64,000 bases of DNA from Labyrinthula sp. Ha (taxonomy: Eukaryota > Sar > Bigyra > Labyrinthulida > Labyrinthulaceae), in assembly GCA_015227615.1 (NCBI GenBank), contig JAALGZ010000007.1, positions 1,364,001 to 1,428,000 on the forward strand, written 5' to 3'. How positions within the stretch are numbered: the first letter of the stretch is position 1; the number at the start of each line of letters is the position of its first letter. Positions 1-64,000 of this stretch are shown here, one piece after another. The notes below the pieces were generated by a model, which searched no databases, was not told the origin of the DNA, and was given only the letters and a program-made list of their open reading frames with translations. Position numbers and translations under genes: made by a program.

Positions 1-298
1 AAATACAAATTTTAGTGTGGATCCTCTGTACAGGGCCCAGTAATTGGTGGGGCCATCTCTCCCTCTTCTTGGTGGTTTGTTTCTTCTGTTTGAAGGTGAC
101 AAGCAGGTTGCTGTGTTTTTTTTATAAATTTGGGTTGTATGACCTAAAGGGCAAATCCAGTTTTACTTGAAATGACGTTCGAAAGGCTGACCGCCAAAAA
201 CCCACCCCCTTAAATTTGATTTTCCTTGGCGGCAGAATATATTTGTTTCAATGTTGCATTACCCTTAGCATACATCTCTTGGAAAATTCAACCAAAAT
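1..298. other. Upstream region of the TOR gene, no gene recognised
   Basis: AT-rich sequence ahead of the TOR start codon. A C-rich stretch near 199-208 and a GGCGGC motif near 230 stand out from the AT background and could belong to the promoter. No coding frame of a known family is seen, and the short minus-strand frame crossing 248-460 is a shadow of the kinase gene. Confidence 0.4.
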
Positions 299-3200
299 AT
301 GAAGATGAGAGCTGCGAAATATGTTAGACGAAAATTGAGTTATGGAAGAGATCGTGACAAATATAGCAACCACGACCCGGTTTCCATGAACCTTAAAGAT
401 ACTAGGAAACAAATTATGAACGACGAAGACTTTATATTTGACCTGAAAACGCTCCTTCATCGAGCTGTCTTGTTTGAAGATAACTTACAGCTAAAAAACA
501 CATTACAAACGATTCAACAGCATAGAGTTTTACTTGATGAATCGGAGCTAAATATTATTTTGAATGTATTGCGTCCAATTCGGATAACTGCTCATTCAGA
601 CATTCAGGCCCTTGCTACTGGCGTTTTGACTAGACATGAATTTTTCAGCATAGAAAACACTGAAGCCGCCGAGGTTTTAGAGCACGCTTTTTCACTGGAA
701 GGCTTAGATAATAAAAAAAGTTGTAACTTTTCTTTTCTCGTACTTGAAAATTTGTTTCCAGAAGAGTTTGCTTTCCTTGTTCATTCGAAAAAATCAAGGA
801 TTTCAGCATTAGTTCCTAGAATAAAGATTTTTTGCTCAAAATACTATGAGAAAATTGAAGCGAAAAGAGTTGTTTTTACTGCAGAATTCCTAAGAAACTT
901 TCTTTTCCTTATTCGCACTCAGCAGATTAGTGTTCTTTCTGATGAGAAATTTACAGTGATCTTTGACAGAATAGTTGAGGTTTATTGCGAGACAGTTTCA
1001 CCTAAATCACTTAGTATTGAGAAACAGATTTCTAATTTGGAAGCTCTGCAAACTCCAGTTGGAAAAGATCCTAAAAATATTCTTTCTGTTTTATGTAAAA
1101 TTCTTAGGGCAACTATTTACAGAAGATTCATTGTATCCACAGAAAGAAAAAGAAGTCTATTAAATCCTACTGTTGTGCAGATATTTTCAAAGACTATTGA
1201 ACTAGTTAGTGATGCTCAATTTTCTACCTATGTAAGAATTGAAGGAGTAAGATTGTTGGGAGTGATTGGATCAATTGCTCCTAAATTTCTTAAGAAATCA
1301 AAAGACGGAAAAGGATGGAAAAAATATTTTACGCAAAGTGTTGAAAGAGCTAAAGAAGATGTCATTGAAACTGATATAGAGCTCAACTCCACGGGCAAGA
1401 TCTGGCACAAGAAAGCTGGAAAAAATAAGAAAAATCGAGGATTCCTAGTTTGGAACTCAAAATATGCCAGAAATCCCTTTCCGCTGCCAACTTTTCGTAA
1501 AGAATTTGTTTATAACATTGCAATGAAAACAATTCTTGAAGTTTTATCGAAGGAATTTAGCAAATTTAGGCATGCAAATATTATTGTCCAGCGGGACGAA
1601 CAAGATGAAATGGAATATGGGGATTTGGTTGAGGTGAAAGATGTGGTTTTCAAAGAACGGAAAGTGTGTTCTGCTTTGGAGACTTTTATAGAATTGCTGA
1701 CACTTAGAGAATTTTCTGACTCATTTGAAATGTTTCTTTCAGAAGCCCAAGAAATGGTTTTAGATTTGCTCTCGCCTGTTTATCTAGAAACCCAACATGA
1801 ATTTGAGAGTTACAGAAATTTGCCAAAAATAGTTTTTCTTTTGTTAAAAGCACTCTCGGTTATTATTTTTATTCGTGGAAAAAAGGATAGACCTTCTATT
1901 GAACACTTGACCGAAATATTAAAGTTTTGGGCAGAAAAATCACTAGACGGATGTTTACTGTTTTACGAAGCTCTATTAGGAACTTTTGAATGGGAAACGA
2001 ACCATCACATAAAATCATTTAACGAAATCATTTCGAGGAAAATGTTTCTTCTTTTTGCAAAACAGGAAAAATTGTCTATAGAAGAATGGGGTTTACTGCA
2101 GCACTTTTGTGATGTCAATAAATCAACTTTTTACTATTGTATTGATAATGAATATCTTCAAGTCCTTCTAGATGCAAACATTGAAATCTTAAAATATTCA
2201 AGAGAGAAAAGAGTTCGAATCTTAGCAGTTCAAAATATCGTTTACTGCCTGGATGTTTCTTGTGGTTATGACTTGTTTAGGAACCACGACATTTACAGTT
2301 TCACTCGTAGGAAAGAGCTTAAAAACCCATACTTTATTGCCTTATATAATCTAGTGAAAGATAAAGACATAGATGCAAACATTAGTGCTGACTTAGAACA
2401 CGAATCTTGGCTAAAGCAGCTTGGTTTTGTACAGAATATGGTGAATGTCGAAATTCGGACGAAGCGGAAGCCACGAAGAATAAATTCGTTGCACCTTGAT
2501 CTTGTTATGGATGAGCTGCAGGAAATTGGCTCTCGCAACTCAAAATATGACGGGAAGCTTGCTGTTACTAAACTTGTATCCACCTTATCTGAATTGTCTC
2601 ACAACATAGTTCTTCGAAAGTGTGCATCTCTGGCAGCTCAATCAAAATTATTTAGTTCTAAAGTGTTGCCTGGTGTTCTACATTCTATCATGACAGCCCT
2701 TGCCAAAGCAGATATTCTGAATGGATGTTGGAGGGAGGATGAAACCTCAAAGTTGTATCAGTTTTTTGACGATATTGATGTTGTTTTTGAGGAGGCTGTC
2801 AATCTGAGCTCTGACAAGGCGTTGGATAGATATGTACTAGAAATGAACAGAAAATTCCTGTCACCTAGTCAAGAAAAGCTCTGTGACTTTGTTTTTTCCC
2901 TTGGTCACGAAAACTCTAGTATGCAAGAATCGATATTAGACATTTTTGAAGTGTTCGAGAGAAGTGGTATCAAGTGTGTTTTCGACAGGAGGGTTGTGTT
3001 TGACTGGGCAAAAGCTGATGGAAGAGAAGCCTTGGCAATTCGCGCTATGGAGAGTCATCTTTATGATAAAATTGATCGGTTAAAAAAGCCAGATTCTAAA
3101 GACATCGAAGAACTTCGATCTTGTTACTTGAAGGTTGGTTTGACTGATAATGCCCTTTCATTAGACTCCTCTTGCCAGTTTTGGCTTGCTAAGAATCAAC

Positions 3201-6200
3201 CTATTGCAAAACCAAAACTCTCCAGACCAACTTTACTTAAAGTTGAAAATAGAGAGGAGGAGGTAAATGATTCTATAGGATCAATGATAAGAATTATTGA
3301 ACGAGTCCACGGTTGGCAAAATGTATCTTCCTCAGATAAATATACGAAAGCTAAAGAAAACGCAGTATTTGATGAAACGAAAATTGACTTTGGTTACAAA
3401 CTTCGACGCGAGAAAAGAAAAAAATTTATCTTTGACAAAGCGGTTGAGATTGCCTTGAAGAAAACAAAACATGAAACTTTGAAGACTAAAAAGGTGCAAA
3501 TAGGTCCTACAACTGTGCTCGATCTTGTCGAGTGGATAAAAAATGATGCTAGATGTATTTCTTCCAGAAAGTCAAAGCAACTTCTTAATGAAATCGAAGC
3601 CGAAATGGCTGAAAAATTTCTTCAAAACTCTCGAGTCTTGTATGAAGAACTTGCCTCATTCATTTCAGAGGCTCAGCAAGCAGCTGATCTGAGAATTATT
3701 TTGAAAGTGTCGTCTGTACTTCAACAATATGAAGCACTTGGGGAAGACCTGGGGGATAACCAATCATTCACAAGTCTTAAAGACGACATCAAAAGCTATT
3801 TTGATAAAAGGTTAAGAAGCACCGTTAAAAATGCTTCAAACTGGCTGAATTTACTCGCTGTTCGCAGTTTGTTGTTTACTCCAAAAGAGGATTTGTTTAC
3901 TTGGATTTCCATGGCTCAATTATGCAGAAAAACTTATGAAGTAGGCGGATTAAAAACAGAAAAAATATTTGCAGAACTTGGTGTTTCTAATTTTTTTGAT
4001 GTAGAAAATTGTGCTGTTGTTAAAGACATCTCCTGCTCAGAACCTGCAGTTGCATTTGAGTACTACAAGTGGCTTTGGAAAAGAAGAGAGATATATGGTA
4101 AGAAAAAGGGTGAAAAACAAAACATTAAGCTAGCTGAAAACTTTGTTTTGGAAGGTATGTTTAACCTGTATCAAAAGATTAAAGACCAGGATTATCCTTT
4201 AACTGTACGCGTAGGAAGAAAATTTGCGCTTTTTTCGAAACAACAGGCAGAAACATCTACTCTAATAAGAACCGATTTGAATCGAGCTCTTGAAGTTGTT
4301 GAAGGATCAGTTGCTCTGAGCTCAGCTTCGGGAAAGTGTTTCTTGACTTATGGTGATTTTCTTTTGTTCTTTGTTTCGCGAAAGCTGAGAGATGGAGAAG
4401 CTATCGGAAGTTATGTAACCGTAGGAAAACAAGCTTTAGATGCTTTCACTGTGGCTTTAAATATGCTTGTATCCAAAGAAAAGGAAAGTGGAGAAGTTTT
4501 TGGCTGCATTTTCAACATTTTGAAGGTTTGGGAGTTATTTGCTTTTAGTCCTGATTTCTTAAACCATCTAGAAGAAAAGTTGGACGACTTTGAAGTGCTG
4601 GCAAAACCGTTTCTTGTTTGTGCACCGCAGTTGTTGAGTCTCTTAAACTCTGACAGTGATCGTGTTGCGCACATTGCTTCTGAATTTTTATTTCGTTTGG
4701 GTAAGCTTCATCCTCTTTCAGTTTGTTACTCAGTTATTTTAGCTGCTGATAATTACTATAATACGAAGATTAGAGCAAGGACACTGCTTAAAAGGTTTGA
4801 ACAAGATGACGTTGTAGGTAGTTATTTCAAGCAAGCAATATTTTTGCAACGAAGATTAATAAACATTGGCTTCTTTCCAGAAGAATTGTGGTACAAGCAT
4901 CTTTTAATGGGCTATGAATCATACAGAGCTGGAAAAGAAAGTTTTGATCAAAGTGTCGCTAGTTTGCAACTGGGATATAGACTCTATTTTGAACGTTTTC
5001 ATTCCGAATACGGAAGATCAGCTAACGTAGCAAAATTTGAAAGACAGTATTGGAGGCGTCTTTCTCGCGCATATTTACTTTTGAGGGAATATAGATCAGT
5101 GGAAGATGAAGATGTATTACATGAGGTTTGGAACATTCTAATTGAACTCTTTCGTCAGATGGAGAGAAGTGTTGCTGAAATCAGAGCATCTTACGCGTTG
5201 GAAGAGTTAGCCCCAGATTTGGTTGATCTCAGCAAAGTGCCTTTTGACATCTATCTTCCAGGAACCAGTGGATTTGGAACTGATCCAGGCGAGAAACTTA
5301 CGATTGAATCCTTTGATTCAAATATATCGCTGCTTTTTTCGAAACAAAAACCACGAAAAATTGGATTGACAGCTTCTGATGGTAAGAAGTATGTTTATTT
5401 AGTAAAAGGGAATGAGGACATGAGACAGGATGAAAGGTTTATGCAGTTTTATGGTATTGCTAACTATCTCTTCAATCGAAACAAACATACGGCAAACACC
5501 AAACTAACAAGATACCCAGTGATTCCACTTACGATTGAAGTTGGGATGTGCGGTTGGATGCTTGGTGCCCAGACTTTACACCACATTCTCGCACAACATC
5601 GCCATGTACACCAGATTAGAAATGAGGAGGAGTTGAGAATTTTGGACTCCAAAATCAGCAACGACAGAATGAACTTTACTTGTGCTCAAGCAAAAGAAAA
5701 ACAATACGCTTATTCTGTTTCAAGAACGCAGTTTTGCTCTAATAATTTGGATACATTCTTGTTTGCTTCAAGTTTGACTCCAACCCATTGGCTGAAAAAA
5801 CGAGAGCGATTTACGACGAGCTTAGCGGCACAATGCATTGTAGGTTACCTTCTTGGACTTGGTGACAGACATACGGGAAATATAATGATTGGTACAGATA
5901 CTTCAAATGTCATCCTTATTGATTTTGCTGATTCCTTTGATGTGAACTTAAAAAGAGAAAAGCATCCAGAAACAGTTCCTTTTAGATTAACACCTCAACT
6001 AACCCGCGCATTGGGCCCTGCTGGCCTTTTGGGAACCTTTCAAAGTATCTCAGTGCTCACACTCAAGTTATTGAGAAAGAATAAGGATGTCTTCAGCTCC
6101 TTGATGAATTTATTTGTAACTGATCCTGTTGTGATAACTTCAGTAAATAAACAAAATGTTGACAACAGTTTTTTGTCAGAAGAAGGCTTTGAAAATTTAA

Positions 6201-6580
6201 AGAGACAGCTGTCCTTAGGAAACATGCGAGATATAGAGGAGGATACACAATTTCCGGAGATACTCCCACGAGCTGCTTCTGGACCTTTACCGACCCGGGT
6301 AAGAGAGCTTCTGGATGCCTCGGACGATGAAGTAGCCGCTAAAGTTGCAGAGATTGAGAGCTTACCCTTTGATGTTACGTTCCAGTTGCCCAAACCACAT
6401 CAGACGGAGAAAGAAGTAGTAGAAATTTTTGAAAAGAAATTAAATGGAACAATGTTAGTTTTTGCAAGCATGAGTTTTAAGCAGCTGTTGCTGGAGGAGC
6501 AGGTAAGGCAGCTGATTGATGAAGCCACGTCATCTATGAACCTTGGTTTAATGTACAAGGGTTGGTCACCTCAATACTAA
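299..6580 (+). CDS. TOR: TOR-type phosphatidylinositol 3-kinase-related protein kinase
   Basis: Single uninterrupted frame of 2093 aa, starting at ATG 299 (a second ATG lies two codons on). The N-terminal two thirds is helical and divergent, as in HEAT/FAT repeats. A region near residues 1520-1620 fits an FRB-like helical segment ending in a conserved Trp (EVWNILIELF). The kinase domain follows: VKG lysine K1703, then DMRQDER, GDRHTGN at 1855-1861 (catalytic loop), metal-binding motif at 1875-1877, and a REKHPETVPFRLT activation segment that matches TOR better than ATM, ATR, DNA-PKcs or SMG1. The last ~30 residues are a FATC domain ending YKGWSPQY. TOR is the catalytic subunit of TORC1/TORC2 controlling growth in response to nutrients. 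Odd points: the metal-binding motif reads DFA instead of DFG, and the protein is shorter than the ~2500 aa usual for TOR. An upstream exon cannot be excluded. Confidence 0.88.
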   Translation: MKMRAAKYVRRKLSYGRDRDKYSNHDPVSMNLKDTRKQIMNDEDFIFDLKTLLHRAVLFEDNLQLKNTLQTIQQHRVLLDESELNIILNVLRPIRITAHSDIQALATGVLTRHEFFSIENTEAAEVLEHAFSLEGLDNKKSCNFSFLVLENLFPEEFAFLVHSKKSRISALVPRIKIFCSKYYEKIEAKRVVFTAEFLRNFLFLIRTQQISVLSDEKFTVIFDRIVEVYCETVSPKSLSIEKQISNLEALQTPVGKDPKNILSVLCKILRATIYRRFIVSTERKRSLLNPTVVQIFSKTIELVSDAQFSTYVRIEGVRLLGVIGSIAPKFLKKSKDGKGWKKYFTQSVERAKEDVIETDIELNSTGKIWHKKAGKNKKNRGFLVWNSKYARNPFPLPTFRKEFVYNIAMKTILEVLSKEFSKFRHANIIVQRDEQDEMEYGDLVEVKDVVFKERKVCSALETFIELLTLREFSDSFEMFLSEAQEMVLDLLSPVYLETQHEFESYRNLPKIVFLLLKALSVIIFIRGKKDRPSIEHLTEILKFWAEKSLDGCLLFYEALLGTFEWETNHHIKSFNEIISRKMFLLFAKQEKLSIEEWGLLQHFCDVNKSTFYYCIDNEYLQVLLDANIEILKYSREKRVRILAVQNIVYCLDVSCGYDLFRNHDIYSFTRRKELKNPYFIALYNLVKDKDIDANISADLEHESWLKQLGFVQNMVNVEIRTKRKPRRINSLHLDLVMDELQEIGSRNSKYDGKLAVTKLVSTLSELSHNIVLRKCASLAAQSKLFSSKVLPGVLHSIMTALAKADILNGCWREDETSKLYQFFDDIDVVFEEAVNLSSDKALDRYVLEMNRKFLSPSQEKLCDFVFSLGHENSSMQESILDIFEVFERSGIKCVFDRRVVFDWAKADGREALAIRAMESHLYDKIDRLKKPDSKDIEELRSCYLKVGLTDNALSLDSSCQFWLAKNQPIAKPKLSRPTLLKVENREEEVNDSIGSMIRIIERVHGWQNVSSSDKYTKAKENAVFDETKIDFGYKLRREKRKKFIFDKAVEIALKKTKHETLKTKKVQIGPTTVLDLVEWIKNDARCISSRKSKQLLNEIEAEMAEKFLQNSRVLYEELASFISEAQQAADLRIILKVSSVLQQYEALGEDLGDNQSFTSLKDDIKSYFDKRLRSTVKNASNWLNLLAVRSLLFTPKEDLFTWISMAQLCRKTYEVGGLKTEKIFAELGVSNFFDVENCAVVKDISCSEPAVAFEYYKWLWKRREIYGKKKGEKQNIKLAENFVLEGMFNLYQKIKDQDYPLTVRVGRKFALFSKQQAETSTLIRTDLNRALEVVEGSVALSSASGKCFLTYGDFLLFFVSRKLRDGEAIGSYVTVGKQALDAFTVALNMLVSKEKESGEVFGCIFNILKVWELFAFSPDFLNHLEEKLDDFEVLAKPFLVCAPQLLSLLNSDSDRVAHIASEFLFRLGKLHPLSVCYSVILAADNYYNTKIRARTLLKRFEQDDVVGSYFKQAIFLQRRLINIGFFPEELWYKHLLMGYESYRAGKESFDQSVASLQLGYRLYFERFHSEYGRSANVAKFERQYWRRLSRAYLLLREYRSVEDEDVLHEVWNILIELFRQMERSVAEIRASYALEELAPDLVDLSKVPFDIYLPGTSGFGTDPGEKLTIESFDSNISLLFSKQKPRKIGLTASDGKKYVYLVKGNEDMRQDERFMQFYGIANYLFNRNKHTANTKLTRYPVIPLTIEVGMCGWMLGAQTLHHILAQHRHVHQIRNEEELRILDSKISNDRMNFTCAQAKEKQYAYSVSRTQFCSNNLDTFLFASSLTPTHWLKKRERFTTSLAAQCIVGYLLGLGDRHTGNIMIGTDTSNVILIDFADSFDVNLKREKHPETVPFRLTPQLTRALGPAGLLGTFQSISVLTLKLLRKNKDVFSSLMNLFVTDPVVITSVNKQNVDNSFLSEEGFENLKRQLSLGNMRDIEEDTQFPEILPRAASGPLPTRVRELLDASDDEVAAKVAEIESLPFDVTFQLPKPHQTEKEVVEIFEKKLNGTMLVFASMSFKQLLLEEQVRQLIDEATSSMNLGLMYKGWSPQY

Positions 6581-8841
6581 ATGTGGAATCTATGTAGTTA
6601 AATGGAAAATTTGGAGTGTTTTGATTCTTAAATATGTATTGGTTTTGTGCTTTTATCTTCTGTGTTTTATCGTGTTTTGCTGATTTGAAACTTCTTGGCC
6701 TAACAAAACAGTCTACCTGTCATTGACCTTGAGCAAGAGTAAAACTCAAACCAGCTTCTTGAAAAACCGCTTCACTAAGTTTCCGGAAATTTTTAGAATG
6801 CTCAGTACTTAATTCTTCAAAGAGCTCTTGCTTATGACCAGTAGTGTTGCCACGTTGTGTACTTTCCTCATGTGTTCATGTAATCCTGCCTTAGATCTTA
6901 CCCCTAGCTTAAGTTCTTTCAAGCATAGGATGCAAAAGATCTTTTAGGTTCTACTCATTATTAAGGGTGGACACAAATTTTTAATCTTGCAGCAGCACAG
7001 CTCATGGAACTGAGCAGCACCTAAATTCATCTTCAAGGTCTCAGGTTCAATTTTCTGACCCATTGTCACTTTAATAATATTTTCTCATTCTACAAGGGTA
7101 ACTTCCTTATTTCACCTTTCCAAACATTTAACTATTAATTGGGTTGAAATTGTACCCAAGTCAGTGACTCTTTAGAAGTTCAGATCATCACAATATACAA
7201 TGGGGCATTATGTTTCTTGTGCGGATCTTAATAATCCGGAATGGCTGCATCCCTACTTCGGTCTGTTGCAGCTCAACTTTCTATACAAGCCGCTTCCATA
7301 TGGACGGGTAAGCAAGAAAAACATGCTTCAATTTAGAACAAGAATCTACAGTCAATTCTGTGCTGTTCAAATGTTAATTATGGCTCTCTTCCTTTAACCG
7401 GCAATAGCCAGGTACCGGCAGGTGGGCGACCAGGAAAATCCAATTGTTCTTACGTGAACCAAGTCTCCTAGGCATGAAATCGCCTTAATTTTTGTTAACA
7501 ATGGTGTTCTGGTTTGGGTGGAAAACTGAAAGAAAGGCTGTGGAAAAGAAGCAGACAAATACCCCAAGAGCAAGAGTACGAGCGCATAGGGAATCCTGTT
7601 TCCTACTCTTGAGGTAATTCCAGTTGAATGATTGAGTCTCGATACCAAAAAAAGTGAAGAGTTCATTGGAGAATATTAGATTCATGACTGAGTTTTTAAA
7701 TTTCACAAGGCATGTAACATAAGGTTTGAGTGAGTTTGGGTTTGACGATCCTGGAGTCATCAATGAAGAATTTTCCTTACCTTGCGGTATGCAACTTGCA
7801 AACAGGCAATGTATGATAAAAGAACTTACGATACTATTTGGTAGAAGGACTAGTAACACTTTTTAGAAGTTCAACTTTTATTTGAGTTTTTTGGAAGGTC
7901 AAAAGCTCAAAGTCTTCATGACCCAGGTTAATACGTTAATACAGTAAAGCTCATTTGCAAGTGGATATCTATAATTGATTTAGTGAAGAGTAATTTAACT
8001 GGATGGTATGAAATCTCAACTTAGGTTTAGTCATTGATCACGAAATTTATACTTAATATTTGAATAAAAGAATATAACCCCTCTCTTTGGGTAGCTGTAA
8101 AGACTCTTATGGAGCTGATAGCAACTTCTTATTTCTATGGTATCAGCAAATCTTTATTAATCTTTACCGATGAAAACGTATTTATTCTGCCACGTACTCT
8201 TAAACAAAGTTAATATGACTTTGGTTTAATATAAATTCTCAATCGAAATAATCATTTTAGCTCTAATTCTTTTTCTTGCTCAAAGGGAGTTTAGTGAACC
8301 GACATAGCTATTACAACAAGGTGTTTCATTTGGTTTGGATATTCAAAATATAAGCTCTCTATTGCAGGGAAAATACAGTTGCATAGAAAACATAAAAGAT
8401 TTACAATAAGCTTTCGCTGATGAAACTGAGCTTAACGAAGTTGGAAGAAAAATATAGTTGAGTCACTAGACTGATTTTTTTCTAATTGGCTGGTTTGATC
8501 AAGATAGCAGAGCAAGTAATAGTAAGCCAAATTTTGGCCTGTGAGAACAACATTAAGGGCATAAACAAAATGACAAGTTTTCAGTGTAGCAATCTCACTA
8601 AATCTTTGGGAAAATTTCCAGGGACTGCGAGCTGACGGAATCACTTACCCAACTTGGTATATGCTATCGTTGGTGGTCTAACTACCATTAAAAGGAGTTA
8701 CGTACAATAACTATCACCCACAGTCGAAGTCGTGATATTTTAGGAACTGCAAAAAAATAAGAAGTGAAGCGTCTCAAATGGGTTTTGAACCCTAATCCAA
8801 TCTCAGGAATGTGGCCTTATTCAAAACCACCGGAATAGATC
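6581..8841. other. Gene-poor AT-rich region with a possible tRNA-derived SINE and a doubtful small gene
   Basis: No recognised gene. A tRNA-promoter-like stretch lies at 6990-7060. Between 7200 and 7860 both strands carry short open frames and GT-AG pairs about 29-30 nt apart (7307-7335 plus strand; around 7754-7783 minus strand). This could be a small multi-exon gene or chance. Just before 8842 the LINE relic begins. Confidence 0.4.
6990..7060 (+). repeat. tRNA-like sequence, possible SINE head
   Basis: A-box-like CAGCTCATGG near 6998 is followed about 40 nt later by a good B box, GGTTCAATTTTC at 7044-7055, the order and rough spacing of an internal pol III promoter. No cloverleaf with a matching acceptor stem is evident, so a functional tRNA is unlikely. 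A tRNA-derived SINE remnant is the better guess, and coincidence is possible. Confidence 0.25.
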
Positions 8842-9177
8842 ATGGCTGTAGCTACTTATCTCACGGACATACTGGCTAACAAGGTATGGGATGTCAAAGG
8901 TAGTAGCAACATGACCCTTAAGCTCGTTGTCAAACCTAATGGAAAGAGGAAGGTCTTGTTTGTTGACACATATGCTCCTCACACTCGAAATGGAGCTGCT
9001 GCGCATAAGAAGTACTTAGATAATCTGAAGAAGATGATCAGCGATTTTAACAAAAGAAGGTTGATTTTCACTTGTGGCGATTTTAACACTCAAGTGACCA
9101 CAAACGAGTTAAGCACGAGTGGAAAAATAGGGTTCCCATCTCGCTCTAAAGATAACGCAAAGCTACTAGTGAATTAA
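8842..9177 (+). pseudogene. LINE APE endonuclease fragment
   Basis: Open frame of ~111 codons, the best preserved piece of the LINE relic. It aligns by eye with the middle and end of exonuclease-endonuclease-phosphatase domains: VDTYAPH corresponds to the 'NVYAP' strand, LIFTCGDFNTQV to the 'GDFN' active-site strand. The N-terminal part with the catalytic Glu is missing or too decayed to see. Confidence 0.7.
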
Positions 9178-10584
9178 AAAAAAAGAGACCTGCACACTTT
9201 TAATCATTTAACAACAACAGGTAAAAAAGTCATTAAGAATGTGTCACTTTCATACCAATAACATATAGAGGCAGAGCATCCAGAATCAATTTTGTGCCAA
9301 CAATGGATGAACCATAGATTTCTTGATTTAAGATATACCAATAGTTTTCTGCAGCCTCCAGGGGTGATGTAACTTTGAGCAGTTTGTCCTCAGAACAACA
9401 ATTTTTTTAAAACGAAGTATAAGGGGAAAAAGAGAACCAGATCACAACTAGATTAAAATTTTCTCTTAAACAAGCCAATAAAGCAAACGGAGGATAGAGA
9501 TATTGATAAATACCCAGAGCAAGACCGGGATATGGAGACACACTATGAAGCCGTGACAAATGTCATCCTAAGCATTATCAAAAAACAATTCCCCAGAGCA
9601 TTATTCAATCTGCTCAGTTTTACTGATTATGACCTTACTTGGCTGTTGATAAGATGCAAAGGGTAAGCTGGGAGATTTTAAACATACAAAGCAGAAAAAG
9701 AGTTACCAATGAGCTGAAAGAAGATGTAGGTAAAGAACACAACAGGTGACAAAAAAATTTTTCCTCAAAGATCAAGACTGTGTTTGAAATCGGGAACTAT
9801 AGAGACGGGTACCATCTGCTGAAAAAATTAAAGCAAATGAAAAAGATACATGAAACATCTTTGAAGGCTGCAACTGGAAAATGAATCGACGGGATTTATT
9901 TTGATGCAGAAAGGATGATTATGTAAAAGACAAAATGCACTACTTTCCACAGAACAAATATAAAATAACAAACCATTGTATAACATACCTCATAAATATA
10001 AGTACGAAACAACACCTACGGACATCATGGAATCCCGTCACCCAACTAGGAGAGAGACCCTCTCATGTACCCCCCCCACCAATAACAATATAGAACTAGT
10101 GACCACTGAAATAAGGGGCGACGTCTTTAAACAAATACCAAAAGGTAAAAGAAAATTGTTGAGGATCCACAATATCTCGTCAGTGTGAATATTTTAAAGT
10201 GAAGCACAACAAACCAGATGTACAGAATGAAAGTTATCTGCCTCTACAAATAAAAATATAGCAAAACGATCTATCTAACCTCAAACCAGTTTCTATACTA
10301 AACTCACATTTCAAAATAATAACAAAGATAACAAATAACCGAATAAGATCAATACCAGAAGTAACAACACATTATTAATCAGGTTTAGATACAAGAGTCT
10401 TATAATTCAAAACATAGGCGCAATGGATATTGCCGTGAAAGATACTCTTAAACAAAAAGATTTTCTGTGTATATTTTCACCAAATTTCGCTAAAGGTTTG
10501 ACAGCATTTCACACCGATTTATTATCCTAACTTTAAGGGAACTTTACATTGTAGAAAGTTTTACCACACTCATTAGAAAAGTTT

Positions 10585-10857
10585 GTGAGAAAAATAATGT
10601 CTGTATTTCAGACAGTGGAAAAAAACCTTATTCTGGGTAAAAAGATGAATTCCACAAGTGATCCATTATCCCCAGAAATATTCATCGTGTATCTAGAGTC
10701 AATAATAAAAAGAGTAAAATATATTAAACTAAGAGGGTCTAACTTTCTGAACCAAACCCTTAGATATTTAATTTTTGCGGAAGGCCTGGTTATCTTAACA
10801 AGAAACAACGGTGAAACAATAAATTTTTCACTCATATACAATAGCTTCATAAACTAA
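10585..10857 (+). pseudogene. LINE reverse transcriptase fragment (palm)
   Basis: 90-codon open frame holding DPLSPEIFIVYLE and LRYLIFAEGLVI, which correspond to the conserved RT palm blocks 'QGDPLSP..F..YLE' and 'LRFADDIVL'. The second catalytic Asp pair has been replaced (FAEG), so the enzyme is inactive. Flanking frames hold the neighbouring RT blocks. Confidence 0.65.
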
Positions 10858-11330
10858 CGGGCCTAAAAAATTTAAATAAATAATGGTGTAACAAGACTAT
10901 GAAGGTTAAAACATTATATTTAGAATCCCGCATTCAGATATAAACAGAACCTTTACGAACCTCTGCTGAGCACGTTGTGACAAATATTTTAATACTCAGC
11001 TGTCACACAAGTCCCAGCTTTTGCAAGGGAATAAAAAAATGGAACAAGGTAGAAATTTTGGCGATAACAGATAGTAAAAGATCATTCACGAAAAGATACA
11101 ACTCGATAACTAAAAACTTGAAAATAGAAACAGTAATAAAATAGAACTATCTAGGATCTATATTTTATGGTCATGTAATTAGTTCCGATGTTATAGTCAA
11201 AAAGTTTCAGAAGTGCATAATCACATAAACAGGTTCAGATATACTCTTTTAACAGCGAATGTCTACAAGAAAAGAAAAATATACCAAGGATAATAATTGT
11301 TGCACCAATAACATATTTTGATCAAACTAC

Positions 11331-12116
11331 CCCGAACTCATAAATAAACGAAGTTTTGTCCAAAGTATCCTTAAAACTTAAGAAAGTCGTTAACAAACTT
11401 GACCATTATGACTTTGAACTTGGGGAAGAAGATCTGGACCTGGTAAAGATCTGAACCTGGTAAAGATAGTTAATTTTCTATGAAAATTTATATATCAGAG
11501 ATAACAATCATTGTGAATAAGAAGCCCAGTGCTATCAGAAAACATCAGAAACTTGATCCTTCTCCTGTACCTCTATTCAGACCTATATAGTATTAGGGAG
11601 TTATGGCCTTATCTGGAGAAGACAATGATCATCAGATATATCACCGCCCTTACAAATAACAAGCCAAACTCTAGCAGAAGAGACCCAGGAACATAACAGG
11701 GAATAACGAAGGAAAAGGAAACATAAAAAGAGTGTCACCATTTCCCAAATTTCGTCAAAGATACACCATAGAAAACCTCTTCACATATAATATGTGCAGA
11801 AGAAACTCAGTCATGGTCACAACAACAACAAAAACAAAAAAATAAATCAAGGCAGTAGAGGTATAGTTCCAATAAACTATATCTAACTCATAGAATAAAC
11901 AAACAACTCCACAGCTAGAACAGAAAGGTGACCAAATTATGCAAATCATGGGCCTGGAAGGTTAACTACCATAAGCGAAACCAATAGTCAAAACACCATC
12001 TCCTTAACTAGAAACCATCTCAATACATTCCAAGAAAAATAAACGCAAAAGGAGGAAGGAAACCCAGCTACCAAAGGTAAGAATCTTCAAAACCTCGAAG
12101 AAAGCTATGAACTCAT
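11331..12116. other. AT-rich non-coding region after the LINE
   Basis: Possibly the decayed 3' part of the LINE. Near 11435-11465 a phrase is duplicated in tandem (GAACCTGGTAAAGAT, with a one-base variation of its first copy). No other feature is recognised. Confidence 0.35.
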
Positions 12117-12374
12117 CTAAAAATAATAGAAATCCTCACCTTTCAATAGATTTGCAGCTTTCATGAGACAGAGAAACTTAAACATGCTTGGAATGATTTG
12201 AAGAATAATTGGATAACGAATCTTGCTGCAGCAAAGAAGTACATCTAGAAAACCACCCAAATTCTTTAACATATCATTAATTCTGCGTAGAACATGGATA
12301 TGAAGTATATAGGGACCCATAGGAACAACAACTTGAAGCCAAGAATACCTTGACCGCTTGAAATGGGCGCACAT
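12117..12374 (-). pseudogene. Ty3/gypsy-type reverse transcriptase fragment
   Basis: 85-codon open frame on the minus strand. In order it shows CAHFKRS..YSWLQVVVPMG, corresponding to the 'KCxF....yLGHvvs..G' block; then LKNLGGFLD, corresponding to 'vkelrsFLG'; then AANLLKGEDF, corresponding to 'pLt.LLkkg..f'. This is the thumb/connection region of gypsy-like polyproteins. Spacing fits the family but the residues are heavily decayed. No LTRs were found. Confidence 0.45.
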
Positions 12375-15300
12375 GAGAATCTTTCATCTCTTTATGCAAT
12401 TTTCCCTTTCATAAATTTTTTATGTGGATTGCATCATATCGGATGGAATTTTGAGAAATCATGTAATTGGACCTAGACAGATATTTTGGTCAACCAGTTA
12501 CATAGAATCGTACAGATGAACAAATCAGAAGGTGATGTCAAGATGGAACACAACGGAGGGCTTAATAATAGGAAAGACTGATAAACTTAGTATCATAGTA
12601 CATAGCTCTTAATGATAGTTTTAGGGCCGTTGCAGGGTTAGGTGATGAAGCTCAGTTAATTGGCTTGAGAACTGAAACTTGAACTACTAGTATATCATGA
12701 GATGTCAAATTAGTGCACACAGTAGTTACACATAAAACAGAGAGTCTAAAACTAGAGAAAAAAAGCCCTGGCACATTCTTCGAGTATGTATTCCACATGC
12801 TTAGAGGATAAAATAATCTTGCATGTGGTGTGAAGGCTGGAAGTTAACTTTTAATGTTAAGAGTTGAATAAATAGTACATCGATGGGTATGAGCACTTCT
12901 CTGTGGCAGTGCTCTTATCTACTCGAAATGAACTACCGAACAATTAGATATCAAAAAGCGAGGCATAGTTGCTAATAAGCACGTTGAAAATTTAAATAGA
13001 AGTCAATTAGGTACTTAAATTATCAAAACAAAGCTTTTTACTCAGTTGTGTCAATGTGGGGAATAAAAAAAGATCTTCATACTTATGAAAGTTTTTTATT
13101 TTCCCTGATCTCTTCACTCTAAGTCGCAGTACTCTTAACAGTTTTTTTATTTTGTTTTTTAGGTTGCTACTAGCTATTGTCTTTTATTCTTGATTTACCT
13201 TAGACAATGTCGAAAGATTGATTATGATCTAATTTCCCAGGATACTATCTTGCTAATTATATCCTATCAATTGGTAATAAACTTATAATCAATAATTGAT
13301 AGCTGGTTAAATGTGCACATGCTATATAGACGTAAGAAATGGGAAGTTCTTGAATGAATTCTTATTTAAAGAGTAAGGGAACATTTAGTTACACATGAGG
13401 TAGAGACAAGAGTGTTTATTACTAATCTGTTGAGGTGCTACGCATTTCTAACACTCAACCTGCATGAAATACATATAGTGGGTAGGTTAATAACCCCAAT
13501 GAAATGGGTTACTCTTAATTGAGAAGAAAAGTGAATAGTAATCTTTTGAAATACCGAGGGATGTTGGTAAGTGTATGTTGATGAATATCATGAACGCCAC
13601 TTCATTGCTTTTGTCGATTCCAGATATAATCAGGAGCTTCTGTAACGACTATAAACTTGCAAAGGCCAGATTTTTGGCAATAGGGTTAGAGAAGTCAAAT
13701 TAGGAATCATAACCATGTTTTTTCAGATACCACACAGTTTTTAAGAAATTTTCAAAGTCATATCCTTTAAAATGGCGAGAAGTACATGGGGGCACGGTAT
13801 TGTGAGTGCCTAAAAGACTAAGTATAAGATTAGATGCTAGTGAGATCCTATCGGAAGATGAACTGACTTTTAAAAAATGCATACAGGGTTATAGAAAATA
13901 TTGTAGATTTATATGATGCAAACAAAGTAGAGAAAAACTCACAACAGCATATTCTCATACGCGAAAGACATTCGTTCCTACTAGTGTCATGCTATGTGCT
14001 GTCACTTGAGACAAAGCATCTCTTCTCAATCATAAAATATCTAAGTGATAGGGCTGTAAAAATATCTAAATGTTTTACTGTCACTCAAAATACATTTTAG
14101 TTTTTATAACAGCTTGAGAACATTCATAATCCCTGGTAAATGCTAGGGTTAGACTTAGTTGCCGTAATATTGACATTACATATACCACCTCAGATGGCAG
14201 CTTACCATCATAATCTAAGTATAAGGTATTTGCTTCCCTTTCCATTTAATATTTGTGCAATTTCACTGACTCTACTATATGGAAACTACAAGTAATAAAT
14301 ATCTAATAATAATCTCTTGGCGAAGTTTGAAAACATTGTTAAAACATATCTGAGCTTCATAAAAGTCAACTACCTCGACCACAAGCACATTTTACCAGTT
14401 TGTAATGCTCCAAATCCTGTTGGTGTGTAATTCGAAACATATTTTACTTTCTCTGAAATGGCCAACTGCACTTTTATTATAGAGATTGCACGTCTGCGAC
14501 CTAATATTTTTGCGTACAAATATTGTTACTAGGTTTCCCCATCTTGGAAACCCATTTGAGTGCAAAGATCAACATTTGAATAAAAGCAAGGGACATTGAC
14601 AGAAATCGATAACATATTTCCCTGCCTTTGTAGTTATTAAGCTTGGTGTATATATTTTCTTAGGGGAGTTACTATAAATTTGATATAGGCAGGATATCCT
14701 GACAGGTACGCGTCAAACTTCTAAGTAAGTTACCATAGGAAAAATAAGTGAGCATACATTATACCGTACCAGACAAATATTCTTGAAAATAATTTTGAAG
14801 CAACTAAAGTGTGTTTTTTCCGTAATAGTTTGGGTGGTTATCACAAAGTTGAATCTATTGGTATCAGCATCCTGTGTTCTGTTATCATGCTGAGCGATGC
14901 TGATCTTTAAAAATCTCAAAGCAACTACTCCACTCATCGGTATCTACAATCTAATTAATATACAACATCGTATGCGAGGGCTATGAAACCAATTCTTCAA
15001 ATCATAGCTAGCCCCAATAGAAGTTCTATGATTAAATGCTTGAGAAATAGATGTTCGAACACTGAAGGAATCTCTGTATAAACTTTGAAGAATTCATTTT
15101 GGCAGAAATACTAGCAGGCAATGCCCCATGCCTTTTGTCCGTTACTTTTAGTAGAGCTCAAATCAGTGAGACATATGAATGATGAACGAAATAAACGAAA
15201 CAAAGCTAGCATGGACTTACTTCTAAAGACTAATTGAGCAAGGTATGTAGATTAGCATGTTGGGTTAGATGAATGGTGCTACTAGGGAGCCGGAACAATC

Positions 15301-16697
15301 TAATGTTTGAAATACGAAACTCTAAGCTCCCCTTTGAAGTGGCTGTTGATTATAGTTTTATAGGCATGGTATGTTCGCTCTGCCTTATTGCTGTGGATTT
15401 ATATGTCGGATGTTGGACTTAATGATCTATTATGTACTACTGTGATCCTCCAGCAAATTGAATAATGTCCCGCACTCGACTCCCGTAAATTTAATTTTAG
15501 CCTTTAATTCCGTAATGGCATGTTCAAAGACTACGAAGTTTTTTCAAATTTACTTCATCTCCTGCCGAAGTTGTTATAGCAGCTTTTACGAGCTATTAAT
15601 CGAGATTTTTTTCAAAGTAAATGACTACTGGTGAGTAGAAAGGTGGGTTTGTTTTTTAAGGAAAACATAATAAGGACGGTTAACAACAATTGCACCCCAT
15701 ATGGCAGGCATGAAACTTTGAAATAAATTTTATTGGTATTCATACTAGGGTATTTAACAAGAATATAATTGAAGTTAAGCAGAAAAAACATTCCTTCGTT
15801 GGTTTTTTCAGCAGCTTCACTTTTTCCCTAAATCTTCTGGAGACTTTTTTTGACTGTGTCATGGATTAATATGATTCGTGAAGCAAAAAATTTGCCCAAG
15901 AGTATTTTGTTCTCCTTTCTGACGTTCCCCATATTCAAAAACTATAACGACTAAGTATATTCCGTGAAAATATACATGCCGTGGAGAGCTCGGCCCCGTT
16001 GAGCGTTGAACCTCCGCCAATGGACAATGAAGCCACTATTTAAAATCTTCATATTAGTAAGACCCATGCCTTGCGTGGGTGAACAGTTATTCTTATGAAC
16101 TGTCAATGTAGAAGTATAGATCAGAAGCTCTTATAAAGCAAGAGCAGTGTATGATCTCAGTGAGTTAATAAATCCGAGACCTCCTTCTTTACCTACGCAA
16201 AATTGTTTGCGCATCTAAGATGGATTTGCAAGGTAACATTTATGCCTTTTTTTTTATCAATAAATAACGACATTCTCTTCTGGGAGTACTCGATCTTCCG
16301 AGGAATTGAATGAAAAGACTATTTAGACTTTGCCTATCCCGACTCATAAGATGCATCCTTCTCCAGCTTAATCCAACGCAAGCACTAGGACATATGAACA
16401 AAACCAATATTCTCAAAACATGGGACATAAACATCCTAAAAATAATAAAAGAAATCAAAAGTGTTAGCTAGAAGCGCGGTCAGCAATGGAAAAGGATATA
16501 GAACTAGCAAAATCCTCAAGAAAGTTTGGAAGACACCACTTAACACATAATCCTTCTGCAACTAAAAACCGGAACTAGCCTCTGGAACACTTTGACATAC
16601 CACTGGAACACTTCGAACCCTGTCCTCCTCCCCTTCATTCACCACCACCCGGGGAGAACGAGCTATCCCCGTCACATGTACGCCCCTACCTAGAAAT
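12375..16697. other. Long gene-poor AT-rich region
   Basis: No frame of a recognised family on either strand, no tRNA and no clear repeat. Short open frames (for instance minus 13700-13882, 14713-14937 and 16240-16458) show no conserved motif and look like chance. The stretch 16600-16697 is noticeably richer in C and G. Confidence 0.4.
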
Positions 16698-16732
16698 CAC
16701 GTGCACAACATCTCCATCCACAACTATAAATA
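16698..16732 (+). promoter_or_regulatory. Promoter-like cluster: CACGTG and TATA box
   Basis: A palindromic CACGTG at 16698-16703 is followed 21 bp later by TATAAATA at 16725-16732, downstream of a C-rich segment (16611-16690). The arrangement resembles a pol II core promoter and could be an old LTR promoter or serve an unrecognised transcript. No gene start follows that I can identify. Confidence 0.3.
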
Positions 16733-17062
16733 AGAGACGCAAACAAGAAGAACTTCTACAACTCAAAAATTTGGTTCATTGCATATTAGGTCAACCTACT
16801 GTATATCTCCCATGTATACCTGAAGTAGCTTCTGGTGTCATCCGCTTTTTGGACAGCTAATCGAAAGTAGCTTAGTTGGACCTCTACGTATACGACAATC
16901 ATCTTGTAGAACATGAGGAAAAATGACAAGAGAAGTATAGAACTTGTGCAGACCATCTCGATAAAGTCAGAAAAGGAACAGGGAATTTTTTCTTTTGCAA
17001 TTGGAGCTTTAAATATAATGTTTGGCAATATCTCAATTTCTTTCATGATTTTTTTTGCGTGA

Positions 17063-17272
17063 TTTATTAATTTCGATTTAGATTGTTCACAAACTTTGGG
17101 AAATCACTATTTTGGGAGATCGAATGCGATAAATGACTGCAACGGGAAAACTATCGCGATCATACCAATGGTGTCACGAAACTACATGACCCAGTTTGGT
17201 TTAATGACAGTAGAACCACGAGACGAAAAGTTTCCCAGGAGAGCGGTGGGCCAACCTTGGCCAATAAGATAA
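17063..17272 (+). pseudogene. Possible retrotransposon aspartic-protease fragment
   Basis: A 69-codon open stretch bounded by stops. The segment GNHYFGRSNAINDCNGKTI (17099-17155) resembles the C-terminal 'LGmDfLsk..AviDc..k.i' part of gypsy-type retropepsins. The catalytic DTGA part was not found upstream. Base composition is more GC-rich than the flanks. It may belong to a decayed LTR element; the call rests on one short block. Confidence 0.3.
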
Positions 17273-17496
17273 ACGCATAGGCGGATTTGCAGATGTAGTA
17301 CCTTACTCCCATCTTACCTATTAACCATTAACTATTAGAGTTTGCGATTTGGGAATAGTATATAACTACGCAGGCGTAATTTACACCACTCTTCCATTAG
17401 TATCAATTACACATTTTCCAAAATTAGTAATCAAAAACCAACAGTTAAAATTAAAATGTCGCAAGATTAAAAGACATGACTATAGAACTTAAGACA

Positions 17497-17790
17497 TCGA
17501 TCAAGTGAACAAGAAAAGAGAAACTTATGCATTTGTATGAAGAGGAAAGATGTACAAGAGATGATTCAAACACAAAAAAAGAAATTGAAGCTGTTGTATA
17601 AGAATTCAAACATCTAATAAACGGCTTTTAGAATATGAAACATTAGATGGAAGAAAGTAAAAGATTGCCCAAGTGATCATGAAACAAAAAACTTATGCAT
17701 GATATGAAGGGGAAAGATGTTTAAGAGATGTTCAAAAACAAAAAATATATTCAAAGCCATCATACAAGAGTTCAAGCTCCCAAGAAAAGA
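17497..17790. repeat. Diverged tandem duplication, period about 168 bp
   Basis: Two units match in order: AAACTTATGCAT starts at 17521 and again at 17689; then GAAGAGGAAAGATGT against GAAGGGGAAAGATGT, AAGAGATG twice, ACAAAAAA tracts, and AAGAATTCAA against AAGAGTTCAA. The copies differ at many positions, so the duplication is old. No known family recognised. Confidence 0.6.
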
Positions 17791-18426
17791 ATGAATAAAA
17801 GGATAAACAGAGCACCTATCTGCTGAGAATATATTTTTGTTTCATGTGTCTACCACAACGTAATGACCTTATAATTTCTATGCTGTTAAGAAATCTAAAC
17901 TTTCTGAAACTTAGTATTTGACCTCAAGTTCTTAAAACTGTCATTTTTTCTCCTAGCCCCTAGTGTATAACAAATGTATCCACTCCAACGTATCTATGCT
18001 CAAAAGAAGGAAGTGAATTTGACTCAATCCTCATCTTCGTCAAGGGCGGAGTGGGGAGGGAGGGCTAAGTCATGGGGACCGTTTTAAAGGCGCGGGGAGT
18101 CTTTCATGCTCCCCGCTATGCTAGGATCAGGTAACTTCACATTTTATTGTTTTTTAACTATTAATATTTGTTTAGTATTTTCTAGTACACTTCACTTTGT
18201 TACTTGTCTCCTCGATTTTTTGTCTAAGTATTGGAAATTATTGTTCTGCGCATAGATTATTCAGACGAAGTATGGAAAAATCGAGAATCTGCGCAATGCG
18301 AATTTCATGGTATGGGAAATTGCGAGGAGTATCTGACTCCGGAGTCAAAAAAACGGAGCCCAAATATTCCCATAAGAAAAATAGTAACAAGGAAATTATA
18401 GAGAAAGACAGTCAATATCGTTAAGA
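17791..18426. other. Upstream region of the Nma111-like gene
   Basis: AT-rich except for a G/C-rich block at about 18035-18120 that includes GGGCGGAG-like and GGGGAGGGAGGG runs and ends in a perfect hairpin. A short open frame at 18197-18424 ends just before the protease ATG but is out of frame with it and looks non-coding. Confidence 0.4.
18092..18116. promoter_or_regulatory. GC-rich hairpin upstream of the Nma111-like gene
   Basis: GCGGGGAG (18092-18099) and CTCCCCGC (18109-18116) form a perfect 8-bp stem around a 9-nt loop. It lies about 310 bp before the start codon in otherwise AT-rich DNA. It could be a promoter element or sit in the 5' UTR. Confidence 0.4.
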
Positions 18427-21307
18427 ATGACGATAGATCCTTTTAAGGATTTAAAAGTAAAAAAATCTGCGGCAATAGTTTCCATAAAGATGTATTTTCC
18501 TAGAGACTTCGGTACAAATGAAGCTTCAAGCTCTCAAGCAACAGGATTTGTTGTAAATAAAGAGAAAGGTTTGATTCTAACAAACAAAGTAGATTTTGTG
18601 AATTATATGAGCTTAGCATGTTGTTTCTGAAGGTCCTGTAAAAGCAAGGGCAGAATTTTGGAAGCATGAGGATATAGACTTGGTTCCGGTTTACAGAGAT
18701 CCCGTACATGACTTCGGTTTTTTTCGATTTGATCCTGCGAAATTAAAGGAAACTGAACTTACTGAAATTGAGCTTTATCCAGAAGGTGCTGTTAAAGGAA
18801 ATAAAGTCCTGGTAGTTGGAAATAGTGCTGGTGAAAAACTAAGCTTTGTGGAGTCAACACTTTCTCAAATAGACCGTCTACCTCCTTCCTCTTTGGACCT
18901 AAACACCTTTTACATCACATCTTCTAACACATCAGTTGGAGGATCATCTGGTGGACCTCATCTAGACTCCCATGGAAGAGCCGTCTGCATGAATGCAGCT
19001 GAAACTTATGGAAATATAAAACTTGGACTCCCCCTTTATCGGGTTAAACGCGCATTAGAGTTTATTGAGAAGGGAGAAAAACCACCAAGGGGTACTCTTC
19101 AAGTTGGTTTCAAATATCTTACATTTGAAAACTTAAAGAAAAGCAGAGATTTAAGTGTGGAAATAGTTGAAAAAGTTCAATCTGCACATAAGAAGGCAGA
19201 GGGAATGTTAGTGGTAGAGAAAACTTTGAAAGATGGACCAGGAGCAGTAGCAGGGTTAATGAATGGTGATATTCTTCTTCAATGTAACAACAGTTATGTT
19301 CAGCAGTATATACAGCTAGCGGATATTTTCGATACTTATGTTGGAAACAAAATAAATATCCGTGTTCTGAGAGAGAATGAAGAGGTTGAGCTTGAAGCAG
19401 TCATTCAAGATCTAAGTGAACTAGAAAACTTCAGGTTTGTTGAAGTATCTAATGGTATTGTTCATGGGATGGATTACCTTTTGTGCATGGATTATAACAT
19501 ATCTGTAAAAGGAGTGATGATATCAAAACCAGGTTATATGTTTTCAAAGTTACCTTTCTATGCAATAATAAAAAAAATTGGCACTGAAGAAATAGAAAAT
19601 TTGGATGATTTTATTTCTATGATGCAGCGACTTCAAAACTCTAAACTTGTGGCTGTAAAATATCAACCGATTGAAGATCCAACTAGAACTGTGATTGAAA
19701 CCTGCTCAGTTGATAAATTGTGGTTTCCATTTGAATTGGCAACTCGAGATGATGATAAAGGAATTTGGAAATACCAATCTCTGAATAATGACAATAAACT
19801 GACGTCAATGAAAACTAAAATGAAAACTAGTAAGCAATCACCTGGAGATACATCGGACAGCACGAGGAGAAAAAGTTTGGGTCTTAATCCAAGCCACTTG
19901 GAAAACGAACTAGAAAACTCTCAATATGCAAGATGTTTGGTGGTTGTAAGTATTGATATGCCTTATAGTCTTGACAGTGATGAAGAACCTACAAAAACAA
20001 TTTTGCCAGGTATAATTCTAGATAAAAACTTGGGAATCGTTCTTACTGGTTCCACTGAGATAAAACATACAATTGTAGATGCTGCAATTACGTTTGAAGG
20101 TATAAAGAAAATTTCAGCTAAGGTATTATATATCGATCCAATATTGAATATTGTATTTCTTCAGTATAAAGTTCAAGATCTAAAGGAAGATGATGAAGAA
20201 AATTTGATTAATCCAATTTCTTTACCACTAGCGAGCTCAGCCCCAAAAGCCAAAGACACTTTAACTTACATTGGAGTGTATTCTAGATGGCAAATCTATG
20301 TGCAGGAAGTAAAGGTGCGTGGTATGAAAGATTCAATATCGCATAGTTACTATGGAGCACATAGTTGTCCAGATCCACCTTATGAATCCCTAATATTGAG
20401 TAAAGGTTCAAGAGACGGGATCTACCTTAACAAAGCAAAAGAAATAGCTGCATTTTGTGTAGAAACTGGAGAAACTCGAACCTGCACGAGAACGAAAATA
20501 ATATTTGAATCCATTAGAGGTGCTATTTTGAAAGATGACTTTGTTGCTATTCCTTCGACCAAAAGAGCTTTGCCCATAGCCATTAGTTACAATACTTTTG
20601 AGAGTGCAACATACTCATTTGGGCTTCCTAATTCATGGACAAAAAAACTGCTTAAAACAATAACTATATTTGATAGAAAACTTCTTAGAATTGGAAGAAG
20701 AATGGTTGGGCAGGAAGCGTTTGATAAGTTAAAAGAGAACGATGTAATTTTGGCCCTGAATGGAGAACCGGTAACACAAATAAAAACATATTTTGATTTA
20801 ACTTTGGAAAAAGAACGTGTTGATCTCACTATTCTTAGAGAGGGGGATGTATTTGATGTCTCTGTTCAAACTTATCCTTTTTCAACAAAAGGAGCAACAC
20901 ACTTGATCCACTTTTGTGGGCTTACTTTTCAGGAAATTCCAGATGGTGTAAAATATTACTCCAGCGAGGAAGTTATTGAATCTGGGGGTGTGTTTGTTGC
21001 ATCTGAGTTACCAGGTTCACCAGCAGAAGCTGCCTCACTTGATGACCCTGAAGACAACACCACAAGCTCAATTGTAGGGAAAATATTATTCAAGATAGGT
21101 ATAGTAGAAGTTTCCTCGTTAGATCAAGTTATTGATGCAGTTAGAAGTTATAATAATAACGAATTTATCCGTCTAGGTGCAAAACATATGAAAACAGGGG
21201 AAGTTTCTTTTCATGATATTAAACTTGATTTAGAATACTGGAAAACTCGTGAAATGAGGTTGGAGGAGAATAATAATTGGTCAACAACTATCAGACAGGG
21301 TTATTAA
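18427..21307 (+). CDS. Nma111/Deg7-like HtrA-family serine protease, two exons
   Basis: Exons 18427-18588 and 18617-21307 give 950 aa, close to the ~1000 aa of the Nma111 family. Exon 1 carries QATGFVV and LILTNK; exon 2 starts directly with the catalytic His (HVVSEGP, H55). D86 is in the family signature YRDPVHDFGFF and the nucleophile is S165 in GGSSGGP. PDZ-like regions follow (KDGPGAVAGLMNGDILL near 230-250; another near 840-880), with a second, degenerate protease half between, the usual duplicated layout. In fungi the protein is nuclear and pro-apoptotic; plant Deg7 is plastidic. No signal peptide is visible here. The splice is needed to place the catalytic His in frame. The gene is convergent with the coiled-coil gene, 190 bp between stops. 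Confidence 0.9.
18589..18616 (+). other. 28-nt intron of the Nma111-like gene
   Basis: GTAG...TTAG, 28 nt, phase 0. Removing it joins LILTNK to HVVSEGPVKARAEF, restoring the HtrA 'TNxHVV' motif. Unspliced, the reading frame runs into a TGA at 18628-18630. Confidence 0.9.
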
Positions 21308-21497
21308 GTCCAATTTAGATACTGTGTAGTTTTCTTAATCCTCGGATATGAACAAACCAAAAGCTCCAGTACCCATTACTAAGTTAATTTTGAGTCTATA
21401 TAGATTTTTCTTCCCTTATATTATATGGGCACTTTAATAATTTTATGTACATATGGAGATTATTTAGCTTGTTAGTAATTAAGAAGTAATTATCTTC

Positions 21498-23360
21498 TTA
21501 CGGCACGGTCTTTAACAGAATACTGGCTAGAGCAGATAAATCTTCAAATTTCTGCAGAAACAACTTTTTCTGGACCTGTCGAAGTATCAAAGCACAGATG
21601 CAAAAAGTTTGTTTTGAAACAAGCGCAGTTGGATAAAACAGAATCTGCTTTTCCTCATGCTCTTGAAGTTGTTGTTGGCTAAAAAGTGAAGTTTCTTCCA
21701 GCTCTTTTACCATACGTATGTCAAGCTTTCTCACCTGTAAGGAATCCTTGAGAAGAATGTCACCTAGAATAGGTCTATCCCTCAAGAAAATAGTCGTACT
21801 TCTTTTATTAGAAAGAGCTTCGATCCTATCACCTTTTCGAAGGAATAACCGTACACTTAGCCCTGGAAAGTCTTGCTTCATTCTCCTCTTACAATCAAGA
21901 ACAATTGATACCCCAAAAGAAAACTTATTTCTATCCTTTTCAGTTGCCGTAGAGTACATATGCAGAACATCTAATAAGACATCCAACCTTCGTTTAGTAG
22001 AATGAGAAGCTTTCTTCAGATCTTCACATAAATTCGAATTTCTTTTCTTAAGACTCAACAACTCATCGGTAATCTGCTTTGTCTGAGAATCATTTTGCTT
22101 AAGAAAACTTTGAACGTGTTCTAATTTTCTCTTTAAGCTCGTGTTCATGCATTTTAACTCGTTCTGTTTTTCTCTTGATAGTACTAAATCATGCTCTAAT
22201 TCTTCAAAGCTTTTTAATTTCAATTGTAACTCTTGCTGAAACTTTGAAAATGTGTCTTCACTCTCCTGCGTGGGTTGTACCTGATTATTTTTCGCATAGA
22301 GTACATGACTATTTCTCAGTCGAAGTTTGCAGTTTTCCATTTGCAGCAAATGAATGGATTCTTTAAGTCTTTTGACTTCTTCAACAGAGTCAGCAAAGCG
22401 TTTTTTACTATCTTCAACCCGAATTTTAGCATCATCGAGCTGAATCTGTAATAGTTCAGCTTTATTTTTTGCATTATGCTGCCCTTCAAATGCAATTTCT
22501 ATTTCTTTTCTCAAGGTGTCAACAGTTAATAGATTCTTTTTCTCAACGGAGTTTTTAAAAGCAATTTCTTTCTTAAGAACTCTAACTTTATCTTGATATT
22601 CGAGTATGTTGACATTTTTCTGGCCATTAGAAAATTCAGGTATCGTTTGGGTACCCTGTAAATAATGTACCAGTGCAGATACTGAAGAAGTACTCAGGAA
22701 CGTGTTTGTGCCTGATACCCGCGTTTCCTTGTCTCCTGTTGAATGCGTATCTGTACCCACTTCATGCCGTACGGTAGATGTATCTGTTCTAATTGAGTTT
22801 TGATTCTTTTTCTTTGGAGGTTTAGGTGGGGGAACTCTTATTTTTCTCTCAGCAGTTGTTTCATGTATGGAACTACTACTTTGTATAAATCGACTAGAGA
22901 GTGAATCTAATCTACTCAGTGACCCAAAGCGAACTAATTTTTTACGATTATCAGGGAATATGGTTGATTCTGCTCGACTTTTTATATGAAGCTCCAAAGT
23001 TTTTGCATCAGTTGATTGTTCTCTTAGTTTAATTAAGGTCTTGAGAAGAATTTCTTGAATTATATCCGATAAGTGTTTCCCTTTTCTTGGTTGAACAAAA
23101 TATTTTCTTCGATTTGCATCAAACTCTCTAAAAGCTTGAGCATAAGTAAATCCAAATGTTTCAAACTTATTGTCTTTGAGTAAATTTTTGAACTCGTCAT
23201 ATGATAGTGCGCTTTCACTGCATAGCCAATTCTTGCTACGGTAGAAAATAGGATTACTTTCTGTTTTCATAAAATTATCTTTTCTTGTAAATTTAGACTC
23301 ATTTACCCCTACGCTTTGACTCTTTCTTAAAACAGGATTCACTTTACTTTTTCCATTCAT
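21498..23360 (-). CDS. Coiled-coil protein with possible C-terminal GAF-like domain, family unknown
   Basis: 620 aa, one exon, ATG at 23360. Residues 1-120 are basic and hold a conserved-looking helical segment (YDEFKNLLKDNKFE). Residues ~120-240 are Ser/Thr-rich and low complexity with a Pro-Lys patch (VPPPKPPKKKNQN). Residues ~250-455 are a long coiled coil rich in E, K, L and Q. The last ~150 residues are globular: FSFGVSIVLDCKR starts alternating strands and FEDLSALASILLKTVP ends like the terminal helix of GAF domains. That is inference from pattern only. I do not recognise the protein. A cytoskeletal, centrosomal or trafficking scaffold is possible. It is divergent from the DHHC gene (start codons 258 bp apart). 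Confidence 0.8.
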   Translation of the reverse strand: MNGKSKVNPVLRKSQSVGVNESKFTRKDNFMKTESNPIFYRSKNWLCSESALSYDEFKNLLKDNKFETFGFTYAQAFREFDANRRKYFVQPRKGKHLSDIIQEILLKTLIKLREQSTDAKTLELHIKSRAESTIFPDNRKKLVRFGSLSRLDSLSSRFIQSSSSIHETTAERKIRVPPPKPPKKKNQNSIRTDTSTVRHEVGTDTHSTGDKETRVSGTNTFLSTSSVSALVHYLQGTQTIPEFSNGQKNVNILEYQDKVRVLKKEIAFKNSVEKKNLLTVDTLRKEIEIAFEGQHNAKNKAELLQIQLDDAKIRVEDSKKRFADSVEEVKRLKESIHLLQMENCKLRLRNSHVLYAKNNQVQPTQESEDTFSKFQQELQLKLKSFEELEHDLVLSREKQNELKCMNTSLKRKLEHVQSFLKQNDSQTKQITDELLSLKKRNSNLCEDLKKASHSTKRRLDVLLDVLHMYSTATEKDRNKFSFGVSIVLDCKRRMKQDFPGLSVRLFLRKGDRIEALSNKRSTTIFLRDRPILGDILLKDSLQVRKLDIRMVKELEETSLFSQQQLQEHEEKQILFYPTALVSKQTFCICALILRQVQKKLFLQKFEDLSALASILLKTVP

Positions 23361-23618
23361 TTTCCTTAACGTTAAGTCTATTTATGAAATCACTTGAAAG
23401 GAAACCCTATGAGAACTACTCTAAAAGAAAGTATATGATACAAAAAAAGCATATAAATAATTTCTTGTGATATATAAGCTTAAAATTCACAAAAATGCTC
23501 TAATAACTTACATTGTTTATATGGATTGGCACCAATAGGTTCCTTTAGCTTTATCTTACTTAGTGACGTCATTAGGAAAAGTATTTTTGCAGTTGCTTTG
23601 CATAAAAACACCAGAACT

Positions 23619-24530
23619 ATGATTCAGATGATCAAAGCGTTTCTCAGGCTTTTCTTCGATGATCGGACCCTCACACAAAGCACAATATATTTAGTTTTCA
23701 AAGTTTTTGGACTTGGTTTAATGATTGCTGGGCATTCTCTTGTACTGTACTTAATTCACTGTTACTTCACCGCCCCAATTGTTCCAGAAGGAACCAACAA
23801 GGTGTTATATTATGCATGGACATCTTTTGGATTATGGTGTGCATTTAACCTAAGCTTCAATTGGATAGCTTGTTCATTGATAAACCCCGGAAATCCACCT
23901 AAAGTTAATGAGCTTAAAAAAGATCAAACCGAATTCAAGAAGCTTCCGATCTGCAAAAAGTGTCAATCCTATAAACCCCCGAGATGCCATCACTGCTCTG
24001 TATGTGGAAAATGTGTTTTAAATATGGATCATCATTGCCCCTGGGTAAATAATTGCGTTGGATTCTACAACTACAAATATTTCTTCCTTTTCTTGATGTA
24101 CACATGGCTTGCTGTTCTTTTCGTTTGGGTTTCGTGTGTTCTCTTTCATCCAATTATGGGCCAGCTAGTTCCAAACATTGTATACAGAAAGAAGATGACA
24201 GTTCATATAGATTCCAAAATAGTATTTAGTTTTATAATGAGTTTTGCAGTTTGGGTGGCAATTAGTTTTCTTTACTTTTGGCACATATTTTTAGCAATGA
24301 CAGGACAAACAACAATCGAGTTTTATTCATACAAGAGAAAAGCAAAGAATATTTTTGGAAATAAAAATGTTTTTAATGATTACGATCTAGGAGTCAAGAA
24401 AAATTGGGAGTTAATATTTGGAAAAGGAAAATATTCGTTTAGCTGGTTACTGCCTAACCTTAATAAGCCATTAGGAGATGGAATTCACTGGATGGATGTT
24501 AAACAAGCCTTTCTCGATGAGCTCGTATAA
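23619..24530 (+). CDS. DHHC-type protein S-acyltransferase
   Basis: 303 aa from ATG 23619. The frame is open further upstream but has no other ATG before it. Two membrane segments (about residues 25-48 and 60-82) are followed by an NPG variant of the DPG motif, the cysteine-rich domain with [18 protein letters not shown], the catalytic D137-H138-H139-C140 and CPWVNNCVG, then two more membrane segments and a TTIE motif matching TTxE. Topology, order and spacing are those of four-pass palmitoyltransferases, which thioacylate cysteines of substrate proteins at Golgi, ER or plasma membranes. The sequence resembles the ZDHHC16-like group, but substrates cannot be inferred. The stop codon lies 4 bp from that of the opposing ankyrin gene. 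Confidence 0.93.
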
Positions 24531-24534
24531 TTCC

Positions 24535-25530
24535 TCATTCATCACCTTCAAACTCTGTTATAGCCAAAGCAAACTCATGTTGATTACAACGAGTAGCTAA
24601 GTCACTTGGATTATTCCCAGCCTTGTCTTTCCTGCATAGATCCTTAATTTGTGTTATAGAAAAATGCTGCTTAATCCAAGTTAATATAGTTAAGTTTCCT
24701 TTTGTTGCTGCTTTGTGTAAGATTGAGTGTTCTTCTTTATTTAAGCTTCGAAAACTCGTTTCTGAATTTAGCTGCTTGTACGTCCTGAATACTACTTCAA
24801 GAGTTTTTGTGATGCGAATTTCATTTTTCTCTGTTGTCAGTCCAATGAAGTGACATAATTTACAGTTCCAACTATTAGTAGCCAAGAAATCAACATCCTC
24901 TCTCGTACTGAAGCTTTCTAACAGTTTATAATTGCAGGATAAAGCTGCAAAGTGTATTGGTTTTGTTCCATCAGAAGTCTCGAAGGAAAGTTTCTCCAAG
25001 TTAGAGTCTACCAAATAATCCACGATGTGAACTTGGTTGTTCCTCACTGCCCAATGAATTGAGAAACGACCATCAGATCTCTTCTTTTTTATTTCATTTA
25101 TTGCGCAGATACACTTGTTGGAAGGCATCGAGGAAGAACAAGCATCACAACTTGCTCTTCGCAACTGCTTCAGAAAATACAAACAGTCAAGTTTTCCACT
25201 TCCTGCTGCATAATGTTCTGCTATTGATCCATGCTGATCTTTAGAGTTCCATGACCATATTCCATCTTTCATTATTTTTCTTAGCCCCTCAATGTCCCCT
25301 TCTTGCGACAATCTAATCCAATGAGGTTTTTCTTTGACTGCCAAAGCTTGTTCCTGACTTGCATTTAGATTATTCCTCAGCATAAACGAATCCAAATTTA
25401 TCTCCAGATTAGGGTTTTCTTTATATCTATTAATAAAATATGAACAGTGCTTGCTTTCCAAGTGCTTTCTGATAGATCTTCCTGGTTTGAAACTCTTCTG
25501 CCTTTTCAAAGGACATAGTGGACATTTCAT
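24535..25530 (-). CDS. Ankyrin-repeat protein with N-terminal C2H2-like zinc finger
   Basis: 331 aa, single exon, ATG at 25530. The N-terminus has a zinc-finger pattern: C3-x2-C6 then H23-x4-H28 (MKCPLCPL ... IRKHLESKH). Ankyrin-like repeats follow from about residue 90: GSIAEHYAAGSGKLDCLYFL, RFSIHWAVRNNQVHIVDYL, TKPIHFAALSCNYKLLE, and HSILHKAATKGNLTILTWI near 270. A cysteine-rich CDACSSS...CICA segment sits between the first repeats. Ankyrin repeats mediate protein-protein contacts; the finger could bind nucleic acid or protein. No specific function recognised. Its 3' end is 4 bp from the DHHC stop codon, so the two mRNAs must overlap in antisense. Confidence 0.85.
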   Translation of the reverse strand: MKCPLCPLKRQKSFKPGRSIRKHLESKHCSYFINRYKENPNLEINLDSFMLRNNLNASQEQALAVKEKPHWIRLSQEGDIEGLRKIMKDGIWSWNSKDQHGSIAEHYAAGSGKLDCLYFLKQLRRASCDACSSSMPSNKCICAINEIKKKRSDGRFSIHWAVRNNQVHIVDYLVDSNLEKLSFETSDGTKPIHFAALSCNYKLLESFSTREDVDFLATNSWNCKLCHFIGLTTEKNEIRITKTLEVVFRTYKQLNSETSFRSLNKEEHSILHKAATKGNLTILTWIKQHFSITQIKDLCRKDKAGNNPSDLATRCNQHEFALAITEFEGDE

Positions 25531-27992
25531 GTAGCTTTAAATGGTAATCTACCCTTGAGTTTGGTTTTTACGGAGAATGTATGGGAATGGAATAAGTTTC
25601 TATCAGGCTCACATGTTTCAGACAAATTGGAATCATTGACTAGTTTAACTCCCATAAAATACTAATTACATAAAGTAGAAACATAACCATAAATAAAAAT
25701 GTAAATCATGCAAGCTAAAGCAAAGACCGGAGCAGGCAAAGAAGTTAACACATTAACACATCAGGTAATGCTTTAAACTTACGATGTTCAAGAGAGAATA
25801 TCACATGAACTAGATTTGAGTTAATTTAAAGCTGTTAGTACATTGGAATATTATATACTATCTGAACTCACGTATTTTTGTGAAAAGGATACAAATGCTC
25901 TTCTGAAAGAAGAGCTTTGTACATAGAAGACTATATTGAAGGTAGAAGAAAACTGGTATAAAATAAACAAACACCTTCTCCACAGAAAAAAATGCAAATA
26001 TTGATTCTGAAAACAGTTTATCAAATAAATAATGTGATTGGAAAATAATTGAGGTTCAGGAAATTCTCTTAAGTTAATGCTATACACATAGAGGCAAATA
26101 TTCAGGCTCTTGAAGGTCTACCACGATATATATATATGATGGTGTCTTCTATTCAAACATAGTATTAGCTTACTCGAATAACCTTCTTTAATATAGTTGG
26201 TGTAATTAAATGTTATTTATACCTGGGTAATGTCAATGAAAGAAATGCTCTCTACCCAGAAATCTATTTTCCACAGAACTCATTTTCCAAAATTTTGAGC
26301 TCAGAAGCTACAGAAAAAAAGAAAGAGTAAGGAAGAAGAGGTTAAAAAGATTTTTGGAAGAGTATGCTTAGGAAAAAAGGTTAGAATATATGTTTTTCGA
26401 CGTTGGGGTGCATAGCACTTGGGTTCCGAGCATTCACTAAGCTGCCAAATGTGAACCACTATTACTCAAGACATAGTAGCGAAAGAATGCTGGGAGTTAA
26501 TATTATTGTCTCATAGCGAAGAAAAAAACCTGTAAATTGATTAAACAAAATGCATCTATGTTTCAAACATTAGCGTAGCTTTAAACTCTTTGTTCTTAAG
26601 CTAAGAAATCAAGAAACCATATAAAACCAAGAGGAAACACTAGAGCCATGGAACCGAATTCGAATACGTTGTACACAGAACTAGTGTTGGTGCTTCAGAA
26701 TTAACCGATAGTGTGAAACCTGGTACATGTCTTCAATTATCTCAGTGTTAGATGGAGCTTAGGTATAGATGTTTACCATTTCTTTTATGAGGAAGTAAGA
26801 CAACATAGCTGAAATGTGGGTCAGTCAAGTACATTTAAGCATTTTTTTTAACTTTAGGCATTTATAAAGACTGGAACCTACTTAACCAGGTTCATGCTAT
26901 TTAATTAGATTTCTTGTTACTTTTTTTGCTTTTTGCCCTCCCCTTTAATATGTGGTAGCAACATCTCTGCGGAGAGCTGTAATGAGGACATGCTTATATC
27001 AGAAAAGTTGCTATTGATATCTGCGCTGAGATCACCTGTGGCCCTAGAGATTGTAGTATATGTTTTGTGTCAAGTCTTATCTGTACATGATATGTCTTCT
27101 GTGGCAGTAATACTACAAGAAATTGATAACAAGGAAAATTTCACCCCGAGTTCCTTTGGACATATATACTCAAAGACTGGGATTCTTCTACTTAACTTTT
27201 GGGATCCTTGTTTCAGGGCTGTCATTCTTCCACTTTCTTTCATTGATATTTGGCGTATTTGAGGAATATGGAAACCCACCTTAGCGGCAAATGGATATTG
27301 TGCACGGATTTTACTCTCTGATTGATGCACAACTGTGCAGAATACCGACATAGAATGTTCATTGTTCGCCATTCTTCAAAGCCACACTACGGGAAAACGA
27401 GATTATCTATTGGTTTAGAAAGAGAACATAAACTTGTAGGCTCTATCTGATATTTATCCAAAACAGGTGAACTTCTAATTTTTCAGCTGAAACTTTTTAG
27501 GCATACATGATCAAGTTGAAACTTTTTTGTCATCACGCCAGCAATCTTTTTTGGAATATCAATATTCTTCTCATTGTACTTTTCTGCTATTTTAAACAAG
27601 GTGTGAAATGATCCTTGAATATGTGTTTCTGGTAGGTAACGAGCTGACACATAGTGCAAGACTTTGGTATTTGCGAAAGTTGTGGAAGAACACTGATGTC
27701 AAGGCGATATACTAAAATCCTGTTCCTTTTTAGGTATGAAAGAGCATGTTTTTCATATTTGACAAGAACACTTTTTGTTGCTCTTGCTATTCCCTAAGCG
27801 ATTTTCTATTCTGTACTGGGAAAATATTCTTCTATCATCTCCAAGTGTGCATCCAAGGTGGCTTTTGTTGAAACTGCACCGATGATTAGTTTTCTTAAAT
27901 TACATATGAACACCTACAGCGGCTAACCACTTAGATCTTCTTTGCGCTAGCATAGGATGCCATTAGACGTTTTGTATACATTAGCTGGATTA
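25531..27992. other. Gene-poor region between the ankyrin gene and the MULE-like relic
   Basis: AT-rich with a short TA run at about 26126-26138. Overlapping frames at 26933-27262 (+) and 27070-27372 (-) have no recognised motif. The minus frame lies downstream of, and in the same orientation as, the transposase relic and might be part of the same decayed element. Confidence 0.35.
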
Positions 27993-28319
27993 TCAAAGTA
28001 CCAGATTACCTTTAGCAAGAGCAAGTGAATCACCTGTTATGATAACCCGAGGCGAAACTGGTCCAAGATCTTTCAATTCACGTATATCCTTATCATAGTT
28101 TTGGGGTTTTCTTAGTCTATAGCCAAAACTCAGGGCTTTCATGAAGCGATCAACTCCAGTTGGAAACATGTTCACGTATATAAATTTTGACAAACCATGT
28201 GTACCACGGATGTTTATTAGATCTAAAAAGAGGCCGTTCAACATAGCTTGTAATGGTTCTTGTAAAGCACATCCCTTAAGTATTAAATTTGCCTCTAAAG
28301 TACTAGAGAAGTAAATCTG
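27993..28319 (-). pseudogene. MULE-type transposase relic
   Basis: About 108 codons open on the minus strand. The C-terminal segment PRVIITGDSLALAKGN resembles the 'P.vivTDrelALmnAi' catalytic block of Mutator-like (MULE) transposases, and LINIRGTHG... FMKALSFGY resembles the preceding 'lLnIvGvt......f..afaFl' block with correct spacing. The catalytic Asp region reads TGDSLALA. It ends in stops straight after. Terminal inverted repeats were not found. Confidence 0.4.
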
Positions 28320-31300
28320 AAGTAAACACCCACTTCATACACACCCTTTCTAGTTTTAACTAAAATTTTAAAGCCAATAACCCAAGACTCTCGTCTTGGA
28401 TACTAAGTTTACATAAGTTATATTTAACTAGAGACTAGTTAAGATAACACCATGAAGTTCACAATACAGGAGAAAATAAATAACACTGACTAAAATGCCT
28501 GTTATAGAAAACTACCTAACCATCTTTTTTAACTGTTTTTACGTTCAAAAGAGAGATTCTCTTAGTAATGTTCTTGTTAAATTGCCCTAAATCATATTTA
28601 AATAATTGTACTTGAGAAACTTTCTTTGAAAATGAAAGAATACGCATAATGTACTACTAGGGTTCGGATTTGAGTTATTAATAATTTAACAATAAGATAT
28701 TTCCCCGTTTTTATCTTATTGATTGATTCTGCTAATTCCCCAACCATTATGATTGATGATAGATAATTGATTATAAATACAACACTGCGTCATAAAGCCT
28801 CGGCCAAGTCGCCAGAAAACAACCTTTTGATTTCTTGCATCGTACACAAAGCTTCTGAAATTTGCCACATGGCCCAACCACGTTCTATTACTGGATTATA
28901 CCCATGTCACAAGGCAAATTTTTTAAAGTTTTCATACGGTGCAGAAACTAAGTAAAAAAATTCTAGAATTTGAAACATTGTCGCATAACCCATCTTTATT
29001 TTGAGAATTATTTTAAAGCTAAAATAATATCAGAATCATTTGATAAGAATCAAAATCTCAATTTTTTTATTGATAATCAGAATCAAAATGATTATCAAAT
29101 AATTATTGATAACTTCTATCAAATCCTGCCCTATGTGCTACCCAAACCTACAATTTCTATGAAATATAAAAACAAGATTACCTTTTTTCAACTTCCACCT
29201 TTGATACCAATATTTCTCTATTTTAGTTCTTTTCAAAAGTAGTCGAGTGATGTCTTACCCTACCTAAAATTATTACCAGCTATGTCAGCCAGAAGTATGA
29301 ACATCGCTTCTGGTGTAGATCCGCCGTATTTCTATCTATGATCTGCTTTAGCACTTGTTTTCTCTTTTCCACTCACTTAGGACTATGGCTGGGTATCAAA
29401 GAGTGAATTTTCGCTTGGTATCATTTATGTTCTTGTTTATTTTGGTACTTTTTTAGGCACATCGTCCGTAGATTTTATGAAGGACCTGCAAAACATAGAC
29501 GCAGAATTCGGTATAATTAGTACTTGCAAGACACCATTCATTTTCACTAGAAGAAAAAGAAAGTTGGGGTATTTAAAAGCGATTAGGAAGGTTAAATTGC
29601 TGCTTAATATTGACTCAACCGCCACATATTCTTTCTTAACCGTCATGGTGCGCACTGTATCCCTTCGTTTCATCGTATTATGTGAACTATTTCCAGTTTT
29701 TCCTGGGTTAAACGTAGCTTTACATTAATCTGATTCCATTAACTAACGCGTATAAGAGAACCAAGACTTTCTCTAAAGGTTTTTAACTTCCAATGCAAAA
29801 ACAAATAACGGAATACTTATTCACCGACAGCCAAGAAAATCTACGGGGTAGTATACCAATCGTTAACTTTCACATGGTTATCTCTTAATCCAAGTTTCTA
29901 GACTATATCTTCTTTCCAAAAAAATCCTAATACGGACGTCATACATAACCCAAATTCGAAACTGACGAGTCACCTTGAGGGGCAACATGAACCTATCTTC
30001 ATAATCCTAGAATAATTGAAGCGCAAAAGGTGTTTGTGAGGAACCTGCTGACTTCGTAACAATCCAATGGAGGCCTAGGCATATAGTTACCATGGGAGGC
30101 AACATGGTAACTCTTTACAACAAGAGCCATCCTGGACATTATCGTTTTGCTGTGCTCGGTACAATGTCAAAATTTGGACTTAAGCACCTACAATAATTAT
30201 ATTTTGCAAACTTAAAAATTCAGTTTCAGTTGAAAAAGCTAACATCCGTCTAAAAGTGAATGTCTTATTCATGAACTGTTTTACCCTCGGCTCTAATCAA
30301 CTTAGAACTTCTGCTTTGTGACCGCCTGCTGCAAAAAAATGCGCATTGTTAAATTGAGTAGATATATAGTAAAATAATTTTTCATCCCCAACACCTATTG
30401 ACGTTCATAACCACATTGTAGCTACAAAACATATTCAGAAGTCTTTTACTGTGAAAAGCAGATTATTAACTTTCCAAGTCATTTGTTTCATCTTAAGGAT
30501 TTTTCATGGTTCAGACATTCCGGAACATAGTGTAACTTTTAAGATGATTACGCATGAATTAGTCCCAATTTTTTTTCAATTTTCGTAGTTGATATCTCCA
30601 GCTTGTAGGAAATGTAAAATGACATTAGGCAATTGGTTTGGTCACAGAAAGCAAATTATGAGAAAAAAAGTGGAGCCACAATAATTGTGCATTGAAGACC
30701 ACAGTTTGTTCACATTTAAAAACATGTCACAGGATTGAAGTTTATTTCGGGCGTAAAATGTCAACAACTGTATTTACACCAACTGTTCTATTACCCTAGT
30801 TATCTCAGGTTGTTAGGTTACTAACTTTAGAGGCTACAGTACTAGTTTGACCAGTTTAGTCTGGCTAGACAATTGGCGCCATTGCCAGCATTCTAAGAGT
30901 GTGTTTGCCTCGGTCTTGCCTGGTACAAATATCGACAATCTCGACAGGAAAACGGCATTTCTTCGCCACCCCTGCAATAAATAACTATTGCTGTTATGTT
31001 CTTTTCGATGGTAAGCAAAAACCCTGTTTATAAATACTTAATTTTTAACAAAGTAGTTTAGGGTTTTCAAACGATATGGCCTTTTTCTCTTTCTTTGTAC
31101 TTTTACTTTTTGCTTTTGGTTTTGGTTTTATGGTACCTTCCTTCTTTAGCCTCTTTCATATACCGTTCCTAAACAACCTTCCTTCTCAAGACTTCATAAA
31201 ACCCAGAACACTACCCTCAAGAAACCATTCTCAAACAGCTCTTCACTCAAAATAATCAAATACTATCCAGCTACATATAAATACCATAACAATTACATTA

Positions 31301-31970
31301 ATGTCTTCCTCCAACCTCAGGAACTTGGGAATCCTATGTTGAAACTAAGTACCACTGATTAGAACGATTATAATCTTATAATTCATTGCCTGACTTGAGA
31401 AAATCTCTTGTAGACCATTTACCAGGGCTACATGCGTGTACGGATAAGCTCATTGCAGCTAATTTCTCGCTAACGTCTTTATCTTTAATCTTCCCCTCAA
31501 ACATTATAATAGATATATGTACTGTTCCTTCAAAACATAGGGAACATTCTGCTGCCGTTCTTTATCACTACCTAAAATACATAAATTAACTTTTTATGTA
31601 CATCGAGTTTGTTGTTAAGCAGAGAATAATTCAACTGGGTCAAGCACCTTAAGAGTTAATTTCATCCAGGACTAAGCTCTTCTCTGGCTGTATTCTTTCT
31701 TTTTTTTTGGAGCTAGTTAATAGGATACCCAAAAAAGTGCATAAACACGATACAAATGCATAGCTACGGTACTTTAAAGCCCCTCAAAAAACTCAAGTTC
31801 ATACTTCAGATACTTACTTGCGACTCTAACATCATTCCAAAAAAAAAAACACCCAGGTTTTATATACCTGAGTTCTTAATTTAATTCAATTCATCATACA
31901 CAGTTCATTTTATTATTCGTATTATCAAATATTTTTCATAATCAAAAACAATTTATTTCGCTTCTCAATT
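28320..31970. other. Gene-poor region with one copy of a dispersed repeat
   Basis: AT-rich. It contains repeat copy A (29021-29130) and an open frame at 29446-29728 with weak L7Ae-like resemblance. Poly-purine and poly-pyrimidine runs occur (for example A tract near 31838-31849). No other recognised gene, tRNA or element. Confidence 0.4.
29021..29130. repeat. Dispersed repeat, copy A
   Basis: Shares an ordered set of blocks with 49502-49602: ATCAGAATCATTTGATA, then TTGATTA/TTGATAATCAGAATC, CAGAATCAAAA, and ACTTCTATCAAATCC against ACTTCTTATCAAATCC. About 100 bp. Composition is rich in GATT/AATC words, so part of the match may reflect low complexity, but order and spacing agree. Confidence 0.5.
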
Positions 31971-32681
31971 TCAGGTAGCGGCATTTGTGGTCTCAGAAAT
32001 CCATTCTTGTAAGGTTTGCAGCAGAAGATCACTTTTCGCAAACCAGAAGTGATCCGCTTCACTAATAATTTTCACATTTGATTTCTGAATTTCAAGATTT
32101 CTTGCGAAATTGAAAATGGTTTTTTGTCGGGTAAACTGATCCATGCTTCCAAGAACAAAGTAAACATTTGGTACACCAGGGTTTAGTTTCGTATATAGCT
32201 TCTGAAATACTAGCCAAGATAAAACTCCTTTTGGATAACTGATCAAAAACAGTCCTTCAACTTTATATATAAAACTTCCGTTCTGCTGAAGATTTGGTTT
32301 TCCTGCATTTATCAAGGACAAAGTTTTCAAGACAACAGCGGAACTAAAACTGTAGCCCACAAAAACCAACTTTTCAATGCCTTCTACATTCACTGAGTAA
32401 ATCAACACTTTAATCACATCATTTAATTCAGATGAACCAGTCCATGAGGATTTCCCTGTTGATTTGCCAACACCTCTAAAGTTAAACCTCAGAGTTGAGT
32501 ATCCCTTTTCCTGTAAGAAAGTGGATACTTTCTTCACAACAAAGTTATCCATATTCCCCCCTAATTTCGGATGTGGATGACCAATAATAAACAAAGTGCT
32601 CTCACCCATATGTAACATGCATTGAATTCTTATCTTTTTGCTTCCTTCGCTAAACTCTATGAAAATTTCTTTCTCTGTCAT
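31971..32681 (-). CDS. Alpha/beta-hydrolase fold protein
   Basis: 236 aa when started at the internal ATG 32681 (MTEKEIFIEF), which begins the conserved part. A longer version from ATG 32789 would run antisense into the first codons of HisA and has an unconserved hydrophobic leader. Motifs: HPHPKLGGNMDN (oxyanion-loop region of the YfhR/dienelactone-like group), LRFNFRGVGKS, nucleophile elbow GYSFSS, a late Asp in GSMDQFT and a late His in ADHFW, so a Ser-Asp-His triad is complete. The substrate is unknown; family members are esterases, thioesterases or peptidases, and many remain uncharacterised. It is divergent from HisA with only 72 bp between the chosen start codons. Confidence 0.82.
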   Translation of the reverse strand: MTEKEIFIEFSEGSKKIRIQCMLHMGESTLFIIGHPHPKLGGNMDNFVVKKVSTFLQEKGYSTLRFNFRGVGKSTGKSSWTGSSELNDVIKVLIYSVNVEGIEKLVFVGYSFSSAVVLKTLSLINAGKPNLQQNGSFIYKVEGLFLISYPKGVLSWLVFQKLYTKLNPGVPNVYFVLGSMDQFTRQKTIFNFARNLEIQKSNVKIISEADHFWFAKSDLLLQTLQEWISETTNAAT

Positions 32682-32753
32682 GATGTTGCTCAACGGTAAA
32701 ACATGAAATAGCAGTGTCTTAAATAGCCAGTTGACAAGACTGCAACTAGAGAA
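32682..32753. promoter_or_regulatory. Compact bidirectional promoter region, hydrolase/HisA
   Basis: Only 72 bp separate the two divergent start codons, so both transcripts must initiate here or inside the opposite gene. No TATA box or known motif is evident. Inference from spacing alone. Confidence 0.5.
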
Positions 32754-33527
32754 ATGGTTTCTGAATTTCGACCTTGCATTGATATCCACAAAGGAAAAGT
32801 AAAGCAGATCATTGGATCAAGTTTGGAGAAAGATCTAGTTACTAATTTTGAGAGTGAGAAAAGAGCAGAAGAATATGCAGAACTTTATAAGAAAGATGGT
32901 TTATTCGGTGGCCATGTAATTTTACTTGGAAGGGACATAGAAACTAAAGAAGCCGGTCTAAGTGCATTGAAAAAATTTCCTAATGGTCTTCAAATTGGAG
33001 GAGGTGTTAATTTAGATAATGCAAAAGAGTACATAGAAGCTGGAGCAAGGCAAGTTATTGTAACTTCATTCGTTTTTACTGATGGGAAATTAGATCTCCA
33101 AAAATTAAGAGCGCTCTCTAACCTTGTAGGCAAACAAAAACTTGTTCTTGATTTAAGTTGTAGGAAAAAGCAAGAAAATAGCGGTTATTTTGTAGTTCAA
33201 AATCGGTGGAAAGATTTTACAGATTTAGCACTAACGCCCCAAGCAGTCAAGTCATTAGAAAATTATTGCGCAGAGTTTCTTGTTCATGGAGTCGAAGTGG
33301 AAGGAAAACGATGTGGCGTTCTGGGAGATCTAATAACGTTTTTGGCTGAGACTTGTTCTATACCCGTAACTTATGCTGGAGGTGTTCGGAACTTAGAGGA
33401 TATGCAAACCGTACACCAATTATCTAAAGGAAGGGTAAACGTTTCTGTAGGAAGTGCACTTGACATCTTTGGAGGGGATTTGAAGTATGAAGAGGCTGTA
33501 AGCTGGTCCAAGAAACAGCTTGAATAA
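32754..33527 (+). CDS. HIS6: HisA: phosphoribosylformimino-5-aminoimidazole carboxamide ribotide isomerase
   Basis: 257 aa, single exon, ATG 32754; yeast His6 is about the same length. It catalyses the fourth step of histidine biosynthesis, the Amadori isomerisation of ProFAR to PRFAR, using a TIM barrel. Visible motifs: RPCIDIHKGKVKQI with catalytic-type D10, the phosphate-binding IGGGV near residues 81-85, the second catalytic strand LVLDLSC, and the second phosphate-binding loop TYAGGVR. The eukaryotic-type spacing and lack of HisF-like features favour HisA. The presence of the gene implies the organism makes histidine. Convergent with the Roco gene (196 bp between stops). Confidence 0.93.
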   Translation: MVSEFRPCIDIHKGKVKQIIGSSLEKDLVTNFESEKRAEEYAELYKKDGLFGGHVILLGRDIETKEAGLSALKKFPNGLQIGGGVNLDNAKEYIEAGARQVIVTSFVFTDGKLDLQKLRALSNLVGKQKLVLDLSCRKKQENSGYFVVQNRWKDFTDLALTPQAVKSLENYCAEFLVHGVEVEGKRCGVLGDLITFLAETCSIPVTYAGGVRNLEDMQTVHQLSKGRVNVSVGSALDIFGGDLKYEEAVSWSKKQLE

Positions 33528-33723
33528 TTGCTCCTCTGCCTTTTCCTTTTTGGTTCTGGAATATCTTACACGGGAAAAGTTTCGATTTTAGAAGCACAGG
33601 TTCAGAATAGTGAATTGGTTGACTGTTAATACCGGCCATCTAATGTTAAATCAAGTTTCGAACGAAATGGAGAAAGAAAAAAGGTACATAAGAAACATTT
33701 TATTATACTCTGAAAGAATTCTT

Positions 33724-36658
33724 TTACAAGGCAGCCAAAAAGTCTTCAAGAGCTAGTCCATCTGCGGAAAGTTTTGACTCTCGTGTTACACGCGCCTCTT
33801 CCCAAATAGAATTTTTAGACTGAGCAGCATCTTCTAAACTCAACTTATTTCCCTCTAAGAAAACGTACTCCTCCCATTTAAGATCTTGTGACATAGTATC
33901 AGCGTTGATTTTGAGAATTATGGAACTTACTGCTCTAACATGCCGGCCTACATCACTTACGTTTTCAAATCCAACATAAATCTTTCCTAGGGTTAGAGTG
34001 TCTTTGATTGGGTCATCTTTCAACCTCAATGAAAAACAAAACGATGCATCCTTAGACACATTGATCTTAGCATACCTCTCGCTCAACTCAAGTTTTATTT
34101 CTTTTCTTACCAACTCATCGAGCCCAAGACAATATTGTAAGCCAAGAGTGACAAGCCTTTGAAAAGTTCCGAAAGGCATAAATGGAGTAAAGTCATATAC
34201 GTAGAAAGACTCCATGTACAAAAAATGTTCTTTATTTTCATCTAACAAACTTGGGACTAGATATAAACTCTCCCCGTCTTTTTCAAAACTGGATGCAAGC
34301 ATTGTCCTCTGCATAAGATCAATTAAGAATTCAGTGAAGTCAGTGTTTGAAGAACCTTGTTGATCCCAGTAAAACTTAAACATGTCGATGCTCACAATCC
34401 CTTCTTCTTTCATCTGTCGATAATCCTGTTTTAAGCCAGCTGTTGAAACAATGTCTAAAAACTCCTCGGAGTCTACATGCAATTCTTTATCCTTAATTAC
34501 TTGTCCAAGTTTATCTATCAACCATTGCGGTTCTAGGATAATTGTTTGCCTTAACGCAGTTGTAGAATTAAAATATATCATTGCCCCAACACGGTTCATG
34601 AAGTTTAAAAATTCTTCTTTTTCTTTAAGTTTGAACTTTAAGTTATTCTCTTCAAGGAGTTCCTCAAATTCTTTAAAACTACAAGTTTGCAGTTTTTGTG
34701 ATTGAAGTAGTTCCAAAGCTTGAATCCATTTTACGGATACTAATTGGTTTATAAACTCCGAATCCTGTGCACAAGTCTCTATCTTCTGACGGAGTGTTTT
34801 TACACCTTTCCCATTCTTATTATCTAATGGAAAATACGATAAATTTCCTTCTGGGATGCATATATTATATTCATCCAATTTGAAGCGTTCCCTTAAAATC
34901 AACTCAATTTGACCTAAGTCATCGGATTTGATTTGATCCAAAAATGTGCCCACTAAGAAGATTGGTGCCGCTCTAGAATGTAACCGGCAAGAGTTTAACC
35001 AAAAATGTAGGTACGCAACTGTTTCTTCAGTTTTTTCTAGAATACTTTTTAAGCTAAACACTGCTAAGTATATCCCATAATTTGTAAGAAAAAGATGATG
35101 CAGAGTGTAAAACACTTTCTGACCACCAAAGTCAAAAATAGTAAAATTTATTCCTGGGCCTGCTTTCGATTGCTTTGCAGCAACTATCAGTTTCTCATCA
35201 AACTTCTTAAACACATCAGAAAAAATTACTTCTGAAGGTTTCTCATCATTTTTTCCTGTCTCTTCTTTCACCGGCTTTTTAACAGGGGGCTTTGTAACTG
35301 ATTCCGGTTTTTTCACAGTATCTTTTGTAGGTTTCTTAGTTTGAGCAATTTTGCCCAGTTCATCTCCAGCTATATTAACCAAGAGTTCCCCAAGAAATCC
35401 AGTTTCCTCTGTTTCAGTAACCTCTCCCCACCCAAGTGCTTGAACCTTTGTTTTAATTTGAGTGATCGAAGCTCCTATTGTAGAATCAATTTCTGGTTGA
35501 AATTGTTTACCAAGTAGACTATTCACTGTAGCTGTTTTACCTAAAGTTAAAAGAAACATTGTGCATACCGGTTCTACCCATACCAACAACCATTAGCTTA
35601 GCACGTCGCCAAGGCCCTTTAGCAGCATTTAGAGCTTTTTGTAATGCTTTTCTTGGTTCTTCAATATTTCGTACTATAATATCTTTTAATTTAGCTTCAA
35701 ACTCATCGGAATCTACATCTGTCTCATCCACATTTAGTCCAATCAGCCCTGTATTCCAGGTTTCTAGTTTTTCCAATATTACATCTGCTCCATCTTCAGT
35801 TATAATGTTGTCTCCGATATCAAGAAAACTTAAAGCAAAATTAAACTCCAATACTTCTGCAAGTATTTTACAAGCTTCATCGTCAATTTCATTGTCTCTT
35901 AGATTCAAATACCGCAGAACTGTATTTTTTTTCAACGTCTCACCTAACTGTTCTAAACCCGCGTTTGTAATTTCACAAGATTCAAGACTAAGAACTTTCA
36001 GTGATCTGCTTTTGCTAAGAATATTTTTCAGAAATGGTACACTTTCTGGTCCGAGCATATTATTTTTTCGAAGTACCAATGAAGAAAGTTTCTCATGGTT
36101 TGCAAGTGAACTCGAAAAATGTCCAAGGGTCTTTGGTGTTAGAGAGTTATTTGATATTTGGAGATGTGATAAATTTCTCAAATTCTTAATAACCACATCA
36201 AGTGCTTTACAAAATTGTTCCGTCTTTCCCAAGTTGTTATTATGAAATGTAAGACTGGTTAGGTTTGACAGAGAGCTTGAATTTTTAAGTTGGAGTATAG
36301 TTGAGGATTGAATAAATGACTGGTATAGCCCAATGACATCATTATGAACTCCGTTTGAAATGAAGGCATAAACAAAACTTTGCTCATCTGTGTAGACCTT
36401 TTGCTTCAGCTCAATTTTCCCAATTAAAGAAAGAGATTGTAGTATTTGCTCTTGGATGCGCTCAATGTCAGAGTTGAAAGCAAAAGGTATTGAGTCTTGT
36501 GTCCTGCCATAAAAATCTAATACCTTTATGCGATTCCTAAGCCCTGGGGCGTGCATAAACATAGCTGTGCCGCGAACAGTTGGGTATTCTCTTGTGTTTG
36601 CCTGATTTGTCTTCTTGCCTTCGGGACTTTTTTGAGCCAAGTTTCCCCAAAATTTCAT
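33724..36658 (-). CDS. LRR-Roc-COR (Roco family) GTPase, two exons
   Basis: Exons 36658-35569 and 35540-33724 give 968 aa. Residues ~130-335 are leucine-rich repeats of ribonuclease-inhibitor type (LSHLQISNNSLT, LRYLNLRDNEIDD, LSFLDIGDNIITED). The Roc GTPase follows: P-loop G359-MGRT-GKT ending T366, STIG at 383-386 (switch I), DFGGQ at 500-504 (switch II) and GTFLDQ at 561-566 in place of NKxD, as usual in Roco proteins. A COR-like region occupies ~600-900. No kinase or other C-terminal domain. A Lys/Pro-rich linker (~432-466) between switch I and II enlarges the Roc domain. The intron splits the codon of the P-loop glycine G364. Roco proteins act as dimerisation-regulated GTPases in signalling; the partner is unknown. 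Confidence 0.92.
35541..35568 (-). other. 28-nt intron of the Roco gene
   Basis: GTATGC...TTTAG on the minus strand, 28 nt, phase 1. Splicing joins VVGMGRTG to KTATVNSLLG and creates the P-loop GxxxxGKT; without splicing the frame ends within a few codons. Confidence 0.93.
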
Positions 36659-36814
36659 ATTTCCATGTAATAATAATTTTACTAATTTATGTTATTATTT
36701 TTTTCCATGGAAATTTGGAATTCGTGTTATGCATGTACACTAAAAGTTCCAGTTTTCGAGTCAGCTTTTTAGTTCTTACAACGAAACATTATTACTAAAC
36801 TAAAAATACATAAA
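36659..36814. other. 156-bp spacer between tandem minus-strand genes
   Basis: This short AT-rich gap must hold both the polycystin 3' UTR and the Roco promoter. No distinct motif identified. Confidence 0.4.
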
Positions 36815-38813
36815 CTATGATTCTGTGTCCCATAGAAACTCTAGTAATGTTGACAAAAACCACGGCTCAAAGCTAACTGTGTCATTGTCGTTCGCCCGCA
36901 AAAGATCTAACAGTTCTTCTGGTGATAACAGCAAAGGCTTTGGCTCACGTGGTTCTGAAAGCACAAAGTCTAACTTGTTCTCTTGTGGTTCAAAAATTTC
37001 TGCTTCATGCTCTTCATTTTTTAGTATAGATAAGGTACGTTTTAGGAACATCCTCGACTTGATAATTCTCGCCACTAGCTTGAATACCTTTGCTTGCTTT
37101 ATTGGTGGAAGATGTTTTAACTTCTGTTCTTCTAGTCTCTCCTTTTCACTAGTTATAGTATCAAAGGCACCTACAACAATCGCAAGAAAAAAATTAAGTA
37201 GAATGAGTCCATTTACTGTAAGCACGGTATATAGAAAAATCATAGTAAAATGACTTGTCTCAGAAGCATGAGTTGAAAATCTATTTAAGTTATTTGAATA
37301 CAACTGTTCTTCAACAAACAGGGAATCTGTATCATATAAACCAAGATTCATCTCAAAAACTGTAAACAAAGCTTCAGGAATGTTTCTCCAGTTGACATAA
37401 CTTTGTCCAAACAGAAACATTCCAGTCAGTGCAAAACCAAAAGAGAATGCAAAATATATTGGCATAAAGGAAAGAATCTCTGGGAGAGCTCTTAGTAAAG
37501 ATTTTACCAATATTTCGCCCCTAATTGAGACCCTAAAGAAGTTGACACTGCGAATAGTATACAAAATCATTTCCACGAACAAAATTCTCTGTTTTGATTC
37601 CTTCCAAACAGCCAAAGATCGAAAGTTAATGGAAAAGTTCTTTTCCCCCAACTCAGTTCGAACATCATGTCCTGAGTGATGCAGATCCTCCAAAAGCTTT
37701 CTCGTATCGTCTTGGACAAAGTATAACCAATTTGCTATGAGAACCACATGAACAAATAAATGAAAAATTCTTATTGCTCGATGATATTTAATAATTTTTA
37801 GGTTCAGTTTCCCTATTCTATAAAGATTAACGCTGTGTAAGACAATAGGAATAAGAACCGCAATCCATATAATCTCGAAAGCAAACCTTATCTTATTTTG
37901 AACAAAGTTAAAATTATAAGGGTCAACTCTTAGGATAGAAAGAGAATTTCTGTTTGAAACTGAACCTTCAGCATAAAAGCTTGTTCTAAACTCCATTGCC
38001 CCAAAAAACCTTGTGTTAGTATTGAAGAAACCGAGTTCAATTTCTATATCTCTTGTTGCTGGATTTATCCAAGACATATTTTTCAACTCTTCTAAAAGTA
38101 GAACCTGACTATCGTATAAATCTGCGCCATAGAAAAACTGAATCTAAACTTCAAAGTAAAGTTAAGTATTTACCACATATTCCTCAGAGGTTAAGTTATA
38201 AGGGTAGTTTTTCAAATCACTAGGTATGGGTACTGCTTCTGCTTCCTAACATAAAGAAACAAAAAATAATTACCTTAACATTTCCCAAACAAACACTCCA
38301 AATCTCTTCTAAGTGAGAGTCATAGCAGTATCTCCCTTCTTCAGTAGCTTGTGTTTGTCTCAACCTGATTCCTCCTAGTAGAAGATTTGAGTTTTTTATC
38401 AAGTAGGCATTTTGAAGCTCAGATTCTGGAGAGAAAAGCTGCTTGAAGATAACTTCATCGAACCATTCCCACCAGTCTGCTGTTGTCTCAATATCCCGAT
38501 ATCCTATTCCAGAATCTGTTTGCTGCTGGATGAACGTACTTGATAAAGCAGTATCTATTCTGTTTGTAGTTCTAGTGTCTAAGATTATATAGTTTGTGCT
38601 AGCAAAGAATATAAAGGAGGTGAAAAATGGGATAAGTGCATGCCAGCGCTTGATAAGTTTATAAACTTCTTCTACTCTTTCTATGAGAACTTCAAGAGTT
38701 TTTTGGGCATGCTTTCTTACATAGGGTTTTTGCACTTTATTTTTTGGTGTGTATGAGGTAGAAGAAACATCATCAATGGATGAAAGAGATTTCTTTTTAT
38801 CTTCTAGAGACAT
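36815..38813 (-). CDS. Polycystin (PKD2/TRPP-like) cation channel, three exons
   Basis: Exons 38813-38274, 38245-38174 and 38143-36815 give 646 aa. Exon 1 holds the cytosolic N-terminus, S1 (about residues 62-82) and the start of the large extracellular polycystin (TOP) domain with GGIRLRQ. Exons 2-3 complete it, with the family motif NMSWINPATRDIEIE and FFGAMEF. S2-S5 follow at about 289-311, 325-347, 391-409 and 426-450; the pore helix and filter read MNLGLYD (471-475 LGLYD, against LGDFD in human PKD2) and S6 spans ~503-531. The tail is acidic with no obvious EF hand. TRPP channels conduct Ca2+ and monovalent cations in cilia or endomembranes. Only splicing of two 28-30 nt introns makes the extracellular domain continuous. 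Confidence 0.92.
38144..38173 (-). other. 30-nt intron 2 of the polycystin gene
   Basis: GTAAAT...TTTAG, 30 nt, phase 0, with an in-frame TAA. Joins LTSEEYV to IQFFYGADLYDSQVL. Confidence 0.88.
38246..38273 (-). other. 28-nt intron 1 of the polycystin gene
   Basis: GTAATT...GTTAG, 28 nt, phase 0, preceded by AAG. Joins VCLGNVK to EAEAVPIPSDLK. Confidence 0.88.
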
Positions 38814-41800
38814 TTACCTGTATTTATCTGAAGTTTGGGTTTACACGAGAATTTGTGTGTTTTGGATCATCTTCTCTGCAACTAATTTCGTCGTATTTGA
38901 GACGTAACAATTCTTGTGCAACGTACTATAACCACATGAACTACGTACTTGAACTATTAACCATCACAAGAAATGCGAATATTTAACTAAGCACATGTTT
39001 TACGAATCGGGATAAAGCTAGAAGAGAAATATAGAACTTAAATAAGAGAAGTAGACACAGATTGAAGTAGAAAGTATTGTAATATGTCTTGATAATAGAA
39101 AAGTTGATGCAACTGTGATGATGCTACTTATAACTTTGAGCAGCGCTAAACTCCAAGCTTTTACCTATAACATTTGATTGTCTTAGGAACCGTAACTAGG
39201 GTAGCGTTTAGGAACCAGAATGTTACCTATGAAATCTGCGTGTTTAGAACTTTACTCTATCTTTTACTGTATCCAGTTTGTATTAATTTAATAATGATAA
39301 AGGTGGGAGTCAAATGCTACATTTGGAGCCCGGCCATGCGTTTATCTAAGGAATCAAACTCGATTCATCGCTTGCAAGGGAATCTTTTCTGCTTGTGGTC
39401 CAACTTTCGCTTAACTAAATTGGGATGATGGAATTATGATACACTATTGGCGTGATCGTAATAGTTTTTTTCGATTTACTCATTCTTTGCTGGTTATCCC
39501 TCAAAATATGGTTTTCCAAATCTTACGCCTACATCGAATTGAAATTATCAAATCACGCCACAAAATATGGATAGGATTGGGATATTGAGAAAAATTGTAT
39601 CTAGAACTCCAAATAGAAAAGAAAAAGGTCCAGGACTCGTTACTGACGTGGCTGAGATGACGGATTCACGGTTCTTGAGTTCCCTGTTTCTGTTCAATAT
39701 ATTGTACATATAATCGCAGTTTAAAAAATAATCTAGATGCTCTATCTACACTTCATTCTATAGGAAGCTGATGAAGCTTGAAACTACTTGAACTACAGCT
39801 AGCATGTGTATCAAAGGATTTTTCAAGCGTTCCAGCTTAATTCCGTACGGTTTCAGGTACGATATCTCCATTTCCTCGTTATGGAGTATTGTTGAGGATT
39901 TTGCCCCGCAGTGTTAGGTTAGGAAGACATTTATATGGAGGGTGAAAACCTCTTTCCGGCTCATGAACAGCCAAGGATTAAAAAAGTAAATAGTATTTCA
40001 GACGTATTCGATCATTTATTTTGGCGGTGGGTTATGAGAAAGTATTGTATAAGTTCCTGTGAGGTTCTTGCAAGCTTCAAGCTTTGCTTCATTGCTATTG
40101 ATTTCTGTGCAGCTCTCTTGTCATTTATTTTCTGTTCTTTCGTTATTTTCATAACGTTTATAGTGCTCACGGTTAATATATTTGCTTCTTTGATGTATTA
40201 GAGCAAAATTCTTGGATTTGATTAGAGAAAACCTAGATTAATATAATGAAGGACTTTGTTGGGTGCTTTATATATGTTTTTTCTGTGAAGGTAAATGATT
40301 CACCTTGATACTATGCTTTAGACATAATAAATGCTTCCACAATATACTTTTTTCTGGCAACCAGACCATTGGCCTTAGTAACGGTTTCAGTTGAGTCGAG
40401 CTATCCTCAGTACTCTTCATGACAGAAGAACAGTTGTTCTGATTTTCTCCTATTGCATTGATGTCAGTTTTAGGTTATAAGAGAGTTTGACACCTTTAAT
40501 ACTTCCTAGGGTAATATCGCTTTTTAGAGAATAAATAATATTGCACAGCATGTGTGGTTGAACTGCAGTAAACTTTGCAACAACCTTTCTACTGTGTATG
40601 AGCGCTGTATCTTTGTAGTCTAGTCTCAAAACATGTTTACGAAGTATGTCCTTCTCTACATGTGGATGGCATTTTTAAAATCTTGAAGAGTATTTATATG
40701 CTGTTGCTCTTTTCCAGTGCATCGTACATAACCATTGAGAATATAGTTGCTCCAGGGTTTATCTTAGCTTTGACACATAAGATTCAATCTTTATTCAAAG
40801 CTCTACCTGCTTCTTTGGCCATTTTCGTAAAACAATTTGCTAAAATGTTATTATTTTGCTTGTGTATTTAGAGGCATTTATATAAACATTGCTTAGTTTG
40901 GGGAAACTGTTTATTTTAAAGACCCTGTTTTTTAACACCAAGTCTGTATATACCATGGGCACCTGTTCTCGTAGTTAGGGTAACTTCTCGTTGGATGTTA
41001 GCCCTGAGGAGGCGCGAGAATCAATATTCGCTAATCCAATCGAAGTAGATATCAAATTTTGCGTTTTGGTGACTGGTAGCCGTTCTGCGGCTGCTTTAGG
41101 CCCACAGATACTCATAAGTTTTTACTCTCAAAATTTAAAATATTCTAAAAAGGCTAACAAATATTAAGAGTTTTCTAAGACTATGTTCGTATTTAATATA
41201 ACCTAACCCTACATAAATATATACTTGTCAAAATTGATAAGATGTCCCGCACATAATCTTACAATGAGGCAACACGTCAACTGTGAACTTTATTAGCTCA
41301 AGCTACCAGGAATATTATGGTTTACCACTAGAATACAACCTTCCATGGAGGCTGTCGCTAAAATACGCCTTAAAATTTTATTTATTTGTTCTATTATTTC
41401 TCTTGTATAATAATTACTATATTATAAAAATGAGAGAAGAGTGCCTGTTATCCACCCTTTGTGTACATAGTAAAGTTTTCCTTTTAAAAAACATTTTAGT
41501 AGAATAAGATACTTGTTCTACATATTTTAAAACTTAAAGTGAATCATGTCTTACCCAAAGCTATTATTTTCCATCATGTTCAGGATAATAAGTCCCCTTC
41601 TAGTCCCTATCTGGAACTTCATCTCAATAACCTCGCCTAGTTACAATGCTCTAAAAGGTCCATTGAAACTTTGATATTCATCACTACTGTAACGTCGAAT
41701 GTGATAATGCTCTCTGGTCACAACAGAGAAAAAACTATCATGCCTATTTGTAGCTCAAATGGGGCATGACGGTGCGTTAGTATGTCGAAAGCATCTAAAC

Positions 41801-43608
41801 GATACCTTTTAATGGTAATAATACATTCTGGAGGTGTCCTAAGAGTTATTCTTATTTTTTTGCTAAGGGTCTACTTGAATTTAACTATTTTACATACAGG
41901 ATTCCATGTTCGAGGCTGGTGTCAGGAGACTGGCTTTACTTTGCCCCTGATTTGCAAATTTATGTAATCAATCAACCAAAACTATAGTTTTTGACCTTGT
42001 AGGTTTTTACTTATAAACTTATGAGCTCCTTACAAAGCCAACATATTGTTGCTATTGAGTTAAAGCCAAGCTGTTAAAAATACAGGGTTTCCTCCCAGTT
42101 AATGTGTAAACCTATGCAGATACAGCTAAGGGATCGTACTAGATCTTTCCTATGTCAGAGATAAATTCATCATTGCTTAAGAGCCACTTCAGATTTTTGA
42201 GAAGCACCAGTTTTCAAAGTCAGCAAATTTGAAGTATTTTTCACTTTTTTAAATCCCCTAAGTATACAGAGCTTAGAGGAATATCAAAATAGTTTTAACA
42301 AATAAAAGCAAGGTTGCTGGGGGGGGTATATGACTCATTTTAAAGCTATCCTAGTAGATAATTTTTATTACAATTTCTCTTCTGTACAATTACAATCCTA
42401 ATTTTCTCATGTAATCATACCGTGCCATTTGCCATTGCATATCGATTTGAACCCCTCTTGGTCATCTAGATAAAATATCTACATAGTATTTTCTGCAGAT
42501 TTATGAGCTGATAGCCTCTTGCTGCTGATATACACCCCTAAACAAATATCTTATTACGATTCTATTGTCTAATAATTGGGCTTGAGGAAGTTTAAGTATT
42601 GCTTAAGGATTACCGAGCATCTCAGTGTGTAATTCTTCGAAATAGTTTTCCTAAAGACGAACCTTCTCTACTGTATGCCGTAAGCTGGGTTATGCATTTC
42701 CTTTGTTCTAGGGTCGTAATAGTTAAATGCTGTTGTTGTTGGCTAAGACATTAATTGGACCCATTGGCCTAACCTTGTCGCGGATGTTTCTACTACTAGT
42801 ACTACTATTATACCGTTACTCTATTGCTATGCTATGGTACAACTGTTTATTTACTGAATTGGTAAGAGCCAGTTGCACGGAGGAATCGATCTCTAGGTGT
42901 ATGATTTCTTGATTTCCCATTTTTTTGGGAGGTGGGCATTACTAGACAAAATAAAAGGCCGATATTATGTAAGAATAAAGAAACCAATCCGTTGGCGTCC
43001 AGATTGAAAGCTACAGAAGAACAAAAAGTGCCGCAAGTGAACCATGCTGTTTATTGGGACCAATATAGCATTTGCAAGTCGTTGGTCCATGTGCTGGATG
43101 GTTGTTATGTGCTATAGTTGTTGCCTGGTCTTGTCTTGCTAGATCCAATTGGAACGTATACACTTTTCCAGGTGAGGGATCTTCTAGTTGCAGGAAAGGT
43201 TGGGAGGCGGAGGAGTGAGGTGTGTTGTACTGTTTGCACCGGCTTATGAGGTTTTCATCGCTTGTTCAAGATTTTGTCATTTCTATTACTCTCTACTGGA
43301 AGTTTTGGTTGACCATTTTTGTTGTCTTTAGATGCTCGCTGTATATGATGTATATTCTTGTTCCCGATGTGTGTTCCATGAATAGTTCCTGCAGTTGCAT
43401 ATTGGTATCGTGTTTGTATCTCTGTTTTTAGGTCCTTTGCTTGCTACATCGTTATTCTTTCCTTGATTATGCAGTCCGCGTTTTTTTAGGAACTTCTTTT
43501 ATATATCTACCGCGTAACCTGTATATAGTGTATCATAGTTGGCTAAAATTAAAATACATTTGCCTCACAGCCTGACCGAAAATATCAGGGCACTGTCGGT
43601 TTGTGCCT
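38814..43608. other. Long gene-poor AT-rich region
   Basis: No recognised gene. The open frame 39935-40201 (+, 88 codons from an ATG, hydrophobic C-terminus) has no family resemblance. A tRNA-promoter-like B box occurs on the minus strand at 42444-42454 (GGGTTCAAATC) with an A-box-like stretch near 42501-42513. A run of eight G at about 42319-42327. Minus-strand DNA below 43608 may be the decayed continuation of the LINE relic. Confidence 0.4.
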
Positions 43609-43890
43609 TCACTTCGAAGATTTGCTGGGAAGTTTATCAGAGAGGAATATCACTACGCCCTCGGCTTTTGTTCTCGAATTTGGGAAGCCCCATTTCGTCT
43701 TAGCCGGAGATACTGTCAACCTTTCCTTGAGCTTTTCGTAACCACTGCGGTGGATTTCTTGTAGCGTTAAAATGTCAATTCTTTGTAAGAGAAGGAGTAA
43801 GTAGTTAATTTTAATAAAAGTGATACCATCAACGTTAGCGCAGACAAGAATGGTTCCTTGCTGTGATTGGTTGGCGACGCCTAAGACTCT
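43609..43890 (-). pseudogene. LINE APE-endonuclease N-terminal fragment
   Basis: A 93-codon stretch open on the minus strand without a start codon. It shows, in order, ILVCANVDGI (first strand with the Asn, 'sl.NvnGl'), RIDILTLQEIH (strand with the catalytic Glu, 'diiclQEtH'), WGFPNS and AEGVVIFLSD ('s.GVaill'). This is the N-terminal half of the endonuclease of a LINE, complementary to the C-terminal half kept in the 8842-9177 relic. Downstream parts are too decayed to follow. Composition is less AT-rich than the flanks. Confidence 0.68.
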
Positions 43891-45991
43891 TTGTGAAATT
43901 ATAACTCCCGCAGTACACTCAAAAGTCTTATCAGGCTATCTTCCGTGACTTTGAGTTCCCCAAAATTTTAAAACCATAATAAAAATATTTACATTATGTG
44001 CGATACTGTTATATTTTGGTTCATATAGTTAACATTTCAAATCTAAGAACTAAGTTAATTAAGGAAAGTAGGCAGCATAATACACCAGGCGTTGTCTGTT
44101 TGATTTTCAAGGCCCCGGACTATAGTTTTTGATCTTAGCTTCGAGGAATTGAATTTAGCCTGTTGAAAATGAGTTCACCATGAAGATGTATAAGAGCAAA
44201 AATTTTAAAAATCTTCTAAATTTGTTCACTGTAGCGGCGTATATTTTTTATGGGGAAAATTATTACAAATGCTAAAACTATTTCTTGTATTACATAGGAT
44301 CATACTAATTCTCGGAAGACATATCTTCTTAGAACTTTGTACTAGGTTTGCACTACTTAAAAATAAGCTATTTTTAACAGGATTTTGTGTGATAAATACG
44401 GCCATTTGTCCAAATATCATATTAATATGTCTTCAGGTTTCATGAACCCTTTCAAGGTAGGCTCGTAGATATAGTCGTTCTGTGACATTGTCATATCATT
44501 AATATTTTTTGAGAACAATCAAAACCAAGTAAGAATACCTGGGGGGGAAGCTAATGGACATAACCTAGCAAGCCATTTAAATTCTTACAATTTATTTTCT
44601 TTTTAGCAAAATATTTAAAAGAGAGGTTGGCCTATACATAGCACTTTGGTGGACTTCCTACGCTTTCTTTGAAATTTTTTCTTTAGTTTTGGGTTAAAAT
44701 GTACACTGAATTCACATGATCGGTTAGTCAAATTGTTCTTATTATATTGACTGTATTGATTAAAAGAAATCTTATATAATCTAGTCCTTGAGCTGATGTT
44801 AATTCTTTTCCCATTCGTAGTTCTCATATTTATGACAATGAACGGCTGACACGACGAAAAGGATTGGAAAAACGTTAGACAGTACATGTCTGAAATCAGG
44901 GATAGCATGTCTAAAAACTGTCAGGCCTCCTACAGATTGTCTTATACATAACTTTTAGGTTGGTGTTAAAGAAACAAACCCAACACCGTGATAGAGCACT
45001 CGTTAGAAAATCAAATGAAGTTAGTAATATCAAAGACAAAGCTGAAATAGGTTTTAAAATATTTGGAAAAGGCACTTAACATTGTGATAGCTTAACTCCT
45101 GCTAAATAACTACAACTTAGCCAATAAGTCGTATGTCCTGAATTGTAACAAAAAATGATGGAAATTACCCTTGGTTTGTTCCAGGTACTCGACTCATCTC
45201 ACCACCTTTTAAATTATTTGTGAAGAACACAAGGTTAATTTAGTAATGATCTTTGAAATGACTTAGAAGGTTATTCTAGAGGCTTATTAAGAAGAATGTT
45301 TATATACTAACAAACATTATAAGGTGATTTAAAACGACAAAAGATTTAATTGACATATATATATTTCTAAAGTTTAGAATTTGGCAACATTGCACACCGG
45401 GAAGAAATACTCTGTTTTCCTTACAAATCTGACAATCACATTAAACATAATTTGTGGTGCTGCTATCACATTTGCCATTTATTATACATGGGTTAGAGCT
45501 ATATTGTTCTTTGTGCCGACTTACATCGGTAAAAAAAGATCCAACCTATTGAAGTGCAATAAATTCTAGAAAAGTCATACCAATCCACCCTAACATAAAT
45601 TATGCCATATTTTATGTCTTGGGTGCGTTGGTTAATCGTGGGGCTCGGCGATGGCACTACTCTTTTGGTGAGAAATTAGTATGATAGTATTATGAAAACC
45701 CGGGAAAAGACTTAAGCCCCGACAAGATTAAAAAGAGCTCAACTGATTTTTTAGGAACAGAAGAGCCTCATAGTCACTCGGTAATAAACTAGATTATAAA
45801 GTTCTATGTTTCATGTCGTACTAATAAATCTAGAATTAGTGATGTTTAACCACAGTAAGGATGATTAATAGGGACTTTTTCAAACATATACCTTCGCTTT
45901 GTGGCTGATGGCAGTCAGTACGTTGCACATACTGTTGCTGTTTAACCGATGAATTGTTACGAATATATTTCATTGTCACCTAGATTTTTTT
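43891..45991. other. Gene-poor AT-rich region
   Basis: Nothing recognised. Minus frames at 44226-44420 and 44615-44908 and the plus frame at 45381-45569 show no conserved motif. Confidence 0.35.
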
Positions 45992-46330
45992 GTTGCCGAT
46001 GATCTTGAAAGAGCTAAACAACTGATGCTTCTAGAATACTCCGAAGCAAGTCTCCATGATCCTGGAGTTTGGCTTAGCATCAATGGTATTCCATAAGAAG
46101 TTCTTAAGAAGCTGACTACCATAAAATCATCTTTTTTTGAATACACCTATATTGAAAAAACTCAATATCTTGTAGATAAGGCAATTCTCGGCATCTGTAA
46201 ATCGGATGCAATTAGTCTTTAGTTGAGGGGAATTCCTGTTCATGTAGGCGTCTTGGCATGATTATATCATGTGAGAAAGAATGTGAATGATTTGGTAAAA
46301 AACAGTATTTAAGACAGTAAAATCATTTGA
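45992..46330 (+). pseudogene. Unidentified coding relic
   Basis: One frame of 113 codons reads like protein but is broken by stops after NGIP, AISL, VLA and SI. Open pieces such as DLERAKQLMLLEYSEASLHD and KSSFFEYTYIEKTQYLVDK have amino-acid composition unlike the flanking translations. I do not recognise the family. It could be a decayed gene, a retroelement fragment or chance. Confidence 0.3.
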
Positions 46331-47579
46331 AACTTTACCTGGGCTTTCTTGTATTAGCTATATACTACTTCTAGAATCATTTCACATGCCATAGTTATCA
46401 CGGTGTTAGATGAGGCGTTTGAAAAACTTGAAACTGAACTAATTTCAAGTGAGAACACTTACTGGAAATTCTTTGCATGAACAAGACAGCACTCAAAACT
46501 TAGCATGCACAACACTTCCGCTGTATTTTATCCGTTAATTGGACAATCCTTTGTGACGTGTTTTCATTGGGTTCACATTTCCTAAAGGAACTCGGGGTTC
46601 TCTATGGGTGATTTTAAATTCTATCTCGTTGATTTCAAGAAAAAAACTTCCTTACTTTTCCTTTCTGTACTTTGTCTCATCGTCAACTACGATTGCTCCA
46701 AGACAGGTACTTAATATATACATAGTATATTTGATAGTTGGAATTGTGGAGGTGGGATAATATTTTTCTTAGCTATATTACTCACTTTAGCAAAGAACAA
46801 GAATACTTTTTTGTTAGCTCGTTACCCTTGGATTCCTTGGTAAAACTTAGTGAGTTGTTTCTTACCGGAGATCGATAATGACAGTTGCTCCAATGGCATT
46901 CATGGTTTTCGTAATCTGTTATCTAGCTGATGAGAGTTAGTTTACCTTAAAAAAGTTCCTTACACGATAGAGAGAATTTAATTTCGCAAGCTACTTGATC
47001 CATAAAGCTTAAGATATGGAATGTGTATCTTCTACCTACTCGGTTTCTTTTATGGAATCATATACACCTTATTCAATCTTTAGATTTGTTTTAGATATGC
47101 CCTCTACTCGGCAAACTGGGTTTTCCTAAGTTCTCTTAGTTTTGTGTGATGTTTTACTTTATTTGACTTAATAAGATTTCGATTTGTAAATAAAGTTTAA
47201 GTCATTCTTTAAGTCTGGTTTACGTTCAAAGCAGTTTGTTTCTACCTTTAGTAAATTAAATGTATGACTTTTTGTGGTTGGAAGTTCTTATTCCTATTTT
47301 CGTTGTTGTTTTTCCCTATGGAATTTCCTAGAATAATAATATTTTTTTATTATTTTCTTCTCTATGCAATTAAAATATTATAGACTATCATATATGGTAG
47401 TTGCCCCTGGGACTTCATTCGAAGGAGTAGAAAGGTCGCTACTCTGAAAACTTTGCATTTTAGCTTCGTCCTTGACGTTGTTTTCACAAGCCCAAAATTT
47501 TTTTGGGTACATATGAGCACTTGGAAATGGCTCAATTGGACAGGTCTTTGCACCTTCTGTTTTCACGTACCGAACAGAA
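46331..47579. other. Non-coding region upstream of the USP gene
   Basis: AT-rich; no recognised feature. A T-rich tract (47341-47360) precedes the USP gene by about 230 bp. Confidence 0.4.
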
Positions 47580-48773
47580 ATGACAAAAATAAAAGGTTTG
47601 AGGAATCTAGGGAACACATGTTACTTTAACGCCGTGGTTCAGGTGCTATCTGAAGTCATCCGCCGTTCTCAATTAGATGACTATAACTTGGGAGAAGTGT
47701 CTACCGAAGCTGTTCGCTTAGCAAATAGGTTGAAAGAACAGGAAGGAAATGCACAAGAAGGGAAGACTCGATATTCCGAGCGAACTTTCAATAGCAATAA
47801 CCCACGGGAGCTTTTTCACATGATCTCAAGAAAATATGGTCAATTCATTCCTGGGAAGCAACAGGATGCTCATGAACTACTCATTTGTCTATTGCATTTA
47901 TTGGAAGAGGAAGAGAAAGGGGGTGAGAAAAATGAGGAAGAGTCGAAGCAGGAGGAACTAGCGGAAACTGCAGAACTGACTGAAGCTGAAGAGCAAGTAG
48001 CATCCTCTTTAGTCCCTTCTATATCTAATTTAAGCATTATGTCAGAAGAAAACTGTGAAAAAGAATATGGAGAAACTTTGCTACCTTTACTACAAACCCA
48101 ACTTACTAAAGTTCTAGAATATGCCGGGTGTAATCATAAAAGTAAGAAAGCAGAGGAAACACTTGTTGTTTCCTTTCCTCTTGTTCCACCTAATAACTCG
48201 GAAGAGGAAGAAGAAAAAAAAAGTGGATATAAAAAGTTGAATGATTTTAATAAACGTGAACTCTCGTTGCAAGACTGTATTTCAATTATGGACACTAAAG
48301 TCGAATTAAGTGCAACGTTTGAGTGCGAAACTTGTAAGAAAAACCAAAAAAAGCGTCGCTCAAGACGAAGAGATAAGAGCTTGAGAACGGGGAAAGCAGA
48401 GGTTGCCACTCTAAATGAGATTCTCACAGGAGGCTCAAGGTTTTTAATTGCTCACTTTACAAGGTTTTATTATGATATAAGTGGAACGCGCTTTACCTTG
48501 AACAAACTTTCTACAAAGGTAAATCTTAACATGGAGGAGGAATTTGTATTTTATGATGAACAGCATCCAAAAGCTGGTAGAGAGAAAAAATACAAGCTTA
48601 TTGGTGTCGTCAGTCACTTAGGTAGAACGCTCCACTTTGGGCATTACATTGCATATGTTCTAGAAAAAGAATCAAACGAATGGTATAGATGCTCCGACAG
48701 TAGCATTTTGAAGAGCACAGAAAAAGCGGTTCTTGATGCGGAACCATATCTTGCTGTTTTTGAAGCATGTTAG
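47580..48773 (+). CDS. Ubiquitin-specific protease (USP/UBP family deubiquitinase)
   Basis: 397 aa, one exon, ATG 47580, starting almost at the catalytic box. The Cys box is GLRNLGNTCYFNAVVQ with nucleophile C14; a QQDAHELL motif near 100 corresponds to the 'QQDxxEfl' QQD box; CETC near 250 is half of a zinc-ribbon-like CxxC; the His box is GVVSHLGRTLHFGHY with H355, and the third residue is D373 in CSDSS. An acidic Glu-rich insertion (~112-145) and a basic patch (KKRRSRRRDK) interrupt the fold. The enzyme removes ubiquitin from proteins; overall layout recalls the USP16/45 group without their N-terminal zinc-finger UBP domain. The minimal N-terminus is unusual. Substrate unknown. Confidence 0.93.
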   Translation: MTKIKGLRNLGNTCYFNAVVQVLSEVIRRSQLDDYNLGEVSTEAVRLANRLKEQEGNAQEGKTRYSERTFNSNNPRELFHMISRKYGQFIPGKQQDAHELLICLLHLLEEEEKGGEKNEEESKQEELAETAELTEAEEQVASSLVPSISNLSIMSEENCEKEYGETLLPLLQTQLTKVLEYAGCNHKSKKAEETLVVSFPLVPPNNSEEEEEKKSGYKKLNDFNKRELSLQDCISIMDTKVELSATFECETCKKNQKKRRSRRRDKSLRTGKAEVATLNEILTGGSRFLIAHFTRFYYDISGTRFTLNKLSTKVNLNMEEEFVFYDEQHPKAGREKKYKLIGVVSHLGRTLHFGHYIAYVLEKESNEWYRCSDSSILKSTEKAVLDAEPYLAVFEAC

Positions 48774-49083
48774 ATTTATTCTGTCTCATTTATGCTGTTA
48801 GAGTGCAGATGGTGCTAGTTTAGTTCATGAGCAAATATGTTTATCTGGGAATAGTTCTGTCAGTTGAAGTTATGTAAAAGCAAAGAAAAGTGCGAGCCTG
48901 TTCTTCATAATCTAGAGGTATGTTGGTTTCCTTGCGCTTTGTGCTCGAGTGATGCAAACCATGATGTCTTATCCTTATTTAGATGTTTTTTTGAAAATAT
49001 CGAGTACTCTCCTTCGTTTAAGTTAGTTTAACATTTATTTATTATCCTGTTCATTAGGATGATGTTTCTGTAATGAAGCTGTT
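48774..49083. other. 3' region of the USP gene
   Basis: No gene recognised. It contains a palindromic-looking ATCCTG...CAT-TAGGAT stretch near 49045-49062 of unclear meaning. Confidence 0.3.
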
Positions 49084-49335
49084 CTACCTAAGGGTGTAGA
49101 CAGAGAAAACTTCCTCATTCAGGAATTGAACAACCCCAAGTTCTACCTCCTTAGCAAATTTATGGAGTTCAGAGGATTCTAAAGTTCGATCATGACACTC
49201 AAAGTCCTCTGTGAGTTCCTAAGGAAGGATCATCAAAAGGTCTCTATCAATTCCCCAAAAATCCTGAACCAATTCTTCAATGAGGAAATATTTCCTACCT
49301 CAGTTAAACTCAGACAGCTTCTTAGTCAGAAACGC
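49084..49335 (-). pseudogene. Unidentified coding relic, minus strand
   Basis: A frame of 84 codons interrupted by two internal stops, with protein-like composition: EELVQDFWGIDRDLLMILP, stop, then ELTEDFECHDRTLESSELHK and VQFLNEEVFSVYTLR. Family not recognised. It lies next to repeat copy B and could belong to a mobile element. Confidence 0.3.
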
Positions 49336-49501
49336 ACTATGAACTCATCATTCCTCACTTAATGTGGCACAAAGGCTCGAGATTTGATATAATTCGTTGA
49401 TAATTTATCAATAAAGTTTTTTCCTATATTTTTCTTATTTATTGATTTTGTTAATTAAGTAATCAATTTCGGTGATTATTCATAATTAATTGCTAATAAG
49501 A

Positions 49502-49602
49502 ATAAAATCAGAATCATTTGATACTGAGCAAAGGCCGAATTCTGTTGTTGATTAACAGAATCAAAACAATTATTTAAAAAGATGAAACTTCTTATCAAAT
49601 CC
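49502..49602. repeat. Dispersed repeat, copy B
   Basis: Counterpart of 29021-29130. Blocks in the same order: AATCAGAATCATTTGATA, TTGATTAACAGAATCAAAA, and ACTTCTTATCAAATCC. The copies differ by many substitutions and a few small indels. Confidence 0.5.
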
Positions 49603-52600
49603 GATTACTATTAAAGACTGAGCGAGTAACTCGAAAGTTTGACTAAATGTCCGAAATAATCCGCAATAAACTCAAATTCTACCCCAAATTGAAAACCACA
49701 TTGACCAAGGTTCCACTACTCTTTTTTAAGGTTCATGCTGTCGTCAATAAAACAAACCACGCAACTGTAAAGTGTGTTGAGCTATGAAAAGTTCATCATT
49801 CTTGCTTGTTCAAAGAAAATTTAGCGTTACATTTATTAGCAACGTAGCATTTTAGTGGATTCAGGTTTATGAACTAACCTTAGTGTAGATCTATTCAAAC
49901 ATCTTTAAAAACCTTCGGCATCTGTTACATTTACCATTAAACCTGCGGATTCTATGTTTTTCGAGCGTGAAACTAATAGAAATTTGTTTTTGTTTAGAAT
50001 TGAACTGAAACCTTGCTACAAATGTTTTATGATTATCAAGCGGATGTTCAAATTTGTTAGATGGGGGACTGGGTAGGCGGCGAAACAGGAAATGTAAATA
50101 ATTTACATAAAAAGAGAAGCTTTTCGAATGAGTCATGTATACCTAGCATTATGAACAACAGAAAGTACAGTCTTAATGATCAGTTATTCAGAAAGTGTGT
50201 AGAATTTATTTTGTATTACAATGAAAAATGATTTAACGCCACATTATTACAAACAGGACCAACTGCAGCTCATGCAAGCCGTATCTGTGGTTTATACGAA
50301 TCGAAGATCCTCCTGAAAAGAATATACTCTTTTTTAAATTGAATCATTGAGCACTAGCCCATTTTAACACATCAAATTTCGTTCTTCACCAAAAGTAATT
50401 GCATATTCCCTTTCAAATCATATTTCAAAGCCAAGACTTAACGGGCATTAGAATGAGGGAAAAAGTTGAGGGGATAACTACACAAATGTAAACTTCCATA
50501 CTTAAATGAAACTCAGCAGAACTATTCCATGAAGCTAGCTGGCTAGTTCCTTGGCGATTGATTTAGAATTTTAGTGTTAAGTCTCATATCAGGTTTGAAT
50601 ATCTACAAGTAATAAGGAATCATTAACAAGCGTTAGATTACTACATTTATGCATTTGTTCAACCAAACAGCTATAAAACTGAACGGATAACTATGCCCTT
50701 AATTTTTCATTGTAATTTCTTGTAAGGCTGATAGATTCACCTACGTGTTTGAGTTGAATTTTTTCAACAGATTATGTGAAAGCAATAAGTAAAATCGTAT
50801 CAAATGAAGCCTCAACGTTCATATGCCAGAGCTACAGTTTTCTCTTTCTTGTGATTTTCTTTGATCTTTGCAAGTAACTAGTAAAAACTTGAGAATATCA
50901 TTTCTGGTTTTGCCATGAGCTAAGAATGAAATCTAGGCAGACGCAATCATCATTCTTATAATCCTGAGACTTTTTTAAATCAAAATGTATTAAATGAGAC
51001 AATTATCCAAGGTATTAGTAGAGAAAACCCAATTGAAGACGTGAACTTGCTATCCAACCTAATAAGATATATTTTACTCAGAATGGATTTACTATACAAT
51101 TTTGATGTTAGTTTAATTCTTAGCTTAAGATTTTAAGAGTTCCCCTTTACTTTGATACCTTCCTTTTCATTTTCGTATTTGCTATACCTTATCAAATTTT
51201 ATCAGCCAAAGTTCATATTTTTATTCTAATTTCACATATTCTCAATTTTGTGCCAAAGTAAAGATAACTTAGGTTGTACTTTTAAAGAAGAAAATCATAT
51301 ACATTTTGTTACCTTGTGATATTATTTAGGAAAGAGTATCTCATACTAAATTTTGCACAAGATTTGATGCTTTGAGATTTATTGAACTTGAATATATCAA
51401 AGATATTTCTTAGCGATTATTTTGAAATTAGAAAACCAAAGTTGAAGCAACAAAGTCTAACTTACATATTCAAACTCTAACAGAAACCCCAAAGATGAGA
51501 AACCATCAAATTCACGATATTAGATATGCCTGGGTTAGTGAGAAATCTATTCGTATGTTCTTCATAGCTAAATATTTATTTTTGAACACTTTTCAGGGCT
51601 TACTCATCCAGTTTCTAACCTTATCAATCTCATTACTAGCCTTCAATAATATAGAACAATCAGATCTTGTTGCCGAGGTTTGGAGTCAAATTCAGTGGCT
51701 CAAATAGAATGATTAAACTTTATGATCTTTCCGAATCATTAAGGTCACTTCATATTCATTTGTCAAATCTGTCAGTAAACACTCTTATCATCTGAAATAT
51801 CTGTAGCCATGAATATATTTTCGAATATACTTTTATTTCCACATGTTAATCATCTTCTTATGAATCAAAAAATTGTTTTTTTTTCAGTCTTCTTCGCTGG
51901 TGAAAAGCTTTTTTTTATTACTTGGTAACTTGGAGAACATAGACGAAACAGAAAGTATTTAAATCTTTAATTCCACCAGTACTTTAGTACAATAACTGAG
52001 GTGTAGAAGCCATCGAAAACGGTCTTCCATGATTTATTCATAGTTTTACCTCAAGATAAATGTTAGCCATCAATTAGTATTATCGATTTCCTTGGTCTAA
52101 ATACAAGGAAGCATTCAAATTTGTCGCAATACCTCCATCGCTTCCTGAAAGTTTTCGAACTGATTCTTTTGCGTAGATGTTCCGTACACCATATCGAACA
52201 TATCATTATTTCCCCCCTAAGAGCTGGCGGAAAGGTATAACCTTTTAATCAAAGTTACCCAGTATTCATATCATTTGCTTTGTTAGTTAAAAGGATAATA
52301 GTTTTTCGTAGTAGGAACCTAGGATGAAAACTAGTTATTCACAAACAAAATCAAGCATTAAGAAAAACGTAAATTGATGTTTTGGTCCGTTAAATTCGTA
52401 GACGTAATAATGGCCATATATCTAGTGGAAATGTCGAATAATAAAATTACCTAGGTAGAGCTGCATTAAAGACAACTGCTAGTAAGATAAAACTTGAGAG
52501 CTCGTGTTATAATTTATGTAGTTTTGGTAAGTTTTATAGATTCTCTTTCGAGTTTATGTTCCCTGCTAAATAATTTCTATTTAGATTCTAGGTAATCCCA

Positions 52601-54909
52601 AAGTTTTACAATTTTTAATTAACCTATTGCATCTCCTACTTTTGCTCAGTTTCCTACGCGCGAACCTGACATATACTCGTATACGAAAACAATATGGGAT
52701 ATTTCATTCTATCCTTAAAATTTTTGTAAGGCGTTGTGATCATCCAGTTAATAACTTTGACTTTGTTTTAAATGGACTTCCAGAAAATTTTATTTGAAAA
52801 ATGGGATATAAAAAATGGAAAAGCAGGAATCTCGAGAATTGTAAATCCAGCAAAATTTCATATCAAAATTTTATGTCTATTCAGGAGCTGACTTACACCA
52901 CTAAGTAACACTGACACTATATAAAGAACTATCGGACTACAAGAGAATGTAGAGAAATTATGGTATAAATTGCATGTATTGTGCTCTTACATTTAAAAAA
53001 TAATCGAAGGGTAAGCCTTTATTATGAATCGAAATCCATTCAATATTGTAAGTATATTTCCCTGTTTCACGGTTGCGGCAAAAACATATTTTAAAGGCTC
53101 TTGCCAAATCTTAATTTTAGTACAGAGTGGTTCTACGTTATCAAAAATTTTTAATCAGAACAAGTCATTCGCTTCATGTACTGTGATTAATATTTATCAC
53201 AGTTTAATACATATATTTCTCTTAAGTACTATAGTTTGGCCCATGACACACAGCATAGGTTTCATGGTTTTGATGTCGTGGAAAAATTAAGATAAAAGCC
53301 TTGTCTTTATTGGATCTAACTTTTTAGAGAGCAATACTGGTAATGATGCTTGTAGATACCCGTTAACATTAGTACTAAACTGAGAGTTATTTTCATTTAA
53401 GGTTTAACACATTGTACTTAATTAATTTTGTTTTTTGGACGCAGCTAGAGCTAACAATCTGTCGATACCGATGAATTTTCGCTTCCGCTTTACTGCAAAA
53501 ACTGGTGGTTGAATTTTCCTGTCAGGTTTCTTTCCTCTCTAGTAATTTTCATAAATTTACTGCTCAAGAAGAATTAATGATTCTCTCCGCATGTTAATTT
53601 ATTTATCTTAAACCATTTCACCTTAGTTTAGATTATTTCCTAGGCCTATATAGAGTAAGCCTAGATTTGGAATTGATCTCAAGTATTCTATAAGCTGAAA
53701 ATAATGTTTATTATCTCAAAGCGGGAAGTAGCGGCGACTATGAAGCTTTTTCACCACCTTTGGGCTTCCGAAACTGTGCTTCTAACTATGGGTAACTGCT
53801 ATGGATATCCGACTAGAGTATGAAATTTCAGGAACTTAAAAATTTCTAGTTTTGAAAATTCTCGACCTGCAACTTTTCCTATTATTCAGTTTTCGACTTG
53901 GAATCAATAATAGCCATAATTCTGAACATTACAAATTTCTCAGATTTCTTCATATTTCCCACCGTTGTGGACAAAATTATTCTTGAAACACATGAAAAAG
54001 CTTGAGCAAGAGTGATTTAATAAATAGTCCAAATGTTATGAAGCCCGTTGTTGTGGGTTGAGTGAGGCATCTCAAAATGATTTCATATCTCTGAATAAGT
54101 AACAGGCTAGTACTCTGAAACCAAACGAAAAAAGCGCAAGACGGCAAAATTTTCAGAAAATTTGAAATAAATTAAATAATATTTCGGTTATTGAGAGAAA
54201 ATCGAAACTGGGGTGCCTAGGATTGAGAGCCCGAGAAAAAACTAAAAAAAAATCTAGTTCAATACTCCATGTGGACACCCCTAGTAACACCAAATTGCCA
54301 CTCAAATCAACACATCAAAAATCTCCTTGACAGAATATATTTTACTTTGTAAGTAAAAAACATACATTTTAGGCTCCTTCTACATATTACTCCTTCTGGC
54401 TTTTCTTTCTAAGCGACCTGAAACTTTTTACATAGTTAGCTCTCGTGATCTACAGTATTGTTTTTATACAAGAATAGCTCAGAGTATTAAAAAGTAAACT
54501 TAAAACACTTAACTATATACACTTCGTAAATAAAAAAATCCATAGAGTGAAAAGTGGTTTGAAAATAGTGAATTTTCCTTGCACATCTTCCTCCGGAAGC
54601 ACATGTCGTAGTACAATACAAGGTTAAAACACTCGAGCAGTAGTTAGTACACTGTATGAAGAACTCCTTCAATAATAACTACATTGAAATGTCCTCTTTT
54701 ATTCTTATCACTGCCGTGAGGATATGATAGTACCCTTTGATACAACTATAATACTCTATAGTCTTTACCCTTTCTATTTCCAATGAAAAGCAATTAATAA
54801 CAAAATGCCACGTCAACTATATCGAAATAATATCCAATCAACAAAGAAATTTCCTTAGAACGTACACTACTAAGAAAACATAAATTCAAGGTTGAAAACA
54901 GATCTACAT
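49603..54909. other. Long gene-poor AT-rich region
   Basis: No gene of a known family, tRNA or clear element seen on either strand. A slightly GC-richer patch at 53720-53815 has short open frames on the plus strand without recognisable motif. Frames at 51495-51707 and 53024-53290 look like chance. Confidence 0.4.
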
Positions 54910-56260
54910 ATGTCAAAAGCAGGAGATTGGGTTGCAGATATTGGCACTCTTGGAGATACTACTCAGCTAGGTATACTTAAAATATATTTTTATTCTTTAG
55001 TTCACGCAGGAGTTTCACCAGATAATGAAACCGGAGCGATTCTAACTCCGATCTACCAGGGTAAGACGATATTTTCGACTTACCTTTATAGCTACCACAT
55101 TTGTTCAAGAAAGTGTGGAGAAGTATCAGGCCAAAGGTCACAGCTACAGTAGAACGTGAGCATTCACTTTCTCTTTATTTCATAGTACCAATCCGACTGT
55201 AAACGTCCTTGAAGCCAAGATTGCGCAAATCGAGAAAGGAGCTGGAGCATCTTGCTTCACAACTGGAATGGCAGCTACTGTTACAGTAATGACTGCTTTT
55301 CTGAAAGCTGGGGATCACTGTGTTCTGACAGATTCATCTTATGGAGGAACCAACAGAGCCGCAAGAGTTATGTTCTCTGATCTTGGGATTACCTACAGTT
55401 TTGTGGATTGCACAAAGGTAGAAAACGTAGAAAAAGCTATTCAACCAAATACGAAAATGGTATTTACAGAAACTCCTGCAAATCCGACACTTACGTTGAA
55501 TGACATTGAGGCAATTAGTAAAGTAGCTAAAGCAAAGAACAAGGATATCGTCCATGTATGTGACTCAACATTTGGAACTCCATTTATGATGAAGCCAATT
55601 GAGCTTGGTGCTGACATAACTATTCATAGCACAACCAAATTTTTTGATGGACATAATATTACTGTTGGAGGAGCTGTTATCTGTGCAACACTAGAGGTAG
55701 GATATTTATTGCTTTTTATTCTTAGAACCATCAGAAAGTGAAGTTCTACCAAAATATTCATGGAAATATCATGAGGTGCCTTTTCTTGTGCGTTTTATTT
55801 TAGTCCCATGGTTGCTTTTTATCAATTGCAAACTATGAAAACTTTGGAGTTGAGAATAAGAAGACAAAGTGAAACTGCTCTTGCAGTAGCTAAGTTCCTG
55901 GAGACTCATCCAGCTGTCGATATTGTAAGATACCCTGGACTTGAATCATTTCCACAAAGAGAATTAGCCTTGAAGCAGCATAAGTTGCATGGATCAATGC
56001 TTTGGTTTGAAGTTAAAGGGGGAACTGAACAAGGAAGAAAATTAATGGACACAATCAATCGCCCATGGTCACTTTGTGAAAATTTGGGGGCTACGGAAAG
56101 TATCATCACTTGCCCAGCGGTAATGACCCATGCAAATTACCTGAAAGAAGATAGATTAAAGATCGGTATCACTGATGGGTTTGTAAGGGTTTCGTGCGGA
56201 ATTGAGGACAGTGAAGACCTCATTAGAGCCCTCAAGAAAGCACTCGATAACCTGTTGTAG
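54910..56260 (+). CDS. Cys/Met-metabolism PLP enzyme (cystathionine gamma-lyase / methionine gamma-lyase type), six exons
   Basis: Exons 54910-54970, 55001-55060, 55092-55155, 55186-55696, 55726-55775 and 55804-56260 give exactly 400 aa, the family length. Recognisable blocks: TTQLVHAGVSPDNETGAILT, then TTFVQESVEKY, the ring-stacking HSYSRTTNPT, the PLP-phosphate block FTTGMAA, CDSTFGTPF with the PLP-pyridine Asp, the Schiff-base lysine K213 in HSTTKFFDGHN, and NIHGNIMSP. The enzyme catalyses gamma- or beta-elimination/replacement on cystathionine, homocysteine derivatives or methionine; which one cannot be fixed by eye. ATG 54910 is chosen because the conserved N-terminus follows directly. 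It is the most intron-rich gene here, with all five introns 28-31 nt. Convergent with the CDF gene, 41 bp apart. Confidence 0.92.
54971..55000 (+). other. 30-nt intron 1 of the transsulfuration gene
   Basis: GTATAC...TTTAG, phase 1. A multiple of three without an in-frame stop, so retention would insert ten residues into TTQL-VHAGV. Confidence 0.9.
55061..55091 (+). other. 31-nt intron 2 of the transsulfuration gene
   Basis: GTAAGA...TATAG, phase 1. Joins LTPIYQ to ATTFVQESVEKY. Confidence 0.88.
55156..55185 (+). other. 30-nt intron 3 of the transsulfuration gene
   Basis: GTGAGC...CATAG, phase 2, with an in-frame TGA straight after the junction. Joins HSYSRT to TNPTVNVLEA. Confidence 0.88.
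55697..55725 (+). other. 29-nt intron 4 of the transsulfuration gene
   Basis: GTAGGA...CTTAG, phase 0. Joins VICATLE to NHQKVKFYQNIHG. Confidence 0.88.
55776..55803 (+). other. 28-nt intron 5 of the transsulfuration gene
   Basis: GTGCCT...TTTAG, phase 2. Joins NIHGNIM to SPMVAFYQLQ. The exon between introns 4 and 5 is only 50 nt. Confidence 0.9.
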
Positions 56261-56301
56261 GATCTCTTCGTGAACACATAAGAATAAAACAGAGGAAAGA
56301 A

Positions 56302-57867
56302 TCAAGGCAACACTTCTAGATGTAGGTCTACTTCATCGACATCCTCAATTCGCAAAATTTCTTCTTTAACTTCCTTGGCAACTATTTTTGCTTCGTGGAG
56401 AGTGAGTTCATCATCCATAACAAGATTTACCTCCGCAATCAATTTGAAGCTTCTGTAGCCACTAGCAGTGTCAACTTGTGAGACGTCATAGTGTAAGGAA
56501 ATATGAGACACATCTAAAATCTTCGACGCATTCTTTATAGCACTGGATCTAAAGTGCTGAACACAAGTTTTTAAATCAAGTTCTATCTCATGTTGTGATC
56601 GAGTTCTTAATAAACTCAATTCTTTGTCGCTTATAATTCGTCCCTTTGAAGCATAAGAAGGCTCATTTTCATTGCCTACTTCCAGAATATGCTCTCCAAG
56701 TTGAGCTTTAGAGGGATGTGCTTGGAGATGAGTAAAAACCTGTTTTACCGAAGGCACCAAAACTTGAATTGCCTGTCTCACTTTGTTTGTTGCCTGGTAA
56801 GCCGCTGTGACAGACAATCGTGAATCCACAACTACATGTAGATCAACCATAACAAAGGGTCCAACTCTTCTACACCGGATATTATGTAAATTCTGTATCT
56901 CACCATTAGTCTTAACCCTAAGAGCCTCACCAATCTTTCCAATGTTCTTTGCCATCACAATATCTCTCTTTCGCTGCCTAGCAGTAAGATCACATACAGC
57001 ATCATAACCAATTTCATATGCTGACTTGAGAATAACAATACTAACAACTCCTCCCAAAATGGGGTCGACCAATATCAACCCTGGTGCAACAGCTGAAGTC
57101 AAGATTGCACCGAGAGCTGCCACTGATGTCCATGAATCACTGCGATGGTGCCAGGCATTAGCAACTAGTGCTGGACTATTTTGCTTTTTCCCTTCCTTCA
57201 TAGTCCTGCGAAAGAGAAATTCTTTAGATAAAATAGATCCACAGCAAACAGAGACTCCTAGCCAAAAGTGTTCATACATACTTGTTCCCAAATGACTGTG
57301 TTGATGGCCATGCGGTTCTCCAAGGGAGAAAGTTGACATCAAATCTGGAAGGCCAAGATGCATAAACTCACCAAGAGAAGAAAAAGAATAATGCAAAGAC
57401 CCAAGCCCTCCTAGAAGTAACATTGCAGAAACCCCTAGTGATCCAAGGGACTCGAAGTGCCCGTAGCTGTAAGGATATTTCTTATCTGCTGGTTTTCTTG
57501 CTAATCCAATTGCGGCTAAGGTGACAAAACCCGCTGCCATATCAGAGGCACTATGCACACCATCTGAAACCAGAGCAGCAGAACCAGAAAGTTTTCCTGC
57601 GAAAATTTTAATGCCGCATAAACCGGTGTCAGCCAGAAGGCCAAGGAAAGTTAGTTTTTTTGCTACTTGATTGAACTGTTCGTCTTCTGCTGTTTTAGAT
57701 ATAGCGACATTCGAGGTTATATAATTGTCATCATGAACAAAATTTTGCAACGCCTTCTCAAAAGGAGAACCTGATTTCTCGTTGTCATTGTGTGCCCCAA
57801 GATGAAAAGATTGTATAGGAAAGCGTGGTATCTTTCTCAGAAGAATGATGCGGCTATTCTGTAACAT
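56302..57867 (-). CDS. Cation diffusion facilitator (CDF) metal transporter, probably mitochondrial (Mmt/MTP6-like)
   Basis: 521 aa, single exon, ATG 57867. The first ~24 residues are basic and lack acidic residues (MLQNSRIILLRKIPRF), consistent with a mitochondrial targeting peptide. Membrane helices begin near residue 72; the metal site in TM2 is D102-GVHSAS-D109 and in TM5 HHRSD (240-244), followed by further helices and a C-terminal cytosolic/matrix domain with two divided parts. A His-rich loop (HGHQHSH, 186-192) lies between TM4 and TM5. The YSYGHFESL motif and HHRSD fit the iron/manganese branch of CDF proteins (yeast Mmt1/2, plant MTP6) better than the zinc branch. Likely exports Fe2+ or Mn2+ across the inner mitochondrial membrane; metal and location are inferred. 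Confidence 0.9.
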   Translation of the reverse strand: MLQNSRIILLRKIPRFPIQSFHLGAHNDNEKSGSPFEKALQNFVHDDNYITSNVAISKTAEDEQFNQVAKKLTFLGLLADTGLCGIKIFAGKLSGSAALVSDGVHSASDMAAGFVTLAAIGLARKPADKKYPYSYGHFESLGSLGVSAMLLLGGLGSLHYSFSSLGEFMHLGLPDLMSTFSLGEPHGHQHSHLGTSMYEHFWLGVSVCCGSILSKEFLFRRTMKEGKKQNSPALVANAWHHRSDSWTSVAALGAILTSAVAPGLILVDPILGGVVSIVILKSAYEIGYDAVCDLTARQRKRDIVMAKNIGKIGEALRVKTNGEIQNLHNIRCRRVGPFVMVDLHVVVDSRLSVTAAYQATNKVRQAIQVLVPSVKQVFTHLQAHPSKAQLGEHILEVGNENEPSYASKGRIISDKELSLLRTRSQHEIELDLKTCVQHFRSSAIKNASKILDVSHISLHYDVSQVDTASGYRSFKLIAEVNLVMDDELTLHEAKIVAKEVKEEILRIEDVDEVDLHLEVLP

Positions 57868-60477
57868 AAATATATTGCGCAGTTTTACTCTTTGTGTCCA
57901 AGTTCGGTTGGCTTTCTATTACTAAATTGTGTAAATAGTGTTTCTCACTCCAGTTGTTGTCTTGCAATTTTAAAACAATGTTCGTGGTATCACAATATTG
58001 AGTTATCAAAGAAGCTAGGGAAATTACTGGACAATTGAAGAAGTACGAACTAACACATAGTTAGGATAATACTTCAGTGCGAGTTTAAGTTTTAAAATTT
58101 AACGAGAGAAAACATTTCATAAGTTCAATTACTCATTTGCCCTTCTTCTTCTTCTTCTTCGTTTCCCACCTAACCATGGAGTTCTTTGCTCTTTGCTTAG
58201 CTTCTGCATGGCCACCTTCAATGATATGTGACTATTAATGTAGATAGTAGGCTCATAGTTAGTAAATAGTTATTGCTCTAGTAAATACATGAGAGAGCAT
58301 TCTTTATATTTAAAAATTTTGAGGAAATTATAATCCTAATAATATAGTCATAAACACAATAATAGGAAAAGGCAGTGGGTAAGGAAGAGGCAATAAAAAA
58401 GCACGTAGTTCAACCAGGAATATATCTAGAGAGGTGTATCATCCTGACTCAGGAAATTTATCTCGTTGATACTAAGTAAAGTTACTAATTATGGTGGCAT
58501 CAAGCAGAAATTTAGATAATAGTTCACTTTAATAATTCATTTGAAACTATATATTTGTCAGCCAAAGAGCTAAGTCTAACTAGCTGAGCCAATCTTTCAC
58601 TTATCATAATTATAAAAAGTAAATTTGATATACGAAAAAATTTCACTGGTTAAAAGGAATTAAGTCATTACTCTCATTTTTTTCTTAAGCTTTTGGCGAA
58701 TTACTCGATCAGAGAATTCTATTACCTTGACTATGGTCTATAAGTCGCTTAGGCTTTGATAGTTCCACGTGAATTAGTAATGTTCGAGGAACTTTAATGC
58801 ACGTGGTCTTGCATCTTTTTAACATTATTATTGATAAGTAGTCTTCTTTAGTTGGATTCTTGTGGAATTCTGATTATTTATTAAATACTGCAATCTATAT
58901 ATTAGTTCTCAACAAAATGAAAAATACTGCTCCTTCGTAGTAATGATAGTACTACTATGATAATAGCTATAGTTGTTATTGTTGTAGATTCAAAAGAATA
59001 ATCAAATTTCAGTCTCATTAATAATACTAATTTTTGAAAATACGCAATAACAATACATGAAGTAATATCTCCTGAGAGTATCTCCGATCAACGCTCATAC
59101 ATGCATGAATTGAGATAACCTAAGAAACCCATACATTGATATCAGAGAAGTTATCTTCATTTATTGTATTAAACATTAATAATAATAGTTTCAAGTGACT
59201 ATCTTAAGTTGGAAGCCTTTGGATCTTTCAGAAATAAAATTAAGTTGGATCTCAGTTGGTGCATCATTTAAATTTCTTAGAGGTAAAGGCGGCAACTACA
59301 TTCTTTTGAAATGTTAAATTACTAAATTCAATGTATACTCGAGTAATTCACTCCAATAAACTCTACTTAAAGTTTGAAAGAAGTACGTTCTCTAAATAAC
59401 TGGAACCAATTCTTGAGATTTCTTAAGCGATGAAGAATTTCTGCTTCTATGAATTTGGCCCATAATTGCTGTGGAAAAGCTTGTACCATGAATACTGGAA
59501 AGTAAACAAAATCTTGAATTTAATAGTAGGCGCGTCATAAGTAATAATTCGATTCTCTGCCATAATATATCAATCATAGAAAAAATTGCGAGGGTAAGCC
59601 TAATTCTCAAGAGTTGAGTATGCTAGCGTAAGTCACCCTTCTCAATATTCTGTCTCCAAAAACCGCATTTACTTAACATTAATAGGTATTATAAACTTTG
59701 ATAACTATGGCTCAAGAAAAGAAATATTGCCGATAAGTTAGGAAATTTTCCTAATAGAAAAACTCAGTCTTATTCACAACTTTAAATTTAGTATGTTTTT
59801 CTTATTTCAGACTGAATTTCTATCCAAGTAACTCAGTATGTTATGAACGCATCGGTTACGAGAATCTATAATGCTGATGCCCCATAGCAGCCTAGGCAAA
59901 TTATGATGATTCTTGGTCAAAGAACAATAACTTCGTTTCCATGGTTGTAAAAATTATCTCTCCGACATGAGAAAGGAAAGTCGGGTCTGTGAAGAATTGC
60001 ACCCTTACGCATACTGATATAAGCTACTTGCATTTTCAACAAAAAAACAAAGACTGATAACTTTTTAAACAGCGAAGCTAAAATGAATATTTGGGTATTG
60101 TTTATTCGTGTATTTTTATTGACAAGTTTCAATATTAATTCATATACTGTTTTTTGACTCATAGGTTTCATTGCAATATAACTCATTCGATCCATTTCTT
60201 CACTGCTAAAAGTTTCATCTTACCCTTTGAATACAATCATAGGAATTATGAGGTAGCAAGTTCTATCTTATATAGTAAAATAATGTGACAGGTACTATTT
60301 TACTTTCTTTATAAGAAGTAGAACTCTTTCTACATTAAAGAAATGTGTAAGTTCATTCGAATGACATCATATAGCTTAAATGCATGTAAGCTTTTCCATC
60401 AGAAAAGTCTAATACCATAACCAAAACTATCTGTTAATAAAAAAACTTATGGTTACTGGGGAATTTCTGAAATACTT
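57868..60477. other. Gene-poor AT-rich region
   Basis: No gene recognised. It holds the CTT repeat at 58143-58160. On the minus strand that tract would encode a Lys- or Arg-rich tail, with open codons before it, but no start, introns or homology could be established. Frames at 59392-59610 and 59917-60195 (-) lack recognisable motifs. Confidence 0.4.
58143..58160. repeat. CTT/GAA trinucleotide microsatellite
   Basis: Six consecutive CTT units in an AT-rich tract. Confidence 0.8.
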
Positions 60478-60890
60478 AATAAGTCTGAAGGTGTTTTTAA
60501 GAAGCGTTGCCATCAGCGCGAAGAATTGATTAGGAGTCTTCATGCGCTGCGTCAATGGAAAACCTATCGGAGAAGCAGATAATCTGTTTAACTGAGGCCA
60601 ATTCTATCAACTATTATTATTTTGAGAGAGTTTCCCTCTATTTACACTCTGTTTTAGGCATATATTTATTCTTATTAACTATAGCTGACTCAGAGATTTA
60701 AATTTCTTTAAGCGAGCATATTATGTAATTATACATTAATTCTTATGTTCCATTTGACAAAATCCACCTGGATAGACTTGGTCATTTTAAAGGTATTAAG
60801 GATTATACTGACAACGTTCATATTTTAAAGGGAGTTTTAGCCTGTTTAACTCTATCAAAATTCTTACAAAATTTGCCACGATATTCCTAA
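60478..60890 (+). mobile_element. Ty3/gypsy-like polyprotein relic (RNase H-like and integrase-like pieces)
   Basis: Two frames on the plus strand. At 60478-60582 HQREELIRSLHALRQWKTY resembles the 'ekELlAiv.AL..Wr.YL' RNase H block. At 60747-60890 VPFDKIHLDRLGHF followed by TDNVHILKGVLACL resembles the integrase core start 'PferiHiDflGPf....g...iLvivD'. The first integrase Asp is present (HLD). The distance between the two is shorter than in intact elements, so there are deletions or one match is chance. No LTRs found. Confidence 0.38.
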
Positions 60891-63588
60891 TTACCAGGCA
60901 TATTTAGAGAGAGTTACAGCTGAGATTCACCTTTGAGCTCAGTCTAACTCCCTTGTCGCCAATATAAGGCATTTTGATCTGAGTTATAAATATTTTTAGC
61001 TAACGAAAACCGGTACTGTAAAGTAAAGAAAGCTCTGTGACAGCTAAGTGGTAAGATATTAAGAATTGGTGATAAAATAATACTGAGTACAATTACCAAC
61101 CATGGCCCGTGTGAAATGTCCCAAGACACCCAAACATAGAATACACTCACCAAAACTTGTTAGTTTTCGTATCATCTAAATTATATTTATGTTTTTTGGG
61201 AAAATTTTAAGAGAAAATGTTTGAAGATATAGCCTAGTTGAGTTAAAACAAGCTATATTCCATGACAAAGAGCTAGCTTTGGTTTATATCAGTAGCCACA
61301 TAAGAGTTGTTTCATACCCAAAAAACTCGAGATACACAAAGCAATTCAACTATAATTTGGGGGAAGAGACAATGGATAAGAAAATCAAAAATACATTACT
61401 CTAGCGGCATAGAGACAAAGATGATAAAATTCCTAGACCAAAATAAAAAAGCATAAAGACAAACAGCCTTAATGAACGAGTTTGAGTGTTATTGGTCCTA
61501 TTCTATTAAAAATTAGTTCGCTGAAAAAAATTAAAAAAAGTTCCTCCTAAATTCCTTCTGATCTTTTGTGTAAGGTCCATAAACTTTTGGTGACTCGAGA
61601 ATGACGCCCCAGACACACACAGACAGCGATATAATACATTTCATGAAAACACCCGAAGAACGAATGTATGTGCTTTAGTTTTTCCAAGTTTCATTTTTAT
61701 TAGAAGTAATTCATGTACCAAGTGGTATAGACAGAACAGAGAAACTTACACCCAAAGTGGAGTAAAATATAACATTAGTTAGATTTAGCATTCAAAAAAA
61801 ACGTGAAGAAAGCGGTATCCATATTTTAAGGTTCACAAAGTGCTACAACCAGCTATCACACCACTTGTACAGCTCGAAAGAATAATAATCAAGTCGGTCG
61901 ATCAAGCATAAGCACATGCGAATATGTTATATAAACGAATATGCCCAAGTGAATAGTTCTTTAAATCTCCTATATTACAGAAAGTAGAGTAAAATATTAG
62001 CAACTTGAATAGTTACCATCGAAATGTAAAAAAGGCACAACAAATCATAGTCAATAAATATTTACGCCAACCTCACCTGTAAAAATTCGTTATTTGATTC
62101 CATTTTCTCCAATATATAGCTGAACAAACTTTAGCAAAAAATATATACACCCAAGGTTTCTTGCGAGGTATTGTCAAATCCACAGCGAATCATTTTCAGG
62201 ACGTGATAGCAAGAAAATGTAGCAAAGAGAAGCTTACACTAAGTAAAAAAATACTTCAAAAAAAACAAGTAAGAGAAAAGACTGGGCCCACCTCTGTAAG
62301 CTAAATAAAATTTCTTTCGTAGCCATCATACTTATAATTCTTATGCCAAGAGGGCGCATTAGAGTTTAAAGACGCGTCTGCCATATCAAAACGCGATCTA
62401 GTTTACTCAGTAAATACGATATCTATCATGACCCTAGGGGAAAATGAGAACGGGAGAAACGTTGTTAATTTCCCTGTTTAACTCTTGCAACATATTTTTT
62501 GATTCTTCTTGTTCGTTCATATTCGAGCATGGATCCAGGTTTTTGGAAAGTATCCCATCAAATTTTCCTTTGAGCTAAACTAGTACCCATGTTACAATGA
62601 CACTGAGTAGTTCAGACAGAGAGGAAGTGAGTTCACGAGCTTCAAGGTTTGGAGATGCGAGCAAACTGACTCCCTTTTAAACATAAACGTTAACTCCATC
62701 CTAAGCAGTATCATTAATTCAAGTTTGGATAATTGACTACACTGCTTAAGGTTTATAGTGTTAATATACATATTCCTGTGGCTAGTAAAGTCATATGATT
62801 TCTGATGACAGATGTTATCAATTTGGAACACTGGTTTTTAGATCTAACCTCAGATCTTTTATAATAATAGATCCAAATTCACAAAGAAAGTTCTATTTTC
62901 AATCGCTTGTGGTTTTATGATTGAAAATTTCTTCTCCAAAATATCAAGTCCAAAATAACATCATCTGATATTTCCACTTTCTAAAGTGTTAATAAAGAAG
63001 AACGACAGCATGAAACTAGTTAACTATGATCACTAAGAAGTAGAAAGAACAATTAATATAAGCGTTGAAGAGGGATTAGGGGAAAGAAGTATGGAGGAAA
63101 TTAGTTAGTAAAGAGAAAAAAAAAGCACAAAAGTTTATGAAACTTTGAGCGAACACAAAAGGTGCCATTGAAGAATCAGATTTAATCAAGAGAAACTAGG
63201 ATGTTTTTATAATCAATACATAGACCTTCGGGATGGGAAACATACCGGAAAATTGATTATGTCTTGCAGAACGTGAAAGCAATGAAATAATGGCTTGGCA
63301 ACAGCCTTGGAGTACCGACAGCCATATGAGAGTTATTCTTAAGGAACCAGAGGTGTGACGGATTGAAAATAGGTATACAAGGAACAGGAATTTGAACACA
63401 GGAAAGGAAACTAATTAAGAAAATAAATAATGTTGTTGATAATTAATTCTTGTCATAAATACAACTTCGTTCCAGTTTGAGATCATATCTGTATTCTCCA
63501 TTTAAACGGTATGTACTACATAAAAATTGATATCTTAATTGGTTGGTTCTTTTTAAAAAAGTGAGCTATACTAAGTTTAAATAAATCC
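60891..63588. other. Gene-poor AT-rich region
   Basis: Possibly decayed continuation of the integrase relic at its start. No recognised gene, RNA or repeat. Minus frames at 62592-62831 and 63196-63399 look like chance. Confidence 0.35.
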
Positions 63589-63759
63589 CTATTTTCTCAC
63601 TTGTTTACCGCCATAGTCCATAAGATGTCCTCGCAAGGTTACCTGATCACTGGTTTCCCCAAAGTAAGTTTTTAAGTCAGGCCACGTAGCCCGAGGTTTT
63701 GCGACCCTGGAACCACGCAGGTTTGGTAGAAACCAATGTTGATTGGCCCGACTAAGCAT
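63589..63759 (-). CDS. Small ORF of 56 aa, hypothetical
   Basis: An ATG-started frame of 56 codons in a locally GC-richer patch (about 63600-63800) near the window end. Ends YGGKQVRK then TAG. No family recognised. The opposite strand has an equally suggestive start (ATG 63625, SSQGYLITGFPK followed by GTAAGT and a possible 26-nt intron to 63689), so strand and coding status are undecided. Confidence 0.22.
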   Translation of the reverse strand: MLSRANQHWFLPNLRGSRVAKPRATWPDLKTYFGETSDQVTLRGHLMDYGGKQVRK

Positions 63760-64000
63760 TCATTGGGCCTTCCGGTTTTTTAAGTTTTGGAAACTGGAAT
63801 CACGAGTGGGTGAAAGTAATGACTTTAGAAAGTAACTACCTACATACAAATAGGTTTTCATATCGGTAGAAAACGGTAAGCAGCAGCATCCAAAATTCTT
63901 TATAACAATTTCACGGTAAAATTAGCATTAATACCGTCTTATCTTTATCTTTTTTAAACCTTTGAGTTTTGTCACATTTAGCCCGGGGCTTATTTCTCCT
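63760..64000. other. Window end, nothing recognised
   Basis: AT-rich apart from a GC-richer segment near 63980-63992. A gene could continue beyond the window. Confidence 0.3.

Follow-up and report, generated by a model that had tools for sequence, protein, structure and literature searches.

Four genes in one stretch of the Labyrinthula sp. Ha genome are interrupted by nine segments of 28 to 31 nucleotides that begin with GT and end with AG. The locus raises the question whether such segments are true introns, whether their narrow range is typical of the genome, and whether they imply a spliceosome adapted to minimal introns, as the original prediction held. Here, the whole stretch of 64,000 nucleotides is termed the window, and its genes were analysed together with conserved loci elsewhere in the assembly. 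The nine segments are very probably U2-type spliceosomal introns of the genome's main intron class, which spans 28–32 nt.

Intron-bearing genes of the window

The coordinates, GT starts, AG ends and lengths of all nine segments were verified (Table 1). As had been proposed, their removal restores conserved proteins, and each of the four genes then has an open frame from a plausible ATG to a stop codon. In the HtrA/Nma111-like protease the unspliced exon 2 alone matches Trypsin_2 at 17–142 with 50.5 bits, and the first 320 aa of the spliced protein match it at 1–142 with 71.9 bits. Splicing adds the P-loop portion to the ROCO protein, raising the Roc match from 52.2 to 63.3 bits, and in the polycystin-like channel it links the Polycystin_dom match of exon 1 (2–71) to the channel exon. 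The further claim that splicing is obligatory held in part. On recounting, six of the nine lengths are not multiples of three and their removal corrects the frame; two of the three 30-nt introns bring in an in-frame stop when retained, whereas 54971–55000 does not.

Table 1. Genes and introns in the window, with the basis on which each was placed.
Feature	Positions	Strand	Length or content	Basis
HtrA/Nma111-like protease CDS	18490..21307	+	one intron	profile match, gene finder, splicing check
HtrA/Nma111-like protease intron	18589..18616	+	28 nt, GT-AG	removal completes Trypsin_2 match; length-flat gene finder agrees
LRR-Roc-COR (ROCO) protein CDS	33724..36658	-	one intron	profile match, gene finder, splicing check
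ROCO intron at P-loop	35541..35568	-	28 nt, GT-AG	splicing check, domain match, gene finder
Polycystin-like channel CDS	36815..38813	-	two introns	profile match, splicing check
Polycystin-like channel intron 1	38246..38273	-	28 nt, GT-AG	splicing check, domain match
Polycystin-like channel intron 2	38144..38173	-	30 nt, GT-AG	in-frame stops if retained
Cystathionine/methionine gamma-lyase-like CDS	54910..56260	+	five introns, 400 aa	equals database protein P0121
Lyase intron 1	54971..55000	+	30 nt	frame open if retained
Lyase intron 2	55061..55091	+	31 nt	database protein, spliced alignment
Lyase intron 3	55156..55185	+	30 nt	in-frame stop if retained
Lyase intron 4	55697..55725	+	29 nt	database protein, spliced alignment
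Lyase intron 5	55776..55803	+	28 nt	database protein, spliced alignment

The lyase offers the most detailed case. Its spliced product aligned with PDB entry 7nl1 over residues 3–397 with few gaps (542.7 bits), and spliced alignment without length preference recovered all five introns with two of three references; the third, which is without the N-terminus before the first intron, gave four of the five. Because the aligner had GT-AG as its sole splice-site preference and was free to choose any length of 15 nt or more, the lengths obtained go beyond chance. Protein searches with genes of this genome revealed identical EukProt proteins under MAKER names, with metagenome and MMETSP sequences as the next neighbours; in fast trees HSP60 and CCT gamma grouped only with entries that carry no species name, and an rRNA primer pattern gave no match. 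The database protein P0121, from the same genome, equals the spliced lyase with 100% identity over 400 aa. The second field of its annotation string (QI:89/1/1/1/0.83/0.71/7/33), which gives the share of splice sites that transcript alignments confirm, has the value 1; the string accordingly reports all lyase splice sites to be transcript-supported. The database model has seven exons against the six coding exons placed here, and the lyase must therefore possess at least one further intron unseen in our analysis. Judged on sequence, the nine segments stand as described and are very probably introns; within the window, transcript support comes from the lyase.

Introns elsewhere in the genome and their common plan

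Outside the window, 27 introns were placed in chaperonin, kinesin and Isy1 genes by spliced alignment without length preference and without an upper limit within the locus, and 26 of them measured 28–32 nt. The chaperonins contributed 17 short introns and one of 127 nt, the kinesins eight and Isy1 one. Every reference used called 21 of the 26 short introns, while those of CCT alpha (31 nt), CCT beta (30), kinesin C1 (31), kinesin C66 (28) and Isy1 (28) were accepted on case-by-case arguments. With the window included, 35 of 36 placed introns fall at 28–32 nt (mean of the 35 short ones 29.4, SD 1.2), an ultra-short class whose narrow mode lies under about 35 nt across unrelated genes, as seen in a small and non-random sample of 14 loci or genes, all conserved, in which the six kinesin loci had been chosen for being split among at least 30 kinesin matches listed. 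GT and AG borders are found in all 36, but the aligner required both and they are thus not independent evidence. Short introns occur in 10 of the 20 genes, inside and outside the window, whose exons were placed by homology. The predicted narrow and short range thereby extends beyond the window, with two corrections to 28–31 nt among the 36 introns: one measures 32 nt, and the claim that all introns are short fails for HSP60, whose 127-nt intron is, by its annotation string, transcript-supported and whose database protein equals the spliced form residue for residue.

A run in which the splice-site weights were trained only on the nine window introns, with no length term, gave 25 introns called with every reference, 21 of them of 28–32 nt and the remaining four of 60, 61, 127 and 1010 nt. 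Before the count of 36, aligner introns were discarded if they lay outside the protein, replaced a coding loop or were contradicted by a database protein. On these general grounds the calls at C13 (610 and 628 nt), C66 (668), C73 (42), C99a (739 and 892), C132 (43, 111, 399 and 961) and kinesin C121 (18) were removed; at C70, where protein P0001 is intron-free, calls of 35, 30 and 1010 nt were discarded. Raw calls of 39/48 nt at C13 became a 30-nt intron with three in-frame stops, and at C99b calls of 46 and 60 nt became 28 and 30 nt and one of 564 nt was discarded. Other calls resolved into a short intron plus an exon: CCT alpha from 61 to 31 nt, the exon carrying SKIIG, matched in PDB CCT alpha; kinesin C1 from 124 to 31; kinesin C57 from 74 to 29; and kinesin C66 from 55 to 28. 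The 60-nt call at kinesin C110, which appeared with one reference only, was also dropped; no other evidence speaks against it.

Broader scans were less telling. A first gene finder was too weak, a second too lenient (377 introns) and a third informative for the window only. At its middle setting, this third, length-free gene finder called 14 introns in 100 kb of arbitrary stretches, two of which fall in the class (29 and 30 nt); most of the remainder appear to join separate genes or to be without support. In distance counts of GT/AG site pairs, 28 and 30 nt were slightly over-represented with one pattern and not clearly so with the others. A genome-wide search with an intron pattern gave 13 hits, seven of them within the length class, where the control gave 7.

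The short introns share a common plan: AG/GTA at the 5′ border and hardly any further signal there, a U-rich middle, a branch-like A as the eighth base from the end, and a terminal TAG. The branch-like motif consists of T, two bases and A. T stands at −11 in 30 of the 35 short introns compared to 19.1 in shuffled introns, and A at −8 in 20 compared to 8.0, values that none of 5000 shuffles reached. The same holds for the short introns beyond the window taken by themselves (T in 22 of 26 versus 13.9, A in 17 versus 6.2). At +5 the usual preference for G is missing (A 12, T 11, G 8, C 3; n = 34).

Spliceosomal components and alternative readings

Three U1 snRNA genes were found, scoring below the gathering score (66.2 of 69.5 bits), with an ordinary 5′ end, AUACUUACCUG, as well as three U2 genes with an intact branch-recognition region, GUGUAGUAUC, and at least two U4 genes. 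An SF1 gene with SF1-HH and KH is present, a U2AF2-like gene scored under the curated cut-off (249.6 of 310.3 bits), and the N-terminus of Isy1 fits its family. The genomic position of Cwc25 was also located, its start lying near C1:1309163-1309273. The U2AF2-like, SF1 and U2 snRNA genes, of the kinds to which the original prediction had pointed, look ordinary, as do U1, U4 and Isy1, so that an adapted spliceosome is not supported by the genes inspected. The putative branch motif described above would fit the intact U2 region.

These introns are most likely recognised by intron definition, both splice sites being bound jointly across the tiny intron. U1 would pair with AG/GUA, and SF1 and later U2 would take the branch A, while a U2AF-like protein would find hardly any distinct pyrimidine tract; the AG would be reached about 7 bases past the branch, at a nearly fixed distance, and U6 would take the place of U1. 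The lower bound of length could be set by the roughly 20 nt that a 5′ site and a branch duplex require, and the upper bound by a bias towards deletions or by selection favouring the pairing of neighbouring sites.

The only departure seen among the spliceosome parts is in U6, of which one gene was found (48 of 6155 first-look candidates scored), carrying AUAGAGA in place of ACAGAGA. That this drift, together with the lost G at +5, marks a spliceosome measuring introns by fixed spacing is conceivable if doubtful; the 5′ site would then be specified by hardly more than AG/GUA and this spacing, with the branch A about 20 nt away and the AG 7 nt further on. It seems unlikely that such a changed spliceosome, in which AUAGAGA weakens pairing at +5 and recognition leans on spacing, sets intron length. 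This U6 does pair well with the genome's U4 (−38.9 compared to a shuffled mean of −26.0, SD 3.2, and −37.1 for the lowest of 200 shuffles), and G occupies +5 in only 8 of 34 introns. However, no analysis connects U6 to intron length, the change concerns one base in one copy where another copy may exist among the unscored candidates, and the excess of purines at +5 (P 0.0009 compared with intron interiors) had been noticed before the test was made. A weak +5 also occurs elsewhere with ordinary U6, which counts against this reading.

The short class could also be a product of detection, short introns being readily spotted by eye and by alignment, in a genome whose introns are mostly ordinary and lie in untranslated regions and in genes of lower conservation. 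The sample does come from coding regions, at least one lyase intron was missed, one intron of 127 nt stands among the 36, and the gene finder called introns of other lengths. Yet the aligner, with neither length preference nor upper limit, found the 127-nt intron in each of five reference runs, and kinesin gaps of 112 and 116 bases, selected for their likeness to long introns, each resolved into a short intron (31 and 29 nt, respectively) plus exon. We therefore regard such an artefact as improbable.

Uniform length might equally be expected if the segments were recently inserted copies of a single mobile or introner-like element, and three of the in-class pattern matches are identical copies of one 29-nt sequence. 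The introns as a group do not share sequence, however: their middles are no more alike than shuffles (mean identity 0.357 versus 0.357 over 118 same-length pairs, a value reached by 46% of 500 shuffles), and three kinesins of 34–38% identity carry an intron in the same P-loop glycine codon and phase (30, 29 and 28 nt), which fits an old intron better and makes recent insertion very hard to credit. Least tenable of all is that the segments are pseudogene remains, errors of sequencing or assembly, or in-frame inserts kept in the protein, as the stop-free multiple of three at 54971–55000 might suggest, for GT, AG and a common 3′ motif occur throughout, the lengths are unlike homopolymer errors, the same class splits another eight contexts in chaperonin, kinesin and Isy1 genes, and the lyase and HSP60 database proteins equal the spliced versions residue for residue, which for the lyase already refutes it unless transcripts played no part in the database model.

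Comparison with known short-intron systems

Ultra-short introns have few lineages of origin, and the present class, very probably U2-type, is a new case through which to ask how they fit the spliceosome and how small and regular introns can get. It is intermediate in size and keeps a fixed putative branch distance, and the ordinary U1, U2, SF1, U2AF2-like and Isy1 genes allow the requirements of small introns to be separated from their mere companions. Provided that it is expressed and the sole form, the altered U6 box would offer a natural test of how U6 pairs with introns.

Lineages with such introns are already known, and this genome adds another member. Chlorarachniophyte nucleomorphs have introns of 18–21 nt in a genome under about 1 Mb, and those of Blastocystis are about 30 nt, in genes whose stop codons are often completed by polyadenylation. 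The nucleomorph shares the very narrow range of lengths; in contrast, the present assembly comprises 50,840,425 bases in 153 contigs and holds genes of a free-standing cell, such as a TOR-type kinase.

For Blastocystis, a median intron of 19 nt and many genes without an encoded stop are described (PMC12817076); both combine short introns with a compact protist genome, whereas the window genes read here, few in number, encode their stops, the lyase included. Paramecium introns are ultra-short and unimodal with a mode of 25 bp (PMC5014332), and those of Nyctotherus measure 21–29 nt, with no branch motif found by the authors (PMC2633312). The introns here resemble both in being unimodal, ultra-short, T-rich and usually frame-breaking upon retention, but differ in measuring 28–32 nt, in carrying, unlike those of Nyctotherus, a branch-like motif whose place is fixed, and in lying on chromosome-scale contigs of up to 3.3 Mb. 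Type B introns of Trichomonas vaginalis are mostly 25–26 nt, with a few dozen confirmed intron-bearing genes (PMC6260720); they are likewise short and AT-rich with the branch A, putative here, about 7–8 nt from the 3′ site, while here introns occur in 10 of 20 genes and the branch motif is looser. In Stentor coeruleus, introns of 15–16 nt are accompanied by all snRNAs, a U6 ACAGAGA reported as conserved and an Isy1 N-terminus reported as not conserved (PMC9505925). The two have in common a 5′ GUA, U-richness, a branch-like A whose position is fixed, the standard genetic code and the presence of snRNAs; here, the introns are twice as long, the Isy1 N-terminus is typical of its family, and the U6 box reads AUAGAGA.

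Short introns in and beyond the window

The original prediction placed nine introns of 28–31 nt in four genes of the window, and their positions and lengths were borne out. Removal of the five introns of a cystathionine/methionine gamma-lyase-like gene yields a 400-residue protein that aligns with PDB 7nl1 over 3–397 (542.7 bits). Translations from this genome have identical counterparts in EukProt under MAKER names, and one of these, P0121, equals the spliced lyase residue for residue; its name includes a string that begins QI:89/1/1/1/0.83/0.71/7/33. In the MAKER QI format the second field gives the fraction of splice sites with support from aligned transcripts, and the seventh the number of exons in the mRNA. 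We take the string to mean that all splice sites are transcript-confirmed in an mRNA of seven exons and, since our model has six coding exons, one further intron is probably located in an untranslated region. It had also been proposed that intron removal restores conserved proteins, and this holds for the HtrA/Nma111-like protease, ROCO and polycystin-like channel genes, in which the evidence for the putative introns is the domains completed by splicing.

Outside the window, introns were placed with our own protein-to-DNA aligner, which admits any GT-AG intron of at least 15 nt within a locus at equal cost whatever its length. Nine genes of the chaperonin family PF00118 were identified from 19 exon matches. 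In all, 35 introns of 28–32 nt were placed (9 in the window, 17 in chaperonins, 8 in kinesins and 1 in Isy1), plus one of 127 nt.

Locations of the features discussed and lengths of introns placed outside the window
Feature	Location	Introns (nt) or content
TOR-like open frame	window 299-6580	intron-free
His_biosynth-family gene	window 32727-33527
Lyase-like gene	window 54910-56260	five
Stretches without a called gene	window 7900-18400, 25600-31900, 38900-47500, 48900-54900, 58000-64000
Chaperonin	C13	30 (after corrections)
Chaperonin	C66	29, 30 (after corrections)
Chaperonin	C57	30, 31 (after corrections)
CCT beta	C99	29, 28, 31, 29, 28, 30 (after corrections)
CCT alpha	C121	30, 28, 31, 32, 29, 28 (after corrections)
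HSP60	C132:1415696-1417343	127
Three chaperonins	C73, C70, C99 (other gene)	none
Six split kinesins		31; 29; 31; 30, 28, 31; 29; 28
Isy1		28, close to start
U6	C46:223545-223653, minus strand
U1, U4, U3, U2 clusters	C96, ~200,000-223,000	inverted pair, within ~5 kb
U1 and U2	C135:72,694-77,477

Length evidence and a longer intron

Splice-site weights, which included no term for length, were derived only from the nine introns of the window. For 25 introns the call was made with each of the references applied to the gene in question; 21 of these measured 28–32 nt, the others being 60, 61, 127 and 1010 nt long. The 60-nt call, made with one reference only, is regarded as a coding loop; that of 61 nt reflects a choice of the aligner and would delete a conserved piece of CCT alpha; that of 1010 nt falls past the end of its gene, in a part where the database protein shows no intron. 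The short-intron class was not evident by itself to a gene finder run on arbitrary stretches totalling 100 kb, and counts of splice-site pair distances gave a weak signal. A genome-wide intron pattern had few matches (13 versus 7 in the control), and the class length was seen in 7 of the 13 matches, or in 5 when the 11 distinct ones are counted. The case for this class is based on homology-placed introns and two database proteins.

The second of these, P0241, is the spliced HSP60 protein, encoded by two exons. Its intron of 127 nt, four times as long as usual, was recovered with three references without site weights and with two when weights were applied, and the annotation string of P0241 has the same field for all splice sites confirmed, presumably denoting transcript support. 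This intron and the matching protein establish that longer introns exist in the genome. The range of 28–31 nt stands for the nine introns in the window; extended to the genome, it fails for one of 32 nt in CCT alpha and for that of HSP60.

Intron anatomy and splicing machinery

At the 5′ exon edge of the 35 short introns, G occupies −1 in 25 and A occupies −2 in 23; within them, 29 carry A at +3 and 34 carry T at −3, and upstream of the 3′ end T occupies −11 in 30 and A occupies −8 in 20. T(−11) and A(−8) occur jointly in 17 of 35, versus 4.4 in interior shuffles (0 of 5000 reach this count). Simple scoring of 33 introns, whose T content is 49%, puts the best branch-like A 6–9 nt ahead of the last base in 20 of them, with scattered positions in the other 13. 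Lengths modulo three are 0 in 9, 1 in 18 and 2 in 8 of the 35. If kept, seven of the nine 30-nt introns would bring in an in-frame stop, the stop-free ones being 54971-55000 in the lyase and the last of CCT beta. Common ancestry was not evident in the intron middles. In three of the six kinesins (C66, C110, C76), whose proteins are 34–38% identical, a phase-1 intron interrupts one and the same glycine codon of the P-loop; old intron positions of this kind, constant in length and unrelated in sequence, suggest from this one site that intron length is maintained as the sequence diverges.

U2 is present in three copies (112.6–117 bits) and U4 matches score 48.8 and 50.4 bits. Three U1 matches score 66.2 bits, below the gathering score of 69.5, with the 5′ end AUACUUACCUG. 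The U1, U4, U3 and U2 genes are clustered on one contig, and U1 and U2 recur on another. SF1 has SF1-HH and KH domains; on our reading of its translation it apparently also has two zinc knuckles and, at the N-terminus, the stretch KRRKRKHRWG, which resembles the U2AF-binding motif. The best U2AF2 match (249.6 bits, model 67–506 of 510) does not reach the curated cut-off of 310.3, and the model also matches two bacterial controls below cut-off, as expected of RRM proteins. Isy1 scores 123.6 bits over 28–235, and its spliced start fits positions 1–46 (29.6 bits).

The only U6 match found (59.9 bits) has AUAUAGAGAAGAUUAGC in place of the Rfam consensus AUACAGAGAAGAUUAGC, and thereby AUAGAGA for ACAGAGA. 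It is not an obvious relic, since it pairs with the U4 of this genome in two long stems, one with letters changed on both sides relative to the consensus. The C of the ACAGAGA box normally pairs with intron base +5, which in 34 introns is A in 12, T in 11, G in 8 and C in 3. A connection between the altered box and the weak +5 G is suggestive only.

Genomic setting and comparison with known systems

The assembly, of a eukaryote, comprises 50,840,425 bases in 153 contigs, the largest of 3.3 Mb. The window covers positions 1364001-1428000 of C121, and its GC is 33–38% per 4 kb. Five long window stretches are without a called gene or an open frame of at least 120 residues, in contrast to a genome otherwise rich in compact genes. 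The TOR-like frame encodes 2093 residues with FAT, PI3/PI4-kinase and FATC domains and an FRB match slightly under cut-off. The His_biosynth-family gene (95.5 bits) suggests that the organism makes histidine.

Similar short-intron classes are described for Paramecium (PMC5014332), Nyctotherus (PMC2633312), Stentor (PMC9505925) and Trichomonas (PMC6260720), and a fixed branch-to-AG distance is described for some intron-poor lineages (PMC2483917). The present genome unites the two features. The short-intron kind is already known and this genome is a further case of it; the U6 question is the more interesting one.
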